A stretch of 64,000 bases of DNA. Source: Metabacillus indicus LMG 22858. GTDB lineage: Bacteria > Bacillota > Bacilli > Bacillales > Bacillaceae. Location: contig NZ_JGVU02000022.1 of the NCBI RefSeq assembly GCF_000708755.2, positions 124,001-188,000 on the forward strand, in the 5' to 3' direction. Positions 1 through 64,000 of the stretch are shown here, in pieces; within the stretch, counting starts at the first letter, position 1; each line of letters begins with the position of its first letter. The notes beneath the pieces were generated by a model. That model ran no database searches and was not told the DNA's origin. It was given only the letters and a program-made list of their open reading frames with translations. The translations under genes and the position numbers were made by a program.

Positions 1-447
1 TTCGTTGATAACCACTGGTCTGGAACGTCTTCGGCTTCTTATAAACCTTCCCACAGTATGATTGACCAGGTCTCAGTAAAGGCCATCACGGTTGATTCGC
101 TGTTTAAAAATGACTTGAAAAACAAGACGGTTCTTTTCAAAATTGACGTAGAAGGATACGAAGCGTTTGTGCTGAAAGGCATGAAGCGTCTTTTTGAACA
201 AAGCCGGTGTGTTCTCGGGTTTATTGAGTTCAACAGTGAATACTTCGGGAAATCAGGCGTGGACGTGAAGGAGTTTTTCGCCTATTTGAACCGGTATTTT
301 ACAATCTACGTCTATCAGGATAATGATACTTTAGTAAAAATGAAGAATCTCACAATCGATGACTTGTACAGCATGTTTGATTCCCGGTATGTTCATACGG
401 ATCTATTGCTTGCAACCAATGAAGAGCTGGCAGATTCCCTTATTTGA
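1..447 (+). CDS. FkbM family methyltransferase, 3' part
   Basis: The frame is open from the first base, so the gene starts upstream of the window; about 148 C-terminal residues are visible. The segment KIDVEGYE followed by a hydrophobic strand and FIEFN is the typical post-SAM-fold part of FkbM-type methyltransferases, which O-methylate sugars or other small molecules. The SAM-binding N-terminus and the substrate cannot be seen. It ends 153 bp before the next gene, and no strong terminator is seen between them. Confidence 0.7.
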   Translation, partial: FVDNHWSGTSSASYKPSHSMIDQVSVKAITVDSLFKNDLKNKTVLFKIDVEGYEAFVLKGMKRLFEQSRCVLGFIEFNSEYFGKSGVDVKEFFAYLNRYFTIYVYQDNDTLVKMKNLTIDDLYSMFDSRYVHTDLLLATNEELADSLI

Positions 448-600
448 GAAAGGGGGCTGCATACAGCTCTTTTCATTTTTTGAGAAGGGATTTCGCGTTA
501 TGTTTAGAAATAATAAAGAACCATTATTTTTATTTTAAGCTTAAGTCTCTCGGTCAATTACATCGTTTTGAATGACTAACTAAAGAAAGAAGGGAAAGAG

Positions 601-1080
601 ATGAAAGGGGATTTCTTTTCAAACTATGAAAAATTCATTATCGTGCCTCTGGAAGAACAAAATGCAAAGCAGGAATTCACTCCTTCCGACTATCCGTCTC
701 ATTATATTCTAACCCTGTCGCTCTATGATGCACTTATTGAAAACTGGAATGAAGCTGCCAAATTTGAAATAGACATTAAAGCCGGTCTTGAGAAGGTATT
801 GGAAGAGTTCAACCGGAAGCATGGAGATCATTATCATCTGCAGGTGCTTGAGCTCGATACTGATAAACCATACTTTGTTCTCGCTTTTTCAAGCAAAATG
901 AAAATCGAGAGCGAAGAAGCAGACAGCAGAATTGCCTATGTGCTTGAAATTCTATTATCCAATCATCTTTATGTGGGCCAAAGCTGGTACAGGCTGATCG
1001 GCGACAAAGGAAGAATCAAGCGCCAGCTGTTCAGCTACTCGTTTAAAGAATACTATGTCATGGAATCAGCAGGCGTATAG
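601..1080 (+). CDS. Hypothetical protein, 159 aa
   Basis: I do not recognise the family. The protein is soluble and acidic, with no signal peptide or membrane segment, and looks alternating alpha/beta. It starts at an ATG behind an AAGAAGGGAAAGAG ribosome binding site. Its stop lies 74 bp before the HAD phosphatase, in the same direction, so the two could be co-transcribed. Codon use is like the neighbouring core genes. Confidence 0.65.
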   Translation: MKGDFFSNYEKFIIVPLEEQNAKQEFTPSDYPSHYILTLSLYDALIENWNEAAKFEIDIKAGLEKVLEEFNRKHGDHYHLQVLELDTDKPYFVLAFSSKMKIESEEADSRIAYVLEILLSNHLYVGQSWYRLIGDKGRIKRQLFSYSFKEYYVMESAGV

Positions 1081-1154
1081 GACCATTCTTTTGGTGAATC
1101 CTCATGGACATGATATTATGTAGTGAGCTGAAAAGGTATAGGAGGATTCACAAA

Positions 1155-1883
1155 ATGGATATTAAATTAATCGCACTGGACATGGACGGCACCCTTCTGA
1201 ATGAGAAAAAAGAGATTTCAGAAGCAAACCGCAGCGCTATAAAAGCAGCAGAAGAAAAAGGGCTGCACGTCGTGATCAGCACCGGAAGAAGCATGGCGAC
1301 ACTAAGAGACCTTGCTAAATCTCTAAGTCTGAAATCATACCTTGTTACTGTAAACGGAAGCGAAATCTGGGATGAGCACGGTGAACTTGTTCACAGAAGC
1401 ATTGTGGAAAACGATGCGATCACATGGATGTATGATCTTTCCAAAACACACAAAACCGGATACTGGGCAACAAGCACAGAGCGGGTTTTCTTTAATGAGA
1501 TGCCAGAAGATCTGACTGCCTACCAGTGGCTGAAGTTCGGCTTTGAGATTGAAGACGACAAAGCCCGCGAGACCATCCTGAAAGAACTTCAGAACAGAGG
1601 AGAGTTTGAAATCACAAATTCAAGCCTGACAAATCTCGAAGTCAACACGATGGGCGTGAACAAAGCGCGCGGCATTGAAAAAGTGTGCGGCCTTCTCGGC
1701 ATCACAATGGAAAATGTCATGGCATGCGGAGACAGCATGAATGACATGGCCATGATTAAAGAGGCGGGACTTGGCATCGCCATGGGCAATGCACAGGATA
1801 CCGTCAAAGAGGCTGCCGACTGGGTAACATTGTCGAATGATGAAGACGGAGTCGCTGAAGCGATTAAAAAATATGTGCTTTAA
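1155..1883 (+). CDS. Cof-type HAD-IIB phosphatase
   Basis: Predicted Mg-dependent phosphatase of small phosphorylated metabolites. HAD motif I is LDMDGTLL (nucleophile Asp9, acid/base Asp11), motif II is the STGR near residue 44, and motif IV is GDSMNDMAM near residue 194, followed by the NA..VK..A signature of Cof proteins. Start: an ATG at 1104 is also in frame, but the ATG at 1155 follows AGGAGG directly and gives MDIKLIALDMDGT. At 243 aa it is shorter than the usual 260-290, so the C2 cap is reduced. It sits just before hemZ, where B. subtilis has yhaX, so it may be the yhaX orthologue. Confidence 0.85.
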   Translation: MDIKLIALDMDGTLLNEKKEISEANRSAIKAAEEKGLHVVISTGRSMATLRDLAKSLSLKSYLVTVNGSEIWDEHGELVHRSIVENDAITWMYDLSKTHKTGYWATSTERVFFNEMPEDLTAYQWLKFGFEIEDDKARETILKELQNRGEFEITNSSLTNLEVNTMGVNKARGIEKVCGLLGITMENVMACGDSMNDMAMIKEAGLGIAMGNAQDTVKEAADWVTLSNDEDGVAEAIKKYVL

Positions 1884-1888
1884 AATGG

Positions 1889-1917
1889 ACAGACGGTTTA
1901 GCGGCCGTCTGTTTTTC
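1889..1917 (+). terminator. Rho-independent terminator after the HAD gene
   Basis: Stem ACAGACGG / CCGTCTGT followed by TTTTT, six bases after the stop codon. Confidence 0.8.
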
Positions 1918-1927
1918 TTTGTTAAGA

Positions 1928-1957
1928 ATCTGATCAAGGCGCTTGCGCTTTTGTTAA
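1928..1957. repeat. Remnant of dispersed repeat R1 (right end)
   Basis: CTGATCAAGGCGCTTGCGC plus a T-rich tail matches the right end of the R1 element at 60658-60769. Only this end is left. Confidence 0.5.
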
Positions 1958-2030
1958 TAAAATTGACCGCACGCGTCATGTTTTGTACACTAAAAGGAGT
2001 TTTGAATCCAATAAAGATAAGGTGAGAGTC

Positions 2031-3527
2031 TTGCGTTTTTATATAAATGGCATAGAAGATGAACGTCTTCACCGGCCGCTGCAGTTAATATCAAACTTGT
2101 TTTACGAAGAAACCGAGCTGTTCTTCGAAGAGGAAGAAGCCGATATCCGTATTGGCTACGAAGTGGAACAGAAAAACGGAAGCGTTTCTGTAAAAGGCGT
2201 GCTTTCAGGCCAGGACGGATACAACGGGGAAGCCCGGCATGAAAAAGAACTGTCCGGACAGCTGACGGAAAAAGAGATTTTCAAACAAATCAAGCATACC
2301 CTCGTATACGTGCATCTGAATCTTCTTCAGGATTACACAGGAATCATTCAGCAATGGGGAATTCTGACTGGAATCAGGCCGACGAAGCTGCTTCACAAAA
2401 AGCTGCGCGAAGGCATGTCAAAAGAAGAAGCACACCGCATGCTGAAAGAAGAATATTTAATTTCGGATGAAAAGATTGCGCTCATGCAGAGGATTGTCGA
2501 CAGACAGCTGAGTGTTGTTCCCGATCTCTACGACTTATCCAGGGAAGTCAGCATCTACATCGGCATTCCGTTCTGCCCGACGAAATGTGCCTACTGTACG
2601 TTTCCAGCCTACGCGATCAACGGAAGACAGGGTTCTGTTGATTCCTTCCTTGGCGGACTGCACTACGAAATCCGCGAAATGGGCAGATGGCTGAAAGAAA
2701 AAGGCATTAAAATCACGACTGTTTATTACGGAGGTGGCACTCCGACAAGCATTACCGCAGAAGAAATGGACATGCTTTACGAAGAAATGTACGCCGCATT
2801 CCCCGGTGTCGAAAACATACGGGAACTTACCGTTGAAGCGGGCCGTCCGGATACGATAACAGAAGAAAAGCTGGATGTGCTCAACAAATGGAACATCAGC
2901 CGCATCAGCATTAATCCCCAGTCCTACATTGATGAAACGCTGAAAGCGATCGGTCGCCATCATACCGTTCAGGAAACCATTGATAAGTTCCATTTAGCAA
3001 GAGAAATGGGCATGGACAACATCAACATGGATCTGATAATCGGACTCCCTGGTGAAGGAGTGAAGGAATTTGATTATACTCTTTCAGAAACTGAAAAGCT
3101 TATGCCTGAATCACTGACGGTTCACACACTTTCTTTTAAACGGGCCTCAGAAATGACGCGCAACAAACAAAGGTACAAAGTGGCAGACCGCGGAGAAATC
3201 GAAGAAATGATGAACCGCGCTGTGCAGTGGACAGATGCTCACGGCTACACGCCATATTACTTGTACCGCCAGAAAAATATCCTGGGCAACCTCGAAAACG
3301 TCGGATATGCGCTCGAAGGCCAGGACAGCATCTACAACATCATGATCATGGAAGAACAGCAGACCATTATTGGAATCGGCTGCGGTGCTGCGAGCAAATT
3401 CATCCACCCTGAAACAGGCAAAATCACGCAATTTGCGAATCCGAAAGATCCGAAGTCCTACAATGACAGCTTCAAGCATTACACAGAAGAAAAAATCAGG
3501 CTTCTTGAAGAAATGTTTGAGTCATGA
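2031..3527 (+). CDS. hemZ: Coproporphyrinogen dehydrogenase-like radical SAM protein HemZ
   Basis: Oxygen-independent coproporphyrinogen III oxidase-like enzyme of the HemN/HemZ group, linked to heme synthesis without oxygen. The 498-residue product resembles B. subtilis HemZ along its length. The radical-SAM cluster motif is Cys182-x3-Cys186-x2-Cys189 (CPTKCAYC), followed by YYGGGTPT and the conserved ILTGIRPTKLLHKKL segment upstream. Start: an upstream in-frame ATG at 1983 has no ribosome binding site, whereas the TTG at 2031 follows AAGGTGAG by about seven bases and matches the family N-terminus (LRFYINGIEDERLHRPLQ). Confidence 0.93.
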   Translation: MRFYINGIEDERLHRPLQLISNLFYEETELFFEEEEADIRIGYEVEQKNGSVSVKGVLSGQDGYNGEARHEKELSGQLTEKEIFKQIKHTLVYVHLNLLQDYTGIIQQWGILTGIRPTKLLHKKLREGMSKEEAHRMLKEEYLISDEKIALMQRIVDRQLSVVPDLYDLSREVSIYIGIPFCPTKCAYCTFPAYAINGRQGSVDSFLGGLHYEIREMGRWLKEKGIKITTVYYGGGTPTSITAEEMDMLYEEMYAAFPGVENIRELTVEAGRPDTITEEKLDVLNKWNISRISINPQSYIDETLKAIGRHHTVQETIDKFHLAREMGMDNINMDLIIGLPGEGVKEFDYTLSETEKLMPESLTVHTLSFKRASEMTRNKQRYKVADRGEIEEMMNRAVQWTDAHGYTPYYLYRQKNILGNLENVGYALEGQDSIYNIMIMEEQQTIIGIGCGAASKFIHPETGKITQFANPKDPKSYNDSFKHYTEEKIRLLEEMFES

Positions 3528-3595
3528 GACTTTTTGATTTTAAAGGAAATCCTTAAATCACAGCTCCGAATCTAATTAAAATAAGTACACGAATT

Positions 3596-3625
3596 CACAC
3601 CGCATTTAGCGGTGTGTGTTTTTTT
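3596..3625 (+). terminator. Rho-independent terminator after hemZ
   Basis: CACACCGC / GCGGTGTG stem with a 5-nt loop and a run of seven T. Confidence 0.85.
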
Positions 3626-3653
3626 GCAGCATAATTACTGGAATGTGTTCTGC

Positions 3654-4184
3654 TTAATACTCAATTACAATCTCTCCTTCGTCCTTTGGAACTTCGAAAC
3701 TATTCAGGAAACCAGTTAGTATATCCTCTGTTATTGGGAAGGCGGCATTTGCGTCAAAACGGTTGCTTCTCACCTCTAGACGATTAAGTAAATCAGCATG
3801 ACTCACTTTCAAATAAATCATACACCGTTTACCTCCGGCAGCTTCAATTAGCTGCTTATATTCAACCCTTTCAGCCTTTCTCCAAAAACTGGAGTCAACT
3901 ACTACTTGTTCCTTATTGTGAATCAGTCTTACTAATTTATTCCGTAACCTTAAATGAGCCTTATTCAGATATTCTCTATATTTTTCAATTGGATAATCAA
4001 TTCCGTACCGGCCATTGGCAGACCAGACTTCTTCATCTATAGAAAGGCGTACAAAACCCTTATTATCCATTTTTTGAGAGAAGGTCGTTTTTCCAGAACC
4101 GGCTAGTCCGCACATTATTACTACTAAAGGGGTAACATGATCTCTCTCACGATAAAGGTAATCTAATGCAGATTTCTCGAACAC
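3654..4184 (-). CDS. P-loop ATP-binding kinase-like protein
   Basis: Predicted small-molecule or zeta-toxin-like kinase. The Walker A motif GLAGSGKT is at about residue 26, followed by a short lid region with RLDA/RSNRF-type arginines, in the manner of AAA_33 kinases. Start: the ATG at 4214 has no good ribosome binding site, whereas the GTG at 4184 follows AAAGGGGG by about seven bases, so I chose GTG (176 aa). The gene is transcribed away from the lipoprotein gene. No antitoxin-like partner is visible, so a toxin role is not supported. Substrate unknown. Confidence 0.7.
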   Translation of the reverse strand: MFEKSALDYLYRERDHVTPLVVIMCGLAGSGKTTFSQKMDNKGFVRLSIDEEVWSANGRYGIDYPIEKYREYLNKAHLRLRNKLVRLIHNKEQVVVDSSFWRKAERVEYKQLIEAAGGKRCMIYLKVSHADLLNRLEVRSNRFDANAAFPITEDILTGFLNSFEVPKDEGEIVIEY

Positions 4185-4365
4185 CTGAAAGCCCCCTTTT
4201 TTCATCAGATTCATTAAAATTTTTAAGGTATTCTGTGCTGTATGATTATATTCCTTCTTTCATCGAACTGCCCTTAAACGTGTTATTTACAGGTTTACAT
4301 CACAGACAGGACGCCAATAAGATTCAGTATCTAAAAAATTTTCAGCTCATCCCCCTAACATCAGA

Positions 4366-4412
4366 CATCTCCTGCCTGAATAGCTTTAAGGAGTGAGAGG
4401 AGGCAGGAGATG
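4366..4412 (+). promoter_or_regulatory. Long inverted repeat covering the ribosome binding site and start codon of the lipoprotein gene
   Basis: CATCTCCTGCCT (4366-4377) and AGGCAGGAGATG (4401-4412) are perfect 12-bp complements with a 23-nt loop. The right arm holds part of AGGAGG and the ATG start codon itself, so the mRNA hairpin would hide the translation start. Confidence 0.6.
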
Positions 4413-4898
4413 ATTAAACGATTGGGCGGATGTATGCTGATGTTTGCGTTTATGCTAGCCGGGTGTTCGGCCGATCCTGTTCAGGAAGAATTGCTGACGT
4501 ATGTAAATGATGTGCTTCCTGAGGTCACCGAAAAAGAAGTGTCTGCCATTACAGCCTATGACAGTGTGTCAGGAGATAATTACACAAGTGATGATGTCAT
4601 GTATTCCGTGATGGTGGATGAAGTATCACCCGTTTACAATTCCTTCATTGCCGACCTGGAAGAAGTAGAAATTGAATCAAAAGAGCTGAAAGTGCTTCAT
4701 GAGCACTATATCGAAGCAGCCAATATTCAGCATGCAGGATTTATCCTGATAATCGCAGGCCTTGAACAGCAGGATCGCGGAAAAATCATTGAAGCAAACG
4801 AAAAACTTGCAGCTGCGCGTAAAATGCTCAGAGAGTACACCGCAGACCTCGAGGCGCTTGCTGAAAAACATGATGTGACGCTTGAGGAAGAGTATTAA
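4410..4898 (+). CDS. Lipoprotein of unknown function
   Basis: The 162-residue product starts MIKRLGGCMLMFAFMLAGC, a type II signal peptide with lipobox LAGC, so it is expected to be anchored on the outer face of the membrane. The mature part is acidic and largely helical, with EEVEIESKELKVLHEHYIEAA resembling a short coiled coil. I do not recognise a family. AGGAGG lies six bases before the ATG. It is divergent from the P-loop kinase gene and alone in its transcription unit. Confidence 0.75.
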   Translation: MIKRLGGCMLMFAFMLAGCSADPVQEELLTYVNDVLPEVTEKEVSAITAYDSVSGDNYTSDDVMYSVMVDEVSPVYNSFIADLEEVEIESKELKVLHEHYIEAANIQHAGFILIIAGLEQQDRGKIIEANEKLAAARKMLREYTADLEALAEKHDVTLEEEY

Positions 4899-5227
4899 AG
4901 AAAGCCAAGTTGTTGGTAACGAAGTCGGTTTTTGAGTGCAAAACTAAAAATTACACATCTAAAGGAGAGCCAAATCGTCTTGATTTTGTAACTCCTTTTT
5001 CTTGATTTCTCGGCGTTTTTGCCGATAAATCTTCATAATTTGTCATACAAAATGTACCCTAAAATAGATGACAGAACTTTCTGTTCCTCAAATTATGTCA
5101 TGCGATTTCATATACACTTTAAGGCACTCAATAAAGAAACTGACGTCAGTAGTATGTATGATAAAATGGAAATACCAGTTATTCCGTTAAAGGGCAGGAT
5201 TGTGGAAGAGTGAGTATTTGTTTCTTT

Positions 5228-5258
5228 GCAACAATCGGGCCAGATTGTTGAAGATCGC
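5228..5258 (+). repeat. Cassette-type hairpin element, copy 1 (degenerate)
   Basis: CAATCGGGCCAGATTG followed by TTGAAGATCGC resembles the elements at 9118 and 10087. CAATC / GATTG can pair; the terminator half is decayed. Confidence 0.5.
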
Positions 5259-5424
5259 TTAGTAATAAGTTAATAGTTAATATATAGATGTATATATTTC
5301 ACTTGAACTAAGCCGATCTCATTGTGAACAATGCCGAGAAGAAATGCTTCATGAATATTATAAAGGAATACATGGGAAGATGTATCGACTACAGTCCCTA
5401 ATAATTAGGGTAGAAGAAAAATGG

Positions 5425-5455
5425 ACCGGGCGTACTTTGTTCGGTTTTTTTTATA
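5425..5455 (+). terminator. Rho-independent terminator upstream of the sigma factor gene
   Basis: ACCGGG / TTCGGT stem (two G-U pairs) with a 9-nt loop and eight T. Confidence 0.55.
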
Positions 5456-5459
5456 TTTT

Positions 5460-5485
5460 TGTAAGATATTTGAGTTTATCGCGTC
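5460..5485 (+). promoter_or_regulatory. Possible ECF-type promoter of the sigma/anti-sigma operon
   Basis: TGTAAG, 16 bp, then CGTCTTATA. B. subtilis ECF sigma promoters use a TGAAAC or TGTAAC -35 and a CGTC -10 at this distance, so the operon may be autoregulated. The resulting leader would be very short, which is a caution. Confidence 0.4.
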
Positions 5486-5507
5486 TTATATGTAAGGAGG
5501 TGAGTTG

Positions 5508-5993
5508 GTGACACAGCTTGAGGATATTTATAATACATACTTTAAAGATGTATTTTTATATGTGTATAGTTTATCTGGTGATAAGCATATCGCTGAAGAT
5601 ATCACTTCGGAAACTTTTATAAAGGCATTAACATCGCTAGACAGTTTCAAAGGGAATAGTGATATCCGTGTTTGGTTATGCCAAATTGCCAAGAACAGTT
5701 ATTACTCTTATTTGCGTAAGAATAAAAGCTCGGTGGATCTTGAGTCGGTTTCAGAATCAGCTAGTGGAGACAATGTAGAACAAGAAATAGCCATTTCAGA
5801 AGCGTCTATGAAGGTACATGAAGTTATCCAGAATTTGAAAGAGCCATACAAAAAGGTCTTTACTCTCCGTGTATTTGGAGAACTGTCATTTAAGCAAATT
5901 GGCAAATTGTTTGGAAAAAGTGAAAACTGGGCTTGTGTTACTTATCACCGTGCTAGAGAAAAAATTAAAGCGCGATCGGAGGATTATCGATGA
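5508..5993 (+). CDS. ECF-type RNA polymerase sigma factor
   Basis: Alternative sigma-70 family factor of 161 aa. Region 2 is at about residues 10-75 (DVFLYVYSLSGDKHIAEDIT then ETFIKAL, the DAEDLVQE-like helix). Region 4 is at about 100-155 (EPYKKVFTLRVFGELSFKQI with an HTH ending WACVTYHRAREKI). Start: AAGGAGGTGA ends near 5503; the GTG at 5508 has better spacing than the TTG at 5505. The stop overlaps the anti-sigma start as ATGA, so the two are translationally coupled. Which ECF group it belongs to cannot be told from here. It lies in the AT-rich accessory block. Confidence 0.9.
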   Translation: MTQLEDIYNTYFKDVFLYVYSLSGDKHIAEDITSETFIKALTSLDSFKGNSDIRVWLCQIAKNSYYSYLRKNKSSVDLESVSESASGDNVEQEIAISEASMKVHEVIQNLKEPYKKVFTLRVFGELSFKQIGKLFGKSENWACVTYHRAREKIKARSEDYR

Positions 5994-6895
5994 AAATTAG
6001 CTGTAATATGATTAGGGATATACTGCCGTTATATGTCGAGGATATGGCAAGTCAAGATACTAGAGATCTAGTTGAAGAACATATAGCTTCTTGTGAGAAC
6101 TGTAAAAAACGACTTGAAGAAATGAGGACTTTTGAAGAACCGCCAGTAGATACCGATATAGCTCCCTTAAGAAACATACAAAATACATTGCGAAAGAAAA
6201 AGCTGCAAACTATTATTCTTTCAGTCATGGTAACATTGGTTTTTGCAGTGGTTACAATCGCTTATCTGACAACCCCAGCATACATCTCTTATAATGAAAA
6301 TGCGGTTTCAATTATTGAAAAGGATGACGGAACTGTACTTTTGAATTTTAGTGAAGAAGTCTCTGGATTTAATGTAAATCACTATCCAGCAGCAGACAAT
6401 TCAGGTTATGTCTATGATATAACAACATGGGAAACGATTTGGCAACAGAAAATAAACAAAAACAACCTGGAAAATACGGTCTTAAACCCGAATGGGGAAA
6501 CGGTCGCTTCGATCTACTATTACAATACCGATGGAAGTGAAAATACTTTAATTTATGGAGATCCAATAACGGATGGTTCTGTCATGACGTTACCTCGGCT
6601 TGTTTTAAGCTACTATGTGTTGTTGGCTATAGGATTTTTACTTATTTGTGGAATTGGATTGGTCATATTCCGTAAGAACGAAAAAATAAGAAATGGACTA
6701 GAAAAAATGATTCTATTGCCTATCTCGTACCTGTTTGCTCACTTACTTATAAAAGGTCTTCACTCTGCCACTTACCTTGCTGGACGAGACCTTTATGTAA
6801 TATTACTTGTCACAATTTCTTTATATGTTGCGTTGTTAGCTGGAAGGAACATATTTAAAAAAATACCATTTAAGAAGCCGAAAAGCACTTCATAA
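5990..6895 (+). CDS. Zinc-finger (zf-HC2) anti-sigma factor
   Basis: The 301-residue membrane protein begins with a cytoplasmic anti-sigma domain, with HIASCENC (His-x3-Cys-x2-Cys) near residues 32-39, the zinc-binding motif of ZAS anti-sigma factors. One membrane segment follows near residues 75-95 (LQTIILSVMVTLVFAVVTIA), then an extracytoplasmic domain to about 200, and further hydrophobic segments near 205-225, 240-260 and 265-285. It should hold the sigma factor encoded just upstream (ATGA overlap) until an envelope signal arrives. The extracellular domain is not one I recognise. Confidence 0.85.
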   Translation: MKISCNMIRDILPLYVEDMASQDTRDLVEEHIASCENCKKRLEEMRTFEEPPVDTDIAPLRNIQNTLRKKKLQTIILSVMVTLVFAVVTIAYLTTPAYISYNENAVSIIEKDDGTVLLNFSEEVSGFNVNHYPAADNSGYVYDITTWETIWQQKINKNNLENTVLNPNGETVASIYYYNTDGSENTLIYGDPITDGSVMTLPRLVLSYYVLLAIGFLLICGIGLVIFRKNEKIRNGLEKMILLPISYLFAHLLIKGLHSATYLAGRDLYVILLVTISLYVALLAGRNIFKKIPFKKPKSTS

Positions 6896-7271
6896 TAGTA
6901 ATAGGCTCACCAATCAGCGATTTTTTTCTTGATTTCAGTTCTATATTAATTAATACTTAAAGGTCTCTTGATTGATTCAGATTTCAAAAACATGGCCAAA
7001 AGTACTCTTTAAATTGGCCAAAAACTCAAAATTTTACTGACCAGAGGCAAGGATTGGGGTGCTCTTCTGTTCCAGCAATCCTTCTCATCGGTACAATAAT
7101 ATTAAATGCAATCACTGAATAGTAAGATGTTTATTTTCATTTGGAAGATAGATTGTGAAAGGTACATTAAGTAAAGATGAATGTTTGGAAGAAGCAGATA
7201 CGCCTTTCACTATTTAGTCGAATAGTTAAAGAACCAGAAATAGAAAGATAAGTGACTTTTGGGGGCATTTT
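6896..7271. other. 376-bp intergenic region before the Nudix gene
   Basis: AT-rich. It holds the hairpin at 7049-7083 and a 24-codon frame near 7177 without a good ribosome binding site. Nothing else seen. Confidence 0.5.
7049..7083 (+). repeat. Hairpin ahead of the Nudix gene
   Basis: AAGGATTG / CAATCCTT, a perfect 8-bp stem with a 19-nt loop that begins GGGG. Its position before a single accessory gene parallels the other cassette hairpins. Confidence 0.45.
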
Positions 7272-7898
7272 ATGGGAGAGCAAGAGAAATTAAAGATCTT
7301 TGATGATAATAAGAATCTAATAGGTGTAGCTACTCGGAGTGATGTTCACAGGATTGGATATTGGCACGAAGCGTTTCATTGTTGGTTTGTTAGTAATGAA
7401 CAAGGAATAGATTATATTTATTTACAGCTTCGTAGTAATAATAAAAAAGACTACCCTAACCTATTAGATATAACTGCTGCTGGACATCTACTAGCTGATG
7501 AAACATTTGAGGACGGAGTAAGGGAAATTAAAGAAGAAATTGGTATAGATTTAGCTTTTAAGGAGTTAATAAGGTTAGGTGTAATTGATTATTGTGTTGT
7601 GCAAGAAGGTTTCATTGATAAAGAATTAGCAAACGTTTTTTTATACAAGTGCGGAAATATCTTTGATGACTTCACACTTCAAGTGGACGAGGTTTCAGGA
7701 ATAGTAAAAACCAAATTTATTGATTTCGCTCAACTTTGGTCTGGAGAAAAAGGTGAAATCGAAATCAGTGGATTTAAAATAAATGATGTAGGACAAAAGC
7801 AAATAATTAAAGAAAGTGTAAACAGAGATAAATTCGTCCCACATCAAGTTATTTTTTACAGAGAAGTTATACAAAAGATTCAGGAACAAATTAGATAA
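7272..7898 (+). CDS. Nudix hydrolase
   Basis: Predicted hydrolase of nucleoside diphosphate derivatives, 208 aa, of the subgroup related to isopentenyl-diphosphate isomerase. The Nudix box is visible at about residues 74-96 (GHLLADETFEDGVREIKEE, then IG) with the REIKEE metal-binding core. It is one residue shorter between the first Glu and REx than the classic pattern; I recall the same spacing in related Bacillus proteins. The ribosome binding site is weak (TTTGGGGGC). AT-rich codon use and isolation in the block suggest transfer. Substrate unknown. Confidence 0.85.
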   Translation: MGEQEKLKIFDDNKNLIGVATRSDVHRIGYWHEAFHCWFVSNEQGIDYIYLQLRSNNKKDYPNLLDITAAGHLLADETFEDGVREIKEEIGIDLAFKELIRLGVIDYCVVQEGFIDKELANVFLYKCGNIFDDFTLQVDEVSGIVKTKFIDFAQLWSGEKGEIEISGFKINDVGQKQIIKESVNRDKFVPHQVIFYREVIQKIQEQIR

Positions 7899-7921
7899 AA
7901 ACAATATTTTTTCAATTAAAG

Positions 7922-7953
7922 GGCGCTTATCTGTAATAGGGTAAGTGTCATTT
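7922..7953 (+). terminator. Hairpin between the Nudix gene and the broken hydrolase
   Basis: GGCGCTTATC / GGTAAGTGTC form ten pairs (three G-U) around an 8-nt loop, then ATTTT. It can end Nudix transcription and matches the one-hairpin-per-gene layout of this block. Confidence 0.5.
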
Positions 7954-8080
7954 TAAATTAATTAATGTTGAGTTAAACACTAACTTTTGAAATTATTGGT
8001 ATTGAACATTTAGGCAATTTAATTGAATTAGCTAAAGTGTTTGATAGTAAAGGAATAAAAAAAGTGAGGATCTTATTGTT

Positions 8081-8406
8081 ATGTCTAAAGAGATGTATAT
8101 AAAAGTTTGTGATTTATTAATGTTTGCTAACTTGTTGGGAGCAAAAAAAGATAAACCAACCGTTGTTATGGATGCTGGGTATGGGGATTATTCAAAAGGG
8201 TGAATGCCATAATTTCCGAAATTTCTTTGCTAACAGAAGTTATTGTGAATGATAGAGCAGGTTTATGTAAAAGCGAATCAAGTTCTAATCCTAGGAATAG
8301 CAAAGAGATGGTAAAGGAACTGAAAGAACTTTTAGATAAATTAAATATAATTCCTCTATATATACTAGTAGGACACTCTTTCGCCGATGAGCAGTATATT
8401 AATTAA
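8081..8406 (+). pseudogene. Broken alpha/beta hydrolase
   Basis: Two overlapping frames together spell the N-terminal third of an alpha/beta hydrolase. The first (8081-8203) reads to PTVVMDAGYGDYSKG and then TGA; the second (8200-8406) continues NAIISEISLLTEV, DRAGL, then SNPRNSKEMVKELKELL and YILVGHSF. The junction is explained by loss of one base (tgg aat became tga at).  The frame stops soon after the nucleophile elbow GHSF, lacking its second Gly, the acid and the histidine, so the C-terminal two-thirds is also missing. A functional enzyme is unlikely. Confidence 0.75.
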
Positions 8407-8420
8407 ACAGTTCATAAAAA

Positions 8421-8453
8421 ATGGTTCGTTTCTTATTGAACGGAGAGAACCAT
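8421..8453 (+). promoter_or_regulatory. Hairpin just before the histidine phosphatase gene
   Basis: ATGGTTC (8421-8427) and GAACCAT (8447-8453) form a perfect 7-bp stem. An alternative GTTC / GAAC pairing uses the same left arm. The stem ends four bases before the ribosome binding site. Confidence 0.4.
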
Positions 8454-8466
8454 ATTGGAGGGGAAA

Positions 8467-9033
8467 ATGAGCACATTTGTTTATATGGTGAGACACGGTG
8501 ACTCACCAAGGGAAGGCAATGAAAGAACAAGAGGTTTAACCGAAAAAGGGCTTTTGGATGCTCAACGATTGTATGACAAATTGAAAAATATGAAAATTGA
8601 TGCAGTTATTTCAAGCCCTTACATTCGTTCAATTTTAACTGTCGAAAAATTAGCAAAACAATTAGGACAAGAAGTTTTAATATTTGAAGATTTAAAAGAG
8701 AGGATTTTTTCTTCTGAAGACGATCGAATATCTGATAATGAATTGGTTCCACTGTTGGAGAGGTCTTTTTTAGACTCAAATTTCGCTCTAGTCGGAGGAG
8801 AATCAAATGTTGATTGTCAAAAAAGGGCTATAAAGGTTTTAAAAAATATATTAGATGTTTTTAGAGATAAAAGAGTAGTAATAGGTTCTCACGGGGCTGT
8901 GATGACTTTAATGATGGGATATTTCGATAGTAATTTTGACTTGGATTTTTTACATAGTACATCAAAACCTGATATATATAGAATTGAATTTAATAATCAG
9001 GAACTAGTGGGTGTTAAAAGAATATGGAGTTAA
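8467..9033 (+). CDS. Histidine phosphatase family protein
   Basis: Phosphoglycerate mutase-like phosphatase of 188 aa. The catalytic RHG is at residues 9-11 (MVRHGD), the second arginine is in SSPYIRSILT near residue 50, and the second histidine is in IGSHGAVMTLMMG near 144. Start: the ATG at 8467 follows GGAGGGG; a TTG at 8455 lies inside that site. AT-rich, alone in its unit, and part of the cassette-like run. Substrate unknown. Confidence 0.85.
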   Translation: MSTFVYMVRHGDSPREGNERTRGLTEKGLLDAQRLYDKLKNMKIDAVISSPYIRSILTVEKLAKQLGQEVLIFEDLKERIFSSEDDRISDNELVPLLERSFLDSNFALVGGESNVDCQKRAIKVLKNILDVFRDKRVVIGSHGAVMTLMMGYFDSNFDLDFLHSTSKPDIYRIEFNNQELVGVKRIWS

Positions 9034-9117
9034 CGTACTTGTTTTGGCCACTAAGTAACTCTGATAATATTGCTGAAATTTTGTAGCGGTCTCAATAATT
9101 ACTTGAATGAATCTTTT

Positions 9118-9160
9118 ACAATCGGGGGCGATTGCTGCACATCGTCGCACCGCCGTTTTT
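9118..9160 (+). repeat. Cassette-type hairpin element, copy 2
   Basis: CAATCGGGGGCGATTG at 9119-9134, then GCTGCACA and ATCGTC, ending in GTTTTT. CAATCG pairs with CGATTG; alternatively GGCGAT pairs with ATCGTC. The first 24 bases match copy 3 with one mismatch. Confidence 0.65.
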
Positions 9161-9203
9161 AAAATTTCTTTTTTTAAAAGGAATAAAAAGGAGTATAGCA
9201 AAG

Positions 9204-9977
9204 ATGCCAATATACAATCAAATAGGAAAGACATATAACACCACCAGAAAAGCGGACCCACGTATTACAGAAATATTGTTGCAAGAACTAGACGTAAAAC
9301 CATTCTCAACCATATTAGATATAGGTGCAGGTACCGGAAATTACAGCTATGAATTAGCTGGTAAGGGATATGATGTCATCGCTCTTGAGCCATCTGAAAT
9401 GATGAGGGCTCAGGCTAAAACACATAGGAATTTAAGATGGAAAGAAGGTTTTGCTGAGAATATTCCGTTAGAAGACAACTCAGTGGATGGTATTGTATGT
9501 ACTCTTGCATCTCATCATTTTCAAGATCTATCACTATCTTTTAGAGAAATGAAAAGGGTAATAAAGGGTGACGGGAAGATTGTCATTTTTACCTTAGACC
9601 CTAGATTGTGTCATTCATACTGTTGGTTGTTTGATTACTTTAAGCCTATTTTGGAATCAGCATATCTAATTCATCCTTCTTTGAATAAATTATCTCAATT
9701 GCTTGAGCAACAACTGGAACGTCCAGTTAAAATTGTAGATTATCCGCTGCCCTTCGATTTGAAAGATCACTTTTTCTTTAGTGCTTGGAGGAAACCTGAA
9801 TTATATTTAGATAGAGACTTTCAAAAAGGAACTTCTCCACTTGCCAAAGGTGAAGATGTTAAGGTGTGTTTGGATAAATTAAAAACAGATTTAGAGTGCG
9901 GCAGTTGGTATGAGAAATATAAGCACATCTTGGAATTGAAGGAATATGATTGCGGTCATTTCTTTTTAGTAGTTTGA
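9204..9977 (+). CDS. Class I SAM-dependent methyltransferase
   Basis: The 257-residue product has a Methyltransf_11 fold: motif I ILDIGAGTGNYSYELA near residues 36-51, an acidic residue ending the second strand (IALEPSEMM), and motif IV NSVDGIVCTLASHHF near 97-111. Start: the ATG at 9204 follows AAAAGGAG; an upstream ATG at 9132 lies in the hairpin element. The substrate cannot be predicted. AT-rich, and sits directly behind cassette hairpin copy 2. Confidence 0.85.
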   Translation: MPIYNQIGKTYNTTRKADPRITEILLQELDVKPFSTILDIGAGTGNYSYELAGKGYDVIALEPSEMMRAQAKTHRNLRWKEGFAENIPLEDNSVDGIVCTLASHHFQDLSLSFREMKRVIKGDGKIVIFTLDPRLCHSYCWLFDYFKPILESAYLIHPSLNKLSQLLEQQLERPVKIVDYPLPFDLKDHFFFSAWRKPELYLDRDFQKGTSPLAKGEDVKVCLDKLKTDLECGSWYEKYKHILELKEYDCGHFFLVV

Positions 9978-10086
9978 AAAATACCTATGAATACTCTTTT
10001 TTATAATTATTTCGCTTTTTTTCTGTATGTAGTAACAATAGAGATATATTATATTGCTATATCAATGCACTATAGCTATACACTCA

Positions 10087-10126
10087 ACAATCGGGGGCGA
10101 TTGCAGCACAGTGGATCGCCTTTTTT
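10087..10126 (+). repeat. Cassette-type hairpin element, copy 3 (complete)
   Basis: CAATCG-GGGG-CGATTG at 10088-10103 is a perfect hairpin. GGCGAT (10096-10101) can instead pair with ATCGCC (10115-10120), which is followed by six T. The two hairpins share bases and exclude each other, as in an attenuator. Confidence 0.7.
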
Positions 10127-10204
10127 ATTAACAAATTAAGCATATCAGGAATTAATCTGTTGATAACATTAGATGGTGCAGTATGTACAAAAATGGGGGT
10201 AAAA

Positions 10205-10678
10205 ATGAATATCCGAATAGTGAAAGGTTCAGATTATTATACCTTAGCGCCACTTATAAATGAGTGGTGGGGTGGAAGGAATATGTCTGATATGTTACCA
10301 AAATTATTTTTTGACCATTTTAAAAATACAAGTTTTATTGCAGAAAAGAATGGGGAAATTGTAGGCTTTTTAATAGGGTTTCTATCCCAATCTCAACCTA
10401 AGGAGTCCTATATTCACTTTGTAGGAGTTCATCCTGAATTTAGAAAACACAATATTGGAACTAAACTATATAATCAATTCTTTAATGTAGTAAAACAAAA
10501 TGGACGTAACATTGTCCGCTGTGTAACATCTCCTGTTAACAAAGTTTCGATTGCTTATCACACTAAGATGGGATTCGAAATTGAAGAAGGCGATAAAGAA
10601 ATTGATGGTGTCTACGTTAACACTAATTACGATGGAATAAATCAAGACAGAGTATTATTTATAAAACATCTGGAATAA
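10205..10678 (+). CDS. GNAT family N-acetyltransferase
   Basis: Predicted acetyl-CoA-dependent acetyltransferase, 157 aa. The acetyl-CoA loop is HPEFRKHNIGTKLYNQF near residues 80-96 (Q/RxxGxG/A-like), after the strand YIHFVGV. The C-terminal part, PVNKVSIAYHTKMGFEI, is the usual GNAT motif B. Start: the ATG at 10205 follows GGGGG; the upstream in-frame ATGs at 10160 and 10193 are poorly placed. Substrate unknown. It is the last gene of the cassette-like run. Confidence 0.85.
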   Translation: MNIRIVKGSDYYTLAPLINEWWGGRNMSDMLPKLFFDHFKNTSFIAEKNGEIVGFLIGFLSQSQPKESYIHFVGVHPEFRKHNIGTKLYNQFFNVVKQNGRNIVRCVTSPVNKVSIAYHTKMGFEIEEGDKEIDGVYVNTNYDGINQDRVLFIKHLE

Positions 10679-10693
10679 TTATGATTTCTTATT

Positions 10694-10735
10694 CAACTAT
10701 TGGGGGCGTTAATTCAAGAATAAACTCATTTTTCA
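10694..10735 (+). repeat. Cassette-type hairpin element, copy 4 (degenerate)
   Basis: CAACTATTGGGGGCGTTAAT followed by a T-run keeps the GGGGGCG core and its spacing but has lost most pairing. No gene follows before the convergent FtsW-like gene. Confidence 0.4.
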
Positions 10736-10851
10736 TTGAATTCATTAAAAAATGTAGCAGGTTCGTGGAAGAAAGTAATTAAAAACCGCAACGGTAAGAA
10801 CGGTTTGAGTATAATTTGGCACTTATTTATCACTAATATAGTATTCCATTA

Positions 10852-10885
10852 AAAAATCTCAGACTGGCAAAAGCCTGAGATTTTT
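10852..10885. terminator. Bidirectional terminator
   Basis: AAAAATCTCAG / CTGAGATTTTT stem between the convergent GNAT and FtsW-like genes; T-runs on both strands. Confidence 0.75.
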
Positions 10886-10927
10886 AATAATGGCCTCTTG
10901 CAGCATTGAATCCATTATGGTTTGTTT

Positions 10928-12199
10928 CTAATTACTTTGCGGATCATGAATCAAGGAAACTGTCTCTTTAGCTTTTCGCCTTCTATATATGCTTAGAATC
11001 AGTCCTGCTGATATCATTTCCAGCAATAAATGTGAACCTCCATAACTCATGAATGGGACGGAAACACCGGTGAGTGGAGATAAACCGAGATTCGTCAGCA
11101 GGCTTAGTATAAACTGAGCTGAAAAGACTGCTGTTAATCCTGTAATAAGCAATTTTCCATAAGGTGAATTCACACTTTTGGCGGTAATCGATATTCTCCA
11201 AATGAAAAATATAACCAGGGTTATAGCGGTAATTGCGGCTAACCACCCGAACGAATAGATGATGTACGCCAAGATAAAATCTGTATGGACCTCAGAAATG
11301 AAACTTGGGATCACCTTAAGGGCACGTCCTATAAAATAAGCCTCACCTATATTAAGATCTGAATAGGAGCTTACCATGGGGGATATCTGAGAAAGAGACA
11401 CCACATTCCAGACGGGCCAAATAGAAGCAACAACTGCGAATGTTATCGCTTGCTTAAGGCTGGACCTTGACGTACGCATGATTGCAGCGCATACAATGAT
11501 GCTTATAATAGTAGCTGCGAAGGCTCCTGTAGTCGCCATTAATGAGATTGGTATTGACATCATACCTATTCCAAGCCAAGACTTTCGATAATCATTCCAA
11601 TCCCAGGAATGAAAGATTCCAGCAAAGGCAATGACCAAAAGGAATGGAGTGATTTCGGTGAAATTAATAGTGGCAAAGCCTACATTTAAAAATGGCACAT
11701 CATTAACTCTAACTCCAATGAGAACGGTCAATAAAAGGATGAGGATTGTTGCCGCATAGAAGTGCTTGGAGTATTTCATCAATCTTCTGTAATCAAACAT
11801 AAAGATGCTTAGCATGAGCACGACACCCAACAAGTAGAAGCCAAGACTTTTATTAAAAACTTTCAGTTCTTGAAGCTCTGTAAAAGCCGAATGGAATTGC
11901 AAATAATACATAACCAGCAGCCCGAATAGGGAAGCTGTCAGCACTGGCAGCAAGATTTTCACATCCATTGGGGCTTTATGTGTTTTGTTAAGCTGCTTTC
12001 CCAAAACATCTGCACCTCCCATACGTGCCAATGCTTGGTCTATAGCCTCCTCTTCTGAAAGTCCTGTACTCATGGCCTCCTCTTTAAGCGTATGAAGGTG
12101 ATCGTTAATTTCCAGTTTTATATGGGCATGTACATCCTTATTTTTTATCCTTTTACACAGCTCTCTAATATACATTTCAAACTTAGTATCTAGTCCCAT
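10928..12199 (-). CDS. FtsW/RodA/SpoVE-like membrane protein with PadR-associated prefix domain
   Basis: The 423-residue protein has two parts. Residues 1-80 form a soluble domain (KFEMYIRELCKRIKNKDVHA, then LSEEEAIDQALARMGG) like the permease prefix domain 1 found beside PadR regulators. Then about ten membrane segments follow, with an FtsW/RodA-type C-terminus (GVSVPFMSYGGSHLLLEMIS, cf. the SEDS motif PFxSYGGSS). Start: the ATG at 12199 follows GGGGAG and overlaps the padR stop by ten bases. SEDS proteins polymerise peptidoglycan, but the glycosyltransferase Asp loop cannot be confirmed here. PadR pairing suggests an inducible accessory or resistance role rather than core division. Confidence 0.75.
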   Translation of the reverse strand: MGLDTKFEMYIRELCKRIKNKDVHAHIKLEINDHLHTLKEEAMSTGLSEEEAIDQALARMGGADVLGKQLNKTHKAPMDVKILLPVLTASLFGLLVMYYLQFHSAFTELQELKVFNKSLGFYLLGVVLMLSIFMFDYRRLMKYSKHFYAATILILLLTVLIGVRVNDVPFLNVGFATINFTEITPFLLVIAFAGIFHSWDWNDYRKSWLGIGMMSIPISLMATTGAFAATIISIIVCAAIMRTSRSSLKQAITFAVVASIWPVWNVVSLSQISPMVSSYSDLNIGEAYFIGRALKVIPSFISEVHTDFILAYIIYSFGWLAAITAITLVIFFIWRISITAKSVNSPYGKLLITGLTAVFSAQFILSLLTNLGLSPLTGVSVPFMSYGGSHLLLEMISAGLILSIYRRRKAKETVSLIHDPQSN

Positions 12200-12534
12200 G
12201 TGATTTTCTCCCCGCTTAAAACTTCGTCCACAGCATTCTTGAAAACGGACCACTCTTCTTTTTTTTCTTGAATCAATTCTTTGCCCTGGTTATTAATCTT
12301 GTAATATTTCCTCTTTCTTTTTCCGGTCCCTTCGCCCCAGTAAGATACAATTAACTCTTTTTCCTCAAGGCTGTGAAGGATGGGATAAATCGTGCCTTCC
12401 TTAAAACTAAAAATCCCATTAGACTTCGATTCCAGTTCTTTGATAATTTCATAGCCGTACATAGGTTTAGAATTAAGCAAACTTAAAATAAGAGTAGTGG
12501 TACTACCTTTTAACAATTCTTTGCTTATCTTCAT
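12190..12534 (-). CDS. PadR family transcriptional repressor
   Basis: The 114-residue winged-helix regulator has the PadR signature PMYGYEIIKEL near residues 25-35, then EGTIYPILHSLEEKELI and YYKINNQGKE. Start: the ATG at 12534 follows AGGAGGA. The gene overlaps the FtsW-like gene by ten bases, so the two form one operon, probably autorepressed through the palindrome at 12553-12588. The inducer is unknown. Confidence 0.9.
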   Translation of the reverse strand: MKISKELLKGSTTTLILSLLNSKPMYGYEIIKELESKSNGIFSFKEGTIYPILHSLEEKELIVSYWGEGTGKRKRKYYKINNQGKELIQEKKEEWSVFKNAVDEVLSGEKITWD

Positions 12535-12552
12535 AAACAGTCCTCCTCCCAA

Positions 12553-12588
12553 ATACATAGTAAATCTATGTATAGTTATTCTATGTAT
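12553..12588 (-). promoter_or_regulatory. Probable PadR operator
   Basis: ATACATAG-TAAAT-CTATGTAT is a perfect 8-bp inverted repeat, with a third half-site CTATGTAT at 12581-12588. It lies between the promoter -10 and the padR start. Confidence 0.65.
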
Positions 12589-12617
12589 AATTTATGGTAT
12601 AAATGAATTCCTGTCAA
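12589..12617 (-). promoter_or_regulatory. SigA-type promoter of the padR operon
   Basis: On the minus strand TTGACA (12617-12612), a 17-bp spacer, then TAAATT (12594-12589), immediately upstream of the operator. Confidence 0.6.
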
Positions 12618-12672
12618 TATACCTTTAAAGAAAAACGTCATGATTTATATAACAAAGATTTCTTAAATAATT

Positions 12673-12779
12673 GCGCTCAGGCTCCTCTGTCAGAACAAAA
12701 TCCCTCAAAAAGTCAAACCCGGACTTTTCGAGTGATTTCTTATCTGACTGCCGGAGCAAAACGGGCGCTTCCGCTTTTC
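12673..12779. repeat. Dispersed repeat R1, copy 1
   Basis: CCTCTGTCAGAACAAAATCC, AGTCAAACCCGGACTTTTC and GGGCGCTTCCGCTTTT in the same order as the copies at 29260 and 60658. The left terminal repeat has decayed. It is followed directly by an R2 copy. Confidence 0.7.
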
Positions 12780-12789
12780 TAGGGGATGA

Positions 12790-12880
12790 AGAGGGCACGG
12801 AAGATCCCGCAAGCGAAGCGAGGAAGCTTCAGACACTCCTCGCGGAAAGCAAGTTCCTGGAGCGAAAGGGAACGGGTACA
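12790..12880. repeat. Dispersed repeat R2, copy 1
   Basis: AAGATCCCGCAAGCG, GCGAGGAAGCTTCAG, CGCGGAAAGCAAG and GGAACGGGTA match the copy at 48376-48510. I recall related GC-rich repeats as common between genes in Bacillaceae. The open frames across it are not genes. Confidence 0.7.
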
Positions 12881-12998
12881 AGGTGCTTTTTCAAATAGTA
12901 AGTTAAAGAAGGTGTTACCCAAAACTTACAATCCATTGAAGGAATTTTCAGAAAAGAGAGGAATGTTATTAAAGGGCATACATAGAAGTCACACTTAT

Positions 12999-13016
12999 TT
13001 TGAAAACGCTTTCTAT
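12999..13016 (+). promoter_or_regulatory. Probable cre (CcpA) site ahead of the beta-oxidation operon
   Basis: TTTGAAAACGCTTTCTAT fits the consensus WWTGNAARCGNWWWCAWW at 17 of 18 positions. It is 18 bp before the first start codon, so CcpA binding would repress the operon on preferred sugars. Confidence 0.6.
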
Positions 13017-13033
13017 TATAAGGAGGAGTTTCC

Positions 13034-14593
13034 ATGTATTCAACGATCGGCCGAGTGTTTGATTTAACTGCTGAAAAGTACCCTTCAAAAGAAGCCATTT
13101 ACGATGTCCGCAGAGGCATCAGATGGAGCTATTCGGAATGGCAGAAGGAAGTAAACAAGCTTGCCAATGCATTCCTTGATGCCGGCGTAAAAAAAGGAGA
13201 CAGAATTTCAACCTATCTTTTCAATACAATCGAGCTTGCCACGGCTTACTTTGCAAGTGCGAAGATCGGCGCTGTCATCAATCCGATCAACTTCAGGCTG
13301 AAGTCACAGGAAGTCGCCTATATTCTGAATGATGCCAAGCCTGCAATCGTTCTGTTTGAGCGTGCGCTGCAGCCGCAGATTGATGAGATTCATTCGCAGT
13401 TCAGCGAAATCTCCTTCTGGTTTACCGACAATGAAGCACCAACTTACGCGGTAAGTTATCACGAACAGGTAAAACACGGGGACAGCCGGCTTGAAGACAT
13501 GCAGATTACTGAAAATGATCTGTATGCGATCATGTACACAAGCGGGACGACTGGCCGTCCAAAAGGCGTGCTTCACAGACATCGGGATATGATCGAGCAG
13601 AACCACGTGTGCATTGCCACCAAAAGACTGACAAAGGACGACAGAGGCCTTGTCGCAGCCCCTATGTTTCACTGTGCTGAGCTGCATTGCTGTTTTCTTC
13701 CGAGGGTCCAGGTTGGAGGAAGCAACGTGATTCTTCACCATTTTGAACCGGAGCTTGTGCTGCAGCTCATGGAAGAGGAGAAAATCACCGTTTTCTTCGG
13801 TGCGCCGACAATGTGGAATATGATGCTTCAGGAGAAAATCGAAAACTACGACTTGTCTTCACTGAGACTTGGGCTTTACGGTGCAGCCCCTATGGCTCCC
13901 GCTCTTGTTAAACTCTGCAAGGAAAAGCTTGGAACAGATCTCATTCAGGCTTACGGTATGACGGAAATGGGACCTGCTGTCACCTTCCTTTCAGAGGATG
14001 AGCAGCTGACAAAGGTCGGGTCCGCGGGGAAAGTGTGCTTTGGCCATGAGCTTCGGATTGTAAAGCCAAATGAATCCGGCCCGTCAGAACCCGATGACAT
14101 TCTGCCTCCAGGCGAGGTCGGCGAAATTATCGTCAAAGGACCGTGCGTGATGGCGGGGTATTTTAATATGCCTGAGGCGACCGAAAAGGCTCTTTATAAA
14201 GGCTGGTATCATTCTGGGGATCTCGGATTCCTCGATGGGGACGGTTTTCTTTTTGTAGCCGACAGGGTGGATGACATGATCATCAGCGGCGGTGAAAATG
14301 TGTATCCTCGGGAAGTCGAGGATGTTCTGTTCGAACATAAAGGAGTGCTCGATGCAGCTGTTTTAGGTGAACCGCACGAAAAATGGGGCGAGTGCGTGAC
14401 GGCCTTCATTGTGAGAAAAGAAGCCGGATTAACAGAAGAGGAGCTTGATGAGTTCTGCAGAACAAGCGACAAGCTTGCGCCATATAAACGGCCGCGGAAG
14501 TATCATTTTGTGGATGCATTGCCGAGAAACGCAAGCGGAAAAATCCAGAAATTTTTATTAAGGGAAAAACTTGCTGAACAGCCAAGCGCATAA
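13034..14593 (+). CDS. Acyl-CoA synthetase (AMP-forming)
   Basis: Activates a carboxylic acid, probably a fatty acid, to acyl-CoA via acyl-AMP. The 519-residue protein has the AMP-binding loop YTSGTTGRPKG near residue 168, the adenine-binding QAYGMTEMGP near 306, and the C-terminal hinge and catalytic lysine region GKIQKFLLREKL. It starts at an ATG behind AAGGAGGAG and leads an operon with acyl-CoA dehydrogenase, hydroxyacyl-CoA dehydrogenase and thiolase, which supports a beta-oxidation role. Chain-length preference cannot be read. Confidence 0.9.
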   Translation: MYSTIGRVFDLTAEKYPSKEAIYDVRRGIRWSYSEWQKEVNKLANAFLDAGVKKGDRISTYLFNTIELATAYFASAKIGAVINPINFRLKSQEVAYILNDAKPAIVLFERALQPQIDEIHSQFSEISFWFTDNEAPTYAVSYHEQVKHGDSRLEDMQITENDLYAIMYTSGTTGRPKGVLHRHRDMIEQNHVCIATKRLTKDDRGLVAAPMFHCAELHCCFLPRVQVGGSNVILHHFEPELVLQLMEEEKITVFFGAPTMWNMMLQEKIENYDLSSLRLGLYGAAPMAPALVKLCKEKLGTDLIQAYGMTEMGPAVTFLSEDEQLTKVGSAGKVCFGHELRIVKPNESGPSEPDDILPPGEVGEIIVKGPCVMAGYFNMPEATEKALYKGWYHSGDLGFLDGDGFLFVADRVDDMIISGGENVYPREVEDVLFEHKGVLDAAVLGEPHEKWGECVTAFIVRKEAGLTEEELDEFCRTSDKLAPYKRPRKYHFVDALPRNASGKIQKFLLREKLAEQPSA

Positions 14594-14611
14594 AACAGGG
14601 GGATGAACGAA

Positions 14612-15760
14612 ATGGCAGCTTCGTATTTGCAGAAAGAACACCATATTTTCAGGGAATCGCTGAGAAAATTTTTACAGAAAGAAGCGGTCCCGTACTATGA
14701 TGAGTGGGAAAAAGTGGGGATGATCTCAAGAGAATTATGGATCAAAATGGGGGAGCAGGGATTCCTGTGTCCATGGGCAGATGAAAAATACGGCGGGTCA
14801 GGCGTTGATTTTTCCTATTCCGTCATTATTAACGAAGAGCTTGAAAAAGTGGGGTCAAGCTTTATCGGAGTGAGTCTTCACAATGACATTACCGTTCCAT
14901 ACTTCGAGTCGTACGGCTCGGAAGAACTTAAAGACAGGTTCATGCCAACGTGCGTGACTGGAGAGACAATCACAGCCATCGCCATGACAGAGCCGGGGGC
15001 GGGGTCTGATCTGTCTGCGGTAAAAACAACCGCTATTAAACACGGAGACTATTATCTTTTAAACGGCGAAAAGACCTTTATTACCAACGGCATTTCATCT
15101 GACCTTGTGATTGTCGTCTGCAAGACAGATCCTAAGGCAGTGCCTGCACATAAAGGGATCAGCCTGATTGTAGTGGAGAGGGACACTCCCGGCTTTAAAA
15201 GAGGGAGGAAGCTTGAAAAAGTCGGGCTGCATGCCCAGGACACAGCTGAACTTATTTTTGAAGACTGCAAAGTGCCTGCTGCGAATCTATTGGGTGAGGA
15301 AGGAATGGGCTTTTACTACTTAATGGAAAAGCTCCAGCAGGAACGCTTGCTTGTGGCAATCGGTGCGCAGACTTCAGCAGAAAGAATGCTCAGCATCGCA
15401 AAAGACTACACAAAACAAAGAAAAGCGTTCGGCAAATCAATCAGCGATTTTCAGACCGTGCAGTTCAGGCTCGCTGAAATGGCGACAGAAATTGAAATCG
15501 GCCGGACATTTCTTGATTCGGTGATTGAAGATCATCTTGCAGGCAAAAATGCAGTCACGCGCGTTTCCATGGCCAAGTACTGGATTACCGACATGGCCAA
15601 AAAGACAGCCGCTGAAGTGATGCAGCTGCACGGGGGCTACGGCTACATGGAAGAGTACGAGATTGCAAGAAGGTTTAGGGACATACCTGTTTCTGCGATT
15701 TATGCAGGAACAAATGAAATTATGAAAACCATCATCGTTAAAAATATGGATCTTGCTTAA
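14612..15760 (+). CDS. Acyl-CoA dehydrogenase
   Basis: FAD enzyme of the first beta-oxidation step, 382 aa. AMTEPGAGSDLSAVKT (near 121-136) and GEKTFITNG are the FAD/substrate signatures. The C-terminal motif is IYAGTNEIMK, with Ala where short- and medium-chain enzymes have the catalytic Glu. A Glu in QQERLL at residue 244 fits the position used by long-chain and isovaleryl-type enzymes. Start: the ATG at 14612 has correct spacing from AGGGGG; the one at 14603 touches it. It follows the synthetase by 18 bp. Electrons would pass to ETF, not encoded here. Confidence 0.92.
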   Translation: MAASYLQKEHHIFRESLRKFLQKEAVPYYDEWEKVGMISRELWIKMGEQGFLCPWADEKYGGSGVDFSYSVIINEELEKVGSSFIGVSLHNDITVPYFESYGSEELKDRFMPTCVTGETITAIAMTEPGAGSDLSAVKTTAIKHGDYYLLNGEKTFITNGISSDLVIVVCKTDPKAVPAHKGISLIVVERDTPGFKRGRKLEKVGLHAQDTAELIFEDCKVPAANLLGEEGMGFYYLMEKLQQERLLVAIGAQTSAERMLSIAKDYTKQRKAFGKSISDFQTVQFRLAEMATEIEIGRTFLDSVIEDHLAGKNAVTRVSMAKYWITDMAKKTAAEVMQLHGGYGYMEEYEIARRFRDIPVSAIYAGTNEIMKTIIVKNMDLA

Positions 15761-15781
15761 AAGGCAGAGGAGGAAGCTTCT

Positions 15782-16645
15782 ATGAGCATACAAAAAATTG
15801 CCGTCATCGGCTCCGGTCTGATGGGAAGCGGGATTGCCCAGGCATTTGCAGCAGCAGGTAAAACCGTTTATTTGTACGATCTTTCAGAGCAAGTGCTGGG
15901 AAAAGCACTTGCCGGCATTGAAAAGAGTCTCTCCCGTTTTGTGAAAGCAGGACACCTGACGGATGATGGGAAATCGCAGGCTCTGGCAAACATTGAAACG
16001 TATACGGTGCTTGCAGATGCCGTTAAACAGGCAGAACTTGTTGTAGAAGCTGTTCCTGAAAATCTGGAGCTGAAAAAGAACATTTTTGCCGAGCTTGATG
16101 GATGTACCGCTCCCAATGTCATTCTGGCAACAAATACGTCTGAGCTCAGCGTCACAGCAATCGCTGCCGCAACAAAGAGGCCGGACAAAGTCATTGGCAT
16201 GCACTGGTTCAATCCTGCTCCTGTCATGAAACTGATAGAGATTGTAAGAGGCGTTGATACGTCAGATGAAACAATTGAAGTTATCAGGGAGCTTTCTGCT
16301 AAAACAGGGAAAGAAACGGTGCTTGTCAAAGACGCTCAAGGGTTTGTCACGACAAGGGCTCTCTCTGCCCATATGCTCGAGTGCATCCGCATTTATGAGG
16401 AAGGAATTGCAAGTGCTGAGGACATTGACAAAGCAGTCAGACTCGGGCTGAATTATCCGATGGGACCGCTTGAGCTTGCCGATCTAGTAGGACTTGATAC
16501 GATGCTGTTTGTCAGCAACGGCATGGCAGATGCCTACGGTGACCGGTTTCTTCCGCCGCAGCTGCTCAGAAAGCTCGTTGAAGCAGGGCATTACGGACGA
16601 AAAACCGGAAAAGGATTCTACACATACGGAGGGGAGAAAAAATGA
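15782..16645 (+). CDS. 3-hydroxyacyl-CoA (3-hydroxybutyryl-CoA) dehydrogenase
   Basis: NAD-dependent oxidation of 3-hydroxyacyl-CoA, 287 aa. The N-terminal Rossmann motif is [15 protein letters not shown] (residues 8-22), the catalytic His is in [15 protein letters not shown], and the C-terminal domain has [18 protein letters not shown]. Length is typical of the single-function Hbd/MmgB enzymes. It follows AGAGGAGGAAGC and overlaps the thiolase start as ATGA, so translation is coupled. Confidence 0.93.
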
Positions 16646-17793
16646 CCAGGGACGTCGTCATCGTTGAAGCCGTAAGAACCGCAGTGGGAAAAAGAAAAGG
16701 GGCTCTGCGCGAGACTCACCCTGTTCATCTTGCCGCAGCCGTGCTTGATGAAGTGGTGAAAAGAGCCGGCGTTTCAAAAGATCTGATTGAGGATGTCGTC
16801 ATGGGCTGTGTATCCCCAATTGCTGAACAGGGGTTCAACATCGGCAGGCTCGCTCTCCTTGATGCGGGATTCCCGGTCAGTGTGCCGGCCGTTCAAATTA
16901 ACCGGATGTGCGGCTCCGGCCAGCAGGCCATCCATTTTGCATGTCAGGAAATCCGTTCTGGCGATATGGACATCGTCATTGCAGGAGGTGTGGAAAGCAT
17001 GACAAAGGTGCCGATCTTAAGCGATGGAAATGAGCAGACCATTCCTGAGAGCCTCCATACTAAATATCATTTTGTCCATCAGGGAATTTCCGCTGAAATG
17101 ATCGCAGAGAAACATGGGATTTCCCGGAGGGAGCTTGATGAATACGCATTAAGAAGTCATCAGCGGGCGCTCGCCGCGATAGAAAAGGGACTCTTCCAAT
17201 CTGAAATCGTCCCTATGAAAGGCCTGAATAAGGAAGGGGAAGAGACCAACTTCCATCAGGATGAAGGACCGCGGGCGGACACGTCTCTTGAAGCACTTGC
17301 CGGCTTGAAAACAGTGTTTAAAGAGGATGGTGCTGTGACGGCCGGAAACGCAAGCCAGATGAGTGACGGGGCAGCTGCTGTTTTGCTTATGGAGGCTGAA
17401 AAAGCGAAAGAGCTTGGCCTGAAAGCAAAAGCAAGGATTGTGGCACAGGCAGTAGTCGGATCTGATCCGACCTACATGCTTGAAGGAGTAATTCCTGCTA
17501 CGCAAAAAGTGCTTCAGAAAAGCGGATTAACTGTGAACGATATCGATCTTTTTGAAATCAATGAAGCGTTCGCGCCTGTTGTACTTGCATGGCAAAAGGA
17601 AATTGGAGCGGATCTTGATAAAGTGAACGTAAACGGCGGAGCCATCGCACTCGGACACCCTCTTGGCGCAACGGGCGCCAAACTTATGACGTCTCTGATC
17701 CAGGAGCTTCACAGAAGAGATGCAAGGTACGGGCTGCTGACGATCTGCATCGGTCACGGAATGGCAACCGCAACAATCATTGAGCGAATGTAA
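16642..17793 (+). CDS. Acetyl-CoA C-acyltransferase (thiolase)
   Basis: Thiolytic cleavage of 3-ketoacyl-CoA, the last beta-oxidation step, or the reverse condensation. 383 aa. The nucleophilic Cys90 is in RMCGSGQQA, the His in [15 protein letters not shown], and the second Cys in TICIGHGM, where most thiolases read CIGGGMG; a His replaces one Gly. Start overlaps the dehydrogenase stop (ATGA). No terminator follows before the enoyl-CoA hydratase gene 83 bp downstream. Confidence 0.92.
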
Positions 17794-17876
17794 AGTTATC
17801 TGAAAATAATATCAATTCAGTCTGAAACGAGCTATAATAAAGTAGATGGGATTAAATATCAGCAAGGGGGATGAAC

Positions 17877-18647
17877 ATGGAAACAGTTACATACGGGGTG
17901 CACGGAAGATATGCAACAATTGAAATGAACAGACCGGAAGTTTTGAACGCGATGAACGGGCAAATGCTTGAAGAATTGCTGCAGGCGTTTAAACAGGCGG
18001 CAGAAAGTGAAGCAGATGTCGTCATTCTCTCCGGAAGCGGAAGAGGGTTTTCTGCCGGCGGAGATATTAAAACGATGCTGAACTCAATGGATAACGAAGG
18101 CTTTTCGCAGGTCATGGATCTGATTTCAGAGGTAGTCACCACATTTCATACCATGCCAAAAGTAACAATCAGCGCCATTCATGGGCCTGCAGCAGGACTC
18201 GGCTTCAGCCTTGCCCTTGCAGCTGATTACGTCGTTGCCCATTCAAGCGCGGTCCTTGCCATGAATTTCATCGGCATCGGACTTGTTCCTGACGGCGGCG
18301 GACATTACTTTATGAAAAAACGGCTTGGAGAAACAAAAGCCAAACACTTAATCTGGAGCGGCGAAAAGCTGACGGCAGACGCTGCCCTCAATCTTGGCCT
18401 TGTTGACCAGGTGACAGATGCGGATCTGCTTGATACAGTAAAGACGCTTGTAGGCGGCATGCTCCAAAGACCGGTCAAAGCAATGGTCGCTTCTAAAAAC
18501 ATTTATTCAGCTGTCGGCAAAGAGGAGCTGCAGCAGATTCTTACACTTGAAAAAGAAACGCAGTACAACATGCGTCAGTCTGAAGATCACAAAGAAGGCA
18601 TCAAAGCCTTTCTTGAAAAAAGAAAACCCCAGTTTACGGGGAAATAA
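17877..18647 (+). CDS. yhaR: Enoyl-CoA hydratase/isomerase family protein YhaR
   Basis: Crotonase-fold protein of 256 aa at the position of B. subtilis yhaR, next to yhaQP. The oxyanion segments FSAGGDIK and HGPAAGLGF are present. Both catalytic glutamates of true hydratases are missing: the GGGMELA Glu is Ser here (GLGFSLA), and the segment before IPG reads FIGIGLVPDGGG. The GLVPD form resembles PaaG-type isomerases that use Asp, so it may be an isomerase. Start: the ATG at 17877 is better spaced from AAGGGGG than that at 17871. A TATAAT at about 17832 may allow its own promoter. Confidence 0.85.
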   Translation: METVTYGVHGRYATIEMNRPEVLNAMNGQMLEELLQAFKQAAESEADVVILSGSGRGFSAGGDIKTMLNSMDNEGFSQVMDLISEVVTTFHTMPKVTISAIHGPAAGLGFSLALAADYVVAHSSAVLAMNFIGIGLVPDGGGHYFMKKRLGETKAKHLIWSGEKLTADAALNLGLVDQVTDADLLDTVKTLVGGMLQRPVKAMVASKNIYSAVGKEELQQILTLEKETQYNMRQSEDHKEGIKAFLEKRKPQFTGK

Positions 18648-18676
18648 AAGGCCTCAGCTGGATGTCGGACACAAGT

Positions 18677-18707
18677 AAAAAATCGCTCATCATTTGAGCG
18701 ATTTTTT
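18677..18707. terminator. Bidirectional terminator
   Basis: AAATCGCTCA / TGAGCGATTT stem with A and T runs, between convergent yhaR and the YhzD-like gene. Confidence 0.85.
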
Positions 18708-18710
18708 ATA

Positions 18711-18896
18711 TTATCTTTCAAAAAGGATTAATTGTCCGCTTGCGGTTGTGCAGCGGTGTGTTTTTTTCAGTGCATCCTTTTCTTCAAGCTTCTGTGTGCC
18801 AATTTGCTTTGCTTCATGATCAGTGGCTGCTTCAAAGCTTTCATCCAATAGTTTTTCCCCGTCTTTGCCAAATGCCGTTAAGTAATACAAGCCCAT
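18711..18896 (-). CDS. YhzD-like small protein
   Basis: 61 aa with no membrane segment (MGLYYLTAFGKDGEKLLDES ... GQLILFER). It resembles the YhzD family of small Bacillus proteins of unknown function in length, YYLT start and LILF end. It has a good ribosome binding site (AAAGGGGG, about eight bases). The assignment rests on memory of the family and on context. Confidence 0.6.
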   Translation of the reverse strand: MGLYYLTAFGKDGEKLLDESFEAATDHEAKQIGTQKLEEKDALKKTHRCTTASGQLILFER

Positions 18897-19025
18897 ATGA
18901 TGGCCCCCTTTGCTTGTGATTGATCAGGCTTCTCTTAAGGTATTCTCACTTTTTTCTTTTTTTCCTGCAATAGATGAAACATTTGTATGACACGATACGT
19001 ACATAAACGGACAGGAGGAATCAGG

Positions 19026-19925
19026 ATGACGTTAAAACTCGAAGGCATTACAAAAAAGTTCGGGACTCATACAGCTGTAAACGACTTGTCGCTTGCCATT
19101 CCGGAAAGTGAAATGTTCGGGCTCCTAGGAGCAAACGGCGCAGGCAAAACGACGACTTTCAGGATGATACTTGGCCTTTTAAATCCATCAGAGGGGCAGA
19201 TTTCATGGGACGGAAAACCAATAGGCTATCATGCGAGCGATTCGATCGGATATCTGCCTGAAGAACGGGGATTGTATCCAAAAGTGAAAGTGCGGGATCA
19301 GCTTATTTACCTTGGACGGTTAAAAGGGATGAAAAAGCAGGAAGCTCTTTCCGAAATGGAAAAATGGCTTGAACGATTCAGGATTCCTGAATATGCAGGC
19401 AAAAAGGTAGAAGACCTGTCAAAAGGCAACCAGCAGAAAATTCAATTTATAACGGCTGTTCTTCACAGGCCAAAGCTATTGATCCTCGATGAACCGTTCA
19501 GCGGTCTGGATCCTGTTAATGTGGAGCTGCTGAAAGAAGCTGTTCTTGATCTGAAAAAACAGGGAACCTCCATCGTTTTCTCAAGCCACAGAATGGAGCA
19601 TGTAGAGGAACTGTGCCAGCATCTGTGCATCCTTCACAGAGGAAAGCCCGTTGTTCACGGCAACCTGAAGGAAATCAAGCGGTCATTCGGCAAAAAGAAT
19701 GTCATCATTCACGGTGATTTTGAGATGGATGACCTGCAGCATATGAAAGGCGTGACGAAGTTCAAACAGACGTCAGCAGGTGCAGAGCTTCAAATCACAG
19801 GAGAGGAAATATCGCAGGAAATCTTCGCATCCTTATCAGGAAGAGGTTTTGTCCGGAAATTTGAACTGGCAGAACCGTCCCTGAATGATATTTTCATTGA
19901 AAAGGCGGGTGCCGTCTATGAATAA
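19026..19925 (+). CDS. yhaQ: ABC transporter ATP-binding protein YhaQ
   Basis: NatA-like ATPase of 299 aa that powers export through YhaP. Walker A GANGAGKTT is near residue 37, the signature LSKGNQQKIQ near 133, Walker B LLILDEP near 155, and the H-loop SSHRMEH near 189. The C-terminal 80 residues form the usual NatA extra domain. Start: the ATG at 19026 follows ACAGGAGGAATC. It overlaps yhaP by 8 bp. Substrate unknown; in B. subtilis the pair is annotated as NatAB-like. Confidence 0.9.
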   Translation: MTLKLEGITKKFGTHTAVNDLSLAIPESEMFGLLGANGAGKTTTFRMILGLLNPSEGQISWDGKPIGYHASDSIGYLPEERGLYPKVKVRDQLIYLGRLKGMKKQEALSEMEKWLERFRIPEYAGKKVEDLSKGNQQKIQFITAVLHRPKLLILDEPFSGLDPVNVELLKEAVLDLKKQGTSIVFSSHRMEHVEELCQHLCILHRGKPVVHGNLKEIKRSFGKKNVIIHGDFEMDDLQHMKGVTKFKQTSAGAELQITGEEISQEIFASLSGRGFVRKFELAEPSLNDIFIEKAGAVYE

Positions 19926-21177
19926 GTTCTGGATCATTCTTTTTCATACGTATGTCAGCAAGTTAAAGACAAAATCCTTTTTAATCACAACAGGGATTAT
20001 CCTCCTGCTGATTGTCGGACTCTCAAACGTGCAATCAGTCATTGAGTTTTTTGACAAGGAAGATCAAGAGGCTGATAAGGTAGCTGTGATTGATCAGACT
20101 GAGAGCGATCAGTTATATGGCATTTTTGAACAGAATACGGCTGTCCTTGATAAAAATCTGGAACTTGAAAAAACGGATCAGCCCGAGGAAGAGCTGAAAA
20201 AAGCCGTCCTTGATGAAAAGATGGAAGGCTACTTCATTCTGACTCTTGATGGAAACGGTTTTCCGCAAGGTTCCTATTTTGCCAGAAGCATAGCGGACTC
20301 AAGCATTGCGGGCACTTTTGAACAGGCCCTGCAGCAGACGAAGCTTGCAGCGGGCACGGCAAATCTTGGCCTGAAGCAGGAGGACCTGAACCAGTTATTT
20401 TCACCTGTAGAGGTAAAAAGCACAGCGCTTCTTGATAATGCGAAATCAGAGGAAGAATTAAATCAGGCAAGAGGACTTGTCTATGTTCTTCTCTTCATTA
20501 TTTATTTCGCTGTCATCCTGTATGCAAGCATGATTGCCATGGAGGTTGCGGTTGAAAAATCATCGAGAGTCATGGAAATTCTGATCAGCAGCGTCTCTCC
20601 GGTCAAGCAGATGTTTGCAAAGCTGCTTGGAATCGGGCTGCTCAGCCTGACTCAGTTTGGATTAATCATTCTGGTCGGCTATTTTTCGATGCGGGAAAGT
20701 CTTGAAAGCGGAGGACTTGCAGGCGGAGGATTCTTAAGCTTCTCAGATATACCGGCTGCAACTCTTGTATACGCAGTGGTTTTCTTCTTGCTCGGCTATT
20801 TTCTTTTTGCCACCCTTGCTGCGTTTCTCGGATCACTCGTTACAAGAATTGAAGATGTTCAGCAAATGATTTCGCCGCTGACGTTCATCATTATGGCAGC
20901 CTTTTTCATCGCCATGTTCGGACTTGGCAATCCGGAGGCTGCATTTATTACCATTACTTCATTTATCCCGCTTTTCTCGCCGATGATCATGTTCCTCAGA
21001 GTCGGCATGCTCGCGGTTCCTGTCTGGGAAGTGGCGCTGTCAATCGGACTGCTGATTGCCACAATCGCCGCTCTTGCCGTCATTGGTGCAAGAGTATATA
21101 AAGGCGGAGTGCTGATGTACGGAAAGTCATCCTCCTTTAAGGATATTAAAAAAGCGATGGAAATTGCGAAGGATTAA
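19918..21177 (+). CDS. yhaP: ABC transporter permease YhaP
   Basis: NatB-like ABC-2 permease of 419 aa. One membrane segment at residues 20-40 is followed by a large extracytoplasmic domain to about 180, then five or six segments from LVYVLLFIIYFAVILYASMI to the C-terminus. The segment EVAVEKSSRVMEILISSVSP is the conserved cytoplasmic ABC-2 loop that contacts the ATPase. Start: the ATG at 19918 lies inside the yhaQ end; MNKFWIILFHTY fits the family. Confidence 0.9.
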   Translation: MNKFWIILFHTYVSKLKTKSFLITTGIILLLIVGLSNVQSVIEFFDKEDQEADKVAVIDQTESDQLYGIFEQNTAVLDKNLELEKTDQPEEELKKAVLDEKMEGYFILTLDGNGFPQGSYFARSIADSSIAGTFEQALQQTKLAAGTANLGLKQEDLNQLFSPVEVKSTALLDNAKSEEELNQARGLVYVLLFIIYFAVILYASMIAMEVAVEKSSRVMEILISSVSPVKQMFAKLLGIGLLSLTQFGLIILVGYFSMRESLESGGLAGGGFLSFSDIPAATLVYAVVFFLLGYFLFATLAAFLGSLVTRIEDVQQMISPLTFIIMAAFFIAMFGLGNPEAAFITITSFIPLFSPMIMFLRVGMLAVPVWEVALSIGLLIATIAALAVIGARVYKGGVLMYGKSSSFKDIKKAMEIAKD

Positions 21178-21188
21178 TAAGGAAGGGA

Positions 21189-21219
21189 AACCAGAGCCGG
21201 ATTGGCTCTGGTTTTTTTG
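21189..21219 (+). terminator. Rho-independent terminator after yhaQP
   Basis: AACCAGAGCC / GGCTCTGGTT perfect 10-bp stem, then seven T. Confidence 0.92.
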
Positions 21220-21230
21220 TGGGCAGATCG

Positions 21231-21595
21231 AAAAACTCAGAGGTTGGTAAAACCTACCGAGCTTTTAAGAACCATCAATTCAAAAAAACTTAGAGCTTGG
21301 TGGCACTTATCAGGCTTATAAGAACCATCAATCCAAAAAACACGGAGGTTGATGGCACTTATCGAGTTTATAAGAACCATTAAATCAGGGTACTCAGAGG
21401 TTGATGGCACTTATCGGGCTTATAAGAATCATCAATCCAAAAAACTCAGAGCTTGGTGGCGCTTATCAGGCTTATAAGAACCATCAAGTCAAGAAAATCA
21501 GAGGTTTGTGGCACTTATCGGGCTTATAAGAACCATCAATCCAAAAAACTCAGAGCTTGGTGGCACTTATCGGGCTGATAAGAACAATCAAGTAA
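21231..21595. repeat. 52-bp tandem repeat array 1 (7 units)
   Basis: The anchor AAGAACCATCA recurs at 21267, 21320, 21372, 21424, 21476, 21528 and 21580: steps of 53 and then five times 52. Each unit holds an imperfect dyad, TTGGTGGCACTTAT against ATAAGAACCATCAA, around CGGGCT. Units contain either CAGAGCTTGGTGG or GAGGTTGATGG. No unique spacers, so it is not CRISPR. It lies between the yhaQP terminator and yhaO. Confidence 0.9.
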
Positions 21596-21596
21596 A

Positions 21597-21642
21597 GACT
21601 GACTCCCGGAGCAAAACGGCTGATTCCGCATTTCTATCCAGA
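21597..21642. repeat. Remnant of dispersed repeat R1
   Basis: GACTGACTCCCGGAGCAAAA and a T-rich end resemble the right third of R1 copy 1. Short and degraded. Confidence 0.45.
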
Positions 21643-21706
21643 ACGTGCATTCGCTTTTTCTTGATGGTACAATATAGAATAAGAGAAAAGTAAAGGAAGG
21701 TTCGAG

Positions 21707-22936
21707 ATGAAGGGGATTCGATTTATTCATGCGGCTGATCTGCATGTGGACAGTCCTTTTTTGGGGATGCGGCAGATCGCAGGTCCGATTTTTGAGAGGC
21801 TTAAAGAGAGTACGTTTGCTGCTTTGGACCGTTTAATAAAAGTAGCGATAGAAGAAAATGTGGATTTTATGCTGATTGCCGGTGATTTGTACGACGGGGA
21901 GGACCGCAGCCTGAAAGCGCAGCTTAGGCTGAAGAAGGCATTTGAAAAGCTGGATGAATACGGTATTCCCGTTTACGTCATCCACGGAAATCATGATCAT
22001 TTAAGCGGAAAATGGCTTGATTTAAGCTGGCCTGCAAATGTACATGTCTTTTCGGAAAAACAGGCTGAATGCAAGGTGTTTGAAAAGAATGGAACGATCG
22101 TTCATTTGTACGGGCGCAGCTATCCGGAGAGAGCTGTCTATGAAAACATGACTGCAGCTTTTGAAAAGCGGAATGGCGCAGATTTTCATATTGGCCTGCT
22201 GCATGGCTCTGTCAGCGGAAATACGGAGCATGATGCGTATGCGCCGTTTACAGCAGGAGATCTGCTCCAGAAAGAATTCGACTACTGGGCGCTCGGGCAT
22301 ATACACAAGCGCATGTCTCTCCGGGAACAGAATCCTCCCATTCTTTATTCAGGCAATGTACAGGGCAGGAACCGAAAGGAGACAGGCGAAAAGGGCTGTT
22401 ATCTCGTTTCCATGACGGAAGCGGAAACCTCCTATTCGTTTATGCCGCTTCACGATGTGAGGTGGGAGGAGCTTCAGTTTTCAGCAGACGGCAGCTTTCA
22501 GGAGATGCTGAACCGCCTGCATCAGGGCCTGGATGACATGAGAAGCAGCAGGGAACCGGTTGTTGTTACCGTACGGTTAACCGGTACAACTGATTTCTAT
22601 CATGCCCTTCAAGACGAACCGGTCCTCTCTGACATGCTTGAACAGTGGAACGAAGAAGAAAGCGACAGAGAAAATTTTGTATGGATTTCGTCTGTTATCA
22701 ATGAAACGATGCCAGTTTCAAGCGCAGATACTCTGCAGCTTGATTCTCATTTTCTGAAAGACCTGACAGAGATGATCCGGGAATTTGATCAATTTGATGA
22801 GGCCCTGCAGCCGCTCAGACATCATCCGGTTTATAGAAAACACATGCAGGATTTCGGGGAAGAGGAAAAAGAGCAGATCAAAAAAGAAGCAGAAACCCTG
22901 ATTTTTCAGGAGCTTTTTAAACATAGAAGATTGTGA
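21707..22936 (+). CDS. yhaO: SbcD/Mre11-like DNA exonuclease YhaO
   Basis: Metallophosphoesterase of 409 aa, expected to act with YhaN as a DNA end-processing nuclease. The two-metal motifs are in order: DLHVD (residues 9-13), GDLYDGED near 62, GNHDH near 98, HGSVSG near 165 and GHIHK near 200. It starts at an ATG behind AAAGGAAGG. The stop is 13 bp before yhaN, which fits one complex from one operon. Confidence 0.9.
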   Translation: MKGIRFIHAADLHVDSPFLGMRQIAGPIFERLKESTFAALDRLIKVAIEENVDFMLIAGDLYDGEDRSLKAQLRLKKAFEKLDEYGIPVYVIHGNHDHLSGKWLDLSWPANVHVFSEKQAECKVFEKNGTIVHLYGRSYPERAVYENMTAAFEKRNGADFHIGLLHGSVSGNTEHDAYAPFTAGDLLQKEFDYWALGHIHKRMSLREQNPPILYSGNVQGRNRKETGEKGCYLVSMTEAETSYSFMPLHDVRWEELQFSADGSFQEMLNRLHQGLDDMRSSREPVVVTVRLTGTTDFYHALQDEPVLSDMLEQWNEEESDRENFVWISSVINETMPVSSADTLQLDSHFLKDLTEMIREFDQFDEALQPLRHHPVYRKHMQDFGEEEKEQIKKEAETLIFQELFKHRRL

Positions 22937-22949
22937 GGCGGAGGAGCAC

Positions 22950-25900
22950 TTGAAAATCATCCAACTGAACATATACGGATACGGACAGTTTCACCACACT
23001 GAAATCATGCTTGATTCTCCGTCTTTTCAAGTCATCTACGGTGAAAATGAAGCGGGGAAATCAACCATCATGTCCTTTATACAGAGCATACTATTTGACT
23101 TTCCCCAAAAAGTGCAGCAGGAAAAGAGATATGAGCCTAAGCATGTTAATGCATATGGGGGATCGCTTGTGGCAGATACGGTCCAGCACGGGCGGGTGAA
23201 AATTGAGAGGCTGCCGGGAAAAGCAGGCAGCGGTGTCACGGTTTATTTTGAAAATGGCGAAACGGGAGGCGCAGATGTTCTTCAACAGCTGCTGTCCTAT
23301 TTTGATAAAACTGTGTATCAGTCCATTTACTCCTTTGATATTCATGGTATTCAGCAGGTAAGCAAAGTTGGTGCCGAAGACTTGGGCAAATTTTTATTAT
23401 CATCAGGACTGCTTGGTACGGACGCTGTTTTGCAGACAGAACTGAGCCTTTCAAAAAAACAGGAGCAGCTGTTTAAGCCAAATGGCAAAAAACCTGAAAT
23501 CAATGCAGCGCTTGCTGCCCTTAAAGACATCCACACCGAAGTGATGAAGGCAAAACAGCACCTTGAGCCCTACAGTGATCTGTTAAATGAAAAAGAAGCA
23601 GCAGAACATTCATTAAGGGAAATCACAGAGAGAAAAAGAGAGCTTGAAGCAGATGCGAAAAGATTTGGCGAAATCGTTGAAGCCCTTCCGCTTTTTCATG
23701 AAGAAGCTGCCCTTAAAGTTGAACTCGACAAAGCGCGGAGTCATTTTCCGTCCAATGGCCTGAAGCGCATGGAAGAGCTTGAAGGAAGAGAATCTCCCCT
23801 CAGGTCTGAATATATGGCACTGAAAACCATCATCCGCGAACAAACAGAGGCTATCGAACAAGTGCCGGATGATGAGCGTATTCTTGAGTATAAAGAAGAA
23901 ATCGAACGGCTGCGCGGAGAGTATTCTGCCTGGGAAATGAAGCGTGCTCAGTATGGCCAGATCAGGACGAAACTAGAAGAAACTGAGAGCAGAATACATG
24001 AGGAGAAAAAACGGCTGTTTTCCCATGAAATCGACAACCGCACCATTCTTGATTTGAACACAGGTGCAGCAGTGAAAGAAGAAATCAGAGAAATTGTAGG
24101 CAAACATCAGCACCTGCAGCAGAAGAAACAACTTCTTGATCAGCAGTTTGAACGGGTGAAGGAAAACCTTGAAGAAAGTGAAAGCAGATTGTCTGACTAT
24201 GCCGAAGGAATGCTTGAGGAAGAAGAAAGAAGGCAGCTTGAGGAACGGGTACGGGACCTTGAAGACGTGCAGCGGGCAAGTCTTGACAAGAAAAAACTAA
24301 GAGAAGAGCACCGCGCGGTACAAACGGACATTCGGAAACAAAAAGATGCCGTGGAAAAAAAGAACAGCCGGCTGAAAGGGCTGGGCGTGTTTTTTGCTCT
24401 TATCATCCTTCTTTGCACGGGCTGGCTGCTCTCTGAAGAACTTTGGCTGATTGCGGCTGTGCTCTTAAGCCTTGGCCTTGCAGGTTTCTTCATTTTAATG
24501 AAAAACAGCAAATCCGATACGTCTTTCTTAGAGCATCTAGAGAAAAAAGAGAAGGAATTAAAAGAGCAGCTGGATGCGGCGGACAATGACTCTGATACCA
24601 CCTCAGATATGGAAACGGCAAAGGGAATGCTGTGGAAGGATGAACAAATCAGGCGCTCATACGAACTTGAAGAAGTGGTTTTTAAGCAGAGTGAGCGCGC
24701 TTATGACCGTACGGTGTCCAGTTTTGATGACTGGGAAAAGGAATACTATACTGCTGATCAGCAGGCACGGCGCGCATTTGAAGCCCTGCATATGGACAGC
24801 TCCTTTTCACCTCTCTCCCTCCCTGACCTCCTGCAGTCGGCTGCAAATCTGCAGAACGATATTCTGGCATTCAGACAGGCAGAAAAGAAAGCAGCAGAGC
24901 TTTCAGCTGATCTCACGGCTTATGAAAAAAAGGTCGCTTCCTTGGCACAGTCCTTTGAGATCGAGGGTACTGCTTGCAGCAGCCTTCTTGACGGCCTTTT
25001 AAAAGCATTGAAGGATTCTGAAGAAAATAAGCGGATGCGGGAAACGGCTGCTGCAAAAAGAGCAGAAGCGGAAGATAAGCTTAAGAAGATTGATGCCGAG
25101 ATCGGTCTGCTCGAGGAGAAAAAGAACGAACTTTTATCACTTGCCGGCGCCTGTGATACAGAAGAGTTTTGTGAAAAGGCGAAAGAGGCAGAGCATTTGG
25201 CAGCTGTTAAACAGAAGGCATCCTGGATTCAGCAGCAGCTGAAGACAAAGCAGCACCTGCTGGCACATGAACCTCTCGATTTTTCAAAGGACTATACAGC
25301 AGAAAAAGCCAGGTGTGAGCAGGAGCTTATTGCTGCAGCAGACACTGAGAACCAGCTTAAAAAGAAGCTTGCTGAGCTGACAGTACACATTAAAAGCATG
25401 GAAGAATCAGGGGTGTATTCAGATTTAAAACAAAAGGCCGCGCTCCAAAAAGAAGAAGTGAAGCAGCTTGCCCGTCAATGGGCGGTTCTTGCTGCTGCCA
25501 GACATATGCTGAACCAGACGGTAGAGTACAGCCGGTCTGTCAGGCTGCCAAGCTTGCTAGAGCAGGCCGAATCTTTCTTCAGCAGGCTGACGAATGAACG
25601 GTATGTGAAAGTTTTTCTCCCTGAAAATGAACAAACCATCACAGTCGAACGAAAAGATGGAACCCGATTTGCAGCGCACGAACTTTCCCAGGCAACAGCA
25701 GAGCAGCTCTATATTGGGATCCGGCTGGCGCTCTCATGCCATATCAGTACTTCAGAAGCGATGCCGCTGCTGATTGATGATGGGTTTGTGAATTTTGACA
25801 GGGAACGGACAGGCAGGGTGATGGACCTGCTCAGAGAGCTGTCTGAACACCATCAAATTCTATTTTTCACCTGTCAGGAACATTTGTTAAAGCTGTTTCA

Positions 25901-25964
25901 TGAAAGCGAAATTCTGGACCTGGAAAAGAAGAAGAGGGCTGCGGGCCTGTCTCCTCATTCCTGA
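22950..25964 (+). CDS. yhaN: SbcC/Rad50-like ATPase YhaN with membrane hairpin
   Basis: SMC-like ATPase of 1004 aa, partner of YhaO. Walker [10 protein letters not shown] is at residues 31-39, followed by long coiled coils (about 190-470 and 540-860). The C-terminal half has an ABC-like signature [14 protein letters not shown] and a Walker B-like [11 protein letters not shown] with Asp in place of the usual Glu. Unlike SbcC, the middle (about residues 478-517) is strongly hydrophobic ([12 protein letters not shown] ... ILM), enough for two membrane segments. TTG start behind GGAGGAG. Ends 77 bp before yhaM. Confidence 0.88.
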
Positions 25965-26001
25965 CGCACGGTTTACAGCAGATAAAACAGACTGATTATG
26001 C

Positions 26002-26020
26002 TATACTCAGAATACTGAGT
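26002..26020 (+). promoter_or_regulatory. Extended -10 promoter with palindrome ahead of yhaM
   Basis: TGCTATACT is an extended -10. It runs into ACTCAG-AATA-CTGAGT, a perfect 6-bp inverted repeat at the expected start of transcription. Confidence 0.4.
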
Positions 26021-26041
26021 CACTATGGGAGGGACCGCATT

Positions 26042-26989
26042 ATGACGCCAAAAGGCATTAATCATTACGGGGTAGGAGAGCAGGCTGACGTATTCTTGCT
26101 TGTTAAAACATCCACTAAAGGCATTGCAAGCAACGGGAAACCGTTTTTAACGCTTATTCTGCAGGATCAATCCGGAGAGATCGAAGCAAAGCTCTGGGAT
26201 GCAGGTCCTGAGGATGAAGCATCATACAGTTCTCAAAGCATTGTTAAAATATATGGAGACATTCATCATTACCGCGGGCGCAATCAGTTGAAGATCCGCA
26301 ACATCCGCACAGCATCCGCTGCTGATAACGTGAAAATATCGGATTTTCTTGAAACCGCTCCAGTCGGACAGGAAGAAATGATGGAAAAAGTCACACAGTA
26401 CATCTTTGAAATGAAAAATCCGAATATCCAGCGCATCACAAGATATCTCATGAAAAAGCATCAGAACGAATTTCTTGAATATCCGGCTGCAACGAAAAAC
26501 CATCATGAATTTGTATCAGGTCTTGCCTACCATGTCGTGTCCATGCTGGATTTGGCAAAGTCAATCGCAGACCTTTATCCGACCCTGGACAAAGATCTGC
26601 TTTATTCAGGTGTCATCCTTCATGACCTAGGAAAAGTTACAGAGCTTTCCGGCCCGATCGGTACGACCTATACGGTAGAAGGAAACCTGATCGGACATAT
26701 TTCCATCATGGTAAACGAAATCGCAAAAGCAGCAGAGCATCTTGGCATTGAAGGGGAAGAGGTTGTGATCCTTCAGCATCTGGTGCTCAGCCATCACGGA
26801 AAAGCGGAGTGGGGAAGCCCTAAACCGCCGCTGATCAAAGAAGCTGAAATTCTTCATTACATCGATAACCTTGATGCAAAAATGAACATGCTTGACCGCG
26901 CACTTGAACGCGTAAAACCAGGCGAATACACAGAGCGCGTTTTTGCTCTTGATAACCGGTCGTTTTATAAACCTGCTTTTCATAAGTGA
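26042..26989 (+). CDS. yhaM: 3'-5' exoribonuclease YhaM
   Basis: RNA-degrading 3'-5' exonuclease of 315 aa. The N-terminal OB-fold (residues 15-100, [16 protein letters not shown]) binds nucleic acid. The HD domain follows from about 155 ([39 protein letters not shown]). It is close to B. subtilis YhaM in length and motifs. ATG behind GGGAGGGA, with its own promoter at 26002. Confidence 0.92.
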
Positions 26990-26993
26990 TAAC

Positions 26994-27030
26994 AAAGCCC
27001 TTTCTCTTTTTAAAGAGGAGGGCTTTTAAT
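26994..27030 (+). terminator. Rho-independent terminator after yhaM
   Basis: AAAGCCC..CTC..GAG..GGGCTTTT stem with a T-rich tail five bases after the stop. Confidence 0.75.
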
Positions 27031-27111
27031 TTTTTCAGATAAAGGGATAATCGGCCAGGCTCTCACATATAGTGCAGTAAGAGGCTTGTCAAAGAAAAGG
27101 GGGAAAAGGGC

Positions 27112-27303
27112 ATGATCTTGCTGCCATGGTGGGTTTACCTCTGCGTACTTGGGATTTTATACAGCGGCTACATGGCTTTTTCAACAACGAGAAAAGAAAG
27201 AATCGTTGAAGAAGCCTATATAGAAAAAGAGGGCAATGTGTACATCGAACGGATGATGAAAGAACGCGAATCGAGGAAAAAGAATGAGGATGAAGAGAAC
27301 TGA
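27112..27303 (+). CDS. yhaL: Sporulation protein YhaL
   Basis: 63 aa with an N-terminal membrane segment (LPWWVYLCVLGILYSGYMAF) and a highly charged C-terminal tail (ERMMKERESRKKNEDEEN). This matches B. subtilis YhaL, a small sporulation-linked membrane protein, in sequence type, size and position between yhaM and prsA. Good ribosome binding site (AAAAGGGGGAAAAGGGC). Confidence 0.85.
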   Translation: MILLPWWVYLCVLGILYSGYMAFSTTRKERIVEEAYIEKEGNVYIERMMKERESRKKNEDEEN

Positions 27304-27317
27304 AGATGGTGAAAAAG

Positions 27318-27347
27318 CAGCCGGGAGTATGTTCCCGGCTGTTTTTT
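27318..27347 (+). terminator. Rho-independent terminator after yhaL
   Basis: CAGCCGGGA / TCCCGGCTG stem, 6-nt loop, six T. Confidence 0.92.
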
Positions 27348-27369
27348 GTGTGTGATGAAATATAGATTT

Positions 27370-27640
27370 GTGCCCTTCGTGAAGTGTTCCAAGGTGTGAA
27401 GGTCACAAAACAGGAAGGAATGTGCCCTTCGTGAGGTGCTCCGTGGTGTGAAGGTCACAAAGCAGGAAGGAATGTGCCCTTCGTGAAGTTTTCCAAGATG
27501 CGAAGGTCACAAAACGGGAAGGAATCTGCCCTTCGTTAAGTGTTCCAAGGTGTGAAGGTCACAAAACAGGAAGGAATGTGCCCTTGGTGAAGTGTTCCAA
27601 GGTGTGAAGGTCACAAAACAGGAAGGAATGTGCAGTTTCA
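27370..27640. repeat. 52-bp tandem repeat array 2 (5 units and a partial)
   Basis: The GTGCCCTT anchor is at 27370, 27422, 27474, 27526 (CTGCCC), 27578 and 27630 (partial): every step is 52. Each unit pairs GTGCCCTTC with GAAGGTCAC across a 19-nt loop. It lies between convergent yhaL and prsA, after both terminators on the yhaL side. Same family as array 5. Confidence 0.9.
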
Positions 27641-27686
27641 GGATATGTAAGAACGTGCTTTTAACGACTATACAACCATACGAACT

Positions 27687-27716
27687 AAAAAAGCCCCGAA
27701 GCTTTCACTTCAGGGC
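27687..27716 (-). terminator. Rho-independent terminator after prsA
   Basis: On the minus strand GCCCTGAAG / CTTCGGGGC stem (G-U allowed), then six T. Confidence 0.85.
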
Positions 27717-27732
27717 ATGTATCGATTCTTTA

Positions 27733-28593
27733 TTATTGTCCTTCAGCCGGAGCGGCTTCAGGAGCTTTGAATGTATCTTCGAGGTCTTTGTCTTTCACTT
27801 TTACATCAGCTTCTTTCAGGGCTTTGTCAAGAGCTCCCTGAACAGCATCTGGCTGGCCTACTTTTTGTTTCTTCACGTCAGCTTCAAGCTGCTTTTTCAT
27901 TTCTTCGTAAGGTTTTACTGTTTCGGTTACTTTGATGATGTGGTAGCCGAATTCAGATTTGACCGGCGCGCTTACTTCTCCTTCTTTAAGAGCGAAAGCT
28001 GCTTTTTCGAACTCAGGAACCATTTGTCCTTCGCCAAACCAGCCTAAGTCGCCGCCGTTTTGTCCTGAAGGATCTTTAGATGCTTCTTTTGCAAGATCTT
28101 CAAACTTTTCGCCTTTATCAAGACGTGATTTGATTTCTTTTGCCGTTTTTTCGTCTTCAACAAGGATGTGGCTTGCTTTTACTTTGCCTTTAAGTGTTTC
28201 GTAGTATTGCTTTGTGTCTTCGTCCGTTACTTTTACTTCTTTTTCAGCTGCTTTTTTGCGGAGCAGGTCCACTTTTACCATATCTTTAACAGTCTTTTCG
28301 CCTTGCTGCTGAATGACTGCTTCAAATTGAGGGCCGTATTGCTGCTTTAAGTTGTCGATTTCTTGATCTACTTCTTTGTCCGTTACTTTGTAGTCTTCAC
28401 TTAGTACTTTTTCGTGGACAAGCTCTGTGAGAACATCTTTTCCAAAGCGGTCTTTCATTGCTTCGTAAAATTCATCCTTCGTTACGTTGCCTGCTTTTGT
28501 TTCAGCGATGACTTCTGAGCCGCCATCATTGTTACTGCATGCGCCAAGTGCTAAAACACTGGATGCTGCTAATGCGAGAGCAAATCTTTTCAT
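27733..28593 (-). CDS. prsA: Foldase lipoprotein PrsA (peptidyl-prolyl isomerase)
   Basis: Assists folding of exported proteins on the outer face of the membrane. 286 aa; lipoprotein signal MKRFALALAASSVLALGAC with Cys19 the lipidated residue. The central parvulin (PpiC) domain runs from about 130 to 225: KASHILVEDEKTAKE, DPSGQNGGDLGWFGEGQMVP and FGYHIIKV. N- and C-terminal helical parts form the chaperone domain. Start: the ATG at 28593 is nine bases from AGGAG; a TTG at 28602 is too close. Position after yhaL matches B. subtilis. Confidence 0.95.
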   Translation of the reverse strand: MKRFALALAASSVLALGACSNNDGGSEVIAETKAGNVTKDEFYEAMKDRFGKDVLTELVHEKVLSEDYKVTDKEVDQEIDNLKQQYGPQFEAVIQQQGEKTVKDMVKVDLLRKKAAEKEVKVTDEDTKQYYETLKGKVKASHILVEDEKTAKEIKSRLDKGEKFEDLAKEASKDPSGQNGGDLGWFGEGQMVPEFEKAAFALKEGEVSAPVKSEFGYHIIKVTETVKPYEEMKKQLEADVKKQKVGQPDAVQGALDKALKEADVKVKDKDLEDTFKAPEAAPAEGQ

Positions 28594-28859
28594 CTGATAC
28601 AACTCCTGATTCTGTTTTTAGTAAGGATAATTTCGCCTTTTCTGCTGATTTATGTCTGAAAACAAGTATGTACAATGCAAAACGGCAGGGCGAAATATCC
28701 CTTAAGGCAGCGGACTGCCTAATTATTGGAACACTATACCACATTGTGCCATGAACTAAAAAGTTTTGCAATAGGACCAGGGTAATCAGGGCATTCGTCT
28801 AGGTCAAATCTGCAAAACGTCCATATGATGTATGGAACACCGATAAGGGAGGTTTTATT

Positions 28860-28946
28860 ATGGGATATGGATATTCAAACGGTTTTGCATTGCTGGTGGT
28901 TCTGTTCATTTTATTGATCATTATTGGTGCTTCTTATCTTTACTAG
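28860..28946 (+). CDS. YjcZ family small sporulation protein, copy 1
   Basis: 28 aa: MGYGYSNGFALLVVLFILLI then a short hydrophobic end. Single membrane helix with a Gly-rich head, typical of YjcZ-type sporulation proteins. GGGAGG is nine bases before the ATG. It is too short for most gene finders. Paralogue of the gene at 29048. Confidence 0.8.
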   Translation: MGYGYSNGFALLVVLFILLIIIGASYLY

Positions 28947-29047
28947 GTAGCGAAGGGCTAAAAATTTTCAAACAAAAGACAGTGGCCTATTCGCTGTAAA
29001 GTGATCATGCATAGTATATCTTACCGACGTATAAAGGAGGTGTCATT

Positions 29048-29131
29048 ATGGGAGGATACGCTGGAGGTGGCTTCGCGTTAATCGTAGTTCTGTTCATCTT
29101 GTTGATCATTGTTGGTGCTGCTTGGCTGTAA
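29048..29131 (+). CDS. YjcZ family small sporulation protein, copy 2
   Basis: 27 aa: MGGYAGGGFALIVVLFILLI then IVGAAWL. Strong AAAGGAGGTG ribosome binding site. It shares the FALxVVLFILLII core with copy 1, 101 bp upstream, so the pair is a tandem duplication. Expected in the spore or mother-cell membrane; role unknown. Confidence 0.85.
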   Translation: MGGYAGGGFALIVVLFILLIIVGAAWL

Positions 29132-29143
29132 GCCAAAACTAAA

Positions 29144-29170
29144 ATAGCTGACAGATAATCTGTCAGCTAT
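29144..29170. terminator. Hairpin after the yjcZ-like gene
   Basis: ATAGCTGACAGA / TCTGTCAGCTAT, a perfect 12-bp stem with a 3-nt loop but no T-run. Confidence 0.6.
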
Positions 29171-29178
29171 CATTGTAT

Positions 29179-29211
29179 AAGCTGTATGCGTCAGTTTGCA
29201 TACAGCTTTTT
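29179..29211 (+). terminator. Second terminator after the yjcZ-like gene
   Basis: AAGCTGTATGC / GCATACAGCTT perfect 11-bp stem followed by T residues. Confidence 0.75.
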
Positions 29212-29259
29212 AAGTGTTAAGGATGTACATAATTTTGCACTTTGTTGTCTAGCTTCACC

Positions 29260-29365
29260 GCCCAACTCCTCTGCCAGAACAAAATCCCCCAAACAGTCAT
29301 AAACCGGACTTTTCGTGTGATTTCTTATCTGCCTTTCGGAGCTAAACCGGGCGCTTACGCTTTTC
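29260..29365. repeat. Dispersed repeat R1, copy 2
   Basis: CTCCTCTGCCAGAACAAAAT, AAACCGGACTTTTCG and CCGGGCGCTTACGCTTTT in R1 order. Its right end touches the 3' end of the 59-aa gene on the minus strand. Confidence 0.7.
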
Positions 29366-29375
29366 TGATTGAAAT

Positions 29376-29555
29376 CTAAGTAAACAAGATTTCTATGTAA
29401 GATGAAACCAATAAGATGGTGATCAGGACATTGATTGTCCGGAATACTTTTGTTTGTCGGTCTTCAGGAATCTCTCTTACCAGGCAGAGTGCGCTGGTTA
29501 ATTTATTGATATAGAATAAGATGAACACTGCAAACAAAATGAAAAAAGCTATCAT
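29376..29555 (-). CDS. Small two-helix membrane protein, 59 aa
   Basis: The product starts MIAFFILFAVFILFYINKLT and ends TINVLITILLVSSYIEILFT: two hydrophobic helices joined by a charged loop (CLVREIPEDRQTKVF). The ATG follows AGGGGGAATC by about eight bases. I do not recognise a family. It sits between the YjcZ pair and yhaJ, an area full of small membrane proteins, and ends 10 bp from repeat R1. Confidence 0.7.
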   Translation of the reverse strand: MIAFFILFAVFILFYINKLTSALCLVREIPEDRQTKVFRTINVLITILLVSSYIEILFT

Positions 29556-29641
29556 ATGAGATTCCCCCTCTCCTCACTGATACATATAAGATTACCAAAA
29601 ATCGAGTGAAAAAGATAGCAATGACTCCTAATAAATAGCAA

Positions 29642-29675
29642 AAGAAAAGCATCTCAGTATTGAGCTGCTTTTCTT
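29642..29675. terminator. Bidirectional terminator near yhaJ
   Basis: AAGAAAAGCA / TGCTTTTCTT perfect stem around a loop containing a smaller TCA / TGA pair. Confidence 0.7.
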
Positions 29676-29722
29676 AACCGGGGTCAAGCCTATCCTATTC
29701 GGCAATGCTCCCTGTTATGCTC

Positions 29723-30262
29723 TTATTTTTGGAAGAGGATTTCAAAGCTCTCGTCCGCTTCTTCAATGTAGCAGGCCTTTGGAGCCTTTAGCAGATGATT
29801 CATGTAAATAAAGTCTGTTATGCAAATGCCGGTGTGAAAGGCGATTCCCAGACTGAAATAATGCAGGTAAGAAGGGAATGCGATCAAGCCTGCAGCAAGA
29901 GCTGAGTTCACAAGCACAATTGGCGCTGCAAGAGACAGCAGCATCATCGTTTTTGATACATTGCAGTTTGTTTTTAAATAGATAACCGGCAGTATATAGG
30001 ATTGAACCCTGCATTTCAGTGATACGCGGTATCCGGCCATCCAAAGCGGCAGGGCATGCAGCAGCTTGTGGCATGGTACAACGCAAAAAGCAAACAAAAG
30101 AAGCAGGAGAAAGTGATCTGCTTTAAGATGGATGTATGGGAAAACGACCATTAATGGCAGATAGATGCCGATAAACGTAGTCATCATGATGAATGCAGCT
30201 AATATAGACAATCTATGGAATCCATAATCTTTTGAAAGATTAATGGTTTTCCAGCAGTTCAT
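29723..30262 (-). CDS. yhaJ: DUF3267-type membrane protein YhaJ
   Basis: 179 aa with four to five membrane segments. The motif HKLLHALPLW near residue 70 sits where DUF3267 proteins carry a zinc-protease-like HExxH; here the Glu is Lys, so catalysis by that motif is unlikely. Order prsA, yhaJ, yhaI, scoC matches B. subtilis, which supports the name. Start: the ATG at 30262 follows GGTGA; a GTG at 30271 is also in frame. Function unknown. Confidence 0.7.
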   Translation of the reverse strand: MNCWKTINLSKDYGFHRLSILAAFIMMTTFIGIYLPLMVVFPYIHLKADHFLLLLLFAFCVVPCHKLLHALPLWMAGYRVSLKCRVQSYILPVIYLKTNCNVSKTMMLLSLAAPIVLVNSALAAGLIAFPSYLHYFSLGIAFHTGICITDFIYMNHLLKAPKACYIEEADESFEILFQK

Positions 30263-30494
30263 TAAAATCACCGTCCGAAAATCATGTCTGTGACATAATT
30301 GGTATTGAAAAAAGGGAGCTCAGTCCGGCTCCGTTACATACTTTACGATGCCTGAACAGAAATTGCAATATGAAATTTCGGATGAAAACGGTTAAAATGA
30401 AAAATAGGAATCTTTTACAAAAGATGAGCCTACCTAAATGAGGCGGAATGATTTAAAATATAGGAACGAATCAGAAGGAAAGAAGTGAACGGGA

Positions 30495-30830
30495 GTGGAA
30501 TCGTTTGAAAAACGCATGGCCAATTTGGAGTATTATCAAAAGATGCTGATTAAGATGGCTGATGCTGAAAAATATCCCTTTTATGTATCGGTTATGAAGG
30601 CGGGACTTTCAGCAGAGGAAATTGAAGAGATCCACCGTATATGCAGAGAACTCGAAGATATGCTTGCAGAACAAAAAGAGCAAGGGCTTCTGAATTACGA
30701 AAGCCTTCTTACTCTTTTTGCGGGTCAGCTGAATTATAAGCTTTCTGTCGATGACACCATTATTCACCTGCATAAACAGGGGCTTTATGAGCCGCTGATG
30801 GGTGAATTCAGAAACATTATTCGGAAATAG
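30495..30830 (+). CDS. yhaI: DUF1878 family protein YhaI
   Basis: 111-residue soluble helical protein resembling B. subtilis YhaI along its length ([47 protein letters not shown]). GTG start. Its 3' end overlaps the end of convergent scoC by 14 bp. Function unknown. Confidence 0.85.
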
Positions 30831-31413
30831 CCGGAACAGTTTCAGCTTCTGGGTCTGCAAGCTTTTTCAGCTTCCGGTTTTCCTCAACAAATTCCTTTTC
30901 GATGTTCGTAAAGGAATGCTCGAAGATCTCCATAAAATCGTCCCCGTAAATGTTTCGAATGATGCACATCATTTCCATAATCTCAGGGAATTTTCCGTAT
31001 AAGTTTTGAAGGGGCAGGGCTCCTTTAAAAACGGCATTTCTGCTTGGATCATAATCTTCAAGCAGCTTCAGAAGAATTTCTTCTCCCTGCTCTGTCAGCT
31101 GAATGTACGTATTCCGTTTGTCATTCTGCTTTTTGGAAAACTCAAGATAGCCTCTTTCTTCAAGCTTTTTTGAAAAGTTAAAGGCTGTTGAAACATGCAT
31201 GACCCCGAATTTGGCAATTTCAGAGATTGAAGCGCCCTTTAAATGATAGGCAATCCATAAAATATGGTGCTCATTTATATTTAAGTCATAGGGCTTTATC
31301 CATTGCTGCCAGTCTTTTTCGATGGATTTCCACAAAGCTTTGCTCAGCTGAGCGATTCTCTGGCTGAATAACAAGGCTTCTTTAATGGAATAATCCTGTT
31401 CGTTTCGTTTCAT
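30817..31413 (-). CDS. scoC: Transition-state regulator ScoC (Hpr), MarR family
   Basis: The 198-residue winged-helix regulator represses extracellular protease and sporulation genes during the transition to stationary phase in B. subtilis. Conserved core: [20 protein letters not shown] (HTH), [18 protein letters not shown] (recognition helix) and [19 protein letters not shown] (wing). ATG behind TAGGTGACTGGGG. Its targets would include oligopeptide transport and proteases outside this window. Confidence 0.94.
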
Positions 31414-31545
31414 CCCCAGTCACCTACTTTTTCTCTTTTACTCTTATATTCTATTATGCCAATAAAATAAAGATTAATAAAGATTAAATTTACAAAATTT
31501 TTAAATAAATTGTGAAAAAGCCGGAAAAGCGTTGTTTTACTCACA

Positions 31546-31584
31546 TAAAAAAAAGAGCGGCCTGTGAGAAAATCTGCCGCTCTT
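31546..31584 (-). terminator. Terminator after yhaH
   Basis: AAGAGCGGC / GCCGCTCTT stem with T-run on the minus strand. Confidence 0.8.
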
Positions 31585-31615
31585 ATTTCATAATTGGTTT
31601 GTCTACAAAAACAAT

Positions 31616-31972
31616 CTATTTGTTCAGTGTTTGCTCAAGCTCTTTTATTTTTTCTTCAATCTGGCTGATTTCTTTCTGAAGCTCTGCTTTATGCGGCTCA
31701 ATTTCCTCCTGCCAGGTCTGAATCGATTTCTGCAGATCAGCCGTTACATCCTTTAGTACGACAGCGCTTTCTTGAGCGGTCTTTACAACCGATTCTTTCA
31801 GGGAGATGCTGTCATCTTTCAGCTGTATGAGAATGGATTCGAGTTTTTGTTTGTTTTGCTTTAACTGAGTCCGCAGGTCTCTGCCGGAAGAAGGTGCTGT
31901 CAGGATGGTCGCAAGTCCTCCGATTACGCCTCCTACAAGCAGGCCTGTCATTAAAGATTTTCCATTTGCCAT
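31616..31972 (-). CDS. yhaH: YtxH-type protein YhaH
   Basis: 118 aa. The Gly-rich membrane helix LMTGLLVGGVIGGLATILTA is followed by the YtxH motif APSSGRDLR and a long coiled coil (about residues 35-115). Matches B. subtilis YhaH in type and place, between scoC and trpP. Probably a general-stress or envelope protein. Start: the ATG at 31972 is eight bases from GGAG; a GTG at 31981 is less likely. Confidence 0.85.
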   Translation of the reverse strand: MANGKSLMTGLLVGGVIGGLATILTAPSSGRDLRTQLKQNKQKLESILIQLKDDSISLKESVVKTAQESAVVLKDVTADLQKSIQTWQEEIEPHKAELQKEISQIEEKIKELEQTLNK

Positions 31973-32130
31973 AAGTATCACTCCAGTTTTTTTGTTATGT
32001 ACATATAGACTCTAAGGAAGTCATTCCTTATTAAATACCCTCTGTTAAGGGAGATAAACGCTTGTTTTACTCATAGCATATGCCGTTTTTGCATAGGTAT
32101 GAGTAGGGACATGAAAGGGGAGGGGGAAGA

Positions 32131-32319
32131 GTGGCAGGAGTTATTTTTCTGTTTTTTGCCGTCAGTTTGCTTCTGTTTACCGGATCGTTTCACTATCTGA
32201 AATTGGCTCAGCAGTCCGCTTCCTATCCGCCTAAGCATATTGTTCATCAAAAAGCAGCAGTCCTTGCAGGCGGAGGAGCCATTGCGCTTTTAATTGGGAT
32301 CTTATTTTATACCGTATAA
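32131..32319 (+). CDS. Small membrane protein, 62 aa
   Basis: Two hydrophobic helices (AGVIFLFFAVSLLLFTGSF and AAVLAGGGAIALLIGILFY) with a short charged loop between. GTG start behind AGGGGAGGGGG. Divergent from yhaH. Family not recognised. Confidence 0.7.
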   Translation: MAGVIFLFFAVSLLLFTGSFHYLKLAQQSASYPPKHIVHQKAAVLAGGGAIALLIGILFYTV

Positions 32320-32324
32320 GTTTT

Positions 32325-32355
32325 AAAAAAACCCGACCGTTTAGGATCGGGTTTT
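32325..32355. terminator. Bidirectional terminator
   Basis: AAACCCGA / TCGGGTTT stem with A and T runs, between the small membrane protein gene and trpP. Confidence 0.85.
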
Positions 32356-32358
32356 CGT

Positions 32359-32880
32359 TTAGTTAAGTGCAATTTTTGAACGTTTAAGGATTGTCTGCAC
32401 AATCGGGTATATAAAGACCATGGCCACAGTGTTCATCGCAACAGCAGGAAGAACAACTGCGAGAAATAATGCTGTAAATCCAGCTCCGCCAGGCAGACCT
32501 ACAATAAAAAAGGCTGCTGTCAGGAAAACCGTTCCGGATACGAGTGTGCCGACAGCTGTCAAGACGCCCGCTCCTGCTACAGTTGAAGCATATTTCTTAA
32601 TCATCAGTACAAGCAAGTAGAAAACAAAGGCTGTTACAATCTTGTCAATCACATTCGGAAGCAATCCCCCGGGGAAGCTGGTTGTCAGGCCCGAAAGGAC
32701 ACCTGTTACTGCTCCAAGCAGGAAAACGTTGCGGATGTGCGGGAAAAGCAGAATGCCTAAAAACATCATCGTCAGCATCATATCAGGCTTCATGCCTCCG
32801 AAGATCGGCGGAATAATACCGTGAAGCGCCAAACCCATTGCGACAAATAAAGATAACACCACTAAAACTCTTGTATTCAT
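32359..32880 (-). CDS. trpP: Tryptophan transporter TrpP
   Basis: Small integral membrane protein of 173 aa with about five helices, similar over its length to B. subtilis TrpP (YhaG), which imports tryptophan. The recognisable part is MGLALHGIIPPIFGGMKPDM near the N-terminus. Translation is probably controlled by TRAP, because five GAG/UAG triplets cover its ribosome binding site (32883-32906). It has its own SigA-type promoter at 32963-32991. Confidence 0.9.
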   Translation of the reverse strand: MNTRVLVVLSLFVAMGLALHGIIPPIFGGMKPDMMLTMMFLGILLFPHIRNVFLLGAVTGVLSGLTTSFPGGLLPNVIDKIVTAFVFYLLVLMIKKYASTVAGAGVLTAVGTLVSGTVFLTAAFFIVGLPGGAGFTALFLAVVLPAVAMNTVAMVFIYPIVQTILKRSKIALN

Positions 32881-32882
32881 TT

Positions 32883-32906
32883 CTCAACTCTCCTCAGTCT
32901 AAGCTC
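32883..32906 (-). promoter_or_regulatory. TRAP (MtrB) binding site at the trpP start
   Basis: Read on the transcript: GAG-CT-TAG-ACT-GAG-GA-GAG-TT-GAG, five triplets with 2-3 nt spacers, ending two bases before the ATG and covering the GAGGAG ribosome binding site. Two more GAG triplets lie upstream (32918-32920, 32933-32935). This is how TRAP represses trpP in B. subtilis. Confidence 0.8.
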
Positions 32907-32962
32907 TTTTTTTTGGCCTCCCCAATAATGACCTCTGTCTTATTGCGGGAGAACTTAAAAAC

Positions 32963-32991
32963 AGTATAACAGGTATTTCTTCCCTTGTAAA
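32963..32991 (-). promoter_or_regulatory. Promoter of trpP
   Basis: On the minus strand TTTACA (32991-32986), 17 bp, TATACT (32968-32963). Confidence 0.65.
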
Positions 32992-32996
32992 AAAGA

Positions 32997-34073
32997 TTAT
33001 CTGTGTTTTTTCTGGAATTCCGTCATGAATTCTGCAAGCGCTTCGCAGGCTTCAAGCGGTACGGCGTTATAAGCGGAAGCACGGCATCCTCCAATGGAGC
33101 GGTGGCCGTTTAAACCGGAAAATCCTCTTTCTTTTGATTCCTTAAGAAACGCTTTTGTTAATTCTTCATTTTCCAAAGTAAACGTAATGTTCATGTTCGA
33201 GCGGCTTTCTTTTTTCGCATGGCCCCTATAAAATCCTCCGCTTTTGTCAATGCATGAATAGATAATTTGCGCTTTACGCTCGTTCAGCTCTTCAATGGCT
33301 GCAAGGCCGCCTTGTTCTTTCATCCACTCAAGCACTAATGAAAGCATGTAAATGGCAAAAGTGGGAGGTGTATTATAAAGCGAATTCTGCTTCGAGTGAG
33401 TCGCATATTTCAAAATGGAAGGGATCTCCTGATTGGCATTCTCAAGCATCTCTTTTTTCACGATCACAACTGTGACGCCTGAAGGACCGAGGTTTTTCTG
33501 CGCTCCTGCATAGATAAGGGAAAATTGGCTGACATCGATTTTCCTGCTCATAATGTCGCTTGACATATCAGCTACTAAAGGAAGTTTTGTTTTAGGAAAG
33601 CTCTTCCATTGTGTGCCGTAAATCGTATTATTGGATGTAAGGTGGACATAGCTTCCTTCAGAAGGATCTTCAAATTCTTCAGGCACAAAGGTATAACGGT
33701 CGTCTTTTGAAGAGCCGATAACAGCTGTTTCTCCCAGCTTTTCCGCTTCTGCCAGGGCCTTTTCAGACCAGACGCCGCTCATCACAAAGTGAGCAGGTGA
33801 ACCGCTTTTTAAAAAATTCATCGGAATCATCGCAAATTGAAGGCTCGCTCCGCCCTGCAGAAACAGAACTTCGTATTCTTCAGGAATGTCCATTAGCTCC
33901 CGCATCAGTTGGGAAGCTTTGTTATGTACATCTTCATACGGTTTGCTCCTGTGGCTGAGTTCCATGACCGACATGCCTGTACCTTTAAAATCAATAAGTT
34001 CGCTTTGGGCTTTTTCCAGAACTGCAAGCGGGATGGCAGCAGGTCCGGCATTAAAATTGTGCGTTCGTTTCAT
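32997..34073 (-). CDS. serC: Phosphoserine aminotransferase SerC
   Basis: PLP enzyme that makes O-phosphoserine from 3-phosphohydroxypyruvate, and also serves vitamin B6 synthesis. 358 aa, full length. NFNAGPAAIP at the start, the PLP lysine in YAGAQKNLGPSGV near residue 195, and the C-terminal GHRSIGGCRASAYNA are typical. Start: the ATG at 34073 follows AGGAGTG; a GTG at 34085 overlaps it. Confidence 0.95.
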   Translation of the reverse strand: MKRTHNFNAGPAAIPLAVLEKAQSELIDFKGTGMSVMELSHRSKPYEDVHNKASQLMRELMDIPEEYEVLFLQGGASLQFAMIPMNFLKSGSPAHFVMSGVWSEKALAEAEKLGETAVIGSSKDDRYTFVPEEFEDPSEGSYVHLTSNNTIYGTQWKSFPKTKLPLVADMSSDIMSRKIDVSQFSLIYAGAQKNLGPSGVTVVIVKKEMLENANQEIPSILKYATHSKQNSLYNTPPTFAIYMLSLVLEWMKEQGGLAAIEELNERKAQIIYSCIDKSGGFYRGHAKKESRSNMNITFTLENEELTKAFLKESKERGFSGLNGHRSIGGCRASAYNAVPLEACEALAEFMTEFQKKHR

Positions 34074-34186
34074 GAAAAATGTCACTCCTCACTTTGTCGC
34101 GGTGCATGATTAAAAAATCTATTTTTATATCCTAACATGAAATGAGAAAACGGAGTCGGAATTTTTAAAAAATATTTCAGGGCATG

Positions 34187-34210
34187 AAAAAACCCGCTTC
34201 GTAAGCGGGT
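34187..34210 (-). terminator. Terminator after hit
   Basis: CCCGCTT-acg-AAGCGGG with six T on the minus strand. Confidence 0.9.
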
Positions 34211-34211
34211 A

Positions 34212-34634
34212 TTATAGAAGACCTTCCTGAATAGTAGAAGCAATTTGCTTCAAGTCATCAGGCGTATAATCTTCCGTATGGGTTTTCCAGACCGCTCCAA
34301 AACCGTCGCCTTTTCCGTAGCGCGGAATCAGATGAATGTGATAGTGAAAAACGGACTGTCCGGCTTTTTCGCCGTTGTTGTTCAGGATGTTCATGCCAAC
34401 AGGCTGAAACTGCTCTTTAATGGCATTTGCAATTTTAGGAACGGTTTCAAAAACATTGCGGGCAATATCAGGTGTTAATTCATAAATGTTTTCCTTATGT
34501 ACTTTCGGAATGACCAAAGTATGGCCTTTTGTAACCTGGCTGATGTCGAGAAACGCAACAACATGTTCATTTTCAAAAACTTTTGCACTAGGAATTTCCC
34601 CGTTTACGATCTTGCAGAAAATACATCCGCTCAT
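34212..34634 (-). CDS. hit: HIT family nucleotide-binding hydrolase
   Basis: 140-residue Hint-type nucleoside phosphoramidase. Histidine triad HYHIHLIPR near residue 100; CIFCKIVNGEIPS zinc motif at the N-terminus. Start: the ATG at 34634 has proper spacing from AAAGG; that at 34643 does not. It is divergent from ecsA, as in B. subtilis, but here the gap is filled by repeat array 3. Confidence 0.93.
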   Translation of the reverse strand: MSGCIFCKIVNGEIPSAKVFENEHVVAFLDISQVTKGHTLVIPKVHKENIYELTPDIARNVFETVPKIANAIKEQFQPVGMNILNNNGEKAGQSVFHYHIHLIPRYGKGDGFGAVWKTHTEDYTPDDLKQIASTIQEGLL

Positions 34635-34727
34635 TCCATTCATCCTTTCGTGGGTACGGTTTGCTTATCCATATAGTACCATAGCTGGCTGCGCGGATTC
34701 AAAAAAAGAGAGGGGATTCTAAATTGC

Positions 34728-35098
34728 TTTTGCCGCACAAACTCTGGTGGGAGAAGAGAGGAAAGTGTTCTAAAAAGGGTTTAGCAACATTAACCCTGGT
34801 TGGAGAAGAGGGGAAAGTGTTCTATAGAGTGTTTAGCTGCACAAACTCAGGCTGAAGAATGGAGGAAAGTGTTCTAAAAAAAGTTAAGCCGCACAAACCC
34901 TGGCTGGAGAAGATAGGAAAGTGTTCTAAAAAGGGTTTAGCAACATTAACCCTGGTTGGAGAAGAGAGGAAAGTGTTCTAAAAAGGGTTTAGAAACATTA
35001 ACCCTGGCTGGAGAAGAGAGGAAAGTGTTCTGAAAAGGGTTTAGCAACATTAACCCTGGTTGGAGAAGAGAGGAAAATGTTTTAAAAAGGGTTTAGGA
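34728..35098. repeat. 52-bp tandem repeat array 3 (7 units and a leading partial)
   Basis: The GAAAGTGTTCT anchor is at 34761, 34813, 34865, 34917, 34969, 35021 and 35073: six steps of exactly 52. Two unit types occur: one with GGGTTTAGCAACATTAACCC, a hairpin, and one with GCACAAAC. It lies between divergent hit and ecsA. Same family as array 4. The open frame at 35060-35275 is not a gene. Confidence 0.9.
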
Positions 35099-35602
35099 CA
35101 AAAAAAGAAACAGGATGATCGCAATGATCACCCTGCTCTGCAGAGGAGGAAGAGCCGGCGCAGCTTAATGGCAAGACTCGCAGATCTCTTTGTCATCTCC
35201 CTCATTTGCTTGGAAATGAAGGAAAAAAAGAGTGAATTTGTTAAACATGGTTCAAAGCAACCATCTCCCAGTTAAGAGTATCATTAATGAGTCTTAACTA
35301 ATCAATAACTGTCTTTGACGAACACCTCATTCAGAAAATGAATTTATACAGAGCATCTATTACTGAAAGTAACGGCCCGCAAACACCTCATCTCGAAATG
35401 GAAATATTCATGATGTTAACTAGCTCATGGATTCCTTCACTAAACTGTCTTTAACAAACACCTCATTTGAATGAATGTCTGTGACAGCTCCTCACCTCTA
35501 CATCCATTATGATGTCCAGGTAAATCACAATTATGCATGCGAAATTAGCAAAATGTCCGGCGGATTTGGTAAGATAAAAGAAAACGGCGAAGGGACGAAA
35601 CG
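35099..35602. other. Rest of the hit-ecsA intergenic region, with decayed repeats
   Basis: CAGGATGATC / GATCACCCTG hairpin near 35109-35133. AACACCTCAT recurs at 35321, 35382 and 35457 within similar flanks (CTGTCTTTGACGAACACCTC), but the 61 and 75-bp steps are irregular. The ecsA promoter must lie near the right end. Confidence 0.45.
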
Positions 35603-36340
35603 ATGAGCTTATTACAAGTAAACCAGCTAACGGGAGGCTACACGCGAAACCCCGTTTTAAAAGATATATCGTTTGAAATTGACAAGCATTCCATTGTCGG
35701 ATTGATTGGGTTAAACGGTGCCGGAAAGAGCACGACGATCCGTCATGTGATCGGGCTGATGGAACCTCATAAAGGGGAGATCTCCATCAATGGCATTTCG
35801 TTTCAGGATGAGCCTGAGGCTTACCGCAGCCAGTTTTCCTTTATTCCTGAAACCCCGATTCTATATGAAGAATTAACCCTTTACGAACATCTTGAACTGA
35901 CGGCCATGGCATATGGATTAAGCCGCGAGACATTCAAAAAACGTCTTGATCCGCTCCTTAAGGAATTCAGAATGGAAAAAAGGCTGAAATGGTTTCCAAG
36001 CCACTTTTCTAAAGGGATGAAGCAAAAAGTCATGATTATGTGTGCTTTTTTAGTTGAGCCTGAACTGTACATCATTGACGAACCGTTTGTAGGCTTAGAT
36101 CCTCTTGCCATCAATGCGCTTCTTGAAATGATGAACAAGGCTAAACAGGAAGGAGCCGGCATTCTGATGTCAACGCACATCCTGGCTACTGCAGAAAGAT
36201 ACTGTGATTCCTTCATCATTTTACATAACGGCAAAATCCGTGCAAAAGGCACCCTTTCAGAGCTTCAGGATGAATTCGGGATGAAGGGTGCATCGCTTGA
36301 TGACTTATATATTCAGCTGACAAAGGAAGATCAGCAATGA
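35603..36340 (+). CDS. ecsA: ABC transporter ATPase EcsA
   Basis: 245-residue ATPase of the Ecs transporter, which in B. subtilis supports intramembrane proteolysis by RasP, secretion and competence. Walker A GLNGAGKSTT near residue 38, signature SHFSKGMKQKVMI near 137, Walker B LYIIDEPFVGLDP near 157. ATG behind GAAGGGACG. It overlaps ecsB as ATGA. Confidence 0.95.
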   Translation: MSLLQVNQLTGGYTRNPVLKDISFEIDKHSIVGLIGLNGAGKSTTIRHVIGLMEPHKGEISINGISFQDEPEAYRSQFSFIPETPILYEELTLYEHLELTAMAYGLSRETFKKRLDPLLKEFRMEKRLKWFPSHFSKGMKQKVMIMCAFLVEPELYIIDEPFVGLDPLAINALLEMMNKAKQEGAGILMSTHILATAERYCDSFIILHNGKIRAKGTLSELQDEFGMKGASLDDLYIQLTKEDQQ

Positions 36341-37566
36341 AAAATCTCGACCAGATATGGAAAACCCGGCTTGAGGCTCATGTAAAAGAAGTGCAGTCTT
36401 ATACTAAATATATGTTTAATGACCATCTCATTTTTGTACTGGTTTTTTTAGGGGCAGGAGGGGCGCTGTCCTATCAGGAATGGCTTAAAACCATGCCGGA
36501 AAATTTTCCGGCCCTGCTGATTTTGACCGTTGTGTTTGCACTGATTATCACAGCTTCCAGCGTCCGAACGCTGTTGAAGGAAGCAGATCTCGTTTTTTTA
36601 CTGCCGCTTGAAGTGAAAATGGCGGACTACTTCAGAAAAGCGACGGTTTACAGCTTTTTCAGCCAGCTGTACATCTTTTTTATTGCAGCGATTGTATTCG
36701 CTCCGATGATTTTCCGGGCAGAAAATTTTACAGGAACAGACTACCTGTTCATGTGCCTGCTGATTCTTCTTGCAAAAGCATGGAATTTGCTGATGAGTTT
36801 CAGAATATCTTTTTATACTGAACAGTCTGCAAAAGCAGCTGATCTTGCCGTTCGTTTTGCTTTGAATGCAGCAGCCGTCTATTTCATCCTGTCTAAAGCT
36901 TATTTATATGCGATCGTTGTCTTTGCGGTCATGGCCGTTCTCTATCTGTATTTTAAAAAAGCAACAGCTGCAAAGGGCATCAAATGGGAAGCGCTTATTG
37001 ACCGCGAGCTTGAGAAGAAGCAATCCTTTTACCGGATTGCCAACCTCTTTACAGATGTGCCGAAGCTTAAGAAAAAGGCCAAGCGGAGAAAGATGCTTGA
37101 CGGCCTGCTTACGCTGATTAAATACAAACAGGAAAACATGTATGCCTACCTTTATACACGCGCCTTTTTAAGGTCGGGTGACTTTCTGGGCATCTTTTTG
37201 AGGCTGACTGTCATCGGAAGCATCATTCTGTTTATCATTCCGACGAATCAGTTCAGTGTCCTTGCGATTGCTATTTTAATCCTGTACTTAACAGGCATCC
37301 AGATTCTCGGTTTGTATAAGCATTTTGATATGCTGTCGCTGCCGGACCTGTATCCCGTCAACAGGCAGCATAAAAAAGGGAAGTTCCTGAAACTTCTCTT
37401 CAGCATCGTTTTATTCCAGCATCTCATTCTGACGGTGGTGTCACTGGTTTCCGGTAAATGGATGCCTTCCATTATCCTTTTAGGAGCGGGCATCGCGTTT
37501 GCTTACCTTTTTGTATATCTGTATGTAAAACCGAGGCTGGCTAAAATGGATGCCAGCGTATATTAA
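36337..37566 (+). CDS. ecsB: ABC transporter permease EcsB
   Basis: 409-residue permease with about ten hydrophobic segments (LIFVLVFLGAGGALSY, ALLILTVVFALIITASS, and so on to the C-terminus). Partner of EcsA by overlap and by order ecsA-ecsB-ecsC. The start codon lies inside the ecsA stop. Substrate not known. Confidence 0.93.
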   Translation: MKNLDQIWKTRLEAHVKEVQSYTKYMFNDHLIFVLVFLGAGGALSYQEWLKTMPENFPALLILTVVFALIITASSVRTLLKEADLVFLLPLEVKMADYFRKATVYSFFSQLYIFFIAAIVFAPMIFRAENFTGTDYLFMCLLILLAKAWNLLMSFRISFYTEQSAKAADLAVRFALNAAAVYFILSKAYLYAIVVFAVMAVLYLYFKKATAAKGIKWEALIDRELEKKQSFYRIANLFTDVPKLKKKAKRRKMLDGLLTLIKYKQENMYAYLYTRAFLRSGDFLGIFLRLTVIGSIILFIIPTNQFSVLAIAILILYLTGIQILGLYKHFDMLSLPDLYPVNRQHKKGKFLKLLFSIVLFQHLILTVVSLVSGKWMPSIILLGAGIAFAYLFVYLYVKPRLAKMDASVY

Positions 37567-37586
37567 AGCAAAGGCAGCTGATAAAC

Positions 37587-38297
37587 ATGCTGTATGAAAA
37601 GCAGCTTGAAGAAGATCTTTTCCAATGGAAAAAGAAACTGCTTAGAAAGTCTTCCAGGTTAGAACGTTTTTCGAAAAAAACACAAACGAAAATAAACGCG
37701 CATATTCCTGAAAAAATACACACCATTATTACAGAAAGCATTAAGAAAATGGTTGGAGCAACACTTGCCGGATCTAATCTGACAACGTCCGAAAAAAAGC
37801 TTGAAGGCATCTCGTTTGAAGAGCGGGAAAATAAGGTGCGCCAAACCATCTCAGCCTATCAGAAGGCGGCGGCTGTCGAGGGAGCGGGGACAGGTGCAGG
37901 CGGTCTGCTTGCTTCTGCAGCTGATTTCCCTTTGCTGCTGGGGATTAAAATGAAGTGTCTGTTTGAAATTGCCACACTTTATGGATATAACCCAAAGCAG
38001 GTTGAAGAGAGGATCTTTCTGCTTTATATTTTCCAGCTTGCCTATTCAAGCGATGATCACCGCAGAAAAACATTCGATCTGATTGAGAATTGGGAAGAGC
38101 GGAAGGAAACGGTTAAGGAAATCGACTGGCAAACCTTCCAGCAGGAATACAGAGATCACATTGACCTTGTCAAACTGCTGCAGGTCATGCCCGGAATCGG
38201 CGCCGTTGTCGGAGGAGTTGCCAATTATCATCTTGTGAGGCACCTCGGGGAGACTGCCATGAATTGCTACAGACTGAGAAGGCTCGGCACAATCTAA
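37587..38297 (+). CDS. ecsC: EcsC family protein
   Basis: 236-residue protein of the EcsC family; third gene of the ecs operon, 20 bp after ecsB. It contains a Gly/Ala-rich hydrophobic stretch (GAGTGAGGLLASAADFPLLL near 95-114) and a second near 205-220, as is usual for the family. Biochemical role unknown. Confidence 0.9.
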   Translation: MLYEKQLEEDLFQWKKKLLRKSSRLERFSKKTQTKINAHIPEKIHTIITESIKKMVGATLAGSNLTTSEKKLEGISFEERENKVRQTISAYQKAAAVEGAGTGAGGLLASAADFPLLLGIKMKCLFEIATLYGYNPKQVEERIFLLYIFQLAYSSDDHRRKTFDLIENWEERKETVKEIDWQTFQQEYRDHIDLVKLLQVMPGIGAVVGGVANYHLVRHLGETAMNCYRLRRLGTI

Positions 38298-38315
38298 TGG
38301 ATTGTGCTTTTTTTT
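38287..38315 (+). terminator. Terminator of the ecs operon
   Basis: GCACAATC / GATTGTGC stem overlapping the ecsC stop codon, then eight T. Confidence 0.88.
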
Positions 38316-38366
38316 ATGGAATAGCAGGGCATTCGGTCTTTCGCCGAACACGGTTTTGGGAATATA

Positions 38367-38393
38367 AAAAAACGGCGCCGAAGCACCGTTTCA
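38367..38393 (-). terminator. Terminator after yhaA
   Basis: On the minus strand ACGGTGC-TTCG-GCGCCGT with a run of T. Confidence 0.8.
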
Positions 38394-38399
38394 TCTGCT

Positions 38400-39599
38400 T
38401 TATTTCCCAGCCGCCACAGGAGCGTGTTCTGCCTGATATTGAAGGATGGCAAGGCTGAAGGTTTTGGCAGCAATCAGCATCGCTTTTTCATCGATATCAA
38501 ATTTTGGATGGTGATGCGGATAGGCTGTATCTGAATAGGTCGGCTTTGCGCCTGTGAAGAAGAAGGTTCCTTTTACGTGCTGAAGGAAGTAGGCAAAGTC
38601 TTCGCCGCCCATTTGCATCGGGCTTTCTTCTACAACCCCCACGCCAGGGACGTTTCCTGCGAGGTTTGCCAGGAATTCTGTTTCCTCGCGGTGGTTCACA
38701 ACGGCAGGATAGCCTCTGTCAAAAGTATACTTATAGGCAGCATCATATAGGTCACAGGAAGCTTTCACCGTCCGTTCAATTTCCTGCTCGATCTGAGTGC
38801 GGATTTCTTCATTAAACGTTCTGACCGTTCCGATTAATTCAGCCGAATCGGCAATAACGTTAAATGGATTTTCAGCGATAAATGAACCGACAGAAACGAC
38901 GGCTGATTCTACAGGATCGACTTTCCGGCTCACGATTTGCTGGAGGTTCAGCACGAGCTGGGAGCCAATGACAACAGCGTCCTTCGTTTTTTGCGGCTGT
39001 GCTCCGTGTCCGCCTTTTCCCTGCACCTTAATCTGGAAACGGTCTGCAGCTGCCATAATCGGTCCTGTCCGGTACTGAATTTTACCTGCAGGCTCGCTTG
39101 CCCATAGATGGGTGCCGAAAATGACATCGACGCCATCGAGGCATCCATCCTCAATCATCGCTTTTGCACCGCCTGGAGCGTACTCCTCTGCATGCTGGTG
39201 AATAAACACCACATTTCCTTCAAGATTCTCTTTGTGCTTGTGCAGCACTTTTGCCAAAACGAGCAGTGTCGCTGTATGGCCGTCATGTCCGCAGGCATGG
39301 GTGACACCGGGAACCGTCGACTTGTAGGGTACATCCTTTTCATCCTGAATCGGCAGGGCATCAAAGTCTGCGCGGAGGGCAATTGTTTTCCCAGGCAGTC
39401 CGCCTTTTACCACCGCTACAACGCCGTTTCCTCCCACTCCGGTTCTGGGCTCAATGCCGAGCTTCTGGTAATATTCTGCTATGTAGGCTGCTGTCTTGAA
39501 TTCCATAAACGAAACCTCGGGATGCATATGAAGGTAGCGTCTGATTTCAACCATTTCCTCATAGGCTGCATCGAGTTCTGAACAAATCTCCTGAAACAA
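38400..39599 (-). CDS. yhaA: M20 family amidohydrolase YhaA
   Basis: Predicted N-acyl amino acid or peptide amidohydrolase, 399 aa, metal-dependent. Metal ligands: HACGHDGHT near residue 103, HQHAEEYAPGGA near 135 and a C-terminal H near 365 (PHHHPKFDID). Dimerisation domain about 185-300. TTG start eight or nine bases after AAAGGA. It follows ecsC in convergent orientation as in B. subtilis. Confidence 0.9.
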   Translation of the reverse strand: MFQEICSELDAAYEEMVEIRRYLHMHPEVSFMEFKTAAYIAEYYQKLGIEPRTGVGGNGVVAVVKGGLPGKTIALRADFDALPIQDEKDVPYKSTVPGVTHACGHDGHTATLLVLAKVLHKHKENLEGNVVFIHQHAEEYAPGGAKAMIEDGCLDGVDVIFGTHLWASEPAGKIQYRTGPIMAAADRFQIKVQGKGGHGAQPQKTKDAVVIGSQLVLNLQQIVSRKVDPVESAVVSVGSFIAENPFNVIADSAELIGTVRTFNEEIRTQIEQEIERTVKASCDLYDAAYKYTFDRGYPAVVNHREETEFLANLAGNVPGVGVVEESPMQMGGEDFAYFLQHVKGTFFFTGAKPTYSDTAYPHHHPKFDIDEKAMLIAAKTFSLAILQYQAEHAPVAAGK

Positions 39600-39733
39600 A
39601 TCACTTCATCCTTTCTTTTTAAAAAATATATATTCGCCAAATGATTCATAAGATAAAATAAATTCTGATATTAGGTCAATTTTAGGGAAGTTGTTTGAAA
39701 ATTACAAGATTAAAATCTGAAAGGTGTGAAAAG

Positions 39734-40384
39734 GTGAAAAAGATTTCGATTATGGGAGGATGTCTTCTGGCAGCTCTCATTCTGTACGGACTTATCCACA
39801 CGGCTTTTATAAAACCTGCAGATGACGTAGCCTCGCAATTTGCACAATACATCCAGCAGTCAGAAGGCATTCTTGCTTTTTTTGAGGGAATAGGCTATCT
39901 TGCTTCAAAGCCTGGAATCATCAGTCTGCTTGCAATAGCTATTGTTGTTCTTTCTCTTTTATTCAGACATTATCTTCAATCGCTCATGATTGGTTTGGCG
40001 GTGTACCTTGGAGATGTTTTAAACAAATTTCTAAAAAGCGTGACGGCAAGAGAACGTCCGCCAGAGCCCCTTCATCTTGAAGAGGGGTTCAGCTTTCCAA
40101 GCGGCCATGCCATGGTAGGCGTCATCTTTTATGGTCTTTTTGCCTATATGATTATGGAAAAAATCAAGTCTCCTGCTCTTAAAAAAGGGATTTGGGGAGC
40201 GGTTGTTCTGCTAATGGCCTTGATTGGGATCAGCCGCGTCATCACCAATTCGCATTATGTCACAGATGTGATTGGCGGGTACTTCATCGGCCTCGTATTT
40301 CTTCTTGGGACCATTCTTATTTATGAATGGGCAAAGAATCTGCTTGCTGCTGCAAAAAAGAAAAAAGGCGACGTTTCTGCTTAA
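39734..40384 (+). CDS. PAP2 family membrane phosphatase
   Basis: 216 aa, about six membrane helices. The three phosphatase motifs are present: KSVTARERPPEP, FPSGHAM and SRVITNSHYVTDV. Likely dephosphorylates a lipid phosphate such as undecaprenyl pyrophosphate or phosphatidylglycerophosphate. Start: the GTG at 39734 follows AAAGGTG; a TTG at 39695 has no ribosome binding site. Confidence 0.88.
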   Translation: MKKISIMGGCLLAALILYGLIHTAFIKPADDVASQFAQYIQQSEGILAFFEGIGYLASKPGIISLLAIAIVVLSLLFRHYLQSLMIGLAVYLGDVLNKFLKSVTARERPPEPLHLEEGFSFPSGHAMVGVIFYGLFAYMIMEKIKSPALKKGIWGAVVLLMALIGISRVITNSHYVTDVIGGYFIGLVFLLGTILIYEWAKNLLAAAKKKKGDVSA

Positions 40385-40387
40385 AAA

Positions 40388-40424
40388 AACAGGTATTCTC
40401 TTAATGAGAGTGCCTGTTTTTTTT
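40388..40424 (+). terminator. Terminator after the PAP2 gene
   Basis: AACAGG..TCTC..GAGA..CCTGTT stem and eight T. Confidence 0.75.
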
Positions 40425-40542
40425 CCTTTTATAATTCTTTTACTCTTTTAAATTACGAAACTTTTTATGGATAAATTTGGTTGTTGTATTTATACTAAAT
40501 TTATTGGAATGAAAAGAAGTACAGCAAGTAATGGGGGACTAG

Positions 40543-41031
40543 ATGAAAAAAATATTTAATGCCATGCTTAGTATAAGTTTTGTGTTCTATTTATTAGCAT
40601 TAATTTCTCTCTTATTTTTAGGTTCAAGAGGCTATTGGACAGATGTGTCATTGATAGAATACATAAAGAATTCTTCAAATTTTGTTCCTTTAAAAACGAT
40701 CAATACATATGTTCATGCGATTTTTGACGGAAGTATGAATATGGATACACCAATAAAAAACCTGTTTGGAAATTTTATTATGTTTTTACCGATGGGTATC
40801 TATCTGCCCTACTTTATAAAAAGAATGAACAAGGTAAGTGTTTTTTCAATTTCGATGATGATCTTGCTATTAGTTATTGAAGGAATACAAGTAGCTGCAA
40901 AAAGGGGGATTTTCGATATTGATGACTTCATTCTTAATATGTCAGGTGCTTTAATTGGATATTTCATCTGGAAAAGCAAAGTTGTTCAAACATTATTTAC
41001 CCAAAGCTCTAAGAATTCACTATCCGCATAG
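40543..41031 (+). CDS. VanZ family protein
   Basis: 162 aa with four membrane helices. VanZ-like core: NLFGNFIMFLPMGIYLPYF near residue 77 and EGIQ then FDIDDFILNMSGALIGYFIW near 125-145. ATG behind TGGGGGAC. AT-rich next to its neighbours, so possibly acquired. VanZ homologues modify sensitivity to glycopeptides, but no vancomycin genes are here. Confidence 0.85.
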   Translation: MKKIFNAMLSISFVFYLLALISLLFLGSRGYWTDVSLIEYIKNSSNFVPLKTINTYVHAIFDGSMNMDTPIKNLFGNFIMFLPMGIYLPYFIKRMNKVSVFSISMMILLLVIEGIQVAAKRGIFDIDDFILNMSGALIGYFIWKSKVVQTLFTQSSKNSLSA

Positions 41032-41067
41032 CCGGATTCGGCAGCGATATATAATGGCAAAGAATTT

Positions 41068-41105
41068 CAGGGTTGATCTTAATCACTTAGATTAACCCTG
41101 TTTTT
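41068..41105 (+). terminator. Terminator after the vanZ-like gene
   Basis: CAGGGTTGATCT / AGATTAACCCTG, one mismatch, five T. Confidence 0.85.
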
Positions 41106-41214
41106 GCTGTTTTCTTTTCATGTAAACAAGTGTGTTAACGGAAAATGAAAGATGGGTAAAGGTACAGGGAGGAATTGTGTCATTTCCAAGGAAATAGTGT
41201 CGCAATTTAGGCAT

Positions 41215-41245
41215 GAAAAACTCCTCCATACATAGGTCGGAGGAG
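41215..41245 (-). terminator. Terminator after hmoB
   Basis: CTCCTCC / GGAGGAG stem with five T on the minus strand. Confidence 0.8.
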
Positions 41246-41253
41246 CGGTTCTT

Positions 41254-41760
41254 TTAGTGTTCTTTTACAACCTGATAGGTCGTCACGTAAGAAGGTCTCG
41301 GGAAAATCGGCTTTTGATCCACGCCCTCGCTTGTTCCGCGCTTTTTATGGGCTTTTGCGTAGGACTGGGACTGCTGCCAGTTTTTAAACGATTCTTCTTT
41401 ATCCCATAGAGTTAAGATGACGTATGTGTCATCTTGAACAGGTCTCAGGACGCGGATGGCCGCAAATCCCGGTTCGTTTTCGATCATGCGGGCACGTTCT
41501 TTGAAGCGCTGTTCAAAAAGCGGTCTGCCTTCGTCTGTGACAGGAATATTGTTCAAAACGGCATAGCTGCCGGTCTTGAAATCTCCCACTCCATCAAGCA
41601 CTTCGTATTTTTTAGGCTCTTTAAAAAGGGAATCTGATTCGCTTTCATGAAGAAGGATGCCCTTATCCTCATTCTGCATCAGCAGCATGTTTTCATCTGT
41701 GTGTTCTGCTGCGGTTTTTGCCAAGTATTCCGGAGTTCCAAATGTGACATAAAAGTTCAT
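41254..41760 (-). CDS. hmoB: Heme-degrading monooxygenase HmoB (YhgC)
   Basis: 168 aa similar to B. subtilis YhgC/HmoB along its length. The C-terminal ABM ferredoxin-like domain (about 65-160) carries NEPGFAAIRVLRP, TYVILTLWDKEESF and the HKKRGTSEG segment. Releases iron from heme. Start: the ATG at 41760 follows AGAGGTG; an upstream ATG at 41805 gives an atypical N-terminus. It lies beside pbpF and the heme genes, as in B. subtilis. Confidence 0.9.
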   Translation of the reverse strand: MNFYVTFGTPEYLAKTAAEHTDENMLLMQNEDKGILLHESESDSLFKEPKKYEVLDGVGDFKTGSYAVLNNIPVTDEGRPLFEQRFKERARMIENEPGFAAIRVLRPVQDDTYVILTLWDKEESFKNWQQSQSYAKAHKKRGTSEGVDQKPIFPRPSYVTTYQVVKEH

Positions 41761-41894
41761 TTTACATACACCTCTTTTTGTTTCATTATAACAATGACTG
41801 GACAAAGAAGGCTATTATGAGCCTCTGCTTACATATTCAACCCTTTTTTTAACAATACTAAACATGTATAAATCTACGGAACGCAGGTGACAGC

Positions 41895-44036
41895 ATGCGA
41901 AAAAAAGTCATTCTTTCTGCTCTGGCAGCTCTGCTGACAGCTATTATTGCTCTGGCAGTTTATCTCCTCATCCTTGTCATTGGAGATTATTCCATTGATG
42001 AAAAAAAGCTTGTGATGGATTCTACGACTACACTTGTTGATCCTGAAGGCAGCAAGGTGGCGGAACTGTATTTGCAGAACCGGGAGCCTGTCTCGGTCAA
42101 AGACATTCCCGTTCATGTCCGCGAAGCGTTTATAGCTGTTGAGGATAAACGGTTTTACGAACATAACGGAATAGATTTAAAAGCCATTTCAAGGGCTTTG
42201 TACAGGGATTTTCTTGCCGGCGGGAAAGTGGAGGGCGGAAGCACCATTACCCAGCAGCTTGCAAAAAACACATTTTTGACTTCTGAAAAATCTGTGCTCA
42301 GGAAAGTCAAAGAAGCCGCCATTGCCATGAGCCTTGAGAATAAATACAGCAAAAGCAAGCTACTTGAGCTGTATTTAAATCAGGTTTATTTTGGCCACGG
42401 TGCATACGGTATCCAGAGTGCTTCGCTTTACTATTTTAATAAAGAAGTGAAGGATCTGACGGTTGAAGAAGGAGCGATGCTGGCAGGAATTCCAAAAGCA
42501 CCTTCCAATTATTCTCCTGTCCTTCATCCGGATAGAAGCAAAGAACGGAGGGACACAATCCTTTCTTTAATGGGTGATCAGGGTTATCTGACGGCTGAGG
42601 AAGTTGTCAGATCACAGGGGAGAACGCTCGGCCTTTCGATTTCTGAGGAATCTGAGACTCCATGGCTTATCTCATATATCGACATGGTAATGGATGAAGC
42701 AGAAGAAAGATACAACCTCTCAAATGAAGAACTGATGCGGGGTGGATATACAGTCACAGTGCCGCTTGATGCAGGCATGCAAAAGACCGCCTACGAACTG
42801 TTCCAGAAAGATGCGTATTTTCCAGGAACGACAAAAGGCGCAGAGGGAGCATTTGTCCTGATTGACAACAAGACCGGCGGTGTGAAGGCTGCCATTGGCG
42901 GCCGAAACTACGTGCAAAAAGGGTATAACCGCGTAACGACAAAGCGTCAGCCCGGGTCTACGTTCAAGCCGATTGCCGTTTATGCTCCTGCCATGGAGGA
43001 AGAAGAATTCGGTCCATACTCCCTGCTTGAAGACAAGCCCGTCTCATATGATGGCTATCAGCCAAAAAATAACGACCGCAAGTATGATGAAGAGGTTACG
43101 ATGTACGATGCGATTACAGCCTCCAAAAATGCTCCGGCTGTGTGGACATTAAATGAAATGGGTGTCTCAACCAGCAAGAAGTATTTGGAAAAATCCGGCC
43201 TGCCCATCGAGGACAACGGCCTCTCCATTGCGCTTGGCGGACTTAAAAACGGTGTAACCCCTCTTCAGATGGCAAACGCGTACAGAGCTTTTGCGCAATA
43301 CGGTGTATACAGTGAGCCGTATTTTATCCAAAAGATTACAGACCGAGATGCTAAAGAAGTTTCGGCACCAGAGCACCTAAAGAAGCGGATTTTTTCCGCA
43401 CAGACCGCCTGGAACATGACGAGAATGCTTGAGGAGGTAGTAAACGAAGGGACAGCAAGCATCGGAACTTATGACGGTGTACTTGCAGGAAAAACAGGCA
43501 CAACTTCATTTACCGATGTAGATGGTGCTGTAAAGGATGCATGGTTTGTCGGATATACTCCGTCTGTATCCGGAGCTCTCTGGATGGGATATGACCGCAC
43601 GGACAGCAAACAGTACCTAAAGCAGGGCAGCTCCTATCCTACACGTCTTTTCAAAGAAATCCTGAGTGAGTCCGGCAAAGACCTGAAAACGGCATTCCAG
43701 ATGCCTGACGGCGTTGAAGATCTTGAAGAGCCGATCAGACTGAAGAATCTGGGTGAAGTAAAGGCAGGGTATACGTTTAAAGCGCTTGGCCTTTTCACCG
43801 TGACATTGAAATGGGATGCGCAGAAGGATGACCGCGTCATCTACAGAATCTATGAGACAAGCGGGAGCAAAGACAAGCTCGTAGGGTTCGTTAAGGGTGA
43901 GGATTCGTATGAGATTCCTTATTCCAATCTCTTTTCAAACGCAGAGTATAAAGTCGTTCCGTACAACGAGCAGACAGACCAGGAAGGCGAAGGGTCAGAT
44001 CCTGTCAAACCCGAGCTTTTTACATCAGGTCTATGA
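41895..44036 (+). CDS. pbpF: Class A penicillin-binding protein PbpF (PBP1F/2c)
   Basis: Bifunctional peptidoglycan synthase of 713 aa. N-terminal signal-anchor (residues 8-30). Glycosyltransferase domain about 50-230 with Glu83 in EDKRFYEHNGID and GGSTITQQLAKN. Transpeptidase domain about 300-600 with Ser355-T-F-K, SKN in TASKNAPAV and KTGTT. A C-terminal FN3-like stretch follows. In B. subtilis pbpF contributes to spore wall and vegetative wall synthesis. Confidence 0.94.
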   Translation: MRKKVILSALAALLTAIIALAVYLLILVIGDYSIDEKKLVMDSTTTLVDPEGSKVAELYLQNREPVSVKDIPVHVREAFIAVEDKRFYEHNGIDLKAISRALYRDFLAGGKVEGGSTITQQLAKNTFLTSEKSVLRKVKEAAIAMSLENKYSKSKLLELYLNQVYFGHGAYGIQSASLYYFNKEVKDLTVEEGAMLAGIPKAPSNYSPVLHPDRSKERRDTILSLMGDQGYLTAEEVVRSQGRTLGLSISEESETPWLISYIDMVMDEAEERYNLSNEELMRGGYTVTVPLDAGMQKTAYELFQKDAYFPGTTKGAEGAFVLIDNKTGGVKAAIGGRNYVQKGYNRVTTKRQPGSTFKPIAVYAPAMEEEEFGPYSLLEDKPVSYDGYQPKNNDRKYDEEVTMYDAITASKNAPAVWTLNEMGVSTSKKYLEKSGLPIEDNGLSIALGGLKNGVTPLQMANAYRAFAQYGVYSEPYFIQKITDRDAKEVSAPEHLKKRIFSAQTAWNMTRMLEEVVNEGTASIGTYDGVLAGKTGTTSFTDVDGAVKDAWFVGYTPSVSGALWMGYDRTDSKQYLKQGSSYPTRLFKEILSESGKDLKTAFQMPDGVEDLEEPIRLKNLGEVKAGYTFKALGLFTVTLKWDAQKDDRVIYRIYETSGSKDKLVGFVKGEDSYEIPYSNLFSNAEYKVVPYNEQTDQEGEGSDPVKPELFTSGL

Positions 44037-44061
44037 GCAGCATGCAGATTCCGCATGCTGC
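44037..44061. terminator. Hairpin at the pbpF end
   Basis: GCAGCATGC / GCATGCTGC perfect stem, 7-nt loop. The T tail is weak, so read-through is possible. Confidence 0.55.
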
Positions 44062-44078
44062 TTGATTACGTCAATTTT

Positions 44079-44107
44079 TTGACATTTAATTGTGAAATCT
44101 ATACAAC
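44079..44107 (+). promoter_or_regulatory. Possible hemEHY promoter
   Basis: TTGACA (44079-44084) and, about 17 bp on, TACAAC; with a 15-bp spacer, TATACA. It gives a leader of over 100 nt with GCTGTT / AACAGC hairpin potential. Confidence 0.45.
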
Positions 44108-44223
44108 AAGGTGTGAAACAGTTATAGTGTAAGAAGCAAAAACATAGGGAAGGCGCGGTTTGCCTGCGCAGCGCTGTTTCTATTTGGGGAACAGCTTACA
44201 TAGAAAGGTGGATTTGAGGATTT

Positions 44224-45282
44224 ATGACGGATTTGCAGTTTAATGATACATTCCTTAAGGCGTGCAGAGGGGAAAAAACAGATCACGTTCCGGTATGGTA
44301 TATGAGACAGGCAGGTCGTTCGCAGCCTGAATACCGTGCGATTAAAGAGAAATACAGTCTGTTTGAAATCACGCATCAGCCTGAGCTGTGTGCCTATGTG
44401 ACCAGATTGCCGGTGGAGCAGTACGGCGTAGATGCAGCGATTTTATATAAGGATATCATGACACCGCTTCCATCAATAGGGGTAGATGTTGAAATCAAGT
44501 CCGGCATCGGACCGGTCATTGACAATCCGATCCGCTCTTTCGCAGATGTTGAAAAGCTTGGAGAAATTGATCCTGAAAGCGATATTCCATACGTGCTTGA
44601 TACGATCAAGCTTCTGACGCAGGAGCAGCTGAACGTGCCGCTGATCGGATTTGCGGGAGCTCCCTTCACGATGGCAAGCTACATGATCGAGGGCGGACCG
44701 TCAAAAAGCTACAATAAAACAAAAGCATTTATGTATGCAGAGCCAAAGGCATGGTTTGCTTTAATGGACAAGCTTGCAGAAATGACGATTGTCTACTTAA
44801 AGGCTCAAATTAAGGCCGGGGCAAAAGCGTTTCAAATTTTCGATTCGTGGGTAGGAGCGTTAAATGAAGCAGACTACCGCTATTATATAAAACCTGTCAT
44901 GGAGCGCATTTTTTCCGCAATGAAGGAAGAAAATGTGCCAATGATCATGTTCGGAGTAGGGGCAAGCCATCTTGCACGCGACTGGCATGACCTTCCGCTT
45001 GACGTTGTCGGACTGGACTGGAGACTTCAGGTCGATAAGGCAAGAGAAATGGGTCTGACGAAGACGCTTATGGGGAACCTTGATCCGGCTATTCTTCTTG
45101 CACCATGGAACGTCATTGAAGAGCGCGCCAAGCATATTCTTGACCAGGGAATGAAGCAGGACGGCTATATTTTCAACCTCGGACACGGTGTTTTCCCGTC
45201 TGTTAATCCGGACGTTTTAAAAAGACTGACCGCTTTCATTCATGACTATACAAAAAATGCCAAGAGTGCGCGGAGCATCTAA
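44224..45282 (+). CDS. hemE: Uroporphyrinogen decarboxylase HemE
   Basis: Converts uroporphyrinogen III to coproporphyrinogen III. 352 aa, full length. N-terminal [15 protein letters not shown] (substrate Arg motif), [15 protein letters not shown] and IFDSWVGAL are family signatures; the C-terminal NLGHGVFP is also present. ATG after a GGTGGATTTGAGG ribosome binding site. First gene of hemE-hemH-hemY. Confidence 0.96.
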
Positions 45283-45348
45283 TTTGGAATCCTGACCTCA
45301 GGAATGGCAAAATAAGAATCAGAACGAATCCAAAAGAGGTGTATGAAA

Positions 45349-46287
45349 ATGACAAAGAAAACAATGGGTCTTCTTGTAATGGCATATGGAACGCCATATA
45401 AAGAAGAAGACATTGAACGCTATTACACACATATCAGACACGGCCGCACGCCTGCTCCTGAGATGCTGCAGGATTTAAAAGACCGCTACGAGGCAATCGG
45501 CGGCATTTCGCCGCTCGCTAAAATTACGCTTGATCAGGCCAAATCACTGGAAGAGCATTTAAATGCCGTTCAGGACGAAGTTGAATTCAAAATGTACCTT
45601 GGACTGAAGCACATCGAACCATTCGTTGAAGACGCGGTGAAACAAATGAAAGAAGACGGCATTGAAGAAGCTGTCAGCATTGTTCTAGCGCCACACTTCT
45701 CAACATTCAGCGTCAAGTCCTACAATGGACGGGCAAAGCAGGAAGCCGAAAATCTCGGCGGACCGGCTATTACGTCTGTTGAAAGCTGGTACCAAGAGCC
45801 TAAGTTTATAGATTACTGGGCGAAGAAAGTAAAAGAAACCTATGCGCAGATGACAGAAGACGAACGCGAAAAGGCTGTTCTGATCGTCTCTGCCCACAGC
45901 CTTCCTGAAAAAATTATCGCTGCAGGCGATCCATACCCTGAACAGCTGCAGGAGACGGCAGACCTAATTGCAAAAGCAGCCGGCATCACGAATTATGAGA
46001 CTGGATGGCAGAGTGCAGGCAATACGCCTGAGCCATGGCTTGGACCTGATGTTCAGGATCTGACAAGAGCCCTTTTTGAACAGAAAGGGTACCGGACATT
46101 CGTATACATTCCAGTTGGATTTGTAGCAGATCACCTTGAGGTTCTGTATGACAACGACTATGAATGCAAAATTATTACAGATGAACTGGGTGCAAATTAT
46201 TACCGACCTGAAATGCCGAATGCAAAGAAAGAGTTTATTGACTGTCTTTCAACCGTCGTTCTTAAAGAACTCGGCATGAAAAAGTAG
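45349..46287 (+). CDS. hemH: Coproporphyrin ferrochelatase HemH (CpfC)
   Basis: Inserts iron into coproporphyrin III in the Gram-positive heme pathway. 312 aa and closely similar to B. subtilis HemH ([20 protein letters not shown]). Catalytic His in LAPHFSTFS and metal-site Glu in the C-terminal [16 protein letters not shown]. Start: the ATG at 45349 has better spacing from AGAGGTG than that at 45343. Confidence 0.96.
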
Positions 46288-46293
46288 AAATGA

Positions 46294-46322
46294 AGCGGAG
46301 TTTCAGCAAGTGAAGCTCCGCT
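46294..46322. promoter_or_regulatory. Intercistronic hairpin between hemH and hemY
   Basis: AGCGGAG / CTCCGCT with an inner TTCA / TGAA, no T-run. It may set relative expression or mRNA stability. Confidence 0.5.
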
Positions 46323-46368
46323 CAAATATGTGATGCACAAAAGTAAACAAAAAAGAAGGCGATAAACA

Positions 46369-47790
46369 ATGACTGGCAAAAAGAAAAAAGTTGTCATCAT
46401 TGGCGGGGGAATCACAGGATTATCCGCGGCATTTTACATGCAAAAAGAAATACGCGAACAAAACCTGCAGGCTGAGACGGTTCTTATTGAATCAAGTCCC
46501 CGGCTTGGCGGAAAAATTCAGACGGTTCATAAGGACGGCTTTATTATCGAACGCGGGCCGGATTCTTTTCTTGAGCGAAAAACAAGCGGACCTCAGTTTG
46601 TAAAAGACGTAGGACTGGGTTCAGAGCTTGTCAATAACGCAACGGGGAGATCATACGTACTTGTAGGAGACCGGCTTCATCCGATTCCGGCCGGTGCTGT
46701 TATGGGCATCCCCACACAAATTATGCCGTTTGTCACAACAGGCCTTTTTTCCGTTCTTGGAAAAGCACGGGCTGCAGGCGACTTTATCATGCCTGCCGGC
46801 AGAGAGCAGGGCGACCAGTCATTGGGTCACTTTTTCAGAAGGCGCCTTGGAAATGAAGTGGTTGAGAATCTGATTGAACCGCTGCTTTCAGGGATTTATG
46901 CCGGAGATATAGACAAGCTGAGCCTCCTGTCGACCTTCCCGCAATTCCATAAAGTAGAGCAGGATCACAGAAGCCTCATACTGGGAATGAAAAAAGGGCT
47001 TCCTGCATCAAACCAAAAGCATGAGCCTTCCAGAAAGAAAGGCATTTTCCAGACCGTCAAAGGCGGACTTCAAAGCTTGGTCGACGCTGCCGAAAGTAAG
47101 CTGACAGATACGCGGATACTAAAAGGAATCAAAGTTGAGGCCATTGAAAAATCAGGTGCCCAGTATTCCTTAAAGCTAAGCAGCGGCGAGAGGATGGAAG
47201 CTGACGCTTTAATTGTGACCACGCCTCATCAGCACACTGCAGGCATGCTTCCGGACAAGGAAAACTTTCAGTACATGCAGGAAATGCCTTCTACTTCTGT
47301 TGCAACAGTAGCCATGGCTTTCCCCGAGGATGCTGTCTCGATTGAAGGAAACGGCACGGGATTTGTCATTTCCAGAAACGGCGATTATACCATCACAGCC
47401 TGCACCTGGACCCACCGCAAGTGGCCGCATACCGTTCCAAAAGGAAAAGCGCTTATCCGTGCATACGTAGGAAAAGCAGGTGACCAGGCCATTGTTGAAC
47501 AGCCGGATCACGAAATCATTTCAGCTGTCCTGGAAGATTTGAATAAAATCATGAAATTGGATCAAAAACCTGAATTCACCGTCGTTTCAAGATGGAAACA
47601 GGCCATGCCCCAATACAACGTGGGCCACCAGGAAGAAGTCCACAAAATGAAAGAAAAAATCATGAACAACTATCCCGGCATGTTCCTGGCCGGTGCCTCC
47701 TATGCAGGAGTAGGCATCCCCGACTGCATCGACCAGGGAAAATCAGCCGTCTCGCACGCATTGGATTATTTGAAAAAGGCAACTCTTTAA
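46369..47790 (+). CDS. hemY: Coproporphyrinogen III oxidase HemY (CgoX)
   Basis: FAD-dependent oxidation of coproporphyrinogen III (also protoporphyrinogen) in the coproporphyrin-dependent pathway. 473 aa. FAD motif VVIIGGGITGLSAAFYM (residues 6-22), the LGGKIQTV segment, and a C-terminal GASYAGVGIPDCIDQGKSAV. It follows hemH by 81 bp. Confidence 0.95.
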   Translation: MTGKKKKVVIIGGGITGLSAAFYMQKEIREQNLQAETVLIESSPRLGGKIQTVHKDGFIIERGPDSFLERKTSGPQFVKDVGLGSELVNNATGRSYVLVGDRLHPIPAGAVMGIPTQIMPFVTTGLFSVLGKARAAGDFIMPAGREQGDQSLGHFFRRRLGNEVVENLIEPLLSGIYAGDIDKLSLLSTFPQFHKVEQDHRSLILGMKKGLPASNQKHEPSRKKGIFQTVKGGLQSLVDAAESKLTDTRILKGIKVEAIEKSGAQYSLKLSSGERMEADALIVTTPHQHTAGMLPDKENFQYMQEMPSTSVATVAMAFPEDAVSIEGNGTGFVISRNGDYTITACTWTHRKWPHTVPKGKALIRAYVGKAGDQAIVEQPDHEIISAVLEDLNKIMKLDQKPEFTVVSRWKQAMPQYNVGHQEEVHKMKEKIMNNYPGMFLAGASYAGVGIPDCIDQGKSAVSHALDYLKKATL

Positions 47791-47847
47791 AAAGGGTTGT
47801 TTTTTTATATGCACTATTACTGGATCAGCTCAATCAAGGAGAAAAAC

Positions 47848-48363
47848 GTGGATAAAGAAATTATTATAGAAGAATACAGCATGAATTGGTCGAGGCAATT
47901 CGAACAAGAAAAGAAAAAGCTTAACGATATTCTAAGGGACAGGGTTCAATCCATTGAACATATAGGAAGTACAGCCGTTGAGGGCCTTGGAGCCAAACCT
48001 GTCATAGATATTGCTGCTGGAGTAAATAATCTGGAGACAGTTAGTGAATTTATCAAACCTTTAAAACAATTAGAGTATGAATTTGTTTACCATAAAGAGT
48101 TTCCAGAACGACGTTTTTTTAGAAAAGGCCGGCGGAGAGCAGGTACACACCACTTGCACTTTTATGAATTTGAAGGAGAGCACTGGAATAATCAGCTTTT
48201 GTTTAGAAATTACTTAAGGGGAAATCCTGATGATGCAAGAAAATATTATTACCTTAAAATGTACCTGGCAGAAAAGTACCGATTTGACAGAGTTGCTTAT
48301 ACGGAGAATAAAGCTTCTTTTATCCAAAATATATTGCAAAAAGCGAGGCCCTCAGAGATATAG
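47848..48363 (+). CDS. GrpB family protein
   Basis: 171-residue nucleotidyltransferase-like protein. Core IEHIGSTAVEGLGAKPVIDI (residues 36-55) has the GS-x-AV pattern of the fold, with THHLHFYEFEGEHW near residue 100. Start: the GTG at 47848 follows AAGGAG; an upstream in-frame start at 47797 overlaps the hemY end region. It interrupts the hemEHY-yhgD order of B. subtilis, is more AT-rich than its neighbours and is followed by repeat R2, so it is probably inserted. Activity unknown. Confidence 0.83.
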   Translation: MDKEIIIEEYSMNWSRQFEQEKKKLNDILRDRVQSIEHIGSTAVEGLGAKPVIDIAAGVNNLETVSEFIKPLKQLEYEFVYHKEFPERRFFRKGRRRAGTHHLHFYEFEGEHWNNQLLFRNYLRGNPDDARKYYYLKMYLAEKYRFDRVAYTENKASFIQNILQKARPSEI

Positions 48364-48375
48364 CAAAGCACAAAA

Positions 48376-48510
48376 CTCCAGTGGACTGCAGCGGAGGGCA
48401 CTTGACTCCTGCGGGAAATAGAGGGCACTGAAGATCCCGCAAGCGCAGCGAGGAAGCTTCAGGCACTCCCCGCGGAAAGCAAGTGACCGGAGCGGAAGGG
48501 AACGGGTATA
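48376..48510. repeat. Dispersed repeat R2, copy 2 (fuller)
   Basis: Adds a left part (CCAGTGGACTGCAGCGGAGG, ACTCCTGCGGGAAATAGAGG) to the section shared with 12790-12880. Ends GGAACGGGTATAA. Confidence 0.7.
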
Positions 48511-48605
48511 ATTTCTAACACATGAAGCATGAAAATATTGACTCGAATTTCTCTGTAACAGCAGTTGCTTCTTTAAAAAATGTATGATATATTTCTTTTT
48601 GTACT

Positions 48606-48634
48606 AAATGACCAAAAATGTCATTCGGTCATTT
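48606..48634 (+). promoter_or_regulatory. Inverted repeat ahead of yhgD (probable autoregulatory operator)
   Basis: AAATGACC (48606-48613) and GGTCATTT (48627-48634), perfect 8-bp arms, 13-nt spacer, just before the ribosome binding site. Shares TGACC..GGTCA with the site ahead of yhgE. Confidence 0.6.
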
Positions 48635-48650
48635 TTAGGAGGTGAGAGGG

Positions 48651-49223
48651 TTGAGCGTGGACCGCAAACAGCTTATTTTAGAAGCAGCAACAAGATCATT
48701 TACCCACTATGGCTATAAGGCAACGACAATGGATTCTGTTGCAAAGCTCGCAAATGTGGGAAAAGGAACGATCTATACCTTCTTTAAAAACAAGGAAGAG
48801 CTGTTTGATGAGATTGTCTCATCTTTGCTGACGGAAATGCGGGTTGCTGCTGAAGAGGCAATGGATGAAGATCTTCCATTTTTTGAAAATGTTCATCGTG
48901 CCCTGTACAATCTGCTTGAATTTCGAAAAAAGCATCAATTCACGATTAAAATTTTTCAGGAAAGCACTGATGTCGGCACACCTGCCGTTCAGGAAGTCGT
49001 TCAGAGGCTTGAAAAAATGATCCTGCAGTTTATCGCTGCCAAAATAGAAGCAGCTGTAAATAAAGGAGAACTCCGGGAGTGCAATCCTGAAGTAACAGCA
49101 TTCGTGATGCTGAAACTATATATTTCTCTCATTTTTGACTGGGAAAAGCACCATGAACCGCTTGAGAAAGAAGAAATTGCGCATTTATTTGAATTATACT
49201 TACTCAAAGGATTATCAACATAG
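48651..49223 (+). CDS. yhgD: TetR family regulator YhgD
   Basis: 190-residue regulator. TetR_N HTH at residues 5-50 (ILEAATRSFTHYGYKATTMD, then IYTFFKNKEELF), ligand domain after. Start: the TTG at 48651 is eight bases from AGGAGG; a GTG at 48642 overlaps that site. It lies next to yhgE, with matching operators in front of both, so it probably represses itself and yhgE. Confidence 0.88.
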   Translation: MSVDRKQLILEAATRSFTHYGYKATTMDSVAKLANVGKGTIYTFFKNKEELFDEIVSSLLTEMRVAAEEAMDEDLPFFENVHRALYNLLEFRKKHQFTIKIFQESTDVGTPAVQEVVQRLEKMILQFIAAKIEAAVNKGELRECNPEVTAFVMLKLYISLIFDWEKHHEPLEKEEIAHLFELYLLKGLST

Positions 49224-49248
49224 ATGGTCCTATCTTTTTGGGAAAAAG

Positions 49249-49271
49249 TGACCAATTGAACAAATTGGTCA
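49249..49271 (+). promoter_or_regulatory. Operator ahead of yhgE
   Basis: TGACCAATT-GAACA-AATTGGTCA, a perfect 9-bp inverted repeat, 28 bp before the yhgE start. Confidence 0.65.
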
Positions 49272-49298
49272 ATATGTATTAAATTAGGAGGAAATGCA

Positions 49299-51650
49299 AT
49301 GAGTTTAATGGCTAAAGAGTGGAAAGCGTTAGTTTCCAACAAAAAAGTGCTGATTCCGGTCCTTGCTGTTTTATTTATCCCGCTCATGTATGCAGGGATG
49401 TTCCTTTGGGCGTTCTGGGATCCGTATGAGCAGCTAGATCAGCTTCCTGTCGCCGTAGTCAACGAAGATACTGGAGCTGATTATGAAGGAACAGAGCTTC
49501 AAATTGGATCTGAGCTTGTTGATAATTTGAAAGCAAATCCAAAGTTCAAGTGGGAATTTGTTTCAAAAGATGAGGCTGTGAGAGGCCTTGAAAACGAGCA
49601 GTACTATATGATGATTGAAATACCCGAGAATTTTTCAGAAAATGCGACAACACTGATGGACGAGGATCCTCAGTCACTTGAGCTGAAATATGTTCCGAAT
49701 GAAGGCTTTAACTTCTTGTCAGGGCAAATTGGCGGAACAGCCGTTGCTCAAATTAAAGAAGAAGTCTCAAATACCATTACGAAAACCTATGCGGAAAGCA
49801 TCTTTGAAAACATTGACAAACTTGCAGACGGACTTGGCGATGCAAGTGAGGGAGCAGGCAAGATTGATGAGGGTGTCATCGACCTGAAAGGCGGTTCAGC
49901 TGAACTGAAAGAAAAGCTTGAGCTGCTTGCAGGAAAATCGATTACGTTTAAGGACGGATTGAATGACGCTTCTGCCGGAGCAAAGAAACTGGCAGACGGA
50001 GCCCAAAAGCTAGACAGCGGTCTGGGACAGCTTCAGGACGGGAGCGGGAAGCTTTACAGCGGATCAATGAGCGCTGAAAAAGGAGCTGCCCAGTTGAACG
50101 AAGGTCTTGGAACGTCTCTGTCCGGAATGAAAGAGCTTCAGAGCAATGTTCCGAAACTTACTGCCGGGGCAGAAGGAATCAGTGCCGGAGCGGGTGAATT
50201 ATCCGGAGGCCTTAACCGCCTTTCTGACGGAAGCACGGCATTAGCTGCCGGAGCAGGTGAATTATCTACAGGGCTGGATAAGCTTTCTGCCGGTAATCAG
50301 GCTGCCTATAAGGGAGCCGGAGAACTCTCTGCAGGCCTGACACAGCTGAATGACCAGCTGGCAGTCATGCTGCCGCAAATTGAGAAGCTTCCTCTTCCGG
50401 AAGCCGAGAAACAAAAATTGATTGAAGCAGCAAAAGGCGTCAGCCAGCTTTCTGAAGGAAGCAAACAGCTGGAGTCAAGTCTTGGCCAGCTTTCTGCGGG
50501 CGCTGCCGATGCACAAAAGGGAGCAGCTACTATTGCAGATAAAAGTGCAGAGCTTTCAGCAGGAGCCGGAAAGCTTCAGGAAGGTGCTTCCAAGCTTTCA
50601 AGCGGTTCTTCTGAACTTGCAGCAGGCCAAAAGAAAGCAGAAGAAGGCATCAATCAGCTTGTGGCCGGACAGGAAAAACTGTATGCGGGCTCAGGCGATC
50701 TATTGAGTGGTCAAAAACAATTAACAGAAGGACAAAAGACTTTTAATCAGGAATTCGCGAAAGCTAAAGCCGGCTCCGCTGAACTTGCTGCCGGCAATAG
50801 TGAACTCGGCTCCGGAATTTCAAAGCTTGCTGAAGGATCAGGTGCGCTTCAGGACGGCACAAACAAGCTTGCTGACGGTGCCGGAAAAGTGGACGAAGGC
50901 GTTGGCAAATTGTCTGAAGGGACAGGCGAGCTGTCATCAAAACTTGGTGACGCAGCAGAGGAAACAAAAGATGCCGGCGGCTCAGATGAAACCTATGACA
51001 TGATTTCAGAGCCGGTAAAAGTAAAAGATGAAAAAATCAACGCCGTTCCAAACTACGGAACAGGTTTTGCGCCATACTTCCTGTCACTCGGACTATTCGT
51101 TGGGGCCCTGCTGCTTTCCATCGTATTCCCGTTAAGACAGGCAGCAGGAACGCCTAAGAGCGCAATTGGCTGGTTCATGAGCAAGTTTGGTGTTCTGGCA
51201 GCAGTCGGAGTTATCCAGGCCTTGCTTGCCGATGCGGTTTTACTCTATGGACTTGATATTGAAGTACAAAGTGTTCCATTGTTTATTTTATTCAGCATCA
51301 TCACAAGCCTGGCATTCCTTACACTGGTTCAATTCTTTGTAACATCACTCGGAGATCCGGGAAGATTTGTGGCTATTATTATCCTGATTCTTCAGCTTAC
51401 TACAAGCGCCGGAACATTCCCTCTTGAATTGATTCCAGAGCCATTGCAGATCTTTAATGCATGGCTGCCGATGACCTATACGGTTTCAGGTTTTAAAGCG
51501 GTCATCTCATCAGGTGATTACAGCTTTATGTGGCAGCAGGCAGGTATCCTCGGCATCTTCATTGCAGCGATGATTGCCGGAACGATTGCCTACTTCTTCA
51601 TGGCCATCAGAAAAAACAAGAACAGCTTAACAGAGAAAGCTGCAGCATAA
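49299..51650 (+). CDS. yhgE: YhgE/Pip family membrane protein
   Basis: 783 aa. One N-terminal membrane segment (residues 15-38), then an extracytoplasmic region in which an L-x-x-G-x-x-x-L repeat recurs from about residue 190 to 560 (for example GAGELSTGLDKLSAGNQAAY). Five or six C-terminal segments from about 590 resemble an ABC-2 permease. The family includes lactococcal phage infection protein Pip. The extended repeat probably forms a long rod outside the cell. Start behind AGGAGG. Confidence 0.9.
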   Translation: MSLMAKEWKALVSNKKVLIPVLAVLFIPLMYAGMFLWAFWDPYEQLDQLPVAVVNEDTGADYEGTELQIGSELVDNLKANPKFKWEFVSKDEAVRGLENEQYYMMIEIPENFSENATTLMDEDPQSLELKYVPNEGFNFLSGQIGGTAVAQIKEEVSNTITKTYAESIFENIDKLADGLGDASEGAGKIDEGVIDLKGGSAELKEKLELLAGKSITFKDGLNDASAGAKKLADGAQKLDSGLGQLQDGSGKLYSGSMSAEKGAAQLNEGLGTSLSGMKELQSNVPKLTAGAEGISAGAGELSGGLNRLSDGSTALAAGAGELSTGLDKLSAGNQAAYKGAGELSAGLTQLNDQLAVMLPQIEKLPLPEAEKQKLIEAAKGVSQLSEGSKQLESSLGQLSAGAADAQKGAATIADKSAELSAGAGKLQEGASKLSSGSSELAAGQKKAEEGINQLVAGQEKLYAGSGDLLSGQKQLTEGQKTFNQEFAKAKAGSAELAAGNSELGSGISKLAEGSGALQDGTNKLADGAGKVDEGVGKLSEGTGELSSKLGDAAEETKDAGGSDETYDMISEPVKVKDEKINAVPNYGTGFAPYFLSLGLFVGALLLSIVFPLRQAAGTPKSAIGWFMSKFGVLAAVGVIQALLADAVLLYGLDIEVQSVPLFILFSIITSLAFLTLVQFFVTSLGDPGRFVAIIILILQLTTSAGTFPLELIPEPLQIFNAWLPMTYTVSGFKAVISSGDYSFMWQQAGILGIFIAAMIAGTIAYFFMAIRKNKNSLTEKAAA

Positions 51651-51656
51651 TCTTAA

Positions 51657-51689
51657 ACACCCGAAGCGAAAAGCTTCGGGTGTTTTTTG
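51657..51689 (+). terminator. Terminator after yhgE
   Basis: ACACCCGAAGC / GCTTCGGGTGT perfect 11-bp stem, six T. Confidence 0.93.
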
Positions 51690-51754
51690 CAATGGAAAAA
51701 TCTATAAAACTATTATTGAAAGCCCTTACATTTTAACATATAATAGAAAAATGA

Positions 51755-51786
51755 GAACGATTTCACTGTGTGTACGCTGATCGTTC
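51755..51786 (+). promoter_or_regulatory. Inverted repeat ahead of the LacI-family gene
   Basis: GAACGAT (51755-51761) and ATCGTTC (51780-51786) with an 18-nt spacer, downstream of a TATAAT near 51740. Possible autoregulatory site. Confidence 0.4.
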
Positions 51787-51807
51787 GCAAGATGAGGAGG
51801 AGTGAAC

Positions 51808-52821
51808 GTGTCTACAATCGAGGATGTGGCCAGACTTGCAGGACTTTCAAGGACCACTGTTTCCCGGGTCATCAACAATCATCCGTACGTTTCCGATTCG
51901 AAGAAAAAGGTTGTCTTAGAAGCAATGGATGAGCTTGGTTATGTTCCGAATTCATCTGCAAGAAGTCTTCGAAATCAAAAAACTGAAATTATTGCCGTTT
52001 TTATACCGCGGGTGCTGAATCCCTTTTTCAGCCAATTTATCGAATCACTTGAAATGGCGTCGTCAGCCAGGAACTATCAGCTGATCGTGTGCCAGACTCA
52101 ATATTCCAAATCAAAAGAGCTCACCTATTTAAACCTTCTTAAAACAAAGCAGGTGGATGGTGTGATACTGGCATCCCTGGAGAATGACTGGAGCAAAATC
52201 GAGCCATTCACCGATTACGGTCCGATTGTTCTTTGCAATGAGTTTGAAGAGGACGCATCTGTGCCGATGATCAGGCTCGATCAGACATTTGGCGGATACA
52301 TAGCAACCAAGCACCTGATTGAACAGGGACACACCCATATCGGCTATTGCTGCGGCGGGCACAGAAGCAACGTTGCCAAAGAACGGGAAAGAGGCTTCAG
52401 GCAGGCACTGATGGAAGCGGGATTAACGTTTGATGAAAATGCCGCATTCCGGAATGCCTTCAATATCGAAGACGGAAAACGTGTTTTTCATGAGCTGGCT
52501 GCTTTGGAGAATAGGCCGTCCGCTCTTTTTACCGGAGCAGATGAAGTGGCCGCAGGCGTTATTTCTGAAGCGAAAAAAAACGGCTGGAGCATTCCTTCTG
52601 ACCTTGCAGTTGTGGGATTTGATAACCAGGCCATCACAGAACTGCTCGATCCTATGATTACAACCGTTCAGCAGCCTGTCTGCGAAATGGCTCAAAAAGC
52701 CATGGACATCATGATTGAAAAAATAAACAGAAAATCATACGCTGCCAGGGAAGTCTATCAGTTTCCGCTTAAACTGATTATAAGAGATTCAACGGGCGGC
52801 AAAAAGCTCGCAAACGTTTAA
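51808..52821 (+). CDS. LacI family transcriptional regulator
   Basis: 337 aa. HTH at residues 1-22 (STIEDVARLAGLSRTTVSRV), hinge PNSSARSLRNQKT, and a periplasmic-binding-protein-like effector domain. Start: the GTG at 51808 is seven bases from GAGGAGG; a GTG at 51802 is too close. No sugar genes are adjacent, so its target is unclear; the large catalase gene follows after a terminator. Confidence 0.88.
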   Translation: MSTIEDVARLAGLSRTTVSRVINNHPYVSDSKKKVVLEAMDELGYVPNSSARSLRNQKTEIIAVFIPRVLNPFFSQFIESLEMASSARNYQLIVCQTQYSKSKELTYLNLLKTKQVDGVILASLENDWSKIEPFTDYGPIVLCNEFEEDASVPMIRLDQTFGGYIATKHLIEQGHTHIGYCCGGHRSNVAKERERGFRQALMEAGLTFDENAAFRNAFNIEDGKRVFHELAALENRPSALFTGADEVAAGVISEAKKNGWSIPSDLAVVGFDNQAITELLDPMITTVQQPVCEMAQKAMDIMIEKINRKSYAAREVYQFPLKLIIRDSTGGKKLANV

Positions 52822-52828
52822 TAGAGTA

Positions 52829-52857
52829 AGGCACCAGCCAGAGGCTGGTGCCTTTTT
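52829..52857 (+). terminator. Terminator after the LacI-family gene
   Basis: AGGCACCAGCC-AGA-GGCTGGTGCCT, then five T. Confidence 0.93.
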
Positions 52858-52876
52858 ATGTGCATGCGCCATGAAT

Positions 52877-52901
52877 GTTTACTGGAAAGAAAATAGTGGT
52901 A
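52877..52901 (+). promoter_or_regulatory. Weak SigB-like promoter ahead of katE
   Basis: GTTT, 15 bp, GTGGTA resembles the SigB pattern GTTT...GGGTAT loosely. B. subtilis katE is SigB-dependent. If real, the start at 52944 fits and upstream starts do not. Confidence 0.3.
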
Positions 52902-52943
52902 ATTCAAAAGGGTGACTATTACTGTACGGAAGGGATGAGAAAT

Positions 52944-54998
52944 TTGGACAAGCAGAGTAAAAACAGCAAGGATGAGCAGCTGGAAGCATACCGGGTTGAT
53001 GATAAAGACGGGAACATGACCACCAATCAGGGGCTTAAGGTTTCAGATGACGAGCATTCTCTAAAAGCTGGCGATCGCGGGCCCACACTGATGGAGGACT
53101 TTCATTTCCGGGAAAAGATGACCCATTTCGACCACGAGCGGATTCCGGAGCGCGCTGTCCATGCAATGGGCTACGGGGCACACGGGTATTTCCAGGTATA
53201 CGAGCCGATGAAGGAATTTACGATGGCGGGATTTTTGCAGGATCCTTCGGTTAAAACACCTGTATTCGTACGGTTTTCAACGGTGGCTGGCTCAAAAGGG
53301 TCTGCAGATACAGTCAGGGATGTCAGGGGATTTGCCGTGAAGTTTTATACGGAAGAGGGAAACTATGATCTGGTCGGGAACAATATCCCAGTCTTTTTCA
53401 TCCAGGATGCGATTAAATTTCCGGATCTCGTCCATGCGGTAAAGCCGGAGCCTCATAATGAAATGCCCCAGGCCTCATCTGCGCATGACACGTTCTGGGA
53501 CTTCATTGCCAACAATCAGGAATCGGCACACATGATGATGTGGGCGATGTCTGACCGGGCGATTCCCCGCAGCTACCGGATGATGGAAGGATTCGGCGTA
53601 CATACATTCAGGTTTGTCAATGAGGAAGGAAAAGCACGATTTGTAAAATTCCACTGGAAACCGAAGCTCGGCGTGCATTCTCTAGTATGGGACGAAGCCC
53701 AGAAGCTTGCCGGAAAAGATCCTGATTTTCACAGAAGAGATCTTTACGAATCCATCGAGAACGGTGACTATCCAGAATACGAGCTTGGAGTTCAGATGAT
53801 TGAGGAAGAGGACGAATTCAAATTCGACTTTGATCTCCTTGATGCAACGAAACTATGGCCGGAGGAAATCGTACCCGTTAAAATCATCGGTAAAATGACG
53901 CTCGACCGCAATCAGGATAATGTGTTTGCCGAATCGGAGCAGGTTGCGTTCCATCCGGGACATGTCGTGCCGGGCATTGATTTTACAAATGACCCGCTGC
54001 TGCAGGGGCGTCTCTTTTCCTACACAGATACACAGATTACAAGACTTGGCGGTCCGAACTTCCATGAGATTCCGATCAACCGTCCTGTCTGTCCATTTCA
54101 TAACAACCAGCGGGACGGCATGCACCGCATGACCATAAACCGCGGTCAGACGGCCTACCATCAGAACTCGCTTGCCCAAAACGCTCCGCGTCCTGCAACG
54201 CGGGAGCAAGGCGGATATGTCCACTATCAGGAAAAAGTGGATGGACGGAAGATCCGCCAGCGCAGCGAGAGCTTTAAAGATCATTTCTCGCAGGCTAAGC
54301 TGTTCTGGAACAGCATGACAGAAGTTGAAAAGCAGCATATGATTTCTGCCTTCCGCTTTGAGCTCGGCAAAGTAAAAAGCAAGAGCGTTCAGCAGCAGGT
54401 CGTTCATATGATCAGCTGCATTGACAGCACACTTGCCGGTGAAGTGGCTGAGGGGATTGGCGCTTCGGTGCCGAATGAGCAAACGGAATCAGGCGTCACT
54501 CTTGAGTCTCCGGCACTTAGCCAGGAAAAAACGGTCAAAGTTCCCGATACGCGCAAAGTGGCAGTGCTTGCTGAAGACGGCTACGATTCGGCTTCCCTGA
54601 ACGCTTTTATTAGTAAGATGAAAGAAACAGGAATGATGCCTGAAGTCATCAGCCATACGCTGAGTCCGCTGAAAAGTGAGGGCGGCGAAGAGCTTGAGGT
54701 TGATCATACCTTCCTCACAAGTGATTCCATTCTGTTCGACTCATTTTATGTAGCGGGCGGGCAGAAGAGTAAAGAGCTCCTGCTCGGCAAAAAAGACGCC
54801 GCAGCATTTCTAAAAGAAGGATTCAGTCATTTTAAGCCAATTGGAGCTGCCTATGAAGCTGCAGAAGTACTTGAAGCAGCGGGAATAGCTAATGGTCCCG
54901 GCGTTATTGTAGCAGAACAATCACAAGATCCGGCGGTATTCTCTGATGCATTTATCAGTGCAGCAGCCGATCACCGTCATTGGGATCGGGAAGTTTGA
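52944..54998 (+). CDS. katE: Large-subunit catalase KatE (HPII type)
   Basis: Heme catalase degrading hydrogen peroxide; 684 aa from the TTG at 52944. Catalytic His in [16 protein letters not shown], Asn in [12 protein letters not shown], and proximal Tyr in [14 protein letters not shown]. The C-terminal part (from about 525) is the flavodoxin/PfpI-like domain of large catalases ([18 protein letters not shown]). Start: TTG at 52944 follows GGAAGGGATGAG and gives a family-like N-terminus; in-frame ATGs at 52875 and 52935 are less well placed. Confidence 0.93.
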
Positions 54999-55004
54999 CG
55001 ATGG

Positions 55005-55033
55005 AGACACTGAGAAATCAGTGTCTTTTTTTT
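55005..55033 (+). terminator. Terminator after katE
   Basis: AGACACTGA / TCAGTGTCT, 4-nt loop, eight T. Confidence 0.92.
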
Positions 55034-55096
55034 CTATTTATAGGGGTTTGTATGTTCACGTTTGTTTTGCAGCATTTTATGGTCGTGGATTATAGA

Positions 55097-55428
55097 GAAA
55101 GTGCTGTAAGCGGCGGTTAAGCGCACAAACGCGGTTATGGAAAAGGAGAAAGTGTTGTTAAAGGCGGTTAAGAACACTAACGTGGTTAGGAAGAAGAGGG
55201 AAAGTGCTGCAAGCGGTGGTTAAGCGCATAAACGCGGATATAGAAAAAGGAGAATTTTGCTGTTAAAGGTGGTTAAGAACACTAACGTGGTTAGGAAGAA
55301 GAGGGAAAGTGCTGTAAACGAAGGTTAAGCGCACAATCGTAGCCCCCAAAAATAGCAAAAGTGTTGTAAACGGAGTTTAAGAACACAAACGTAATTAATG
55401 AAAATCGAGAAAGTGCTGTAAAAGTCCG
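55097..55428. repeat. 52-bp tandem repeat array 4 (7 units)
   Basis: The GAAAGTG anchor is at 55097, 55148, 55200, 55252, 55305, 55357 and 55409: steps 51, 52, 52, 53, 52, 52. Two unit types alternate: a with GCGCACAAACGCGG, and b with the dyad AGTGTT-G-TTAA ... TTAA-G-AACACT. It lies between the katE terminator and convergent yhfH. Same family as array 3. Confidence 0.88.
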
Positions 55429-55429
55429 C

Positions 55430-55459
55430 AAAAAAAAGAAAGGACAATGTATCCTTTCT
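55430..55459 (-). terminator. Terminator after yhfH
   Basis: AGAAAGGA / TCCTTTCT stem, with T-run on the minus strand. Confidence 0.75.
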
Positions 55460-55487
55460 CAAAAATATAGGTATAGGATCGGTATGG

Positions 55488-55622
55488 TTACAGGCTGCCG
55501 ACGTTCATGCACTTATCGCAAGTATTGCCGTAGCACTCGTGCTGCTCTTCAATCTTTTCCCCGCACTCAAGACATTTTTTCGCCGGCAGGTTTTTGAAAA
55601 ATTCAGTCATTTTAACTAACAT
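55488..55622 (-). CDS. yhfH: YhfH-like small zinc-ribbon protein
   Basis: 44 aa (MLVKMTEFFKNLPAKKCLEC ... MNVGSL). Cysteines form C17-x2-C20 and C30, C35-x2-C38, enough for one zinc site. This matches the YhfH family in sequence type (EFFKxLPxKxCxxCG, EQHECYGNTC) and in its place before yhfI. GGAGGGG is about seven bases before the ATG. Function unknown. Confidence 0.85.
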   Translation of the reverse strand: MLVKMTEFFKNLPAKKCLECGEKIEEQHECYGNTCDKCMNVGSL

Positions 55623-55814
55623 TGGTATCCCCTCCAAGTTGTTATTACACACATTGTATTATAACAGATAGAGGTATGTCAACATCTGTTTTGTAACAAT
55701 GTGCTTCTTTTCAAAAAATGGGCTGCTGTCTGCATGTTTATAGTGGCCTCAGCTTGCGCTTATCAGCGGAAAATGGGTATATTGTAAGATAGGAATGAGC
55801 GAGGGAGGATTCAC

Positions 55815-56555
55815 ATGAAAATAACGGTTGTTGGTTTTTGGGGAGGATTTCCTGCTGTTAATGAAGCTTCTTCCGGATACCTGTTTGAATCAGATGGTTT
55901 CCGGCTCTTAGTTGATTGCGGAAGCGCGGTTTTATCCCAGCTGCAGAATTATGCAAAACCGGAAGAAATCGATGCGGTAATTCTGTCTCATTATCACCAT
56001 GATCATATTGCTGATGTAGGGCCGCTGCAATTTGCCAGACTTGTTGGATCCTTTATGAATAAAAGCAGCAGGACGCTGCCTATATACGGCCATTCAGCTG
56101 ATGCAGAAGCATTTGCAGGGCTTACATACAAAGAAGTAACGGCAGGGAAAGCATATAATCCGGAAGAATCCATCCAGATTGGGCCTTTTCACATCCGTTT
56201 TATGAAAACAAAGCATCCGGTAGACTGCTATGCGATGCGGATTTCGGATGGTTCATCAGAAGTAGTTTACACGGCTGACTCAAGCTACAGAGAAGAGTTT
56301 GTGCCATTTTCAAAAGATGCGGATCTTCTGCTGTGCGAATGCAATTTTTACGGAGATATGGACGGCTCGTCGGCCGGGCATATGAACAGTCTTGATGCCG
56401 GCAAACTTGCTGAGCATGCTTCTGTAAAGGAACTGATCCTGACTCACCTTCCTCATTTCGGAGAAGTGTCAAATCTCGTAAGTGAGGCCGAAACGATTTA
56501 CAAAGGTCCTGTCCGTCTTGCAGCATCCGGCCTGCAATGGACAAAGGGCAATTAG
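55815..56555 (+). CDS. yhfI: MBL-fold metal-dependent hydrolase YhfI
   Basis: 246-residue metallo-beta-lactamase fold protein of the RNase Z-like group. Metal motif SHYHHDHIAD near residues 58-67, later His in TKHPVDCYA near 134, Asp in YTADSSY near 153, and ILTHLPHF near 212. ATG behind GGGAGGA. It ends 12 bp before lplJ. Substrate unknown. Confidence 0.88.
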   Translation: MKITVVGFWGGFPAVNEASSGYLFESDGFRLLVDCGSAVLSQLQNYAKPEEIDAVILSHYHHDHIADVGPLQFARLVGSFMNKSSRTLPIYGHSADAEAFAGLTYKEVTAGKAYNPEESIQIGPFHIRFMKTKHPVDCYAMRISDGSSEVVYTADSSYREEFVPFSKDADLLLCECNFYGDMDGSSAGHMNSLDAGKLAEHASVKELILTHLPHFGEVSNLVSEAETIYKGPVRLAASGLQWTKGN

Positions 56556-56567
56556 GAGGAAAAGTAC

Positions 56568-57557
56568 ATGCTGTTTATTGATAATAAAGGAATAACGGAT
56601 CCGAGAATCAATCTGGCCATAGAAGAGTATTGCCTGAAAAATCTTGATCCTGAGCAATCTTATTTGCTTTTTTACATTAACGAACCTTCCATTATCATCG
56701 GAAAAAATCAAAATACTATTGAAGAAATCAACACAAAGTATGTGGAAGAGCAGGGTCTTCATGTTGTGCGGAGGCTTTCAGGCGGGGGTGCGGTTTATCA
56801 TGATCTTGGAAACCTGAACTTCAGCTTTATTACAAAAGATGACGGAGACAGCTTCCACAACTTCAAAAAATTCACTGAGCCTGTGACACGGGCATTGAAG
56901 CGTCTTGGTGTAGATGCAGAGCTGAGCGGCCGCAATGATATCCTTGCTGAAGGCAGAAAGATTTCAGGAAATGCCCAGTTTTCTACAAAGGGCAGAATGT
57001 TCAGCCATGGAACGCTGCTGTTTGATTCGGAAATGGAAAACGTCGTGTCCGCGCTGAAAGTGAAAAAGGACAAGATCGAATCAAAAGGAATTAAATCCAT
57101 TCGCAGCCGTGTGGCAAACATCAGTGAATTTCTTGAAGAGAAGATCACGATTGAGGAATTCAGAGAACTGATTCTGCGCTATATTTTTGATACAGACGGC
57201 GAAATTCCGCAATACGTTTTAACGGAAGCGGATTGGGAAAACATCCATGCTCTTTCTGAGGAACGCTATCAGAACTGGAACTGGAATTACGGCAAATCGC
57301 CATCCTTTAACCTCCAGCATTCCCACCGCTTTCCGATCGGACAGATTGACATCCGTCTGGAAGTGAAGAAAGGCAAAATCGAAAACTGCAAAATCTTCGG
57401 AGACTTTTTCGGAGTGGGTGATGTTGAAGAAATCGAAAACCTTCTCACCGGCCTGCAATATGACCGTTCTTCCATAGAAACGGCTTTGAGGGACACAGAT
57501 ATCAAACATTATTTCGGCAATATTGAAAAAGAACAATTTATTGAGCTTATTTATTGA
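56568..57557 (+). CDS. lplJ: Lipoate-protein ligase LplJ
   Basis: Attaches free lipoate to E2 and GcvH proteins via lipoyl-AMP. 329 aa. Lipoate-binding RRLSGGGAVYHDLGNLNFSF near residue 66, and the catalytic Lys in RKISGNAQ near 130. C-terminal accessory domain present. ATG behind TAGGAGG. Probably an operon with yhfI. Confidence 0.94.
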   Translation: MLFIDNKGITDPRINLAIEEYCLKNLDPEQSYLLFYINEPSIIIGKNQNTIEEINTKYVEEQGLHVVRRLSGGGAVYHDLGNLNFSFITKDDGDSFHNFKKFTEPVTRALKRLGVDAELSGRNDILAEGRKISGNAQFSTKGRMFSHGTLLFDSEMENVVSALKVKKDKIESKGIKSIRSRVANISEFLEEKITIEEFRELILRYIFDTDGEIPQYVLTEADWENIHALSEERYQNWNWNYGKSPSFNLQHSHRFPIGQIDIRLEVKKGKIENCKIFGDFFGVGDVEEIENLLTGLQYDRSSIETALRDTDIKHYFGNIEKEQFIELIY

Positions 57558-57566
57558 GCGTGAAGG

Positions 57567-57591
57567 GCGTCCTTTTTTAGGGCGCTTTTTT
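57567..57591 (+). terminator. Terminator after lplJ
   Basis: GCGTCC / GGGCGC (one G-U pair) with a T-run. Confidence 0.65.
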
Positions 57592-57654
57592 ATTGATTGA
57601 TGGGAAATATGCTGCTCAGATTATCTCCTCGGCACGGCCTTGGTTGTCCTGGAA

Positions 57655-58068
57655 TGGAAATAACCCTTCATCGAGATCCACTCTGTGCGAATGTCACAAA
57701 GCCGCGTGGAAATGACCCTTCATCGAGATCCACTCTGTGCGAATGTCACAAAGCCGTGTGGAAATGACCCTTCAGCATAATCAAATCTGTGCGAAGGTCA
57801 CAAAGGCGCGTGGAAATGACCCTTCATCGAGATCCACTCCGTGCGAAGGTCACAAAGCCGCGTGGAAATGACCCTTCATCGAGATCCACTCTGTGCGAAT
57901 GTCACAAAGCCGTGTGGAAATGACCCTTCAGCATGATCAAATCTGTGCGAAGGTCACAAAGGCGCGTGGAAATGACCCTTCAGCATGATCAAATCTGTAC
58001 GAAGGTCACAAAGGCGCGTGGAAATGACCCTTCAGCATGATCAACTCTGTGCGAAGGTCACAATCCGT
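57655..58068. repeat. 52-bp tandem repeat array 5 (8 units)
   Basis: ACCCTTC is at 57663, 57715, 57767, 57819, 57871, 57923, 57975 and 58027: seven steps, each exactly 52. Two unit types differ in the middle: TCGAGATCCACTCTG and AGCATGATCAAATCTG; units 1-3 and 4-6 follow the same order. TGACC(C)TTC pairs with GAAGGTCA. Lies between the lplJ terminator and the lcfB promoter. Same family as array 2. Confidence 0.92.
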
Positions 58069-58127
58069 CATAGAATCTCCCGCGTTCACAATTCAGCAAA
58101 TTTCTCCCATATCCGCCAAGCCGTTTG

Positions 58128-58156
58128 TTGAGAATTTTTCCGTCATAAAATATAAT
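58128..58156 (+). promoter_or_regulatory. SigA promoter of lcfB
   Basis: TTGAGA, 17 bp, TATAAT. Confidence 0.75.
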
Positions 58157-58180
58157 AGATTTATAGTTTTAAATTTTTAG

Positions 58181-58206
58181 AAAATGAATGGCTGTTCATT
58201 CATTTT
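58181..58206 (+). promoter_or_regulatory. FadR (YsiA) operator ahead of lcfB
   Basis: AAAATGAATG-GCTGTT-CATTCATTTT, a perfect 10-bp inverted repeat. It fits the B. subtilis FadR box TGAATGAMTANTCATTCA at 16 of 18 positions. It lies downstream of the promoter, so FadR would block transcription until long-chain acyl-CoA binds it. Confidence 0.78.
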
Positions 58207-58222
58207 CGCAAGGGGTGGGAGA

Positions 58223-59779
58223 ATGAATTTACTATCACAGCTGTCTCTGTCTGCACAGAAGTACGGAGGCAAGCCGGCGTTTATTTTTGAAGGGAAAGAA
58301 ACGTCGTACGGGGAACTTGATGTGCTGATCAGCAAATTCGCTGACAGTCTGCAGCAGCTTGGGGTCAAAAAGGGGGATCATCTTGCGCTTGTGCTTGGCA
58401 ATTCTCCGTATTTCGTGATTTCTCTTTATGGGGCAATGCGTGCGGGGGCTACGGTTATACCAATCAATCCAATTTACACACCGGATGAAATCGGGTACAT
58501 ATTGAACAATGGTGATGTAAAGACAATTGTCACACTTGATGTGCTGCTTCCGCTTTTTGAAAAAATGAATGGGGTTCTGCCTCAGGTCGAGCATATTATC
58601 TCATGTGAAACACCGCCGTCAGAAGCAAAGAGCGGGTTAGATGCGTCTTCGCTGTCAATCAGCCCAAAATTGAAATCGTTTACAAGTATTGTAGCCCAAG
58701 CTGGCGCAAACCCGGCTGAAGTTACGCTTGAAGACGATGACACGGCTGTCATTCTCTATACATCAGGCACGACAGGAAAGCCGAAAGGTGCTATGCTGAC
58801 GCATAAAAACCTGTACAGCAATGCACGTGATGTAGGTTCTTACTTGAAAATGAACGACGGGGACAAAGTCGTGGCGACACTTCCAATGTTCCACGTATTC
58901 TGTCTGACGGTTTCGCTTAACGCGCCGCTGATCAGCGGTGCGACACTGCTGATCGTTCCGCGCTTTAGCCCTGCTGAAATCTTTAAGCTTGTTAAAACGT
59001 ATGAAGCAACTGTTTTTGCAGGAGTGCCGACGATGTATAATTTCCTTCTTCAGCATGAAGGCGGAGACAAAGAGGATCTTCGGACCCTCAGATTGTGCAT
59101 TTCCGGCGGAGCTTCGATGCCGGTTGCTCTATTAAAAGGATTTGAACAGAAATTTAATGTCGTTGTGTCGGAAGGGTATGGCTTATCGGAAGCTTCTCCT
59201 GTTACCTGCTTTAATCCGCTGGACCGTCCGAGAAAGGCCGGATCTATTGGGACAAACATTTTAAACGTTGAAAACAAAGTGGTGAATGAGCTTGGTGAGG
59301 AAGTGCCTCCAGGACAGGTAGGGGAACTGATCGTCAAGGGCCCGAATGTCATGAAAGGCTACTATAACATGCCTGAGGAAACAGCCCATACGATTCGCAA
59401 TGGCTGGCTTTACACAGGGGATCTTGCGACGATGGATGAGGAAGGCTATTTCACAATTGTCGACCGCAAGAAAGATATGGTGATTGTCGGCGGGTACAAT
59501 GTTTATCCGCGCGAAGTGGAGGAAGTTCTCTACAGCCACCCGGGTGTAGTGGAAGCTGCGGTTGTCGGCGTGCCTGACCCGAATCAGGGAGAAGCTGTGA
59601 AATGCTTTGTAGTTGTAAAAGACAAATTAATGACAGAAGAAGGGCTGAAAGCGCACTGCCGCGAGCATCTGGCGAAGTATAAAGTCCCTGGCTCCATCGA
59701 ATTTCTGGAGGAGCTTCCAAAGAATACGACTGGAAAAATCCTGCGCAGAGCACTTAAGGATCAGGTACTTCAAAAATAG
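58223..59779 (+). CDS. lcfB: Long-chain fatty-acid-CoA ligase LcfB
   Basis: 518 aa, resembling B. subtilis LcfB (YhfL) over its length. AMP-binding loop [14 protein letters not shown] near residue 178, [16 protein letters not shown] near 310, [14 protein letters not shown], and the C-terminal Lys in [11 protein letters not shown]. Start: the ATG at 58223 follows AAGGGGTGGGAG; an upstream ATG at 58184 lies in the FadR operator. Followed after 17 bp by an enoyl-CoA hydratase gene. Confidence 0.94.
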
Positions 59780-59796
59780 CCGGGGGGAAGTCTGTT

Positions 59797-60567
59797 TTGA
59801 CAAATATTCTATACTCTGTGGAAAAAAATCTTGCGGTCGTTACGCTGAACAGACCGGAAGTGTTCAACTGTTTCAACTACGAAACGCTTCTTCAGCTTGA
59901 GGAGGCAGTAGAAGATATTCGGACAAACGAGGAAGTAAGGGCCGTTATTTTTACAGGGTCAGGAGATAAAGCCTTTTGTGCCGGAGCTGATTTGAAGGAA
60001 CGAAAAACGCTGACTGATCAGCAGGTGAAACGTAACCTTTTTAAAATAGGAGAAGTTTTCACAAAAATCGATGCCTTGCCTCAGCCGACTATTGCAGCCA
60101 TCAATGGCTATGCATTCGGGGGCGGCATGGAGCTTGCTCTGTCATGTGATTTCCGAATCATAGCTGATGGAACGTCAGTCGGCCTTACAGAGACTGGACT
60201 CGGAATTATTCCGGGCGCAGGCGGAACGCAGCGTCTCCCGAGAATCATTGGGGAGGCAAAGGCGCTGGAGCTGATTTTAACTGCGAGGAAAATGACTTCC
60301 GAGCAGGCAGCAGCCTATGGACTTGCCTTGAAAACGGCTCCGAATGCGCTCGAAGCGGCTAAGGAGCTTGCTGAGGAAATTCTTAAAAATGCACCAATTG
60401 CCCTGCAGCAGGCAAAGTTTGCCGTTAAACAGGGAATGAATGCAGATCTTCAGACCGGCCTTCATATTGAACGCAAAGCATATGAAGTCACGATTCCGAC
60501 GGAAGACCGCCTCGAGGCATTAGCCGCGTTCAGCGAAAAAAGAAAACCCGTTTTTAAAGGAAAGTGA
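59797..60567 (+). CDS. Enoyl-CoA hydratase
   Basis: Hydrates trans-2-enoyl-CoA in beta-oxidation. 256 aa, crotonase fold. Oxyanion segments FCAGADLKE and INGYAFGGGMELA; both catalytic glutamates are present (GGGMELA and GLTETGLGIIPGAGGTQRLP). TTG start behind CCGGGGGGAAG. Co-transcribed with lcfB, so it should also be under FadR control. It supplies the true hydratase that the YhaR-type protein seems unable to be. Confidence 0.92.
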   Translation: MTNILYSVEKNLAVVTLNRPEVFNCFNYETLLQLEEAVEDIRTNEEVRAVIFTGSGDKAFCAGADLKERKTLTDQQVKRNLFKIGEVFTKIDALPQPTIAAINGYAFGGGMELALSCDFRIIADGTSVGLTETGLGIIPGAGGTQRLPRIIGEAKALELILTARKMTSEQAAAYGLALKTAPNALEAAKELAEEILKNAPIALQQAKFAVKQGMNADLQTGLHIERKAYEVTIPTEDRLEALAAFSEKRKPVFKGK

Positions 60568-60570
60568 GAA

Positions 60571-60596
60571 AAAAGCAGCCTGAGGCTGCTTTTTTC
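60571..60596 (+). terminator. Terminator after the lcfB operon
   Basis: AAAAGCAGCC-TGA-GGCTGCTTTT with T-run. Confidence 0.9.
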
Positions 60597-60657
60597 TTGT
60601 TTATCAAATAATAAAGAATAATAGGGCTGTGGATAACATAACAAAGTTATCATCGGC

Positions 60658-60769
60658 AAGCGGAAGCGCCTAGATCCTCTGTCAGAACAAATCCGTCAAA
60701 AAAGTCAAAACCGGACTTTTCCGCCGGATTCTTATCTGCCTATCGGATCTGACCAAGGCGCTTCCGCTT
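60658..60769. repeat. Dispersed repeat R1, copy 3 (complete, with terminal inverted repeats)
   Basis: 112 bp with perfect 13-bp ends AAGCGGAAGCGCC and GGCGCTTCCGCTT. Nested inner pairs follow (GATCC / GGATC, AATCCG / CGGATT, AAAAGTC / GACTTTT), so the whole element can fold into one long imperfect hairpin. MITE-like in shape, without coding capacity. Confidence 0.75.
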
Positions 60770-60852
60770 TTGTTATTATGTCTGAATATTTCCTATTGTT
60801 CAAAATATTATACAAATGTATACTATAAAAAACATATTGAAAGGAATTAGAT

Positions 60853-61404
60853 ATGAAATCCTTGCAGGAGCAGATTGGCTACAACTTAAAAAGCATCAGG
60901 AAAATGCGGCAGTACAGTCTTGATCAGCTTTCGGGCGTCACAGGAGTGAGCAAGGGGATGCTTGCCCAAATTGAAAAAGGGCAGTCAAGTCCGACCGTCA
61001 ACACGCTGTGGAAAATCGCTAACGGCCTCGGGGTATCTTTTTCATCTCTTGTTGAGGAAGAGACCTCCGGAATCTCGATTGTCCGCAGAGAAGAAAAGGC
61101 CGCTTTGCAGGACGTAAACGACAAGTATCATGTATTTCCTTATTTTCCTTACGACCAGCAGAAGAAATTTGAAGTGTTTCTGCTTGAGCTTTTGCCGGGC
61201 TGCCGGCATGTATCGCAGCAGCATTTGAGCGGAGCGGAAGAATACATGTTTGTCAGTGAAGGGGAAATGGCTGTTTCAATTGGAGACGATTACTATGAAC
61301 TTGTAAAAGGCGATTCAATGAAATTCACAGCTAACCGGGAGCATGTATATGAAAATAAGACAGAAGCGGTTTCATCATGCTTTCTGCTTATCTATTATCC
61401 ATAA
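60853..61404 (+). CDS. XRE family regulator with cupin domain
   Basis: 183 aa. HTH_3 at residues 8-62 (SLDQLSGVTGVSKGMLAQIE) and a C-terminal cupin about 105-180 (HLSGAEEYMFVSEGEMAVSI, then GDSMKF). This HTH-cupin design often controls a neighbouring transporter. The stop is 17 bp before azlC in the same direction, so it is probably the regulator of azlCD and part of the operon. Confidence 0.88.
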   Translation: MKSLQEQIGYNLKSIRKMRQYSLDQLSGVTGVSKGMLAQIEKGQSSPTVNTLWKIANGLGVSFSSLVEEETSGISIVRREEKAALQDVNDKYHVFPYFPYDQQKKFEVFLLELLPGCRHVSQQHLSGAEEYMFVSEGEMAVSIGDDYYELVKGDSMKFTANREHVYENKTEAVSSCFLLIYYP

Positions 61405-61421
61405 GGAGAGGAGTAATCAGG

Positions 61422-62141
61422 ATGGCGGAAACAGCGTTTATAAGAAAACAGACGCACTTTTCAGAGGGAATGGCAGCGGGACTCAGCATTGCGATCGGGT
61501 ATATGCCGGTGGCGCTGACATTCGGCCTGCTTGCGGGGGATACAGGACTGACCCTTTCTGAAACGGTGATGATGAGCATTTTTGTGTTTGCAGGTGCCGC
61601 ACAATACATATCGCTCAGCCTGCTTGCGGCAGGCACGGGCATTTTTGAAATTGTGTTTACGACGTTCATTGTGAACATCCGGCATTTCTTAATGTCAGCC
61701 TCTCTGAATGAAAAGGTGGAGGAGGACAGTCTTTGGAAAAAGGCTCTTTACTCATTCGGCATCACAGATGAAACCTTTTCCGTAGCTTCGGTTAAAGAGG
61801 GAACGGTATCTGCGGGATATATGTTCGGGCTTATTTTTATTTCATACTCAAGCTGGGTTGTTTTTTCCGGTGTCGGCCATATGATTGGCGCAAATCTTCC
61901 GGAGACCCTGCAGGAAAGAATGTCGGTTGCGCTTTATGCGATGTTTATCGGGCTGCTCGTCCCGTCAATGAAAAAGCAGCGGAAGGTCGTGTTTTTAGCG
62001 GGAGCGGCAGCCATTTTTAATTCCGTTTTCTATCTGACAGGCTCTCTTTCAACAGGCTGGTCAATTGTCCTGTCCACTCTGTTATCGGCTGTCTTAGTTG
62101 AACTTGCTTATTCAAAGGGGGGCAAGCGGCATGCTGAGTAA
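61422..62141 (+). CDS. azlC: AzlC family branched-chain amino acid exporter subunit
   Basis: 239 aa, about seven membrane helices. AzlC core: GMAAGLSIAIGYMPVALTFG and the FAGAAQYISLSLLA segment near residue 62. Works with AzlD to export branched-chain amino acids or analogues. Start: the ATG at 61422 follows AGGAGAGGAG; an upstream in-frame start at 61377 lies inside the regulator gene. Overlaps azlD by 11 bp. Confidence 0.9.
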   Translation: MAETAFIRKQTHFSEGMAAGLSIAIGYMPVALTFGLLAGDTGLTLSETVMMSIFVFAGAAQYISLSLLAAGTGIFEIVFTTFIVNIRHFLMSASLNEKVEEDSLWKKALYSFGITDETFSVASVKEGTVSAGYMFGLIFISYSSWVVFSGVGHMIGANLPETLQERMSVALYAMFIGLLVPSMKKQRKVVFLAGAAAIFNSVFYLTGSLSTGWSIVLSTLLSAVLVELAYSKGGKRHAE

Positions 62142-62436
62142 TATAATGATGATGATTCTCGGAATGGCCATTGTCACTTATCTTCCAAGAATGATCCCTC
62201 TTGTTGCGCTGAGCGGTATAGATCTGCCGCCTTTTGTTCAGAATGTATTGCGGAATGTTCCGTTTGCAACGCTCGGAGCCCTGATTTTGCCCGGTGTCTT
62301 TTTTATACAGGAGGATATTTGGTTCGGGGCAGTTGGCGCAGCGGCTGCATTTGCAGTCGCCTATTTTGGTGTGAATGTCATTATTGTCGTCATGAGTTCC
62401 ATTTTAACCCTTATCGTGTACGGGCTCCTGTTTTAA
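62131..62436 (+). CDS. azlD: AzlD family transporter subunit
   Basis: 101 aa, three to four helices, second subunit of the AzlCD exporter. Characteristic TYLPRMIPL near residue 17 and VPFATLGALILPGV. Start: the ATG at 62131 lies within the last codons of azlC, after AAAGGGGGG, so it is translationally coupled. Confidence 0.9.
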   Translation: MLSNIMMMILGMAIVTYLPRMIPLVALSGIDLPPFVQNVLRNVPFATLGALILPGVFFIQEDIWFGAVGAAAAFAVAYFGVNVIIVVMSSILTLIVYGLLF

Positions 62437-62513
62437 TCCGGACGAATAAGTTCTAACTCTGCCGCTTTCACACTACACTAGTACAAAGAGCTTGTTCGGG
62501 GGAGGACAACATC

Positions 62514-63779
62514 ATGCGCAAATGGCTTACTGTATCAGTCCTGATTTATTTCTTATACGGCCTGTTTGTCTACTGGTATATCTATATGGGAGCGGACTCG
62601 ACACTTCCGGCACAGTTCCAGGGCGGTTCAGCCGACCCGAATACGTTTATGAACAGCAGGGAGCTTACCCTTTCACAGGATTACTCTAAGCTGAGGGATT
62701 TTATGTTTTTTACAGCCGCGCCCTTTGAATGGTTTATCTTTTTTGTTGTCCTCGTTACCGGATTTGCAAAAAAGATGCAGCGCTGGGCCGAAAGTATTTC
62801 CAGGTTTTTTATTCTCCAGACGGCCGTGTTTGTTTTCGCGCTGTCTCTGCTTGTAACGCTCTGTGCTTTTCCACTTGAATGGCTGCGCTATAAAATTTCG
62901 CTGTCCTATCACATTACGACCCAGACCTTTTCAGGGTGGATGAAGGATCAGCTGATTGATTTCTGGGTGAACTGCGCATTTATGGTGCTGATTGTCGCCG
63001 TATTGTACGGCCTGATCAGAAAATTTTCAAGAAAATGGTGGCTGTTTGCGTGGATTCTCTCTGTACCGTTCAGCCTGTTCCTGATGTTCATCCAGCCGGT
63101 CCTGATCGACCCGCTGTACAATGAGTTTACGCCGCTTAAAAACAAAGAGCTTGAAACGAAGATCCTCGCGATTGCAGAGGAGGCCAATATTCCTGCAGAC
63201 CATGTGTTTGAAGTGAACATGTCTGAGAAGACAAATGCTCTGAACGCATATGTCACAGGAATTGGAGACAACTCAAGGATCGTTCTCTGGGATACAACGT
63301 TAAATAAATTGAGCGAGGATGAAATATTGTTCATCATGGCCCACGAGATGGGGCACTATGTGATGAAGCATATTTATATCGGGATAGGCGGCTATCTCGT
63401 GCTCACCTTGCTTGGTCTTTATATGATCAACAGGCTCATGAACTTCTCCATCAGGCGTTACGGGCACATTCTGAAGCTTGACGGAAAAAAACAGCTTGCC
63501 TCACTTCCGCTATTACTTATGCTGCTCGGAATGCTGAGTTTTGCCTCGGATCCTTTTTCAAATATCATATCGCGCCACCAGGAAAAGGACGCAGATCTGT
63601 ATGCTATTGAAATGACAGAGAATACCGAAGCTGCCGTGAGCACATTCCAGGAACTGACCCGGGCAGGTTTAAGCCAGGTCAATCCGCCGGCTATTGTGAA
63701 AGTGTTCAGATACAGCCACCCGACCATTTTAGAAAGAATCAACTATCTTGAAGAATGGGGCAGCGGGAGGGAAGAATAA
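62514..63779 (+). CDS. yhfN: M48 family membrane metalloprotease (YhfN-like)
   Basis: 421-residue Ste24-like zinc protease of the cytoplasmic membrane. Several N-terminal helices; zinc motif His277-E-M-G-His281 (MAHEMGHYVMKH), with the third ligand region in RHQEKDADLYAIEM near residue 355. Length and layout match B. subtilis YhfN. ATG behind GGGGAGGA. Substrates unknown; such proteases process or remove membrane proteins. Confidence 0.85.
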   Translation: MRKWLTVSVLIYFLYGLFVYWYIYMGADSTLPAQFQGGSADPNTFMNSRELTLSQDYSKLRDFMFFTAAPFEWFIFFVVLVTGFAKKMQRWAESISRFFILQTAVFVFALSLLVTLCAFPLEWLRYKISLSYHITTQTFSGWMKDQLIDFWVNCAFMVLIVAVLYGLIRKFSRKWWLFAWILSVPFSLFLMFIQPVLIDPLYNEFTPLKNKELETKILAIAEEANIPADHVFEVNMSEKTNALNAYVTGIGDNSRIVLWDTTLNKLSEDEILFIMAHEMGHYVMKHIYIGIGGYLVLTLLGLYMINRLMNFSIRRYGHILKLDGKKQLASLPLLLMLLGMLSFASDPFSNIISRHQEKDADLYAIEMTENTEAAVSTFQELTRAGLSQVNPPAIVKVFRYSHPTILERINYLEEWGSGREE

Positions 63780-63802
63780 TAAGAAACTGATTATTACTTT
63801 TA

Positions 63803-63836
63803 AAAAATCCGAACTGGTTATTGGTTCGGATTTTTT
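63803..63836. terminator. Terminator after the M48 protease gene
   Basis: AATCCGAAC / GTTCGGATT stem with A and T runs on both sides. Confidence 0.88.
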
Positions 63837-64000
63837 CGTTTAGAGTGATACTTCCTCCTGCTTTCCTTCTGTTATCATACAGCGGAAGACTGCCTCCGCT
63901 CCTTTATGAATCGTACAAAACCCAGTTATATCAACCTTTCAGTCAATTAATTTAAAAAAATCAAAAAAATTAAAAGAAAAAGATTCCATTTTCAATCAAT

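What the first reader, a model, noticed from the sequence alone, without database searches (positions are those of the whole stretch)
21231..58068. Five unrelated-looking tandem arrays share a 52-bp period
Seen: arrays at 21231, 27370, 34728, 55097 and 57655 have 5 to 8 units each. I located an anchor in every unit; of 30 steps, 27 are exactly 52 bp and the others are 51 or 53. The arrays fall into three sequence families, yet length is kept. Every family carries a dyad inside the unit. Inference: selection or a copying mechanism fixes the length rather than the sequence. 52 bp is almost five turns of B-DNA, so equivalent points would lie on the same face, as needed for a repeating protein or nucleoid contact. 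All five are intergenic, placed both between convergent and between divergent genes, so they are not just terminators.
Basis: partly seen in the sequence, partly recalled or inferred. Interest (0 to 1): 0.82.

Follow-up and report, generated by a model that had tools for sequence, protein, structure and literature searches.

The report
Fixed-length 52-base repeat arrays
A relative of Bacillus carries many clusters of repeated DNA whose unit is nearly always 52 or 53 letters long although its spelling differs from cluster to cluster; the pattern was already in print, and the new analysis suggests that each unit holds a pair of mirrored DNA landing sites whose spacing, rather than the filler between them, is what evolution protects.

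Summary
In detail: five intergenic arrays, 27 of 30 measured units exactly 52 bp, three families. It is also already published: 52-nt repeats of constant size and variable sequence are described for Bacillus, and B. indicus, apparently this species or a near one, is listed with about 90 arrays (PMC8161180). New here: in 1.99 Mb of this genome 74 of 122 tandem-repeat groups have period 52/53. Units hold two inverted ~15-bp half-sites that change slowly (6-7% per unit, spacers 14-17%). Spacers drift in sequence but hardly in length: 29 substitutions per indel against 7.9 in ordinary intergenic DNA. The dyad arms do not covary, which speaks against a hairpin. Arrays favour convergent gaps and avoid divergent ones. 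In a close relative, of the five window sites three carry the same family with other unit numbers, one another family, one none. Best reading: DNA-level rows of binding sites for an unidentified protein. RAYT/REP and RTP/Ter were tested and not supported as partners. Known kind, unknown function.

The parts
21231..21591 (.). 52-bp array, family A (half-sites TAAGAACCAYCAA and inverted TTGRTGGCACTTATC), about 7 units, between tandem genes (ABC-2 permease and metallophosphatase)
27369..27633 (.). 52-bp array, family C (outlier), about 5 units, between convergent genes with a terminator on each side; the same site in relative G004 holds a family A array
34740..35096 (.). 52-bp array, family B, about 7 units, between divergent genes (HIT protein and ABC ATPase)
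55094..55422 (.). 52-bp array, family B, about 6 units with measured unit lengths 51, 52, 52, 53, 52, 52; downstream of the catalase gene; TRF also scores a 105-bp period
57655..58063 (.). 52-bp array, family C, about 8 units, between lplA and an AMP-binding enzyme gene; the site in G004 has no array
21189..21218 (+). intrinsic terminator between the upstream gene and the array at 21231 (read by eye)
   Evidence: sequence
27317..27347 (+). intrinsic terminator left of the array at 27369 (conserved in G004, read by eye)
27687..27717 (-). intrinsic terminator of the convergent PPIase (prsA-like) gene right of the array at 27369 (conserved in G004, read by eye)
55006..55033 (+). intrinsic terminator of the catalase gene before the array at 55094 (read by eye)
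   Evidence: sequence
57567..57591 (+). intrinsic terminator of lplA before the array at 57655 (read by eye)

Best explanation
The arrays are DNA-level elements. Each 52-bp (or 53-bp) unit holds two ~15-bp half-sites in opposite orientation, a long spacer (about 17-19 bp) and a short one (about 4-7 bp), so that site cores follow each other at roughly half a period, alternately inverted. Shown here: half-sites are conserved between arrays and between units, spacers are free in sequence but nearly fixed in length, the two arms vary independently, matching units hardly occur outside arrays, and arrays prefer gaps behind gene ends. Inferred: an unidentified DNA-binding protein (or a few paralogues, one per family) binds the half-sites and makes contacts from one site to the next in both directions, so a length change in either spacer breaks the row and is selected against; unit number changes freely by recombination or slippage. 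What the coated array does for the cell (insulator or topological buffer at gene ends, nucleoid contact, or self-serving amplification) is not shown; a role at gene ends comparable to E. coli BIMEs is the likeliest guess.
For: Length constraint: array units show 3770 substitutions to 129 indels (29:1) in 94 arrays, against 1413:179 (7.9:1) in 21,889 bp of orthologous intergenic DNA and 198:1 in coding DNA; Fisher p 7e-28. Without indels in homopolymers of 4 or more: 40.5:1 against 13.0:1, p 1e-14. Off-length units are 40 of 604, where about 0.67 per unit would be expected at the control ratio. Half-sites: substitution per unit 6.1, 6.1, 7.3 and 6.7% at positions conserved between arrays against 17.1, 14.7, 13.9 and 15.7% at free positions for A, B, C and D (positions of middling conservation left out; 27, 21, 11 and 12 arrays); Spearman over all positions -0.87, -0.75, -0.56, -0.70. 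Core spacing inside a family is fixed: B 11 of 12, C 8 of 8, D 9 of 9, A 27 of 32 arrays where strict cores could be read. No covariation of arms: Watson-Crick 461 observed, 475 expected under independence, G:U 56 and 50, A:C 36 and 32, in 708 cells of 59 arrays. Matches of eight strict unit patterns: 203 inside arrays, 2 outside. Placement: 27 convergent, 38 tandem, 5 divergent against 10.2, 43.3, 16.6 (p 1e-8). In G004 the modal period is the same at 15 of 16 compared sites; at three of them two gaps between the consensus units cancel.
Against: No binding protein was found or even nominated. The fixed period is 53 in family D and in part of A, so a strict helical-phase rule does not hold. 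The common half-site is seen only inside this genome; in 32 units from other genera it is not clear (mean z 0.25). Published RNA-seq of B. coagulans shows its 52-nt arrays transcribed (PMC8625621, parts 1-2 of 3 read), which an RNA model would also predict, and only 51 of 93 gene-end sides of arrays have a predicted terminator, not far above other gene ends (124 of 293). Off-length units are not significantly more common at array ends (17 of 182) than inside (23 of 422; p 0.11), so decay outside a functional row is not demonstrated. Arrays were picked by TRF, which favours regular period; units of one array are not independent; aligned gap pairs may in part be misaligned substitutions.
Confidence: 0.5

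Rival explanations
1. Neutral satellite: the arrays have no function; period 52 is inherited from an ancestral unit, and slippage and unequal crossing-over keep units alike.
For: Unit numbers differ by 0.9 or more at 13 of 15 compared orthologous sites, and terminal units are a little more degenerate than internal ones (identity 0.868 and 0.910); arrays come and go between relatives; only about 30% of the Bacillus species in the published survey have such arrays (PMC8161180).
Against: Conserved half-site positions change at about half or less of the rate of spacers inside arrays and indels are depleted several-fold; drift would change spacer length along with spacer sequence. Placement is non-random.
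Confidence: 0.2
2. RNA element: the array is transcribed and each unit folds into a hairpin that acts as small RNA, sponge or mRNA stabiliser, as Subirana and Messeguer discuss.
For: Consensus units can fold into hairpins (without a shuffled control); 52-nt arrays of B. coagulans appear in RNA-seq (PMC8625621).
Against: Arms do not covary and G:U is not preferred over A:C beyond expectation; spacer lengths are nearly fixed, which flexible RNA linkers would not need; about half of the gene-end sides (51 of 93) have a predicted terminator before the array; no Rfam family at gathering threshold in the window.
Confidence: 0.12
3. REP/BIME-type elements spread by a RAYT (TnpA-REP) transposase.
For: Alternating inverted sites at regular spacing, extragenic, high copy number, one Y1 transposase gene in the genome.
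Against: Relative G004 has 20 arrays in 400 kb and no Y1_Tnp match at E 0.001; the single Y1 gene here has no tandem repeat in the 3.3 kb held around it; no covariation; no recurrent mobile gene near 74 arrays, judged by eye from protein clusters.
Confidence: 0.05
4. Arrays of replication-terminator (RTP/Ter) sites, polar fork barriers.
For: The genome encodes RTP (E 6e-55); half-sites resemble the recalled Ter motif by eye; family A arrays point with the G-rich strand, taken as leading, in 28 of 34 cases (p 2e-4, not corrected for four families; one locus counted twice).
Against: Three of five array-bearing genomes of other genera have no RTP match at E 0.001 and the other two only weak ones below the cut-off; two identical Ter-like sites of the usual kind lie near and 90 kb from the RTP gene (where 8 pattern hits stand against 6 for the control pattern); families B, C and D show no polarity (10 of 18, 4 of 10, 5 of 11).
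Confidence: 0.04

Closest known systems
52-nt constant-size tandem repeats of Bacillus (Subirana and Messeguer 2020, 2021)
   Same: Period 52 (sometimes 51 or 53), several sequence families in one genome, 4 or more units, non-coding. B. indicus is listed with 90 arrays on average, 96.6% of them 52-nt, and its family 7_52_18 matches our subfamily with TACCCTC..GAGGGTA (array C2:125807) by eye (PMC8161180, Table 1).
   Different: That paper reports short characteristic signals, often with their reverse in the same repeat, and only partial conservation of arrays between B. coagulans strains; a term search of its main text found no mention of half-site, spacer, terminator, promoter, ortholog, intergenic or convergent (supplements not read). 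The length-constraint test, the missing covariation, the gene context and the family exchange at one site are additions here.
BIME / REP elements of other bacteria
   Same: Extragenic, high copy number, regularly spaced sites in alternating orientation, protein-binding (PMC2817692, start of abstract in the listing only).
   Different: No covarying palindrome, no RAYT match in relative G004, nearly fixed period.
20-21-nt constant-size repeats of other Bacillus and other phyla
   Same: Constant size with variable sequence (PMC8161180).
   Different: Other size, largely other species; not studied here.
RTP/Ter fork barrier of Bacillus subtilis
   Same: Imperfect inverted half-sites, polarity along the replichore (this description of Ter is recalled); RTP gene present here.
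   Different: No partner match in three of five array-bearing genomes of other genera.

Membership tests
52-nt constant-size repeats (Subirana and Messeguer) | Unit length 52 nt, occasionally 51 or 53 | tested here: met
   27 of 30 window units are 52; 74 of 122 TRF groups in 1.99 Mb have 52/53
52-nt constant-size repeats (Subirana and Messeguer) | At least four units, non-coding, length not a multiple of three | tested here: met
   4.7 to 7.9 copies in the five window arrays; they lie between genes
52-nt constant-size repeats (Subirana and Messeguer) | Several families with different sequence in one genome | tested here: met
   Families A 48, B 22, D 12, C 11 and one singleton in 94 arrays of two genomes
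52-nt constant-size repeats (Subirana and Messeguer) | Sequence of the species' listed family (B. indicus 7_52_18) | tested here: met
   Compared by eye with array C2:125807 of this genome; that subfamily is not in the window itself
REP/BIME | Palindrome whose arms pair (compensatory change) | tested here: not met
   WC 461 against 475 expected
REP/BIME | Cognate RAYT transposase | tested here: not met
   0 matches in G004, which has 20 arrays in 400 kb
REP/BIME | GTAG or CGTC tag beside the palindrome | not tested
   feature seen only in the search listing; not scanned
RTP/Ter sites | RTP encoded wherever the sites are | tested here: not met
   No PF02334 match at E 0.001 in G040, G042 and G044, which carry 52-bp arrays
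Structured RNA repeats | Covarying stem | tested here: not met
   (many arm positions never vary and are silent)
Structured RNA repeats | Transcription | not testable with these tools
   No RNA data for this species; B. coagulans arrays are reported as transcribed (PMC8625621)
CRISPR array | Unlike spacers within one array | tested here: not met
   Spacers are alike within an array and differ between arrays
CRISPR array | cas genes nearby | not tested
   no cas search was run

The most novel reading that the evidence does not exclude
The arrays are scaffolds for an undescribed bacterial DNA-binding protein that assembles along DNA in steps of about 26 bp (half a unit), flipping orientation at each step: a chromatin-like row placed behind gene ends. 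Its binding sequence turns over quickly, so that families, and even whole arrays at one site, are exchanged between sister species, while the step length stays fixed across genera.
Probability: 0.3. Interest if true: 0.85.

Novelty: already known. Interest (0 to 1): 0.5.

Why it matters
Constant-length, variable-sequence repeats have had no explanation since they were described in 2020-2021, as far as three library searches show. The results here turn the question into a direct test: they separate a DNA model (fixed spacing of two independent half-sites, spacer sequence irrelevant) from an RNA model (pairing arms), and they name what to change (spacer length, half-site core) and where to look (gaps behind gene ends, convergent gene pairs). 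If a protein is found, it would be a new kind of bacterial chromosome-organising or insulating system with fast-changing specificity.

Tried and rejected
RAYT/REP partner: Y1_Tnp searched in 12 genomes; 7 match, G004 does not although it is rich in arrays. RTP/Ter: searched in 12 genomes; not required. Shared flanks or a carrier element: 150-bp flanks of 75 own arrays gave 19 pairwise hits, the longest 80 bp at 91% identity (C2:379264 right, C6:185522 left; not traced further), none common to many arrays. Recurrent neighbour gene: 438 ORFs beside 74 arrays cluster only into common kinds such as transporters and dehydrogenases, judged by eye from the first residues; no family scan was run on them. 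RNA hairpin: no covariation; no Rfam match in the window. Mobile elements: the array 21231-21591, the only one tried, has no match in 50,697 phage and 72,556 plasmid records, and one exact family A pattern found nothing in viral contigs. Solo sites of a regulon: 2 matches outside arrays with strict patterns. One half-site motif for all genera: leave-one-family-out works in part within this genome (top hits in register: B 19 and 14 of 21, A 8 and 16 of 35, C 5 and 7 of 11, D 0 and 7 of 12; about 3 in 52 expected), but arrays of a family are related, so these are few independent events, and the anchors were set by eye; in 32 units of other genera it fails (mean z 0.25). The period histogram was superseded. 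The JB 2020 paper could not be read.

Rows dropped before counts: the 54-bp array C2:519766 (it looks like coding repeats; not translated); arrays whose refined consensus did not have the reference length (leaving A 35 of 48, B 21 of 22, C 11 of 11, D 12 of 12) and in family A those without the CC[ACG][TC]CAA core (leaving 27); fifteen listed G004 arrays orthologous to own ones; spacing, arrays without a strict core match (A 16, B 10, C 3, D 3). One own locus (C22:217871-218513) was counted as two arrays throughout; dropping one copy would make the family A strand count 27 of 33. The automatic gene context rests on ORFs of 80 codons or more and counts window array 27369 as tandem because of a probably spurious ORF; by eye it is convergent.
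Full report
WHAT IS THERE. TRF finds the five arrays at the stated places with period 52 and 4.7 to 7.9 copies. Aligned unit by unit they give 30 unit lengths, 27 of them 52, with one 51 and two 53. No tRNA and no Rfam family at gathering threshold lies in the window. The window is Bacillaceae, most likely genus Metabacillus: lplA is 92% identical to that of M. idriensis at protein level and 95% at DNA level to an unnamed relative of the same genus, G004.

ALREADY IN PRINT. Subirana and Messeguer (PMC8161180; parts 1-4 of 5 and the tables read; supplements not read) describe 1886 arrays of 51-53 nt in 176 Bacillus genomes, present in about 30% of the species, with constant size, variable sequence and unknown function; they propose nucleoid stabilisation by a polymerising protein, or small RNAs. 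Their Table 1 lists B. indicus with 90 arrays on average, 96.6% of them 52-nt, and a consensus (7_52_18) that matches one of our subfamilies by eye (array C2:125807). A second paper of theirs (PMC8625621; parts 1 and 2 of 3 read) reports transcription of such arrays in B. coagulans. Their JB 2020 paper is not held. Three searches of the library listed no later explanation.

GENOME-WIDE. In 1,991,166 bp of this genome (48%), 74 of 122 TRF groups have period 52 or 53, about 37 per Mb. With 20 arrays from 400 kb of G004 they form four families: A 48 (TRF period 52 in 38, 53 in 10), B 22 (all 52), D 12 (all 53), C 11 plus the window array 27369, which stands alone at this cut-off (all 52). Modal unit lengths after re-alignment are A 37 at 52 and 11 at 53, B 22 at 52, D 12 at 53, C with 27369 12 at 52. 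In 80 loci of about 11 kb from other Bacillaceae, six 52-bp groups turned up in five loci, and the five genomes behind them hold more in 60 kb each.

ANATOMY. Each unit holds two conserved stretches of about 15 bp in opposite orientation, joined by a long (17-19 bp) and a short (4-7 bp) spacer. Examples, each read towards the long spacer: A GAATAGAACCATCAA and GATAAGTGCCATCAA; C GCTTATGACCCTTCA; D TAGTGCTGCCACTTTT and GAATGACGCCACAAA; B TTAGAACACTTTC and TTAGCAGCACAAAC. Where strict cores can be read, the core spacing is the same in 27 of 32 A arrays, 11 of 12 B, 8 of 8 C and 9 of 9 D (16 A, 10 B, 3 C and 3 D arrays had no strict match). A profile trained on three families finds the half-sites of the fourth in part, so the families may be versions of one site; this is suggestive only. 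Matching units outside arrays are nearly absent: 2, against 203 matches inside arrays over eight strict patterns.

SELECTION ON LENGTH, NOT ON SPACER SEQUENCE. Units compared with their own array consensus show 3770 substitutions and 129 indels (29:1). Orthologous intergenic DNA of the same two genomes, arrays masked, shows 1413:179 (7.9:1), and coding DNA 198:1. Leaving out indels in homopolymer runs of four or more, the figures are 40.5:1 against 13.0:1 (with a slightly wider mask: 1402 substitutions, 108 indels outside and 70 inside homopolymers). Off-length units are 40 of 604; 60 of 91 arrays with three or more measured units have units of one length only. Within arrays the substitution rate is 6.1-7.3% per unit at positions conserved between arrays and 13.9-17.1% at free positions, in all four families. 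Sixteen array sites were compared between this genome and G004: the modal period is equal at 15; at three sites two gaps between the consensus units cancel. Against this reading: TRF prefers regular arrays, units are related, cancelling gaps may be misaligned substitutions, and off-length units are not clearly concentrated at array ends (17 of 182 against 23 of 422, p 0.11).

NOT A HAIRPIN. If the dyad worked as RNA or single-stranded DNA, changes in one arm should be matched in the other. Over 708 arm cells of 59 arrays there are 461 Watson-Crick pairs against 475 expected if the arms vary independently, 56 G:U against 50 and 36 A:C against 32. Many arm positions never vary and are silent on this point.

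PLACEMENT. Of 74 own arrays 27 lie between convergent, 38 between tandem and 5 between divergent genes, and 4 overlap an ORF of 80 codons or more; by net intergenic length 10.2, 43.3 and 16.6 are expected (p 1e-8), by number of gaps 11.9, 46.1 and 11.9 (p 5e-6). The ORF calls are mechanical; window array 27369 was counted as tandem although it is convergent by eye. Of 93 gene 3' ends that face an array within 400 bp, 51 have a predicted terminator in between; of 44 promoter sides, 2; other gene ends score 124 of 293 over 100 bp. So arrays lie behind gene ends rather than at terminators as such. Family A arrays point with the G-rich strand in 28 of 34 cases, while B (10 of 18), C (4 of 10) and D (5 of 11) do not.

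TURNOVER. Of 22 own arrays in the stretches colinear with the G004 sample, 20 could be mapped (one locus counted twice); 17 have an array at the same site. Of the three others, C22:241100 shows two degenerate copies in G004 on alignment, so two sites lack an array: window 57655 and C1:37546. In the other direction three of 20 G004 arrays map to own stretches of about 100-130 bp without an array; a fourth (252579) maps to a 4.6-kb interval and is unresolved, because the overlap filter of that script did not check the contig. Unit numbers differ by 0.9 or more at 13 of 15 sites (this genome is a 22-contig assembly and may have collapsed some arrays). At window 27369 the flanking terminators are shared, yet G004 holds a family A array where this genome holds a family C array; replacement and extreme divergence cannot be told apart. 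At window 57655 G004 has about 16 other bases instead of the array and also lacks about 60 bp left and 20 bp right of it, so this is no clean insertion. No flanking element common to many arrays was found.

PARTNERS TESTED. Y1_Tnp (RAYT) is present once here, with no tandem repeat in the 3.3 kb held around it, and has no match in G004. RTP is present in all seven Metabacillus genomes searched, weak and below cut-off in two array-bearing genomes of other genera, and without a match in three others. Array-free status of other Metabacillus is not established, as only 20-50 kb of each was sampled, and one of them, G005, has an array. The 21231 array has no match in the phage or plasmid collections.

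VERDICT. Real, already published as a phenomenon and apparently for this or a near species, function open. Best-supported reading: rows of paired, inverted protein-binding half-sites in DNA with fixed spacing, confidence 0.5; the protein and its cellular role are inferred.

Noticed in passing
window 21595-21650; C2:37142-37430, C2:243772-244078, C6:83115-83399, C6:296960-297294; G004 C1 near 867380-868040: A second repeat family of period 121-125 bp, in several places directly beside 52-bp arrays (8 groups in the own sample, 5 in G004). Beside array 21231 G004 has several tandem copies where the window keeps only a remnant, by eye.
   Followed up: partly
G000:C2:500083-500421 and C2:410043, C2:500609: A replication terminator protein gene with two identical Ter-like sites in opposite orientation, one about 190 bp from the gene and one 90 kb away.
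   Followed up: partly
G000:C6:508247-508582: A lone Y1 (RAYT-like) transposase gene of 180 codons without tandem repeats in the 3.3 kb held around it.
   Followed up: partly
G004 C1:700001-1100000: Twelve TRF groups of period 27 bp in 400 kb of the relative, against one in 1.99 Mb of the own genome; perhaps a coding repeat cluster, not looked at.
   Followed up: no
family A arrays, own genome: Orientation bias with the G-rich (presumed leading) strand, 28 of 34, also 10 of 12 where the neighbouring genes are convergent (counted by eye from the rows, one of the twelve overlapping an ORF); unexplained.
   Followed up: partly
G005:C1:4740535-4741216 (L242): A 13-unit 52-bp array with another consensus in a further Metabacillus genome.
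   Followed up: no
C2:379264 right flank and C6:185522 left flank: An 80-bp stretch at 91% identity beside two arrays of different families; origin not traced.
   Followed up: no
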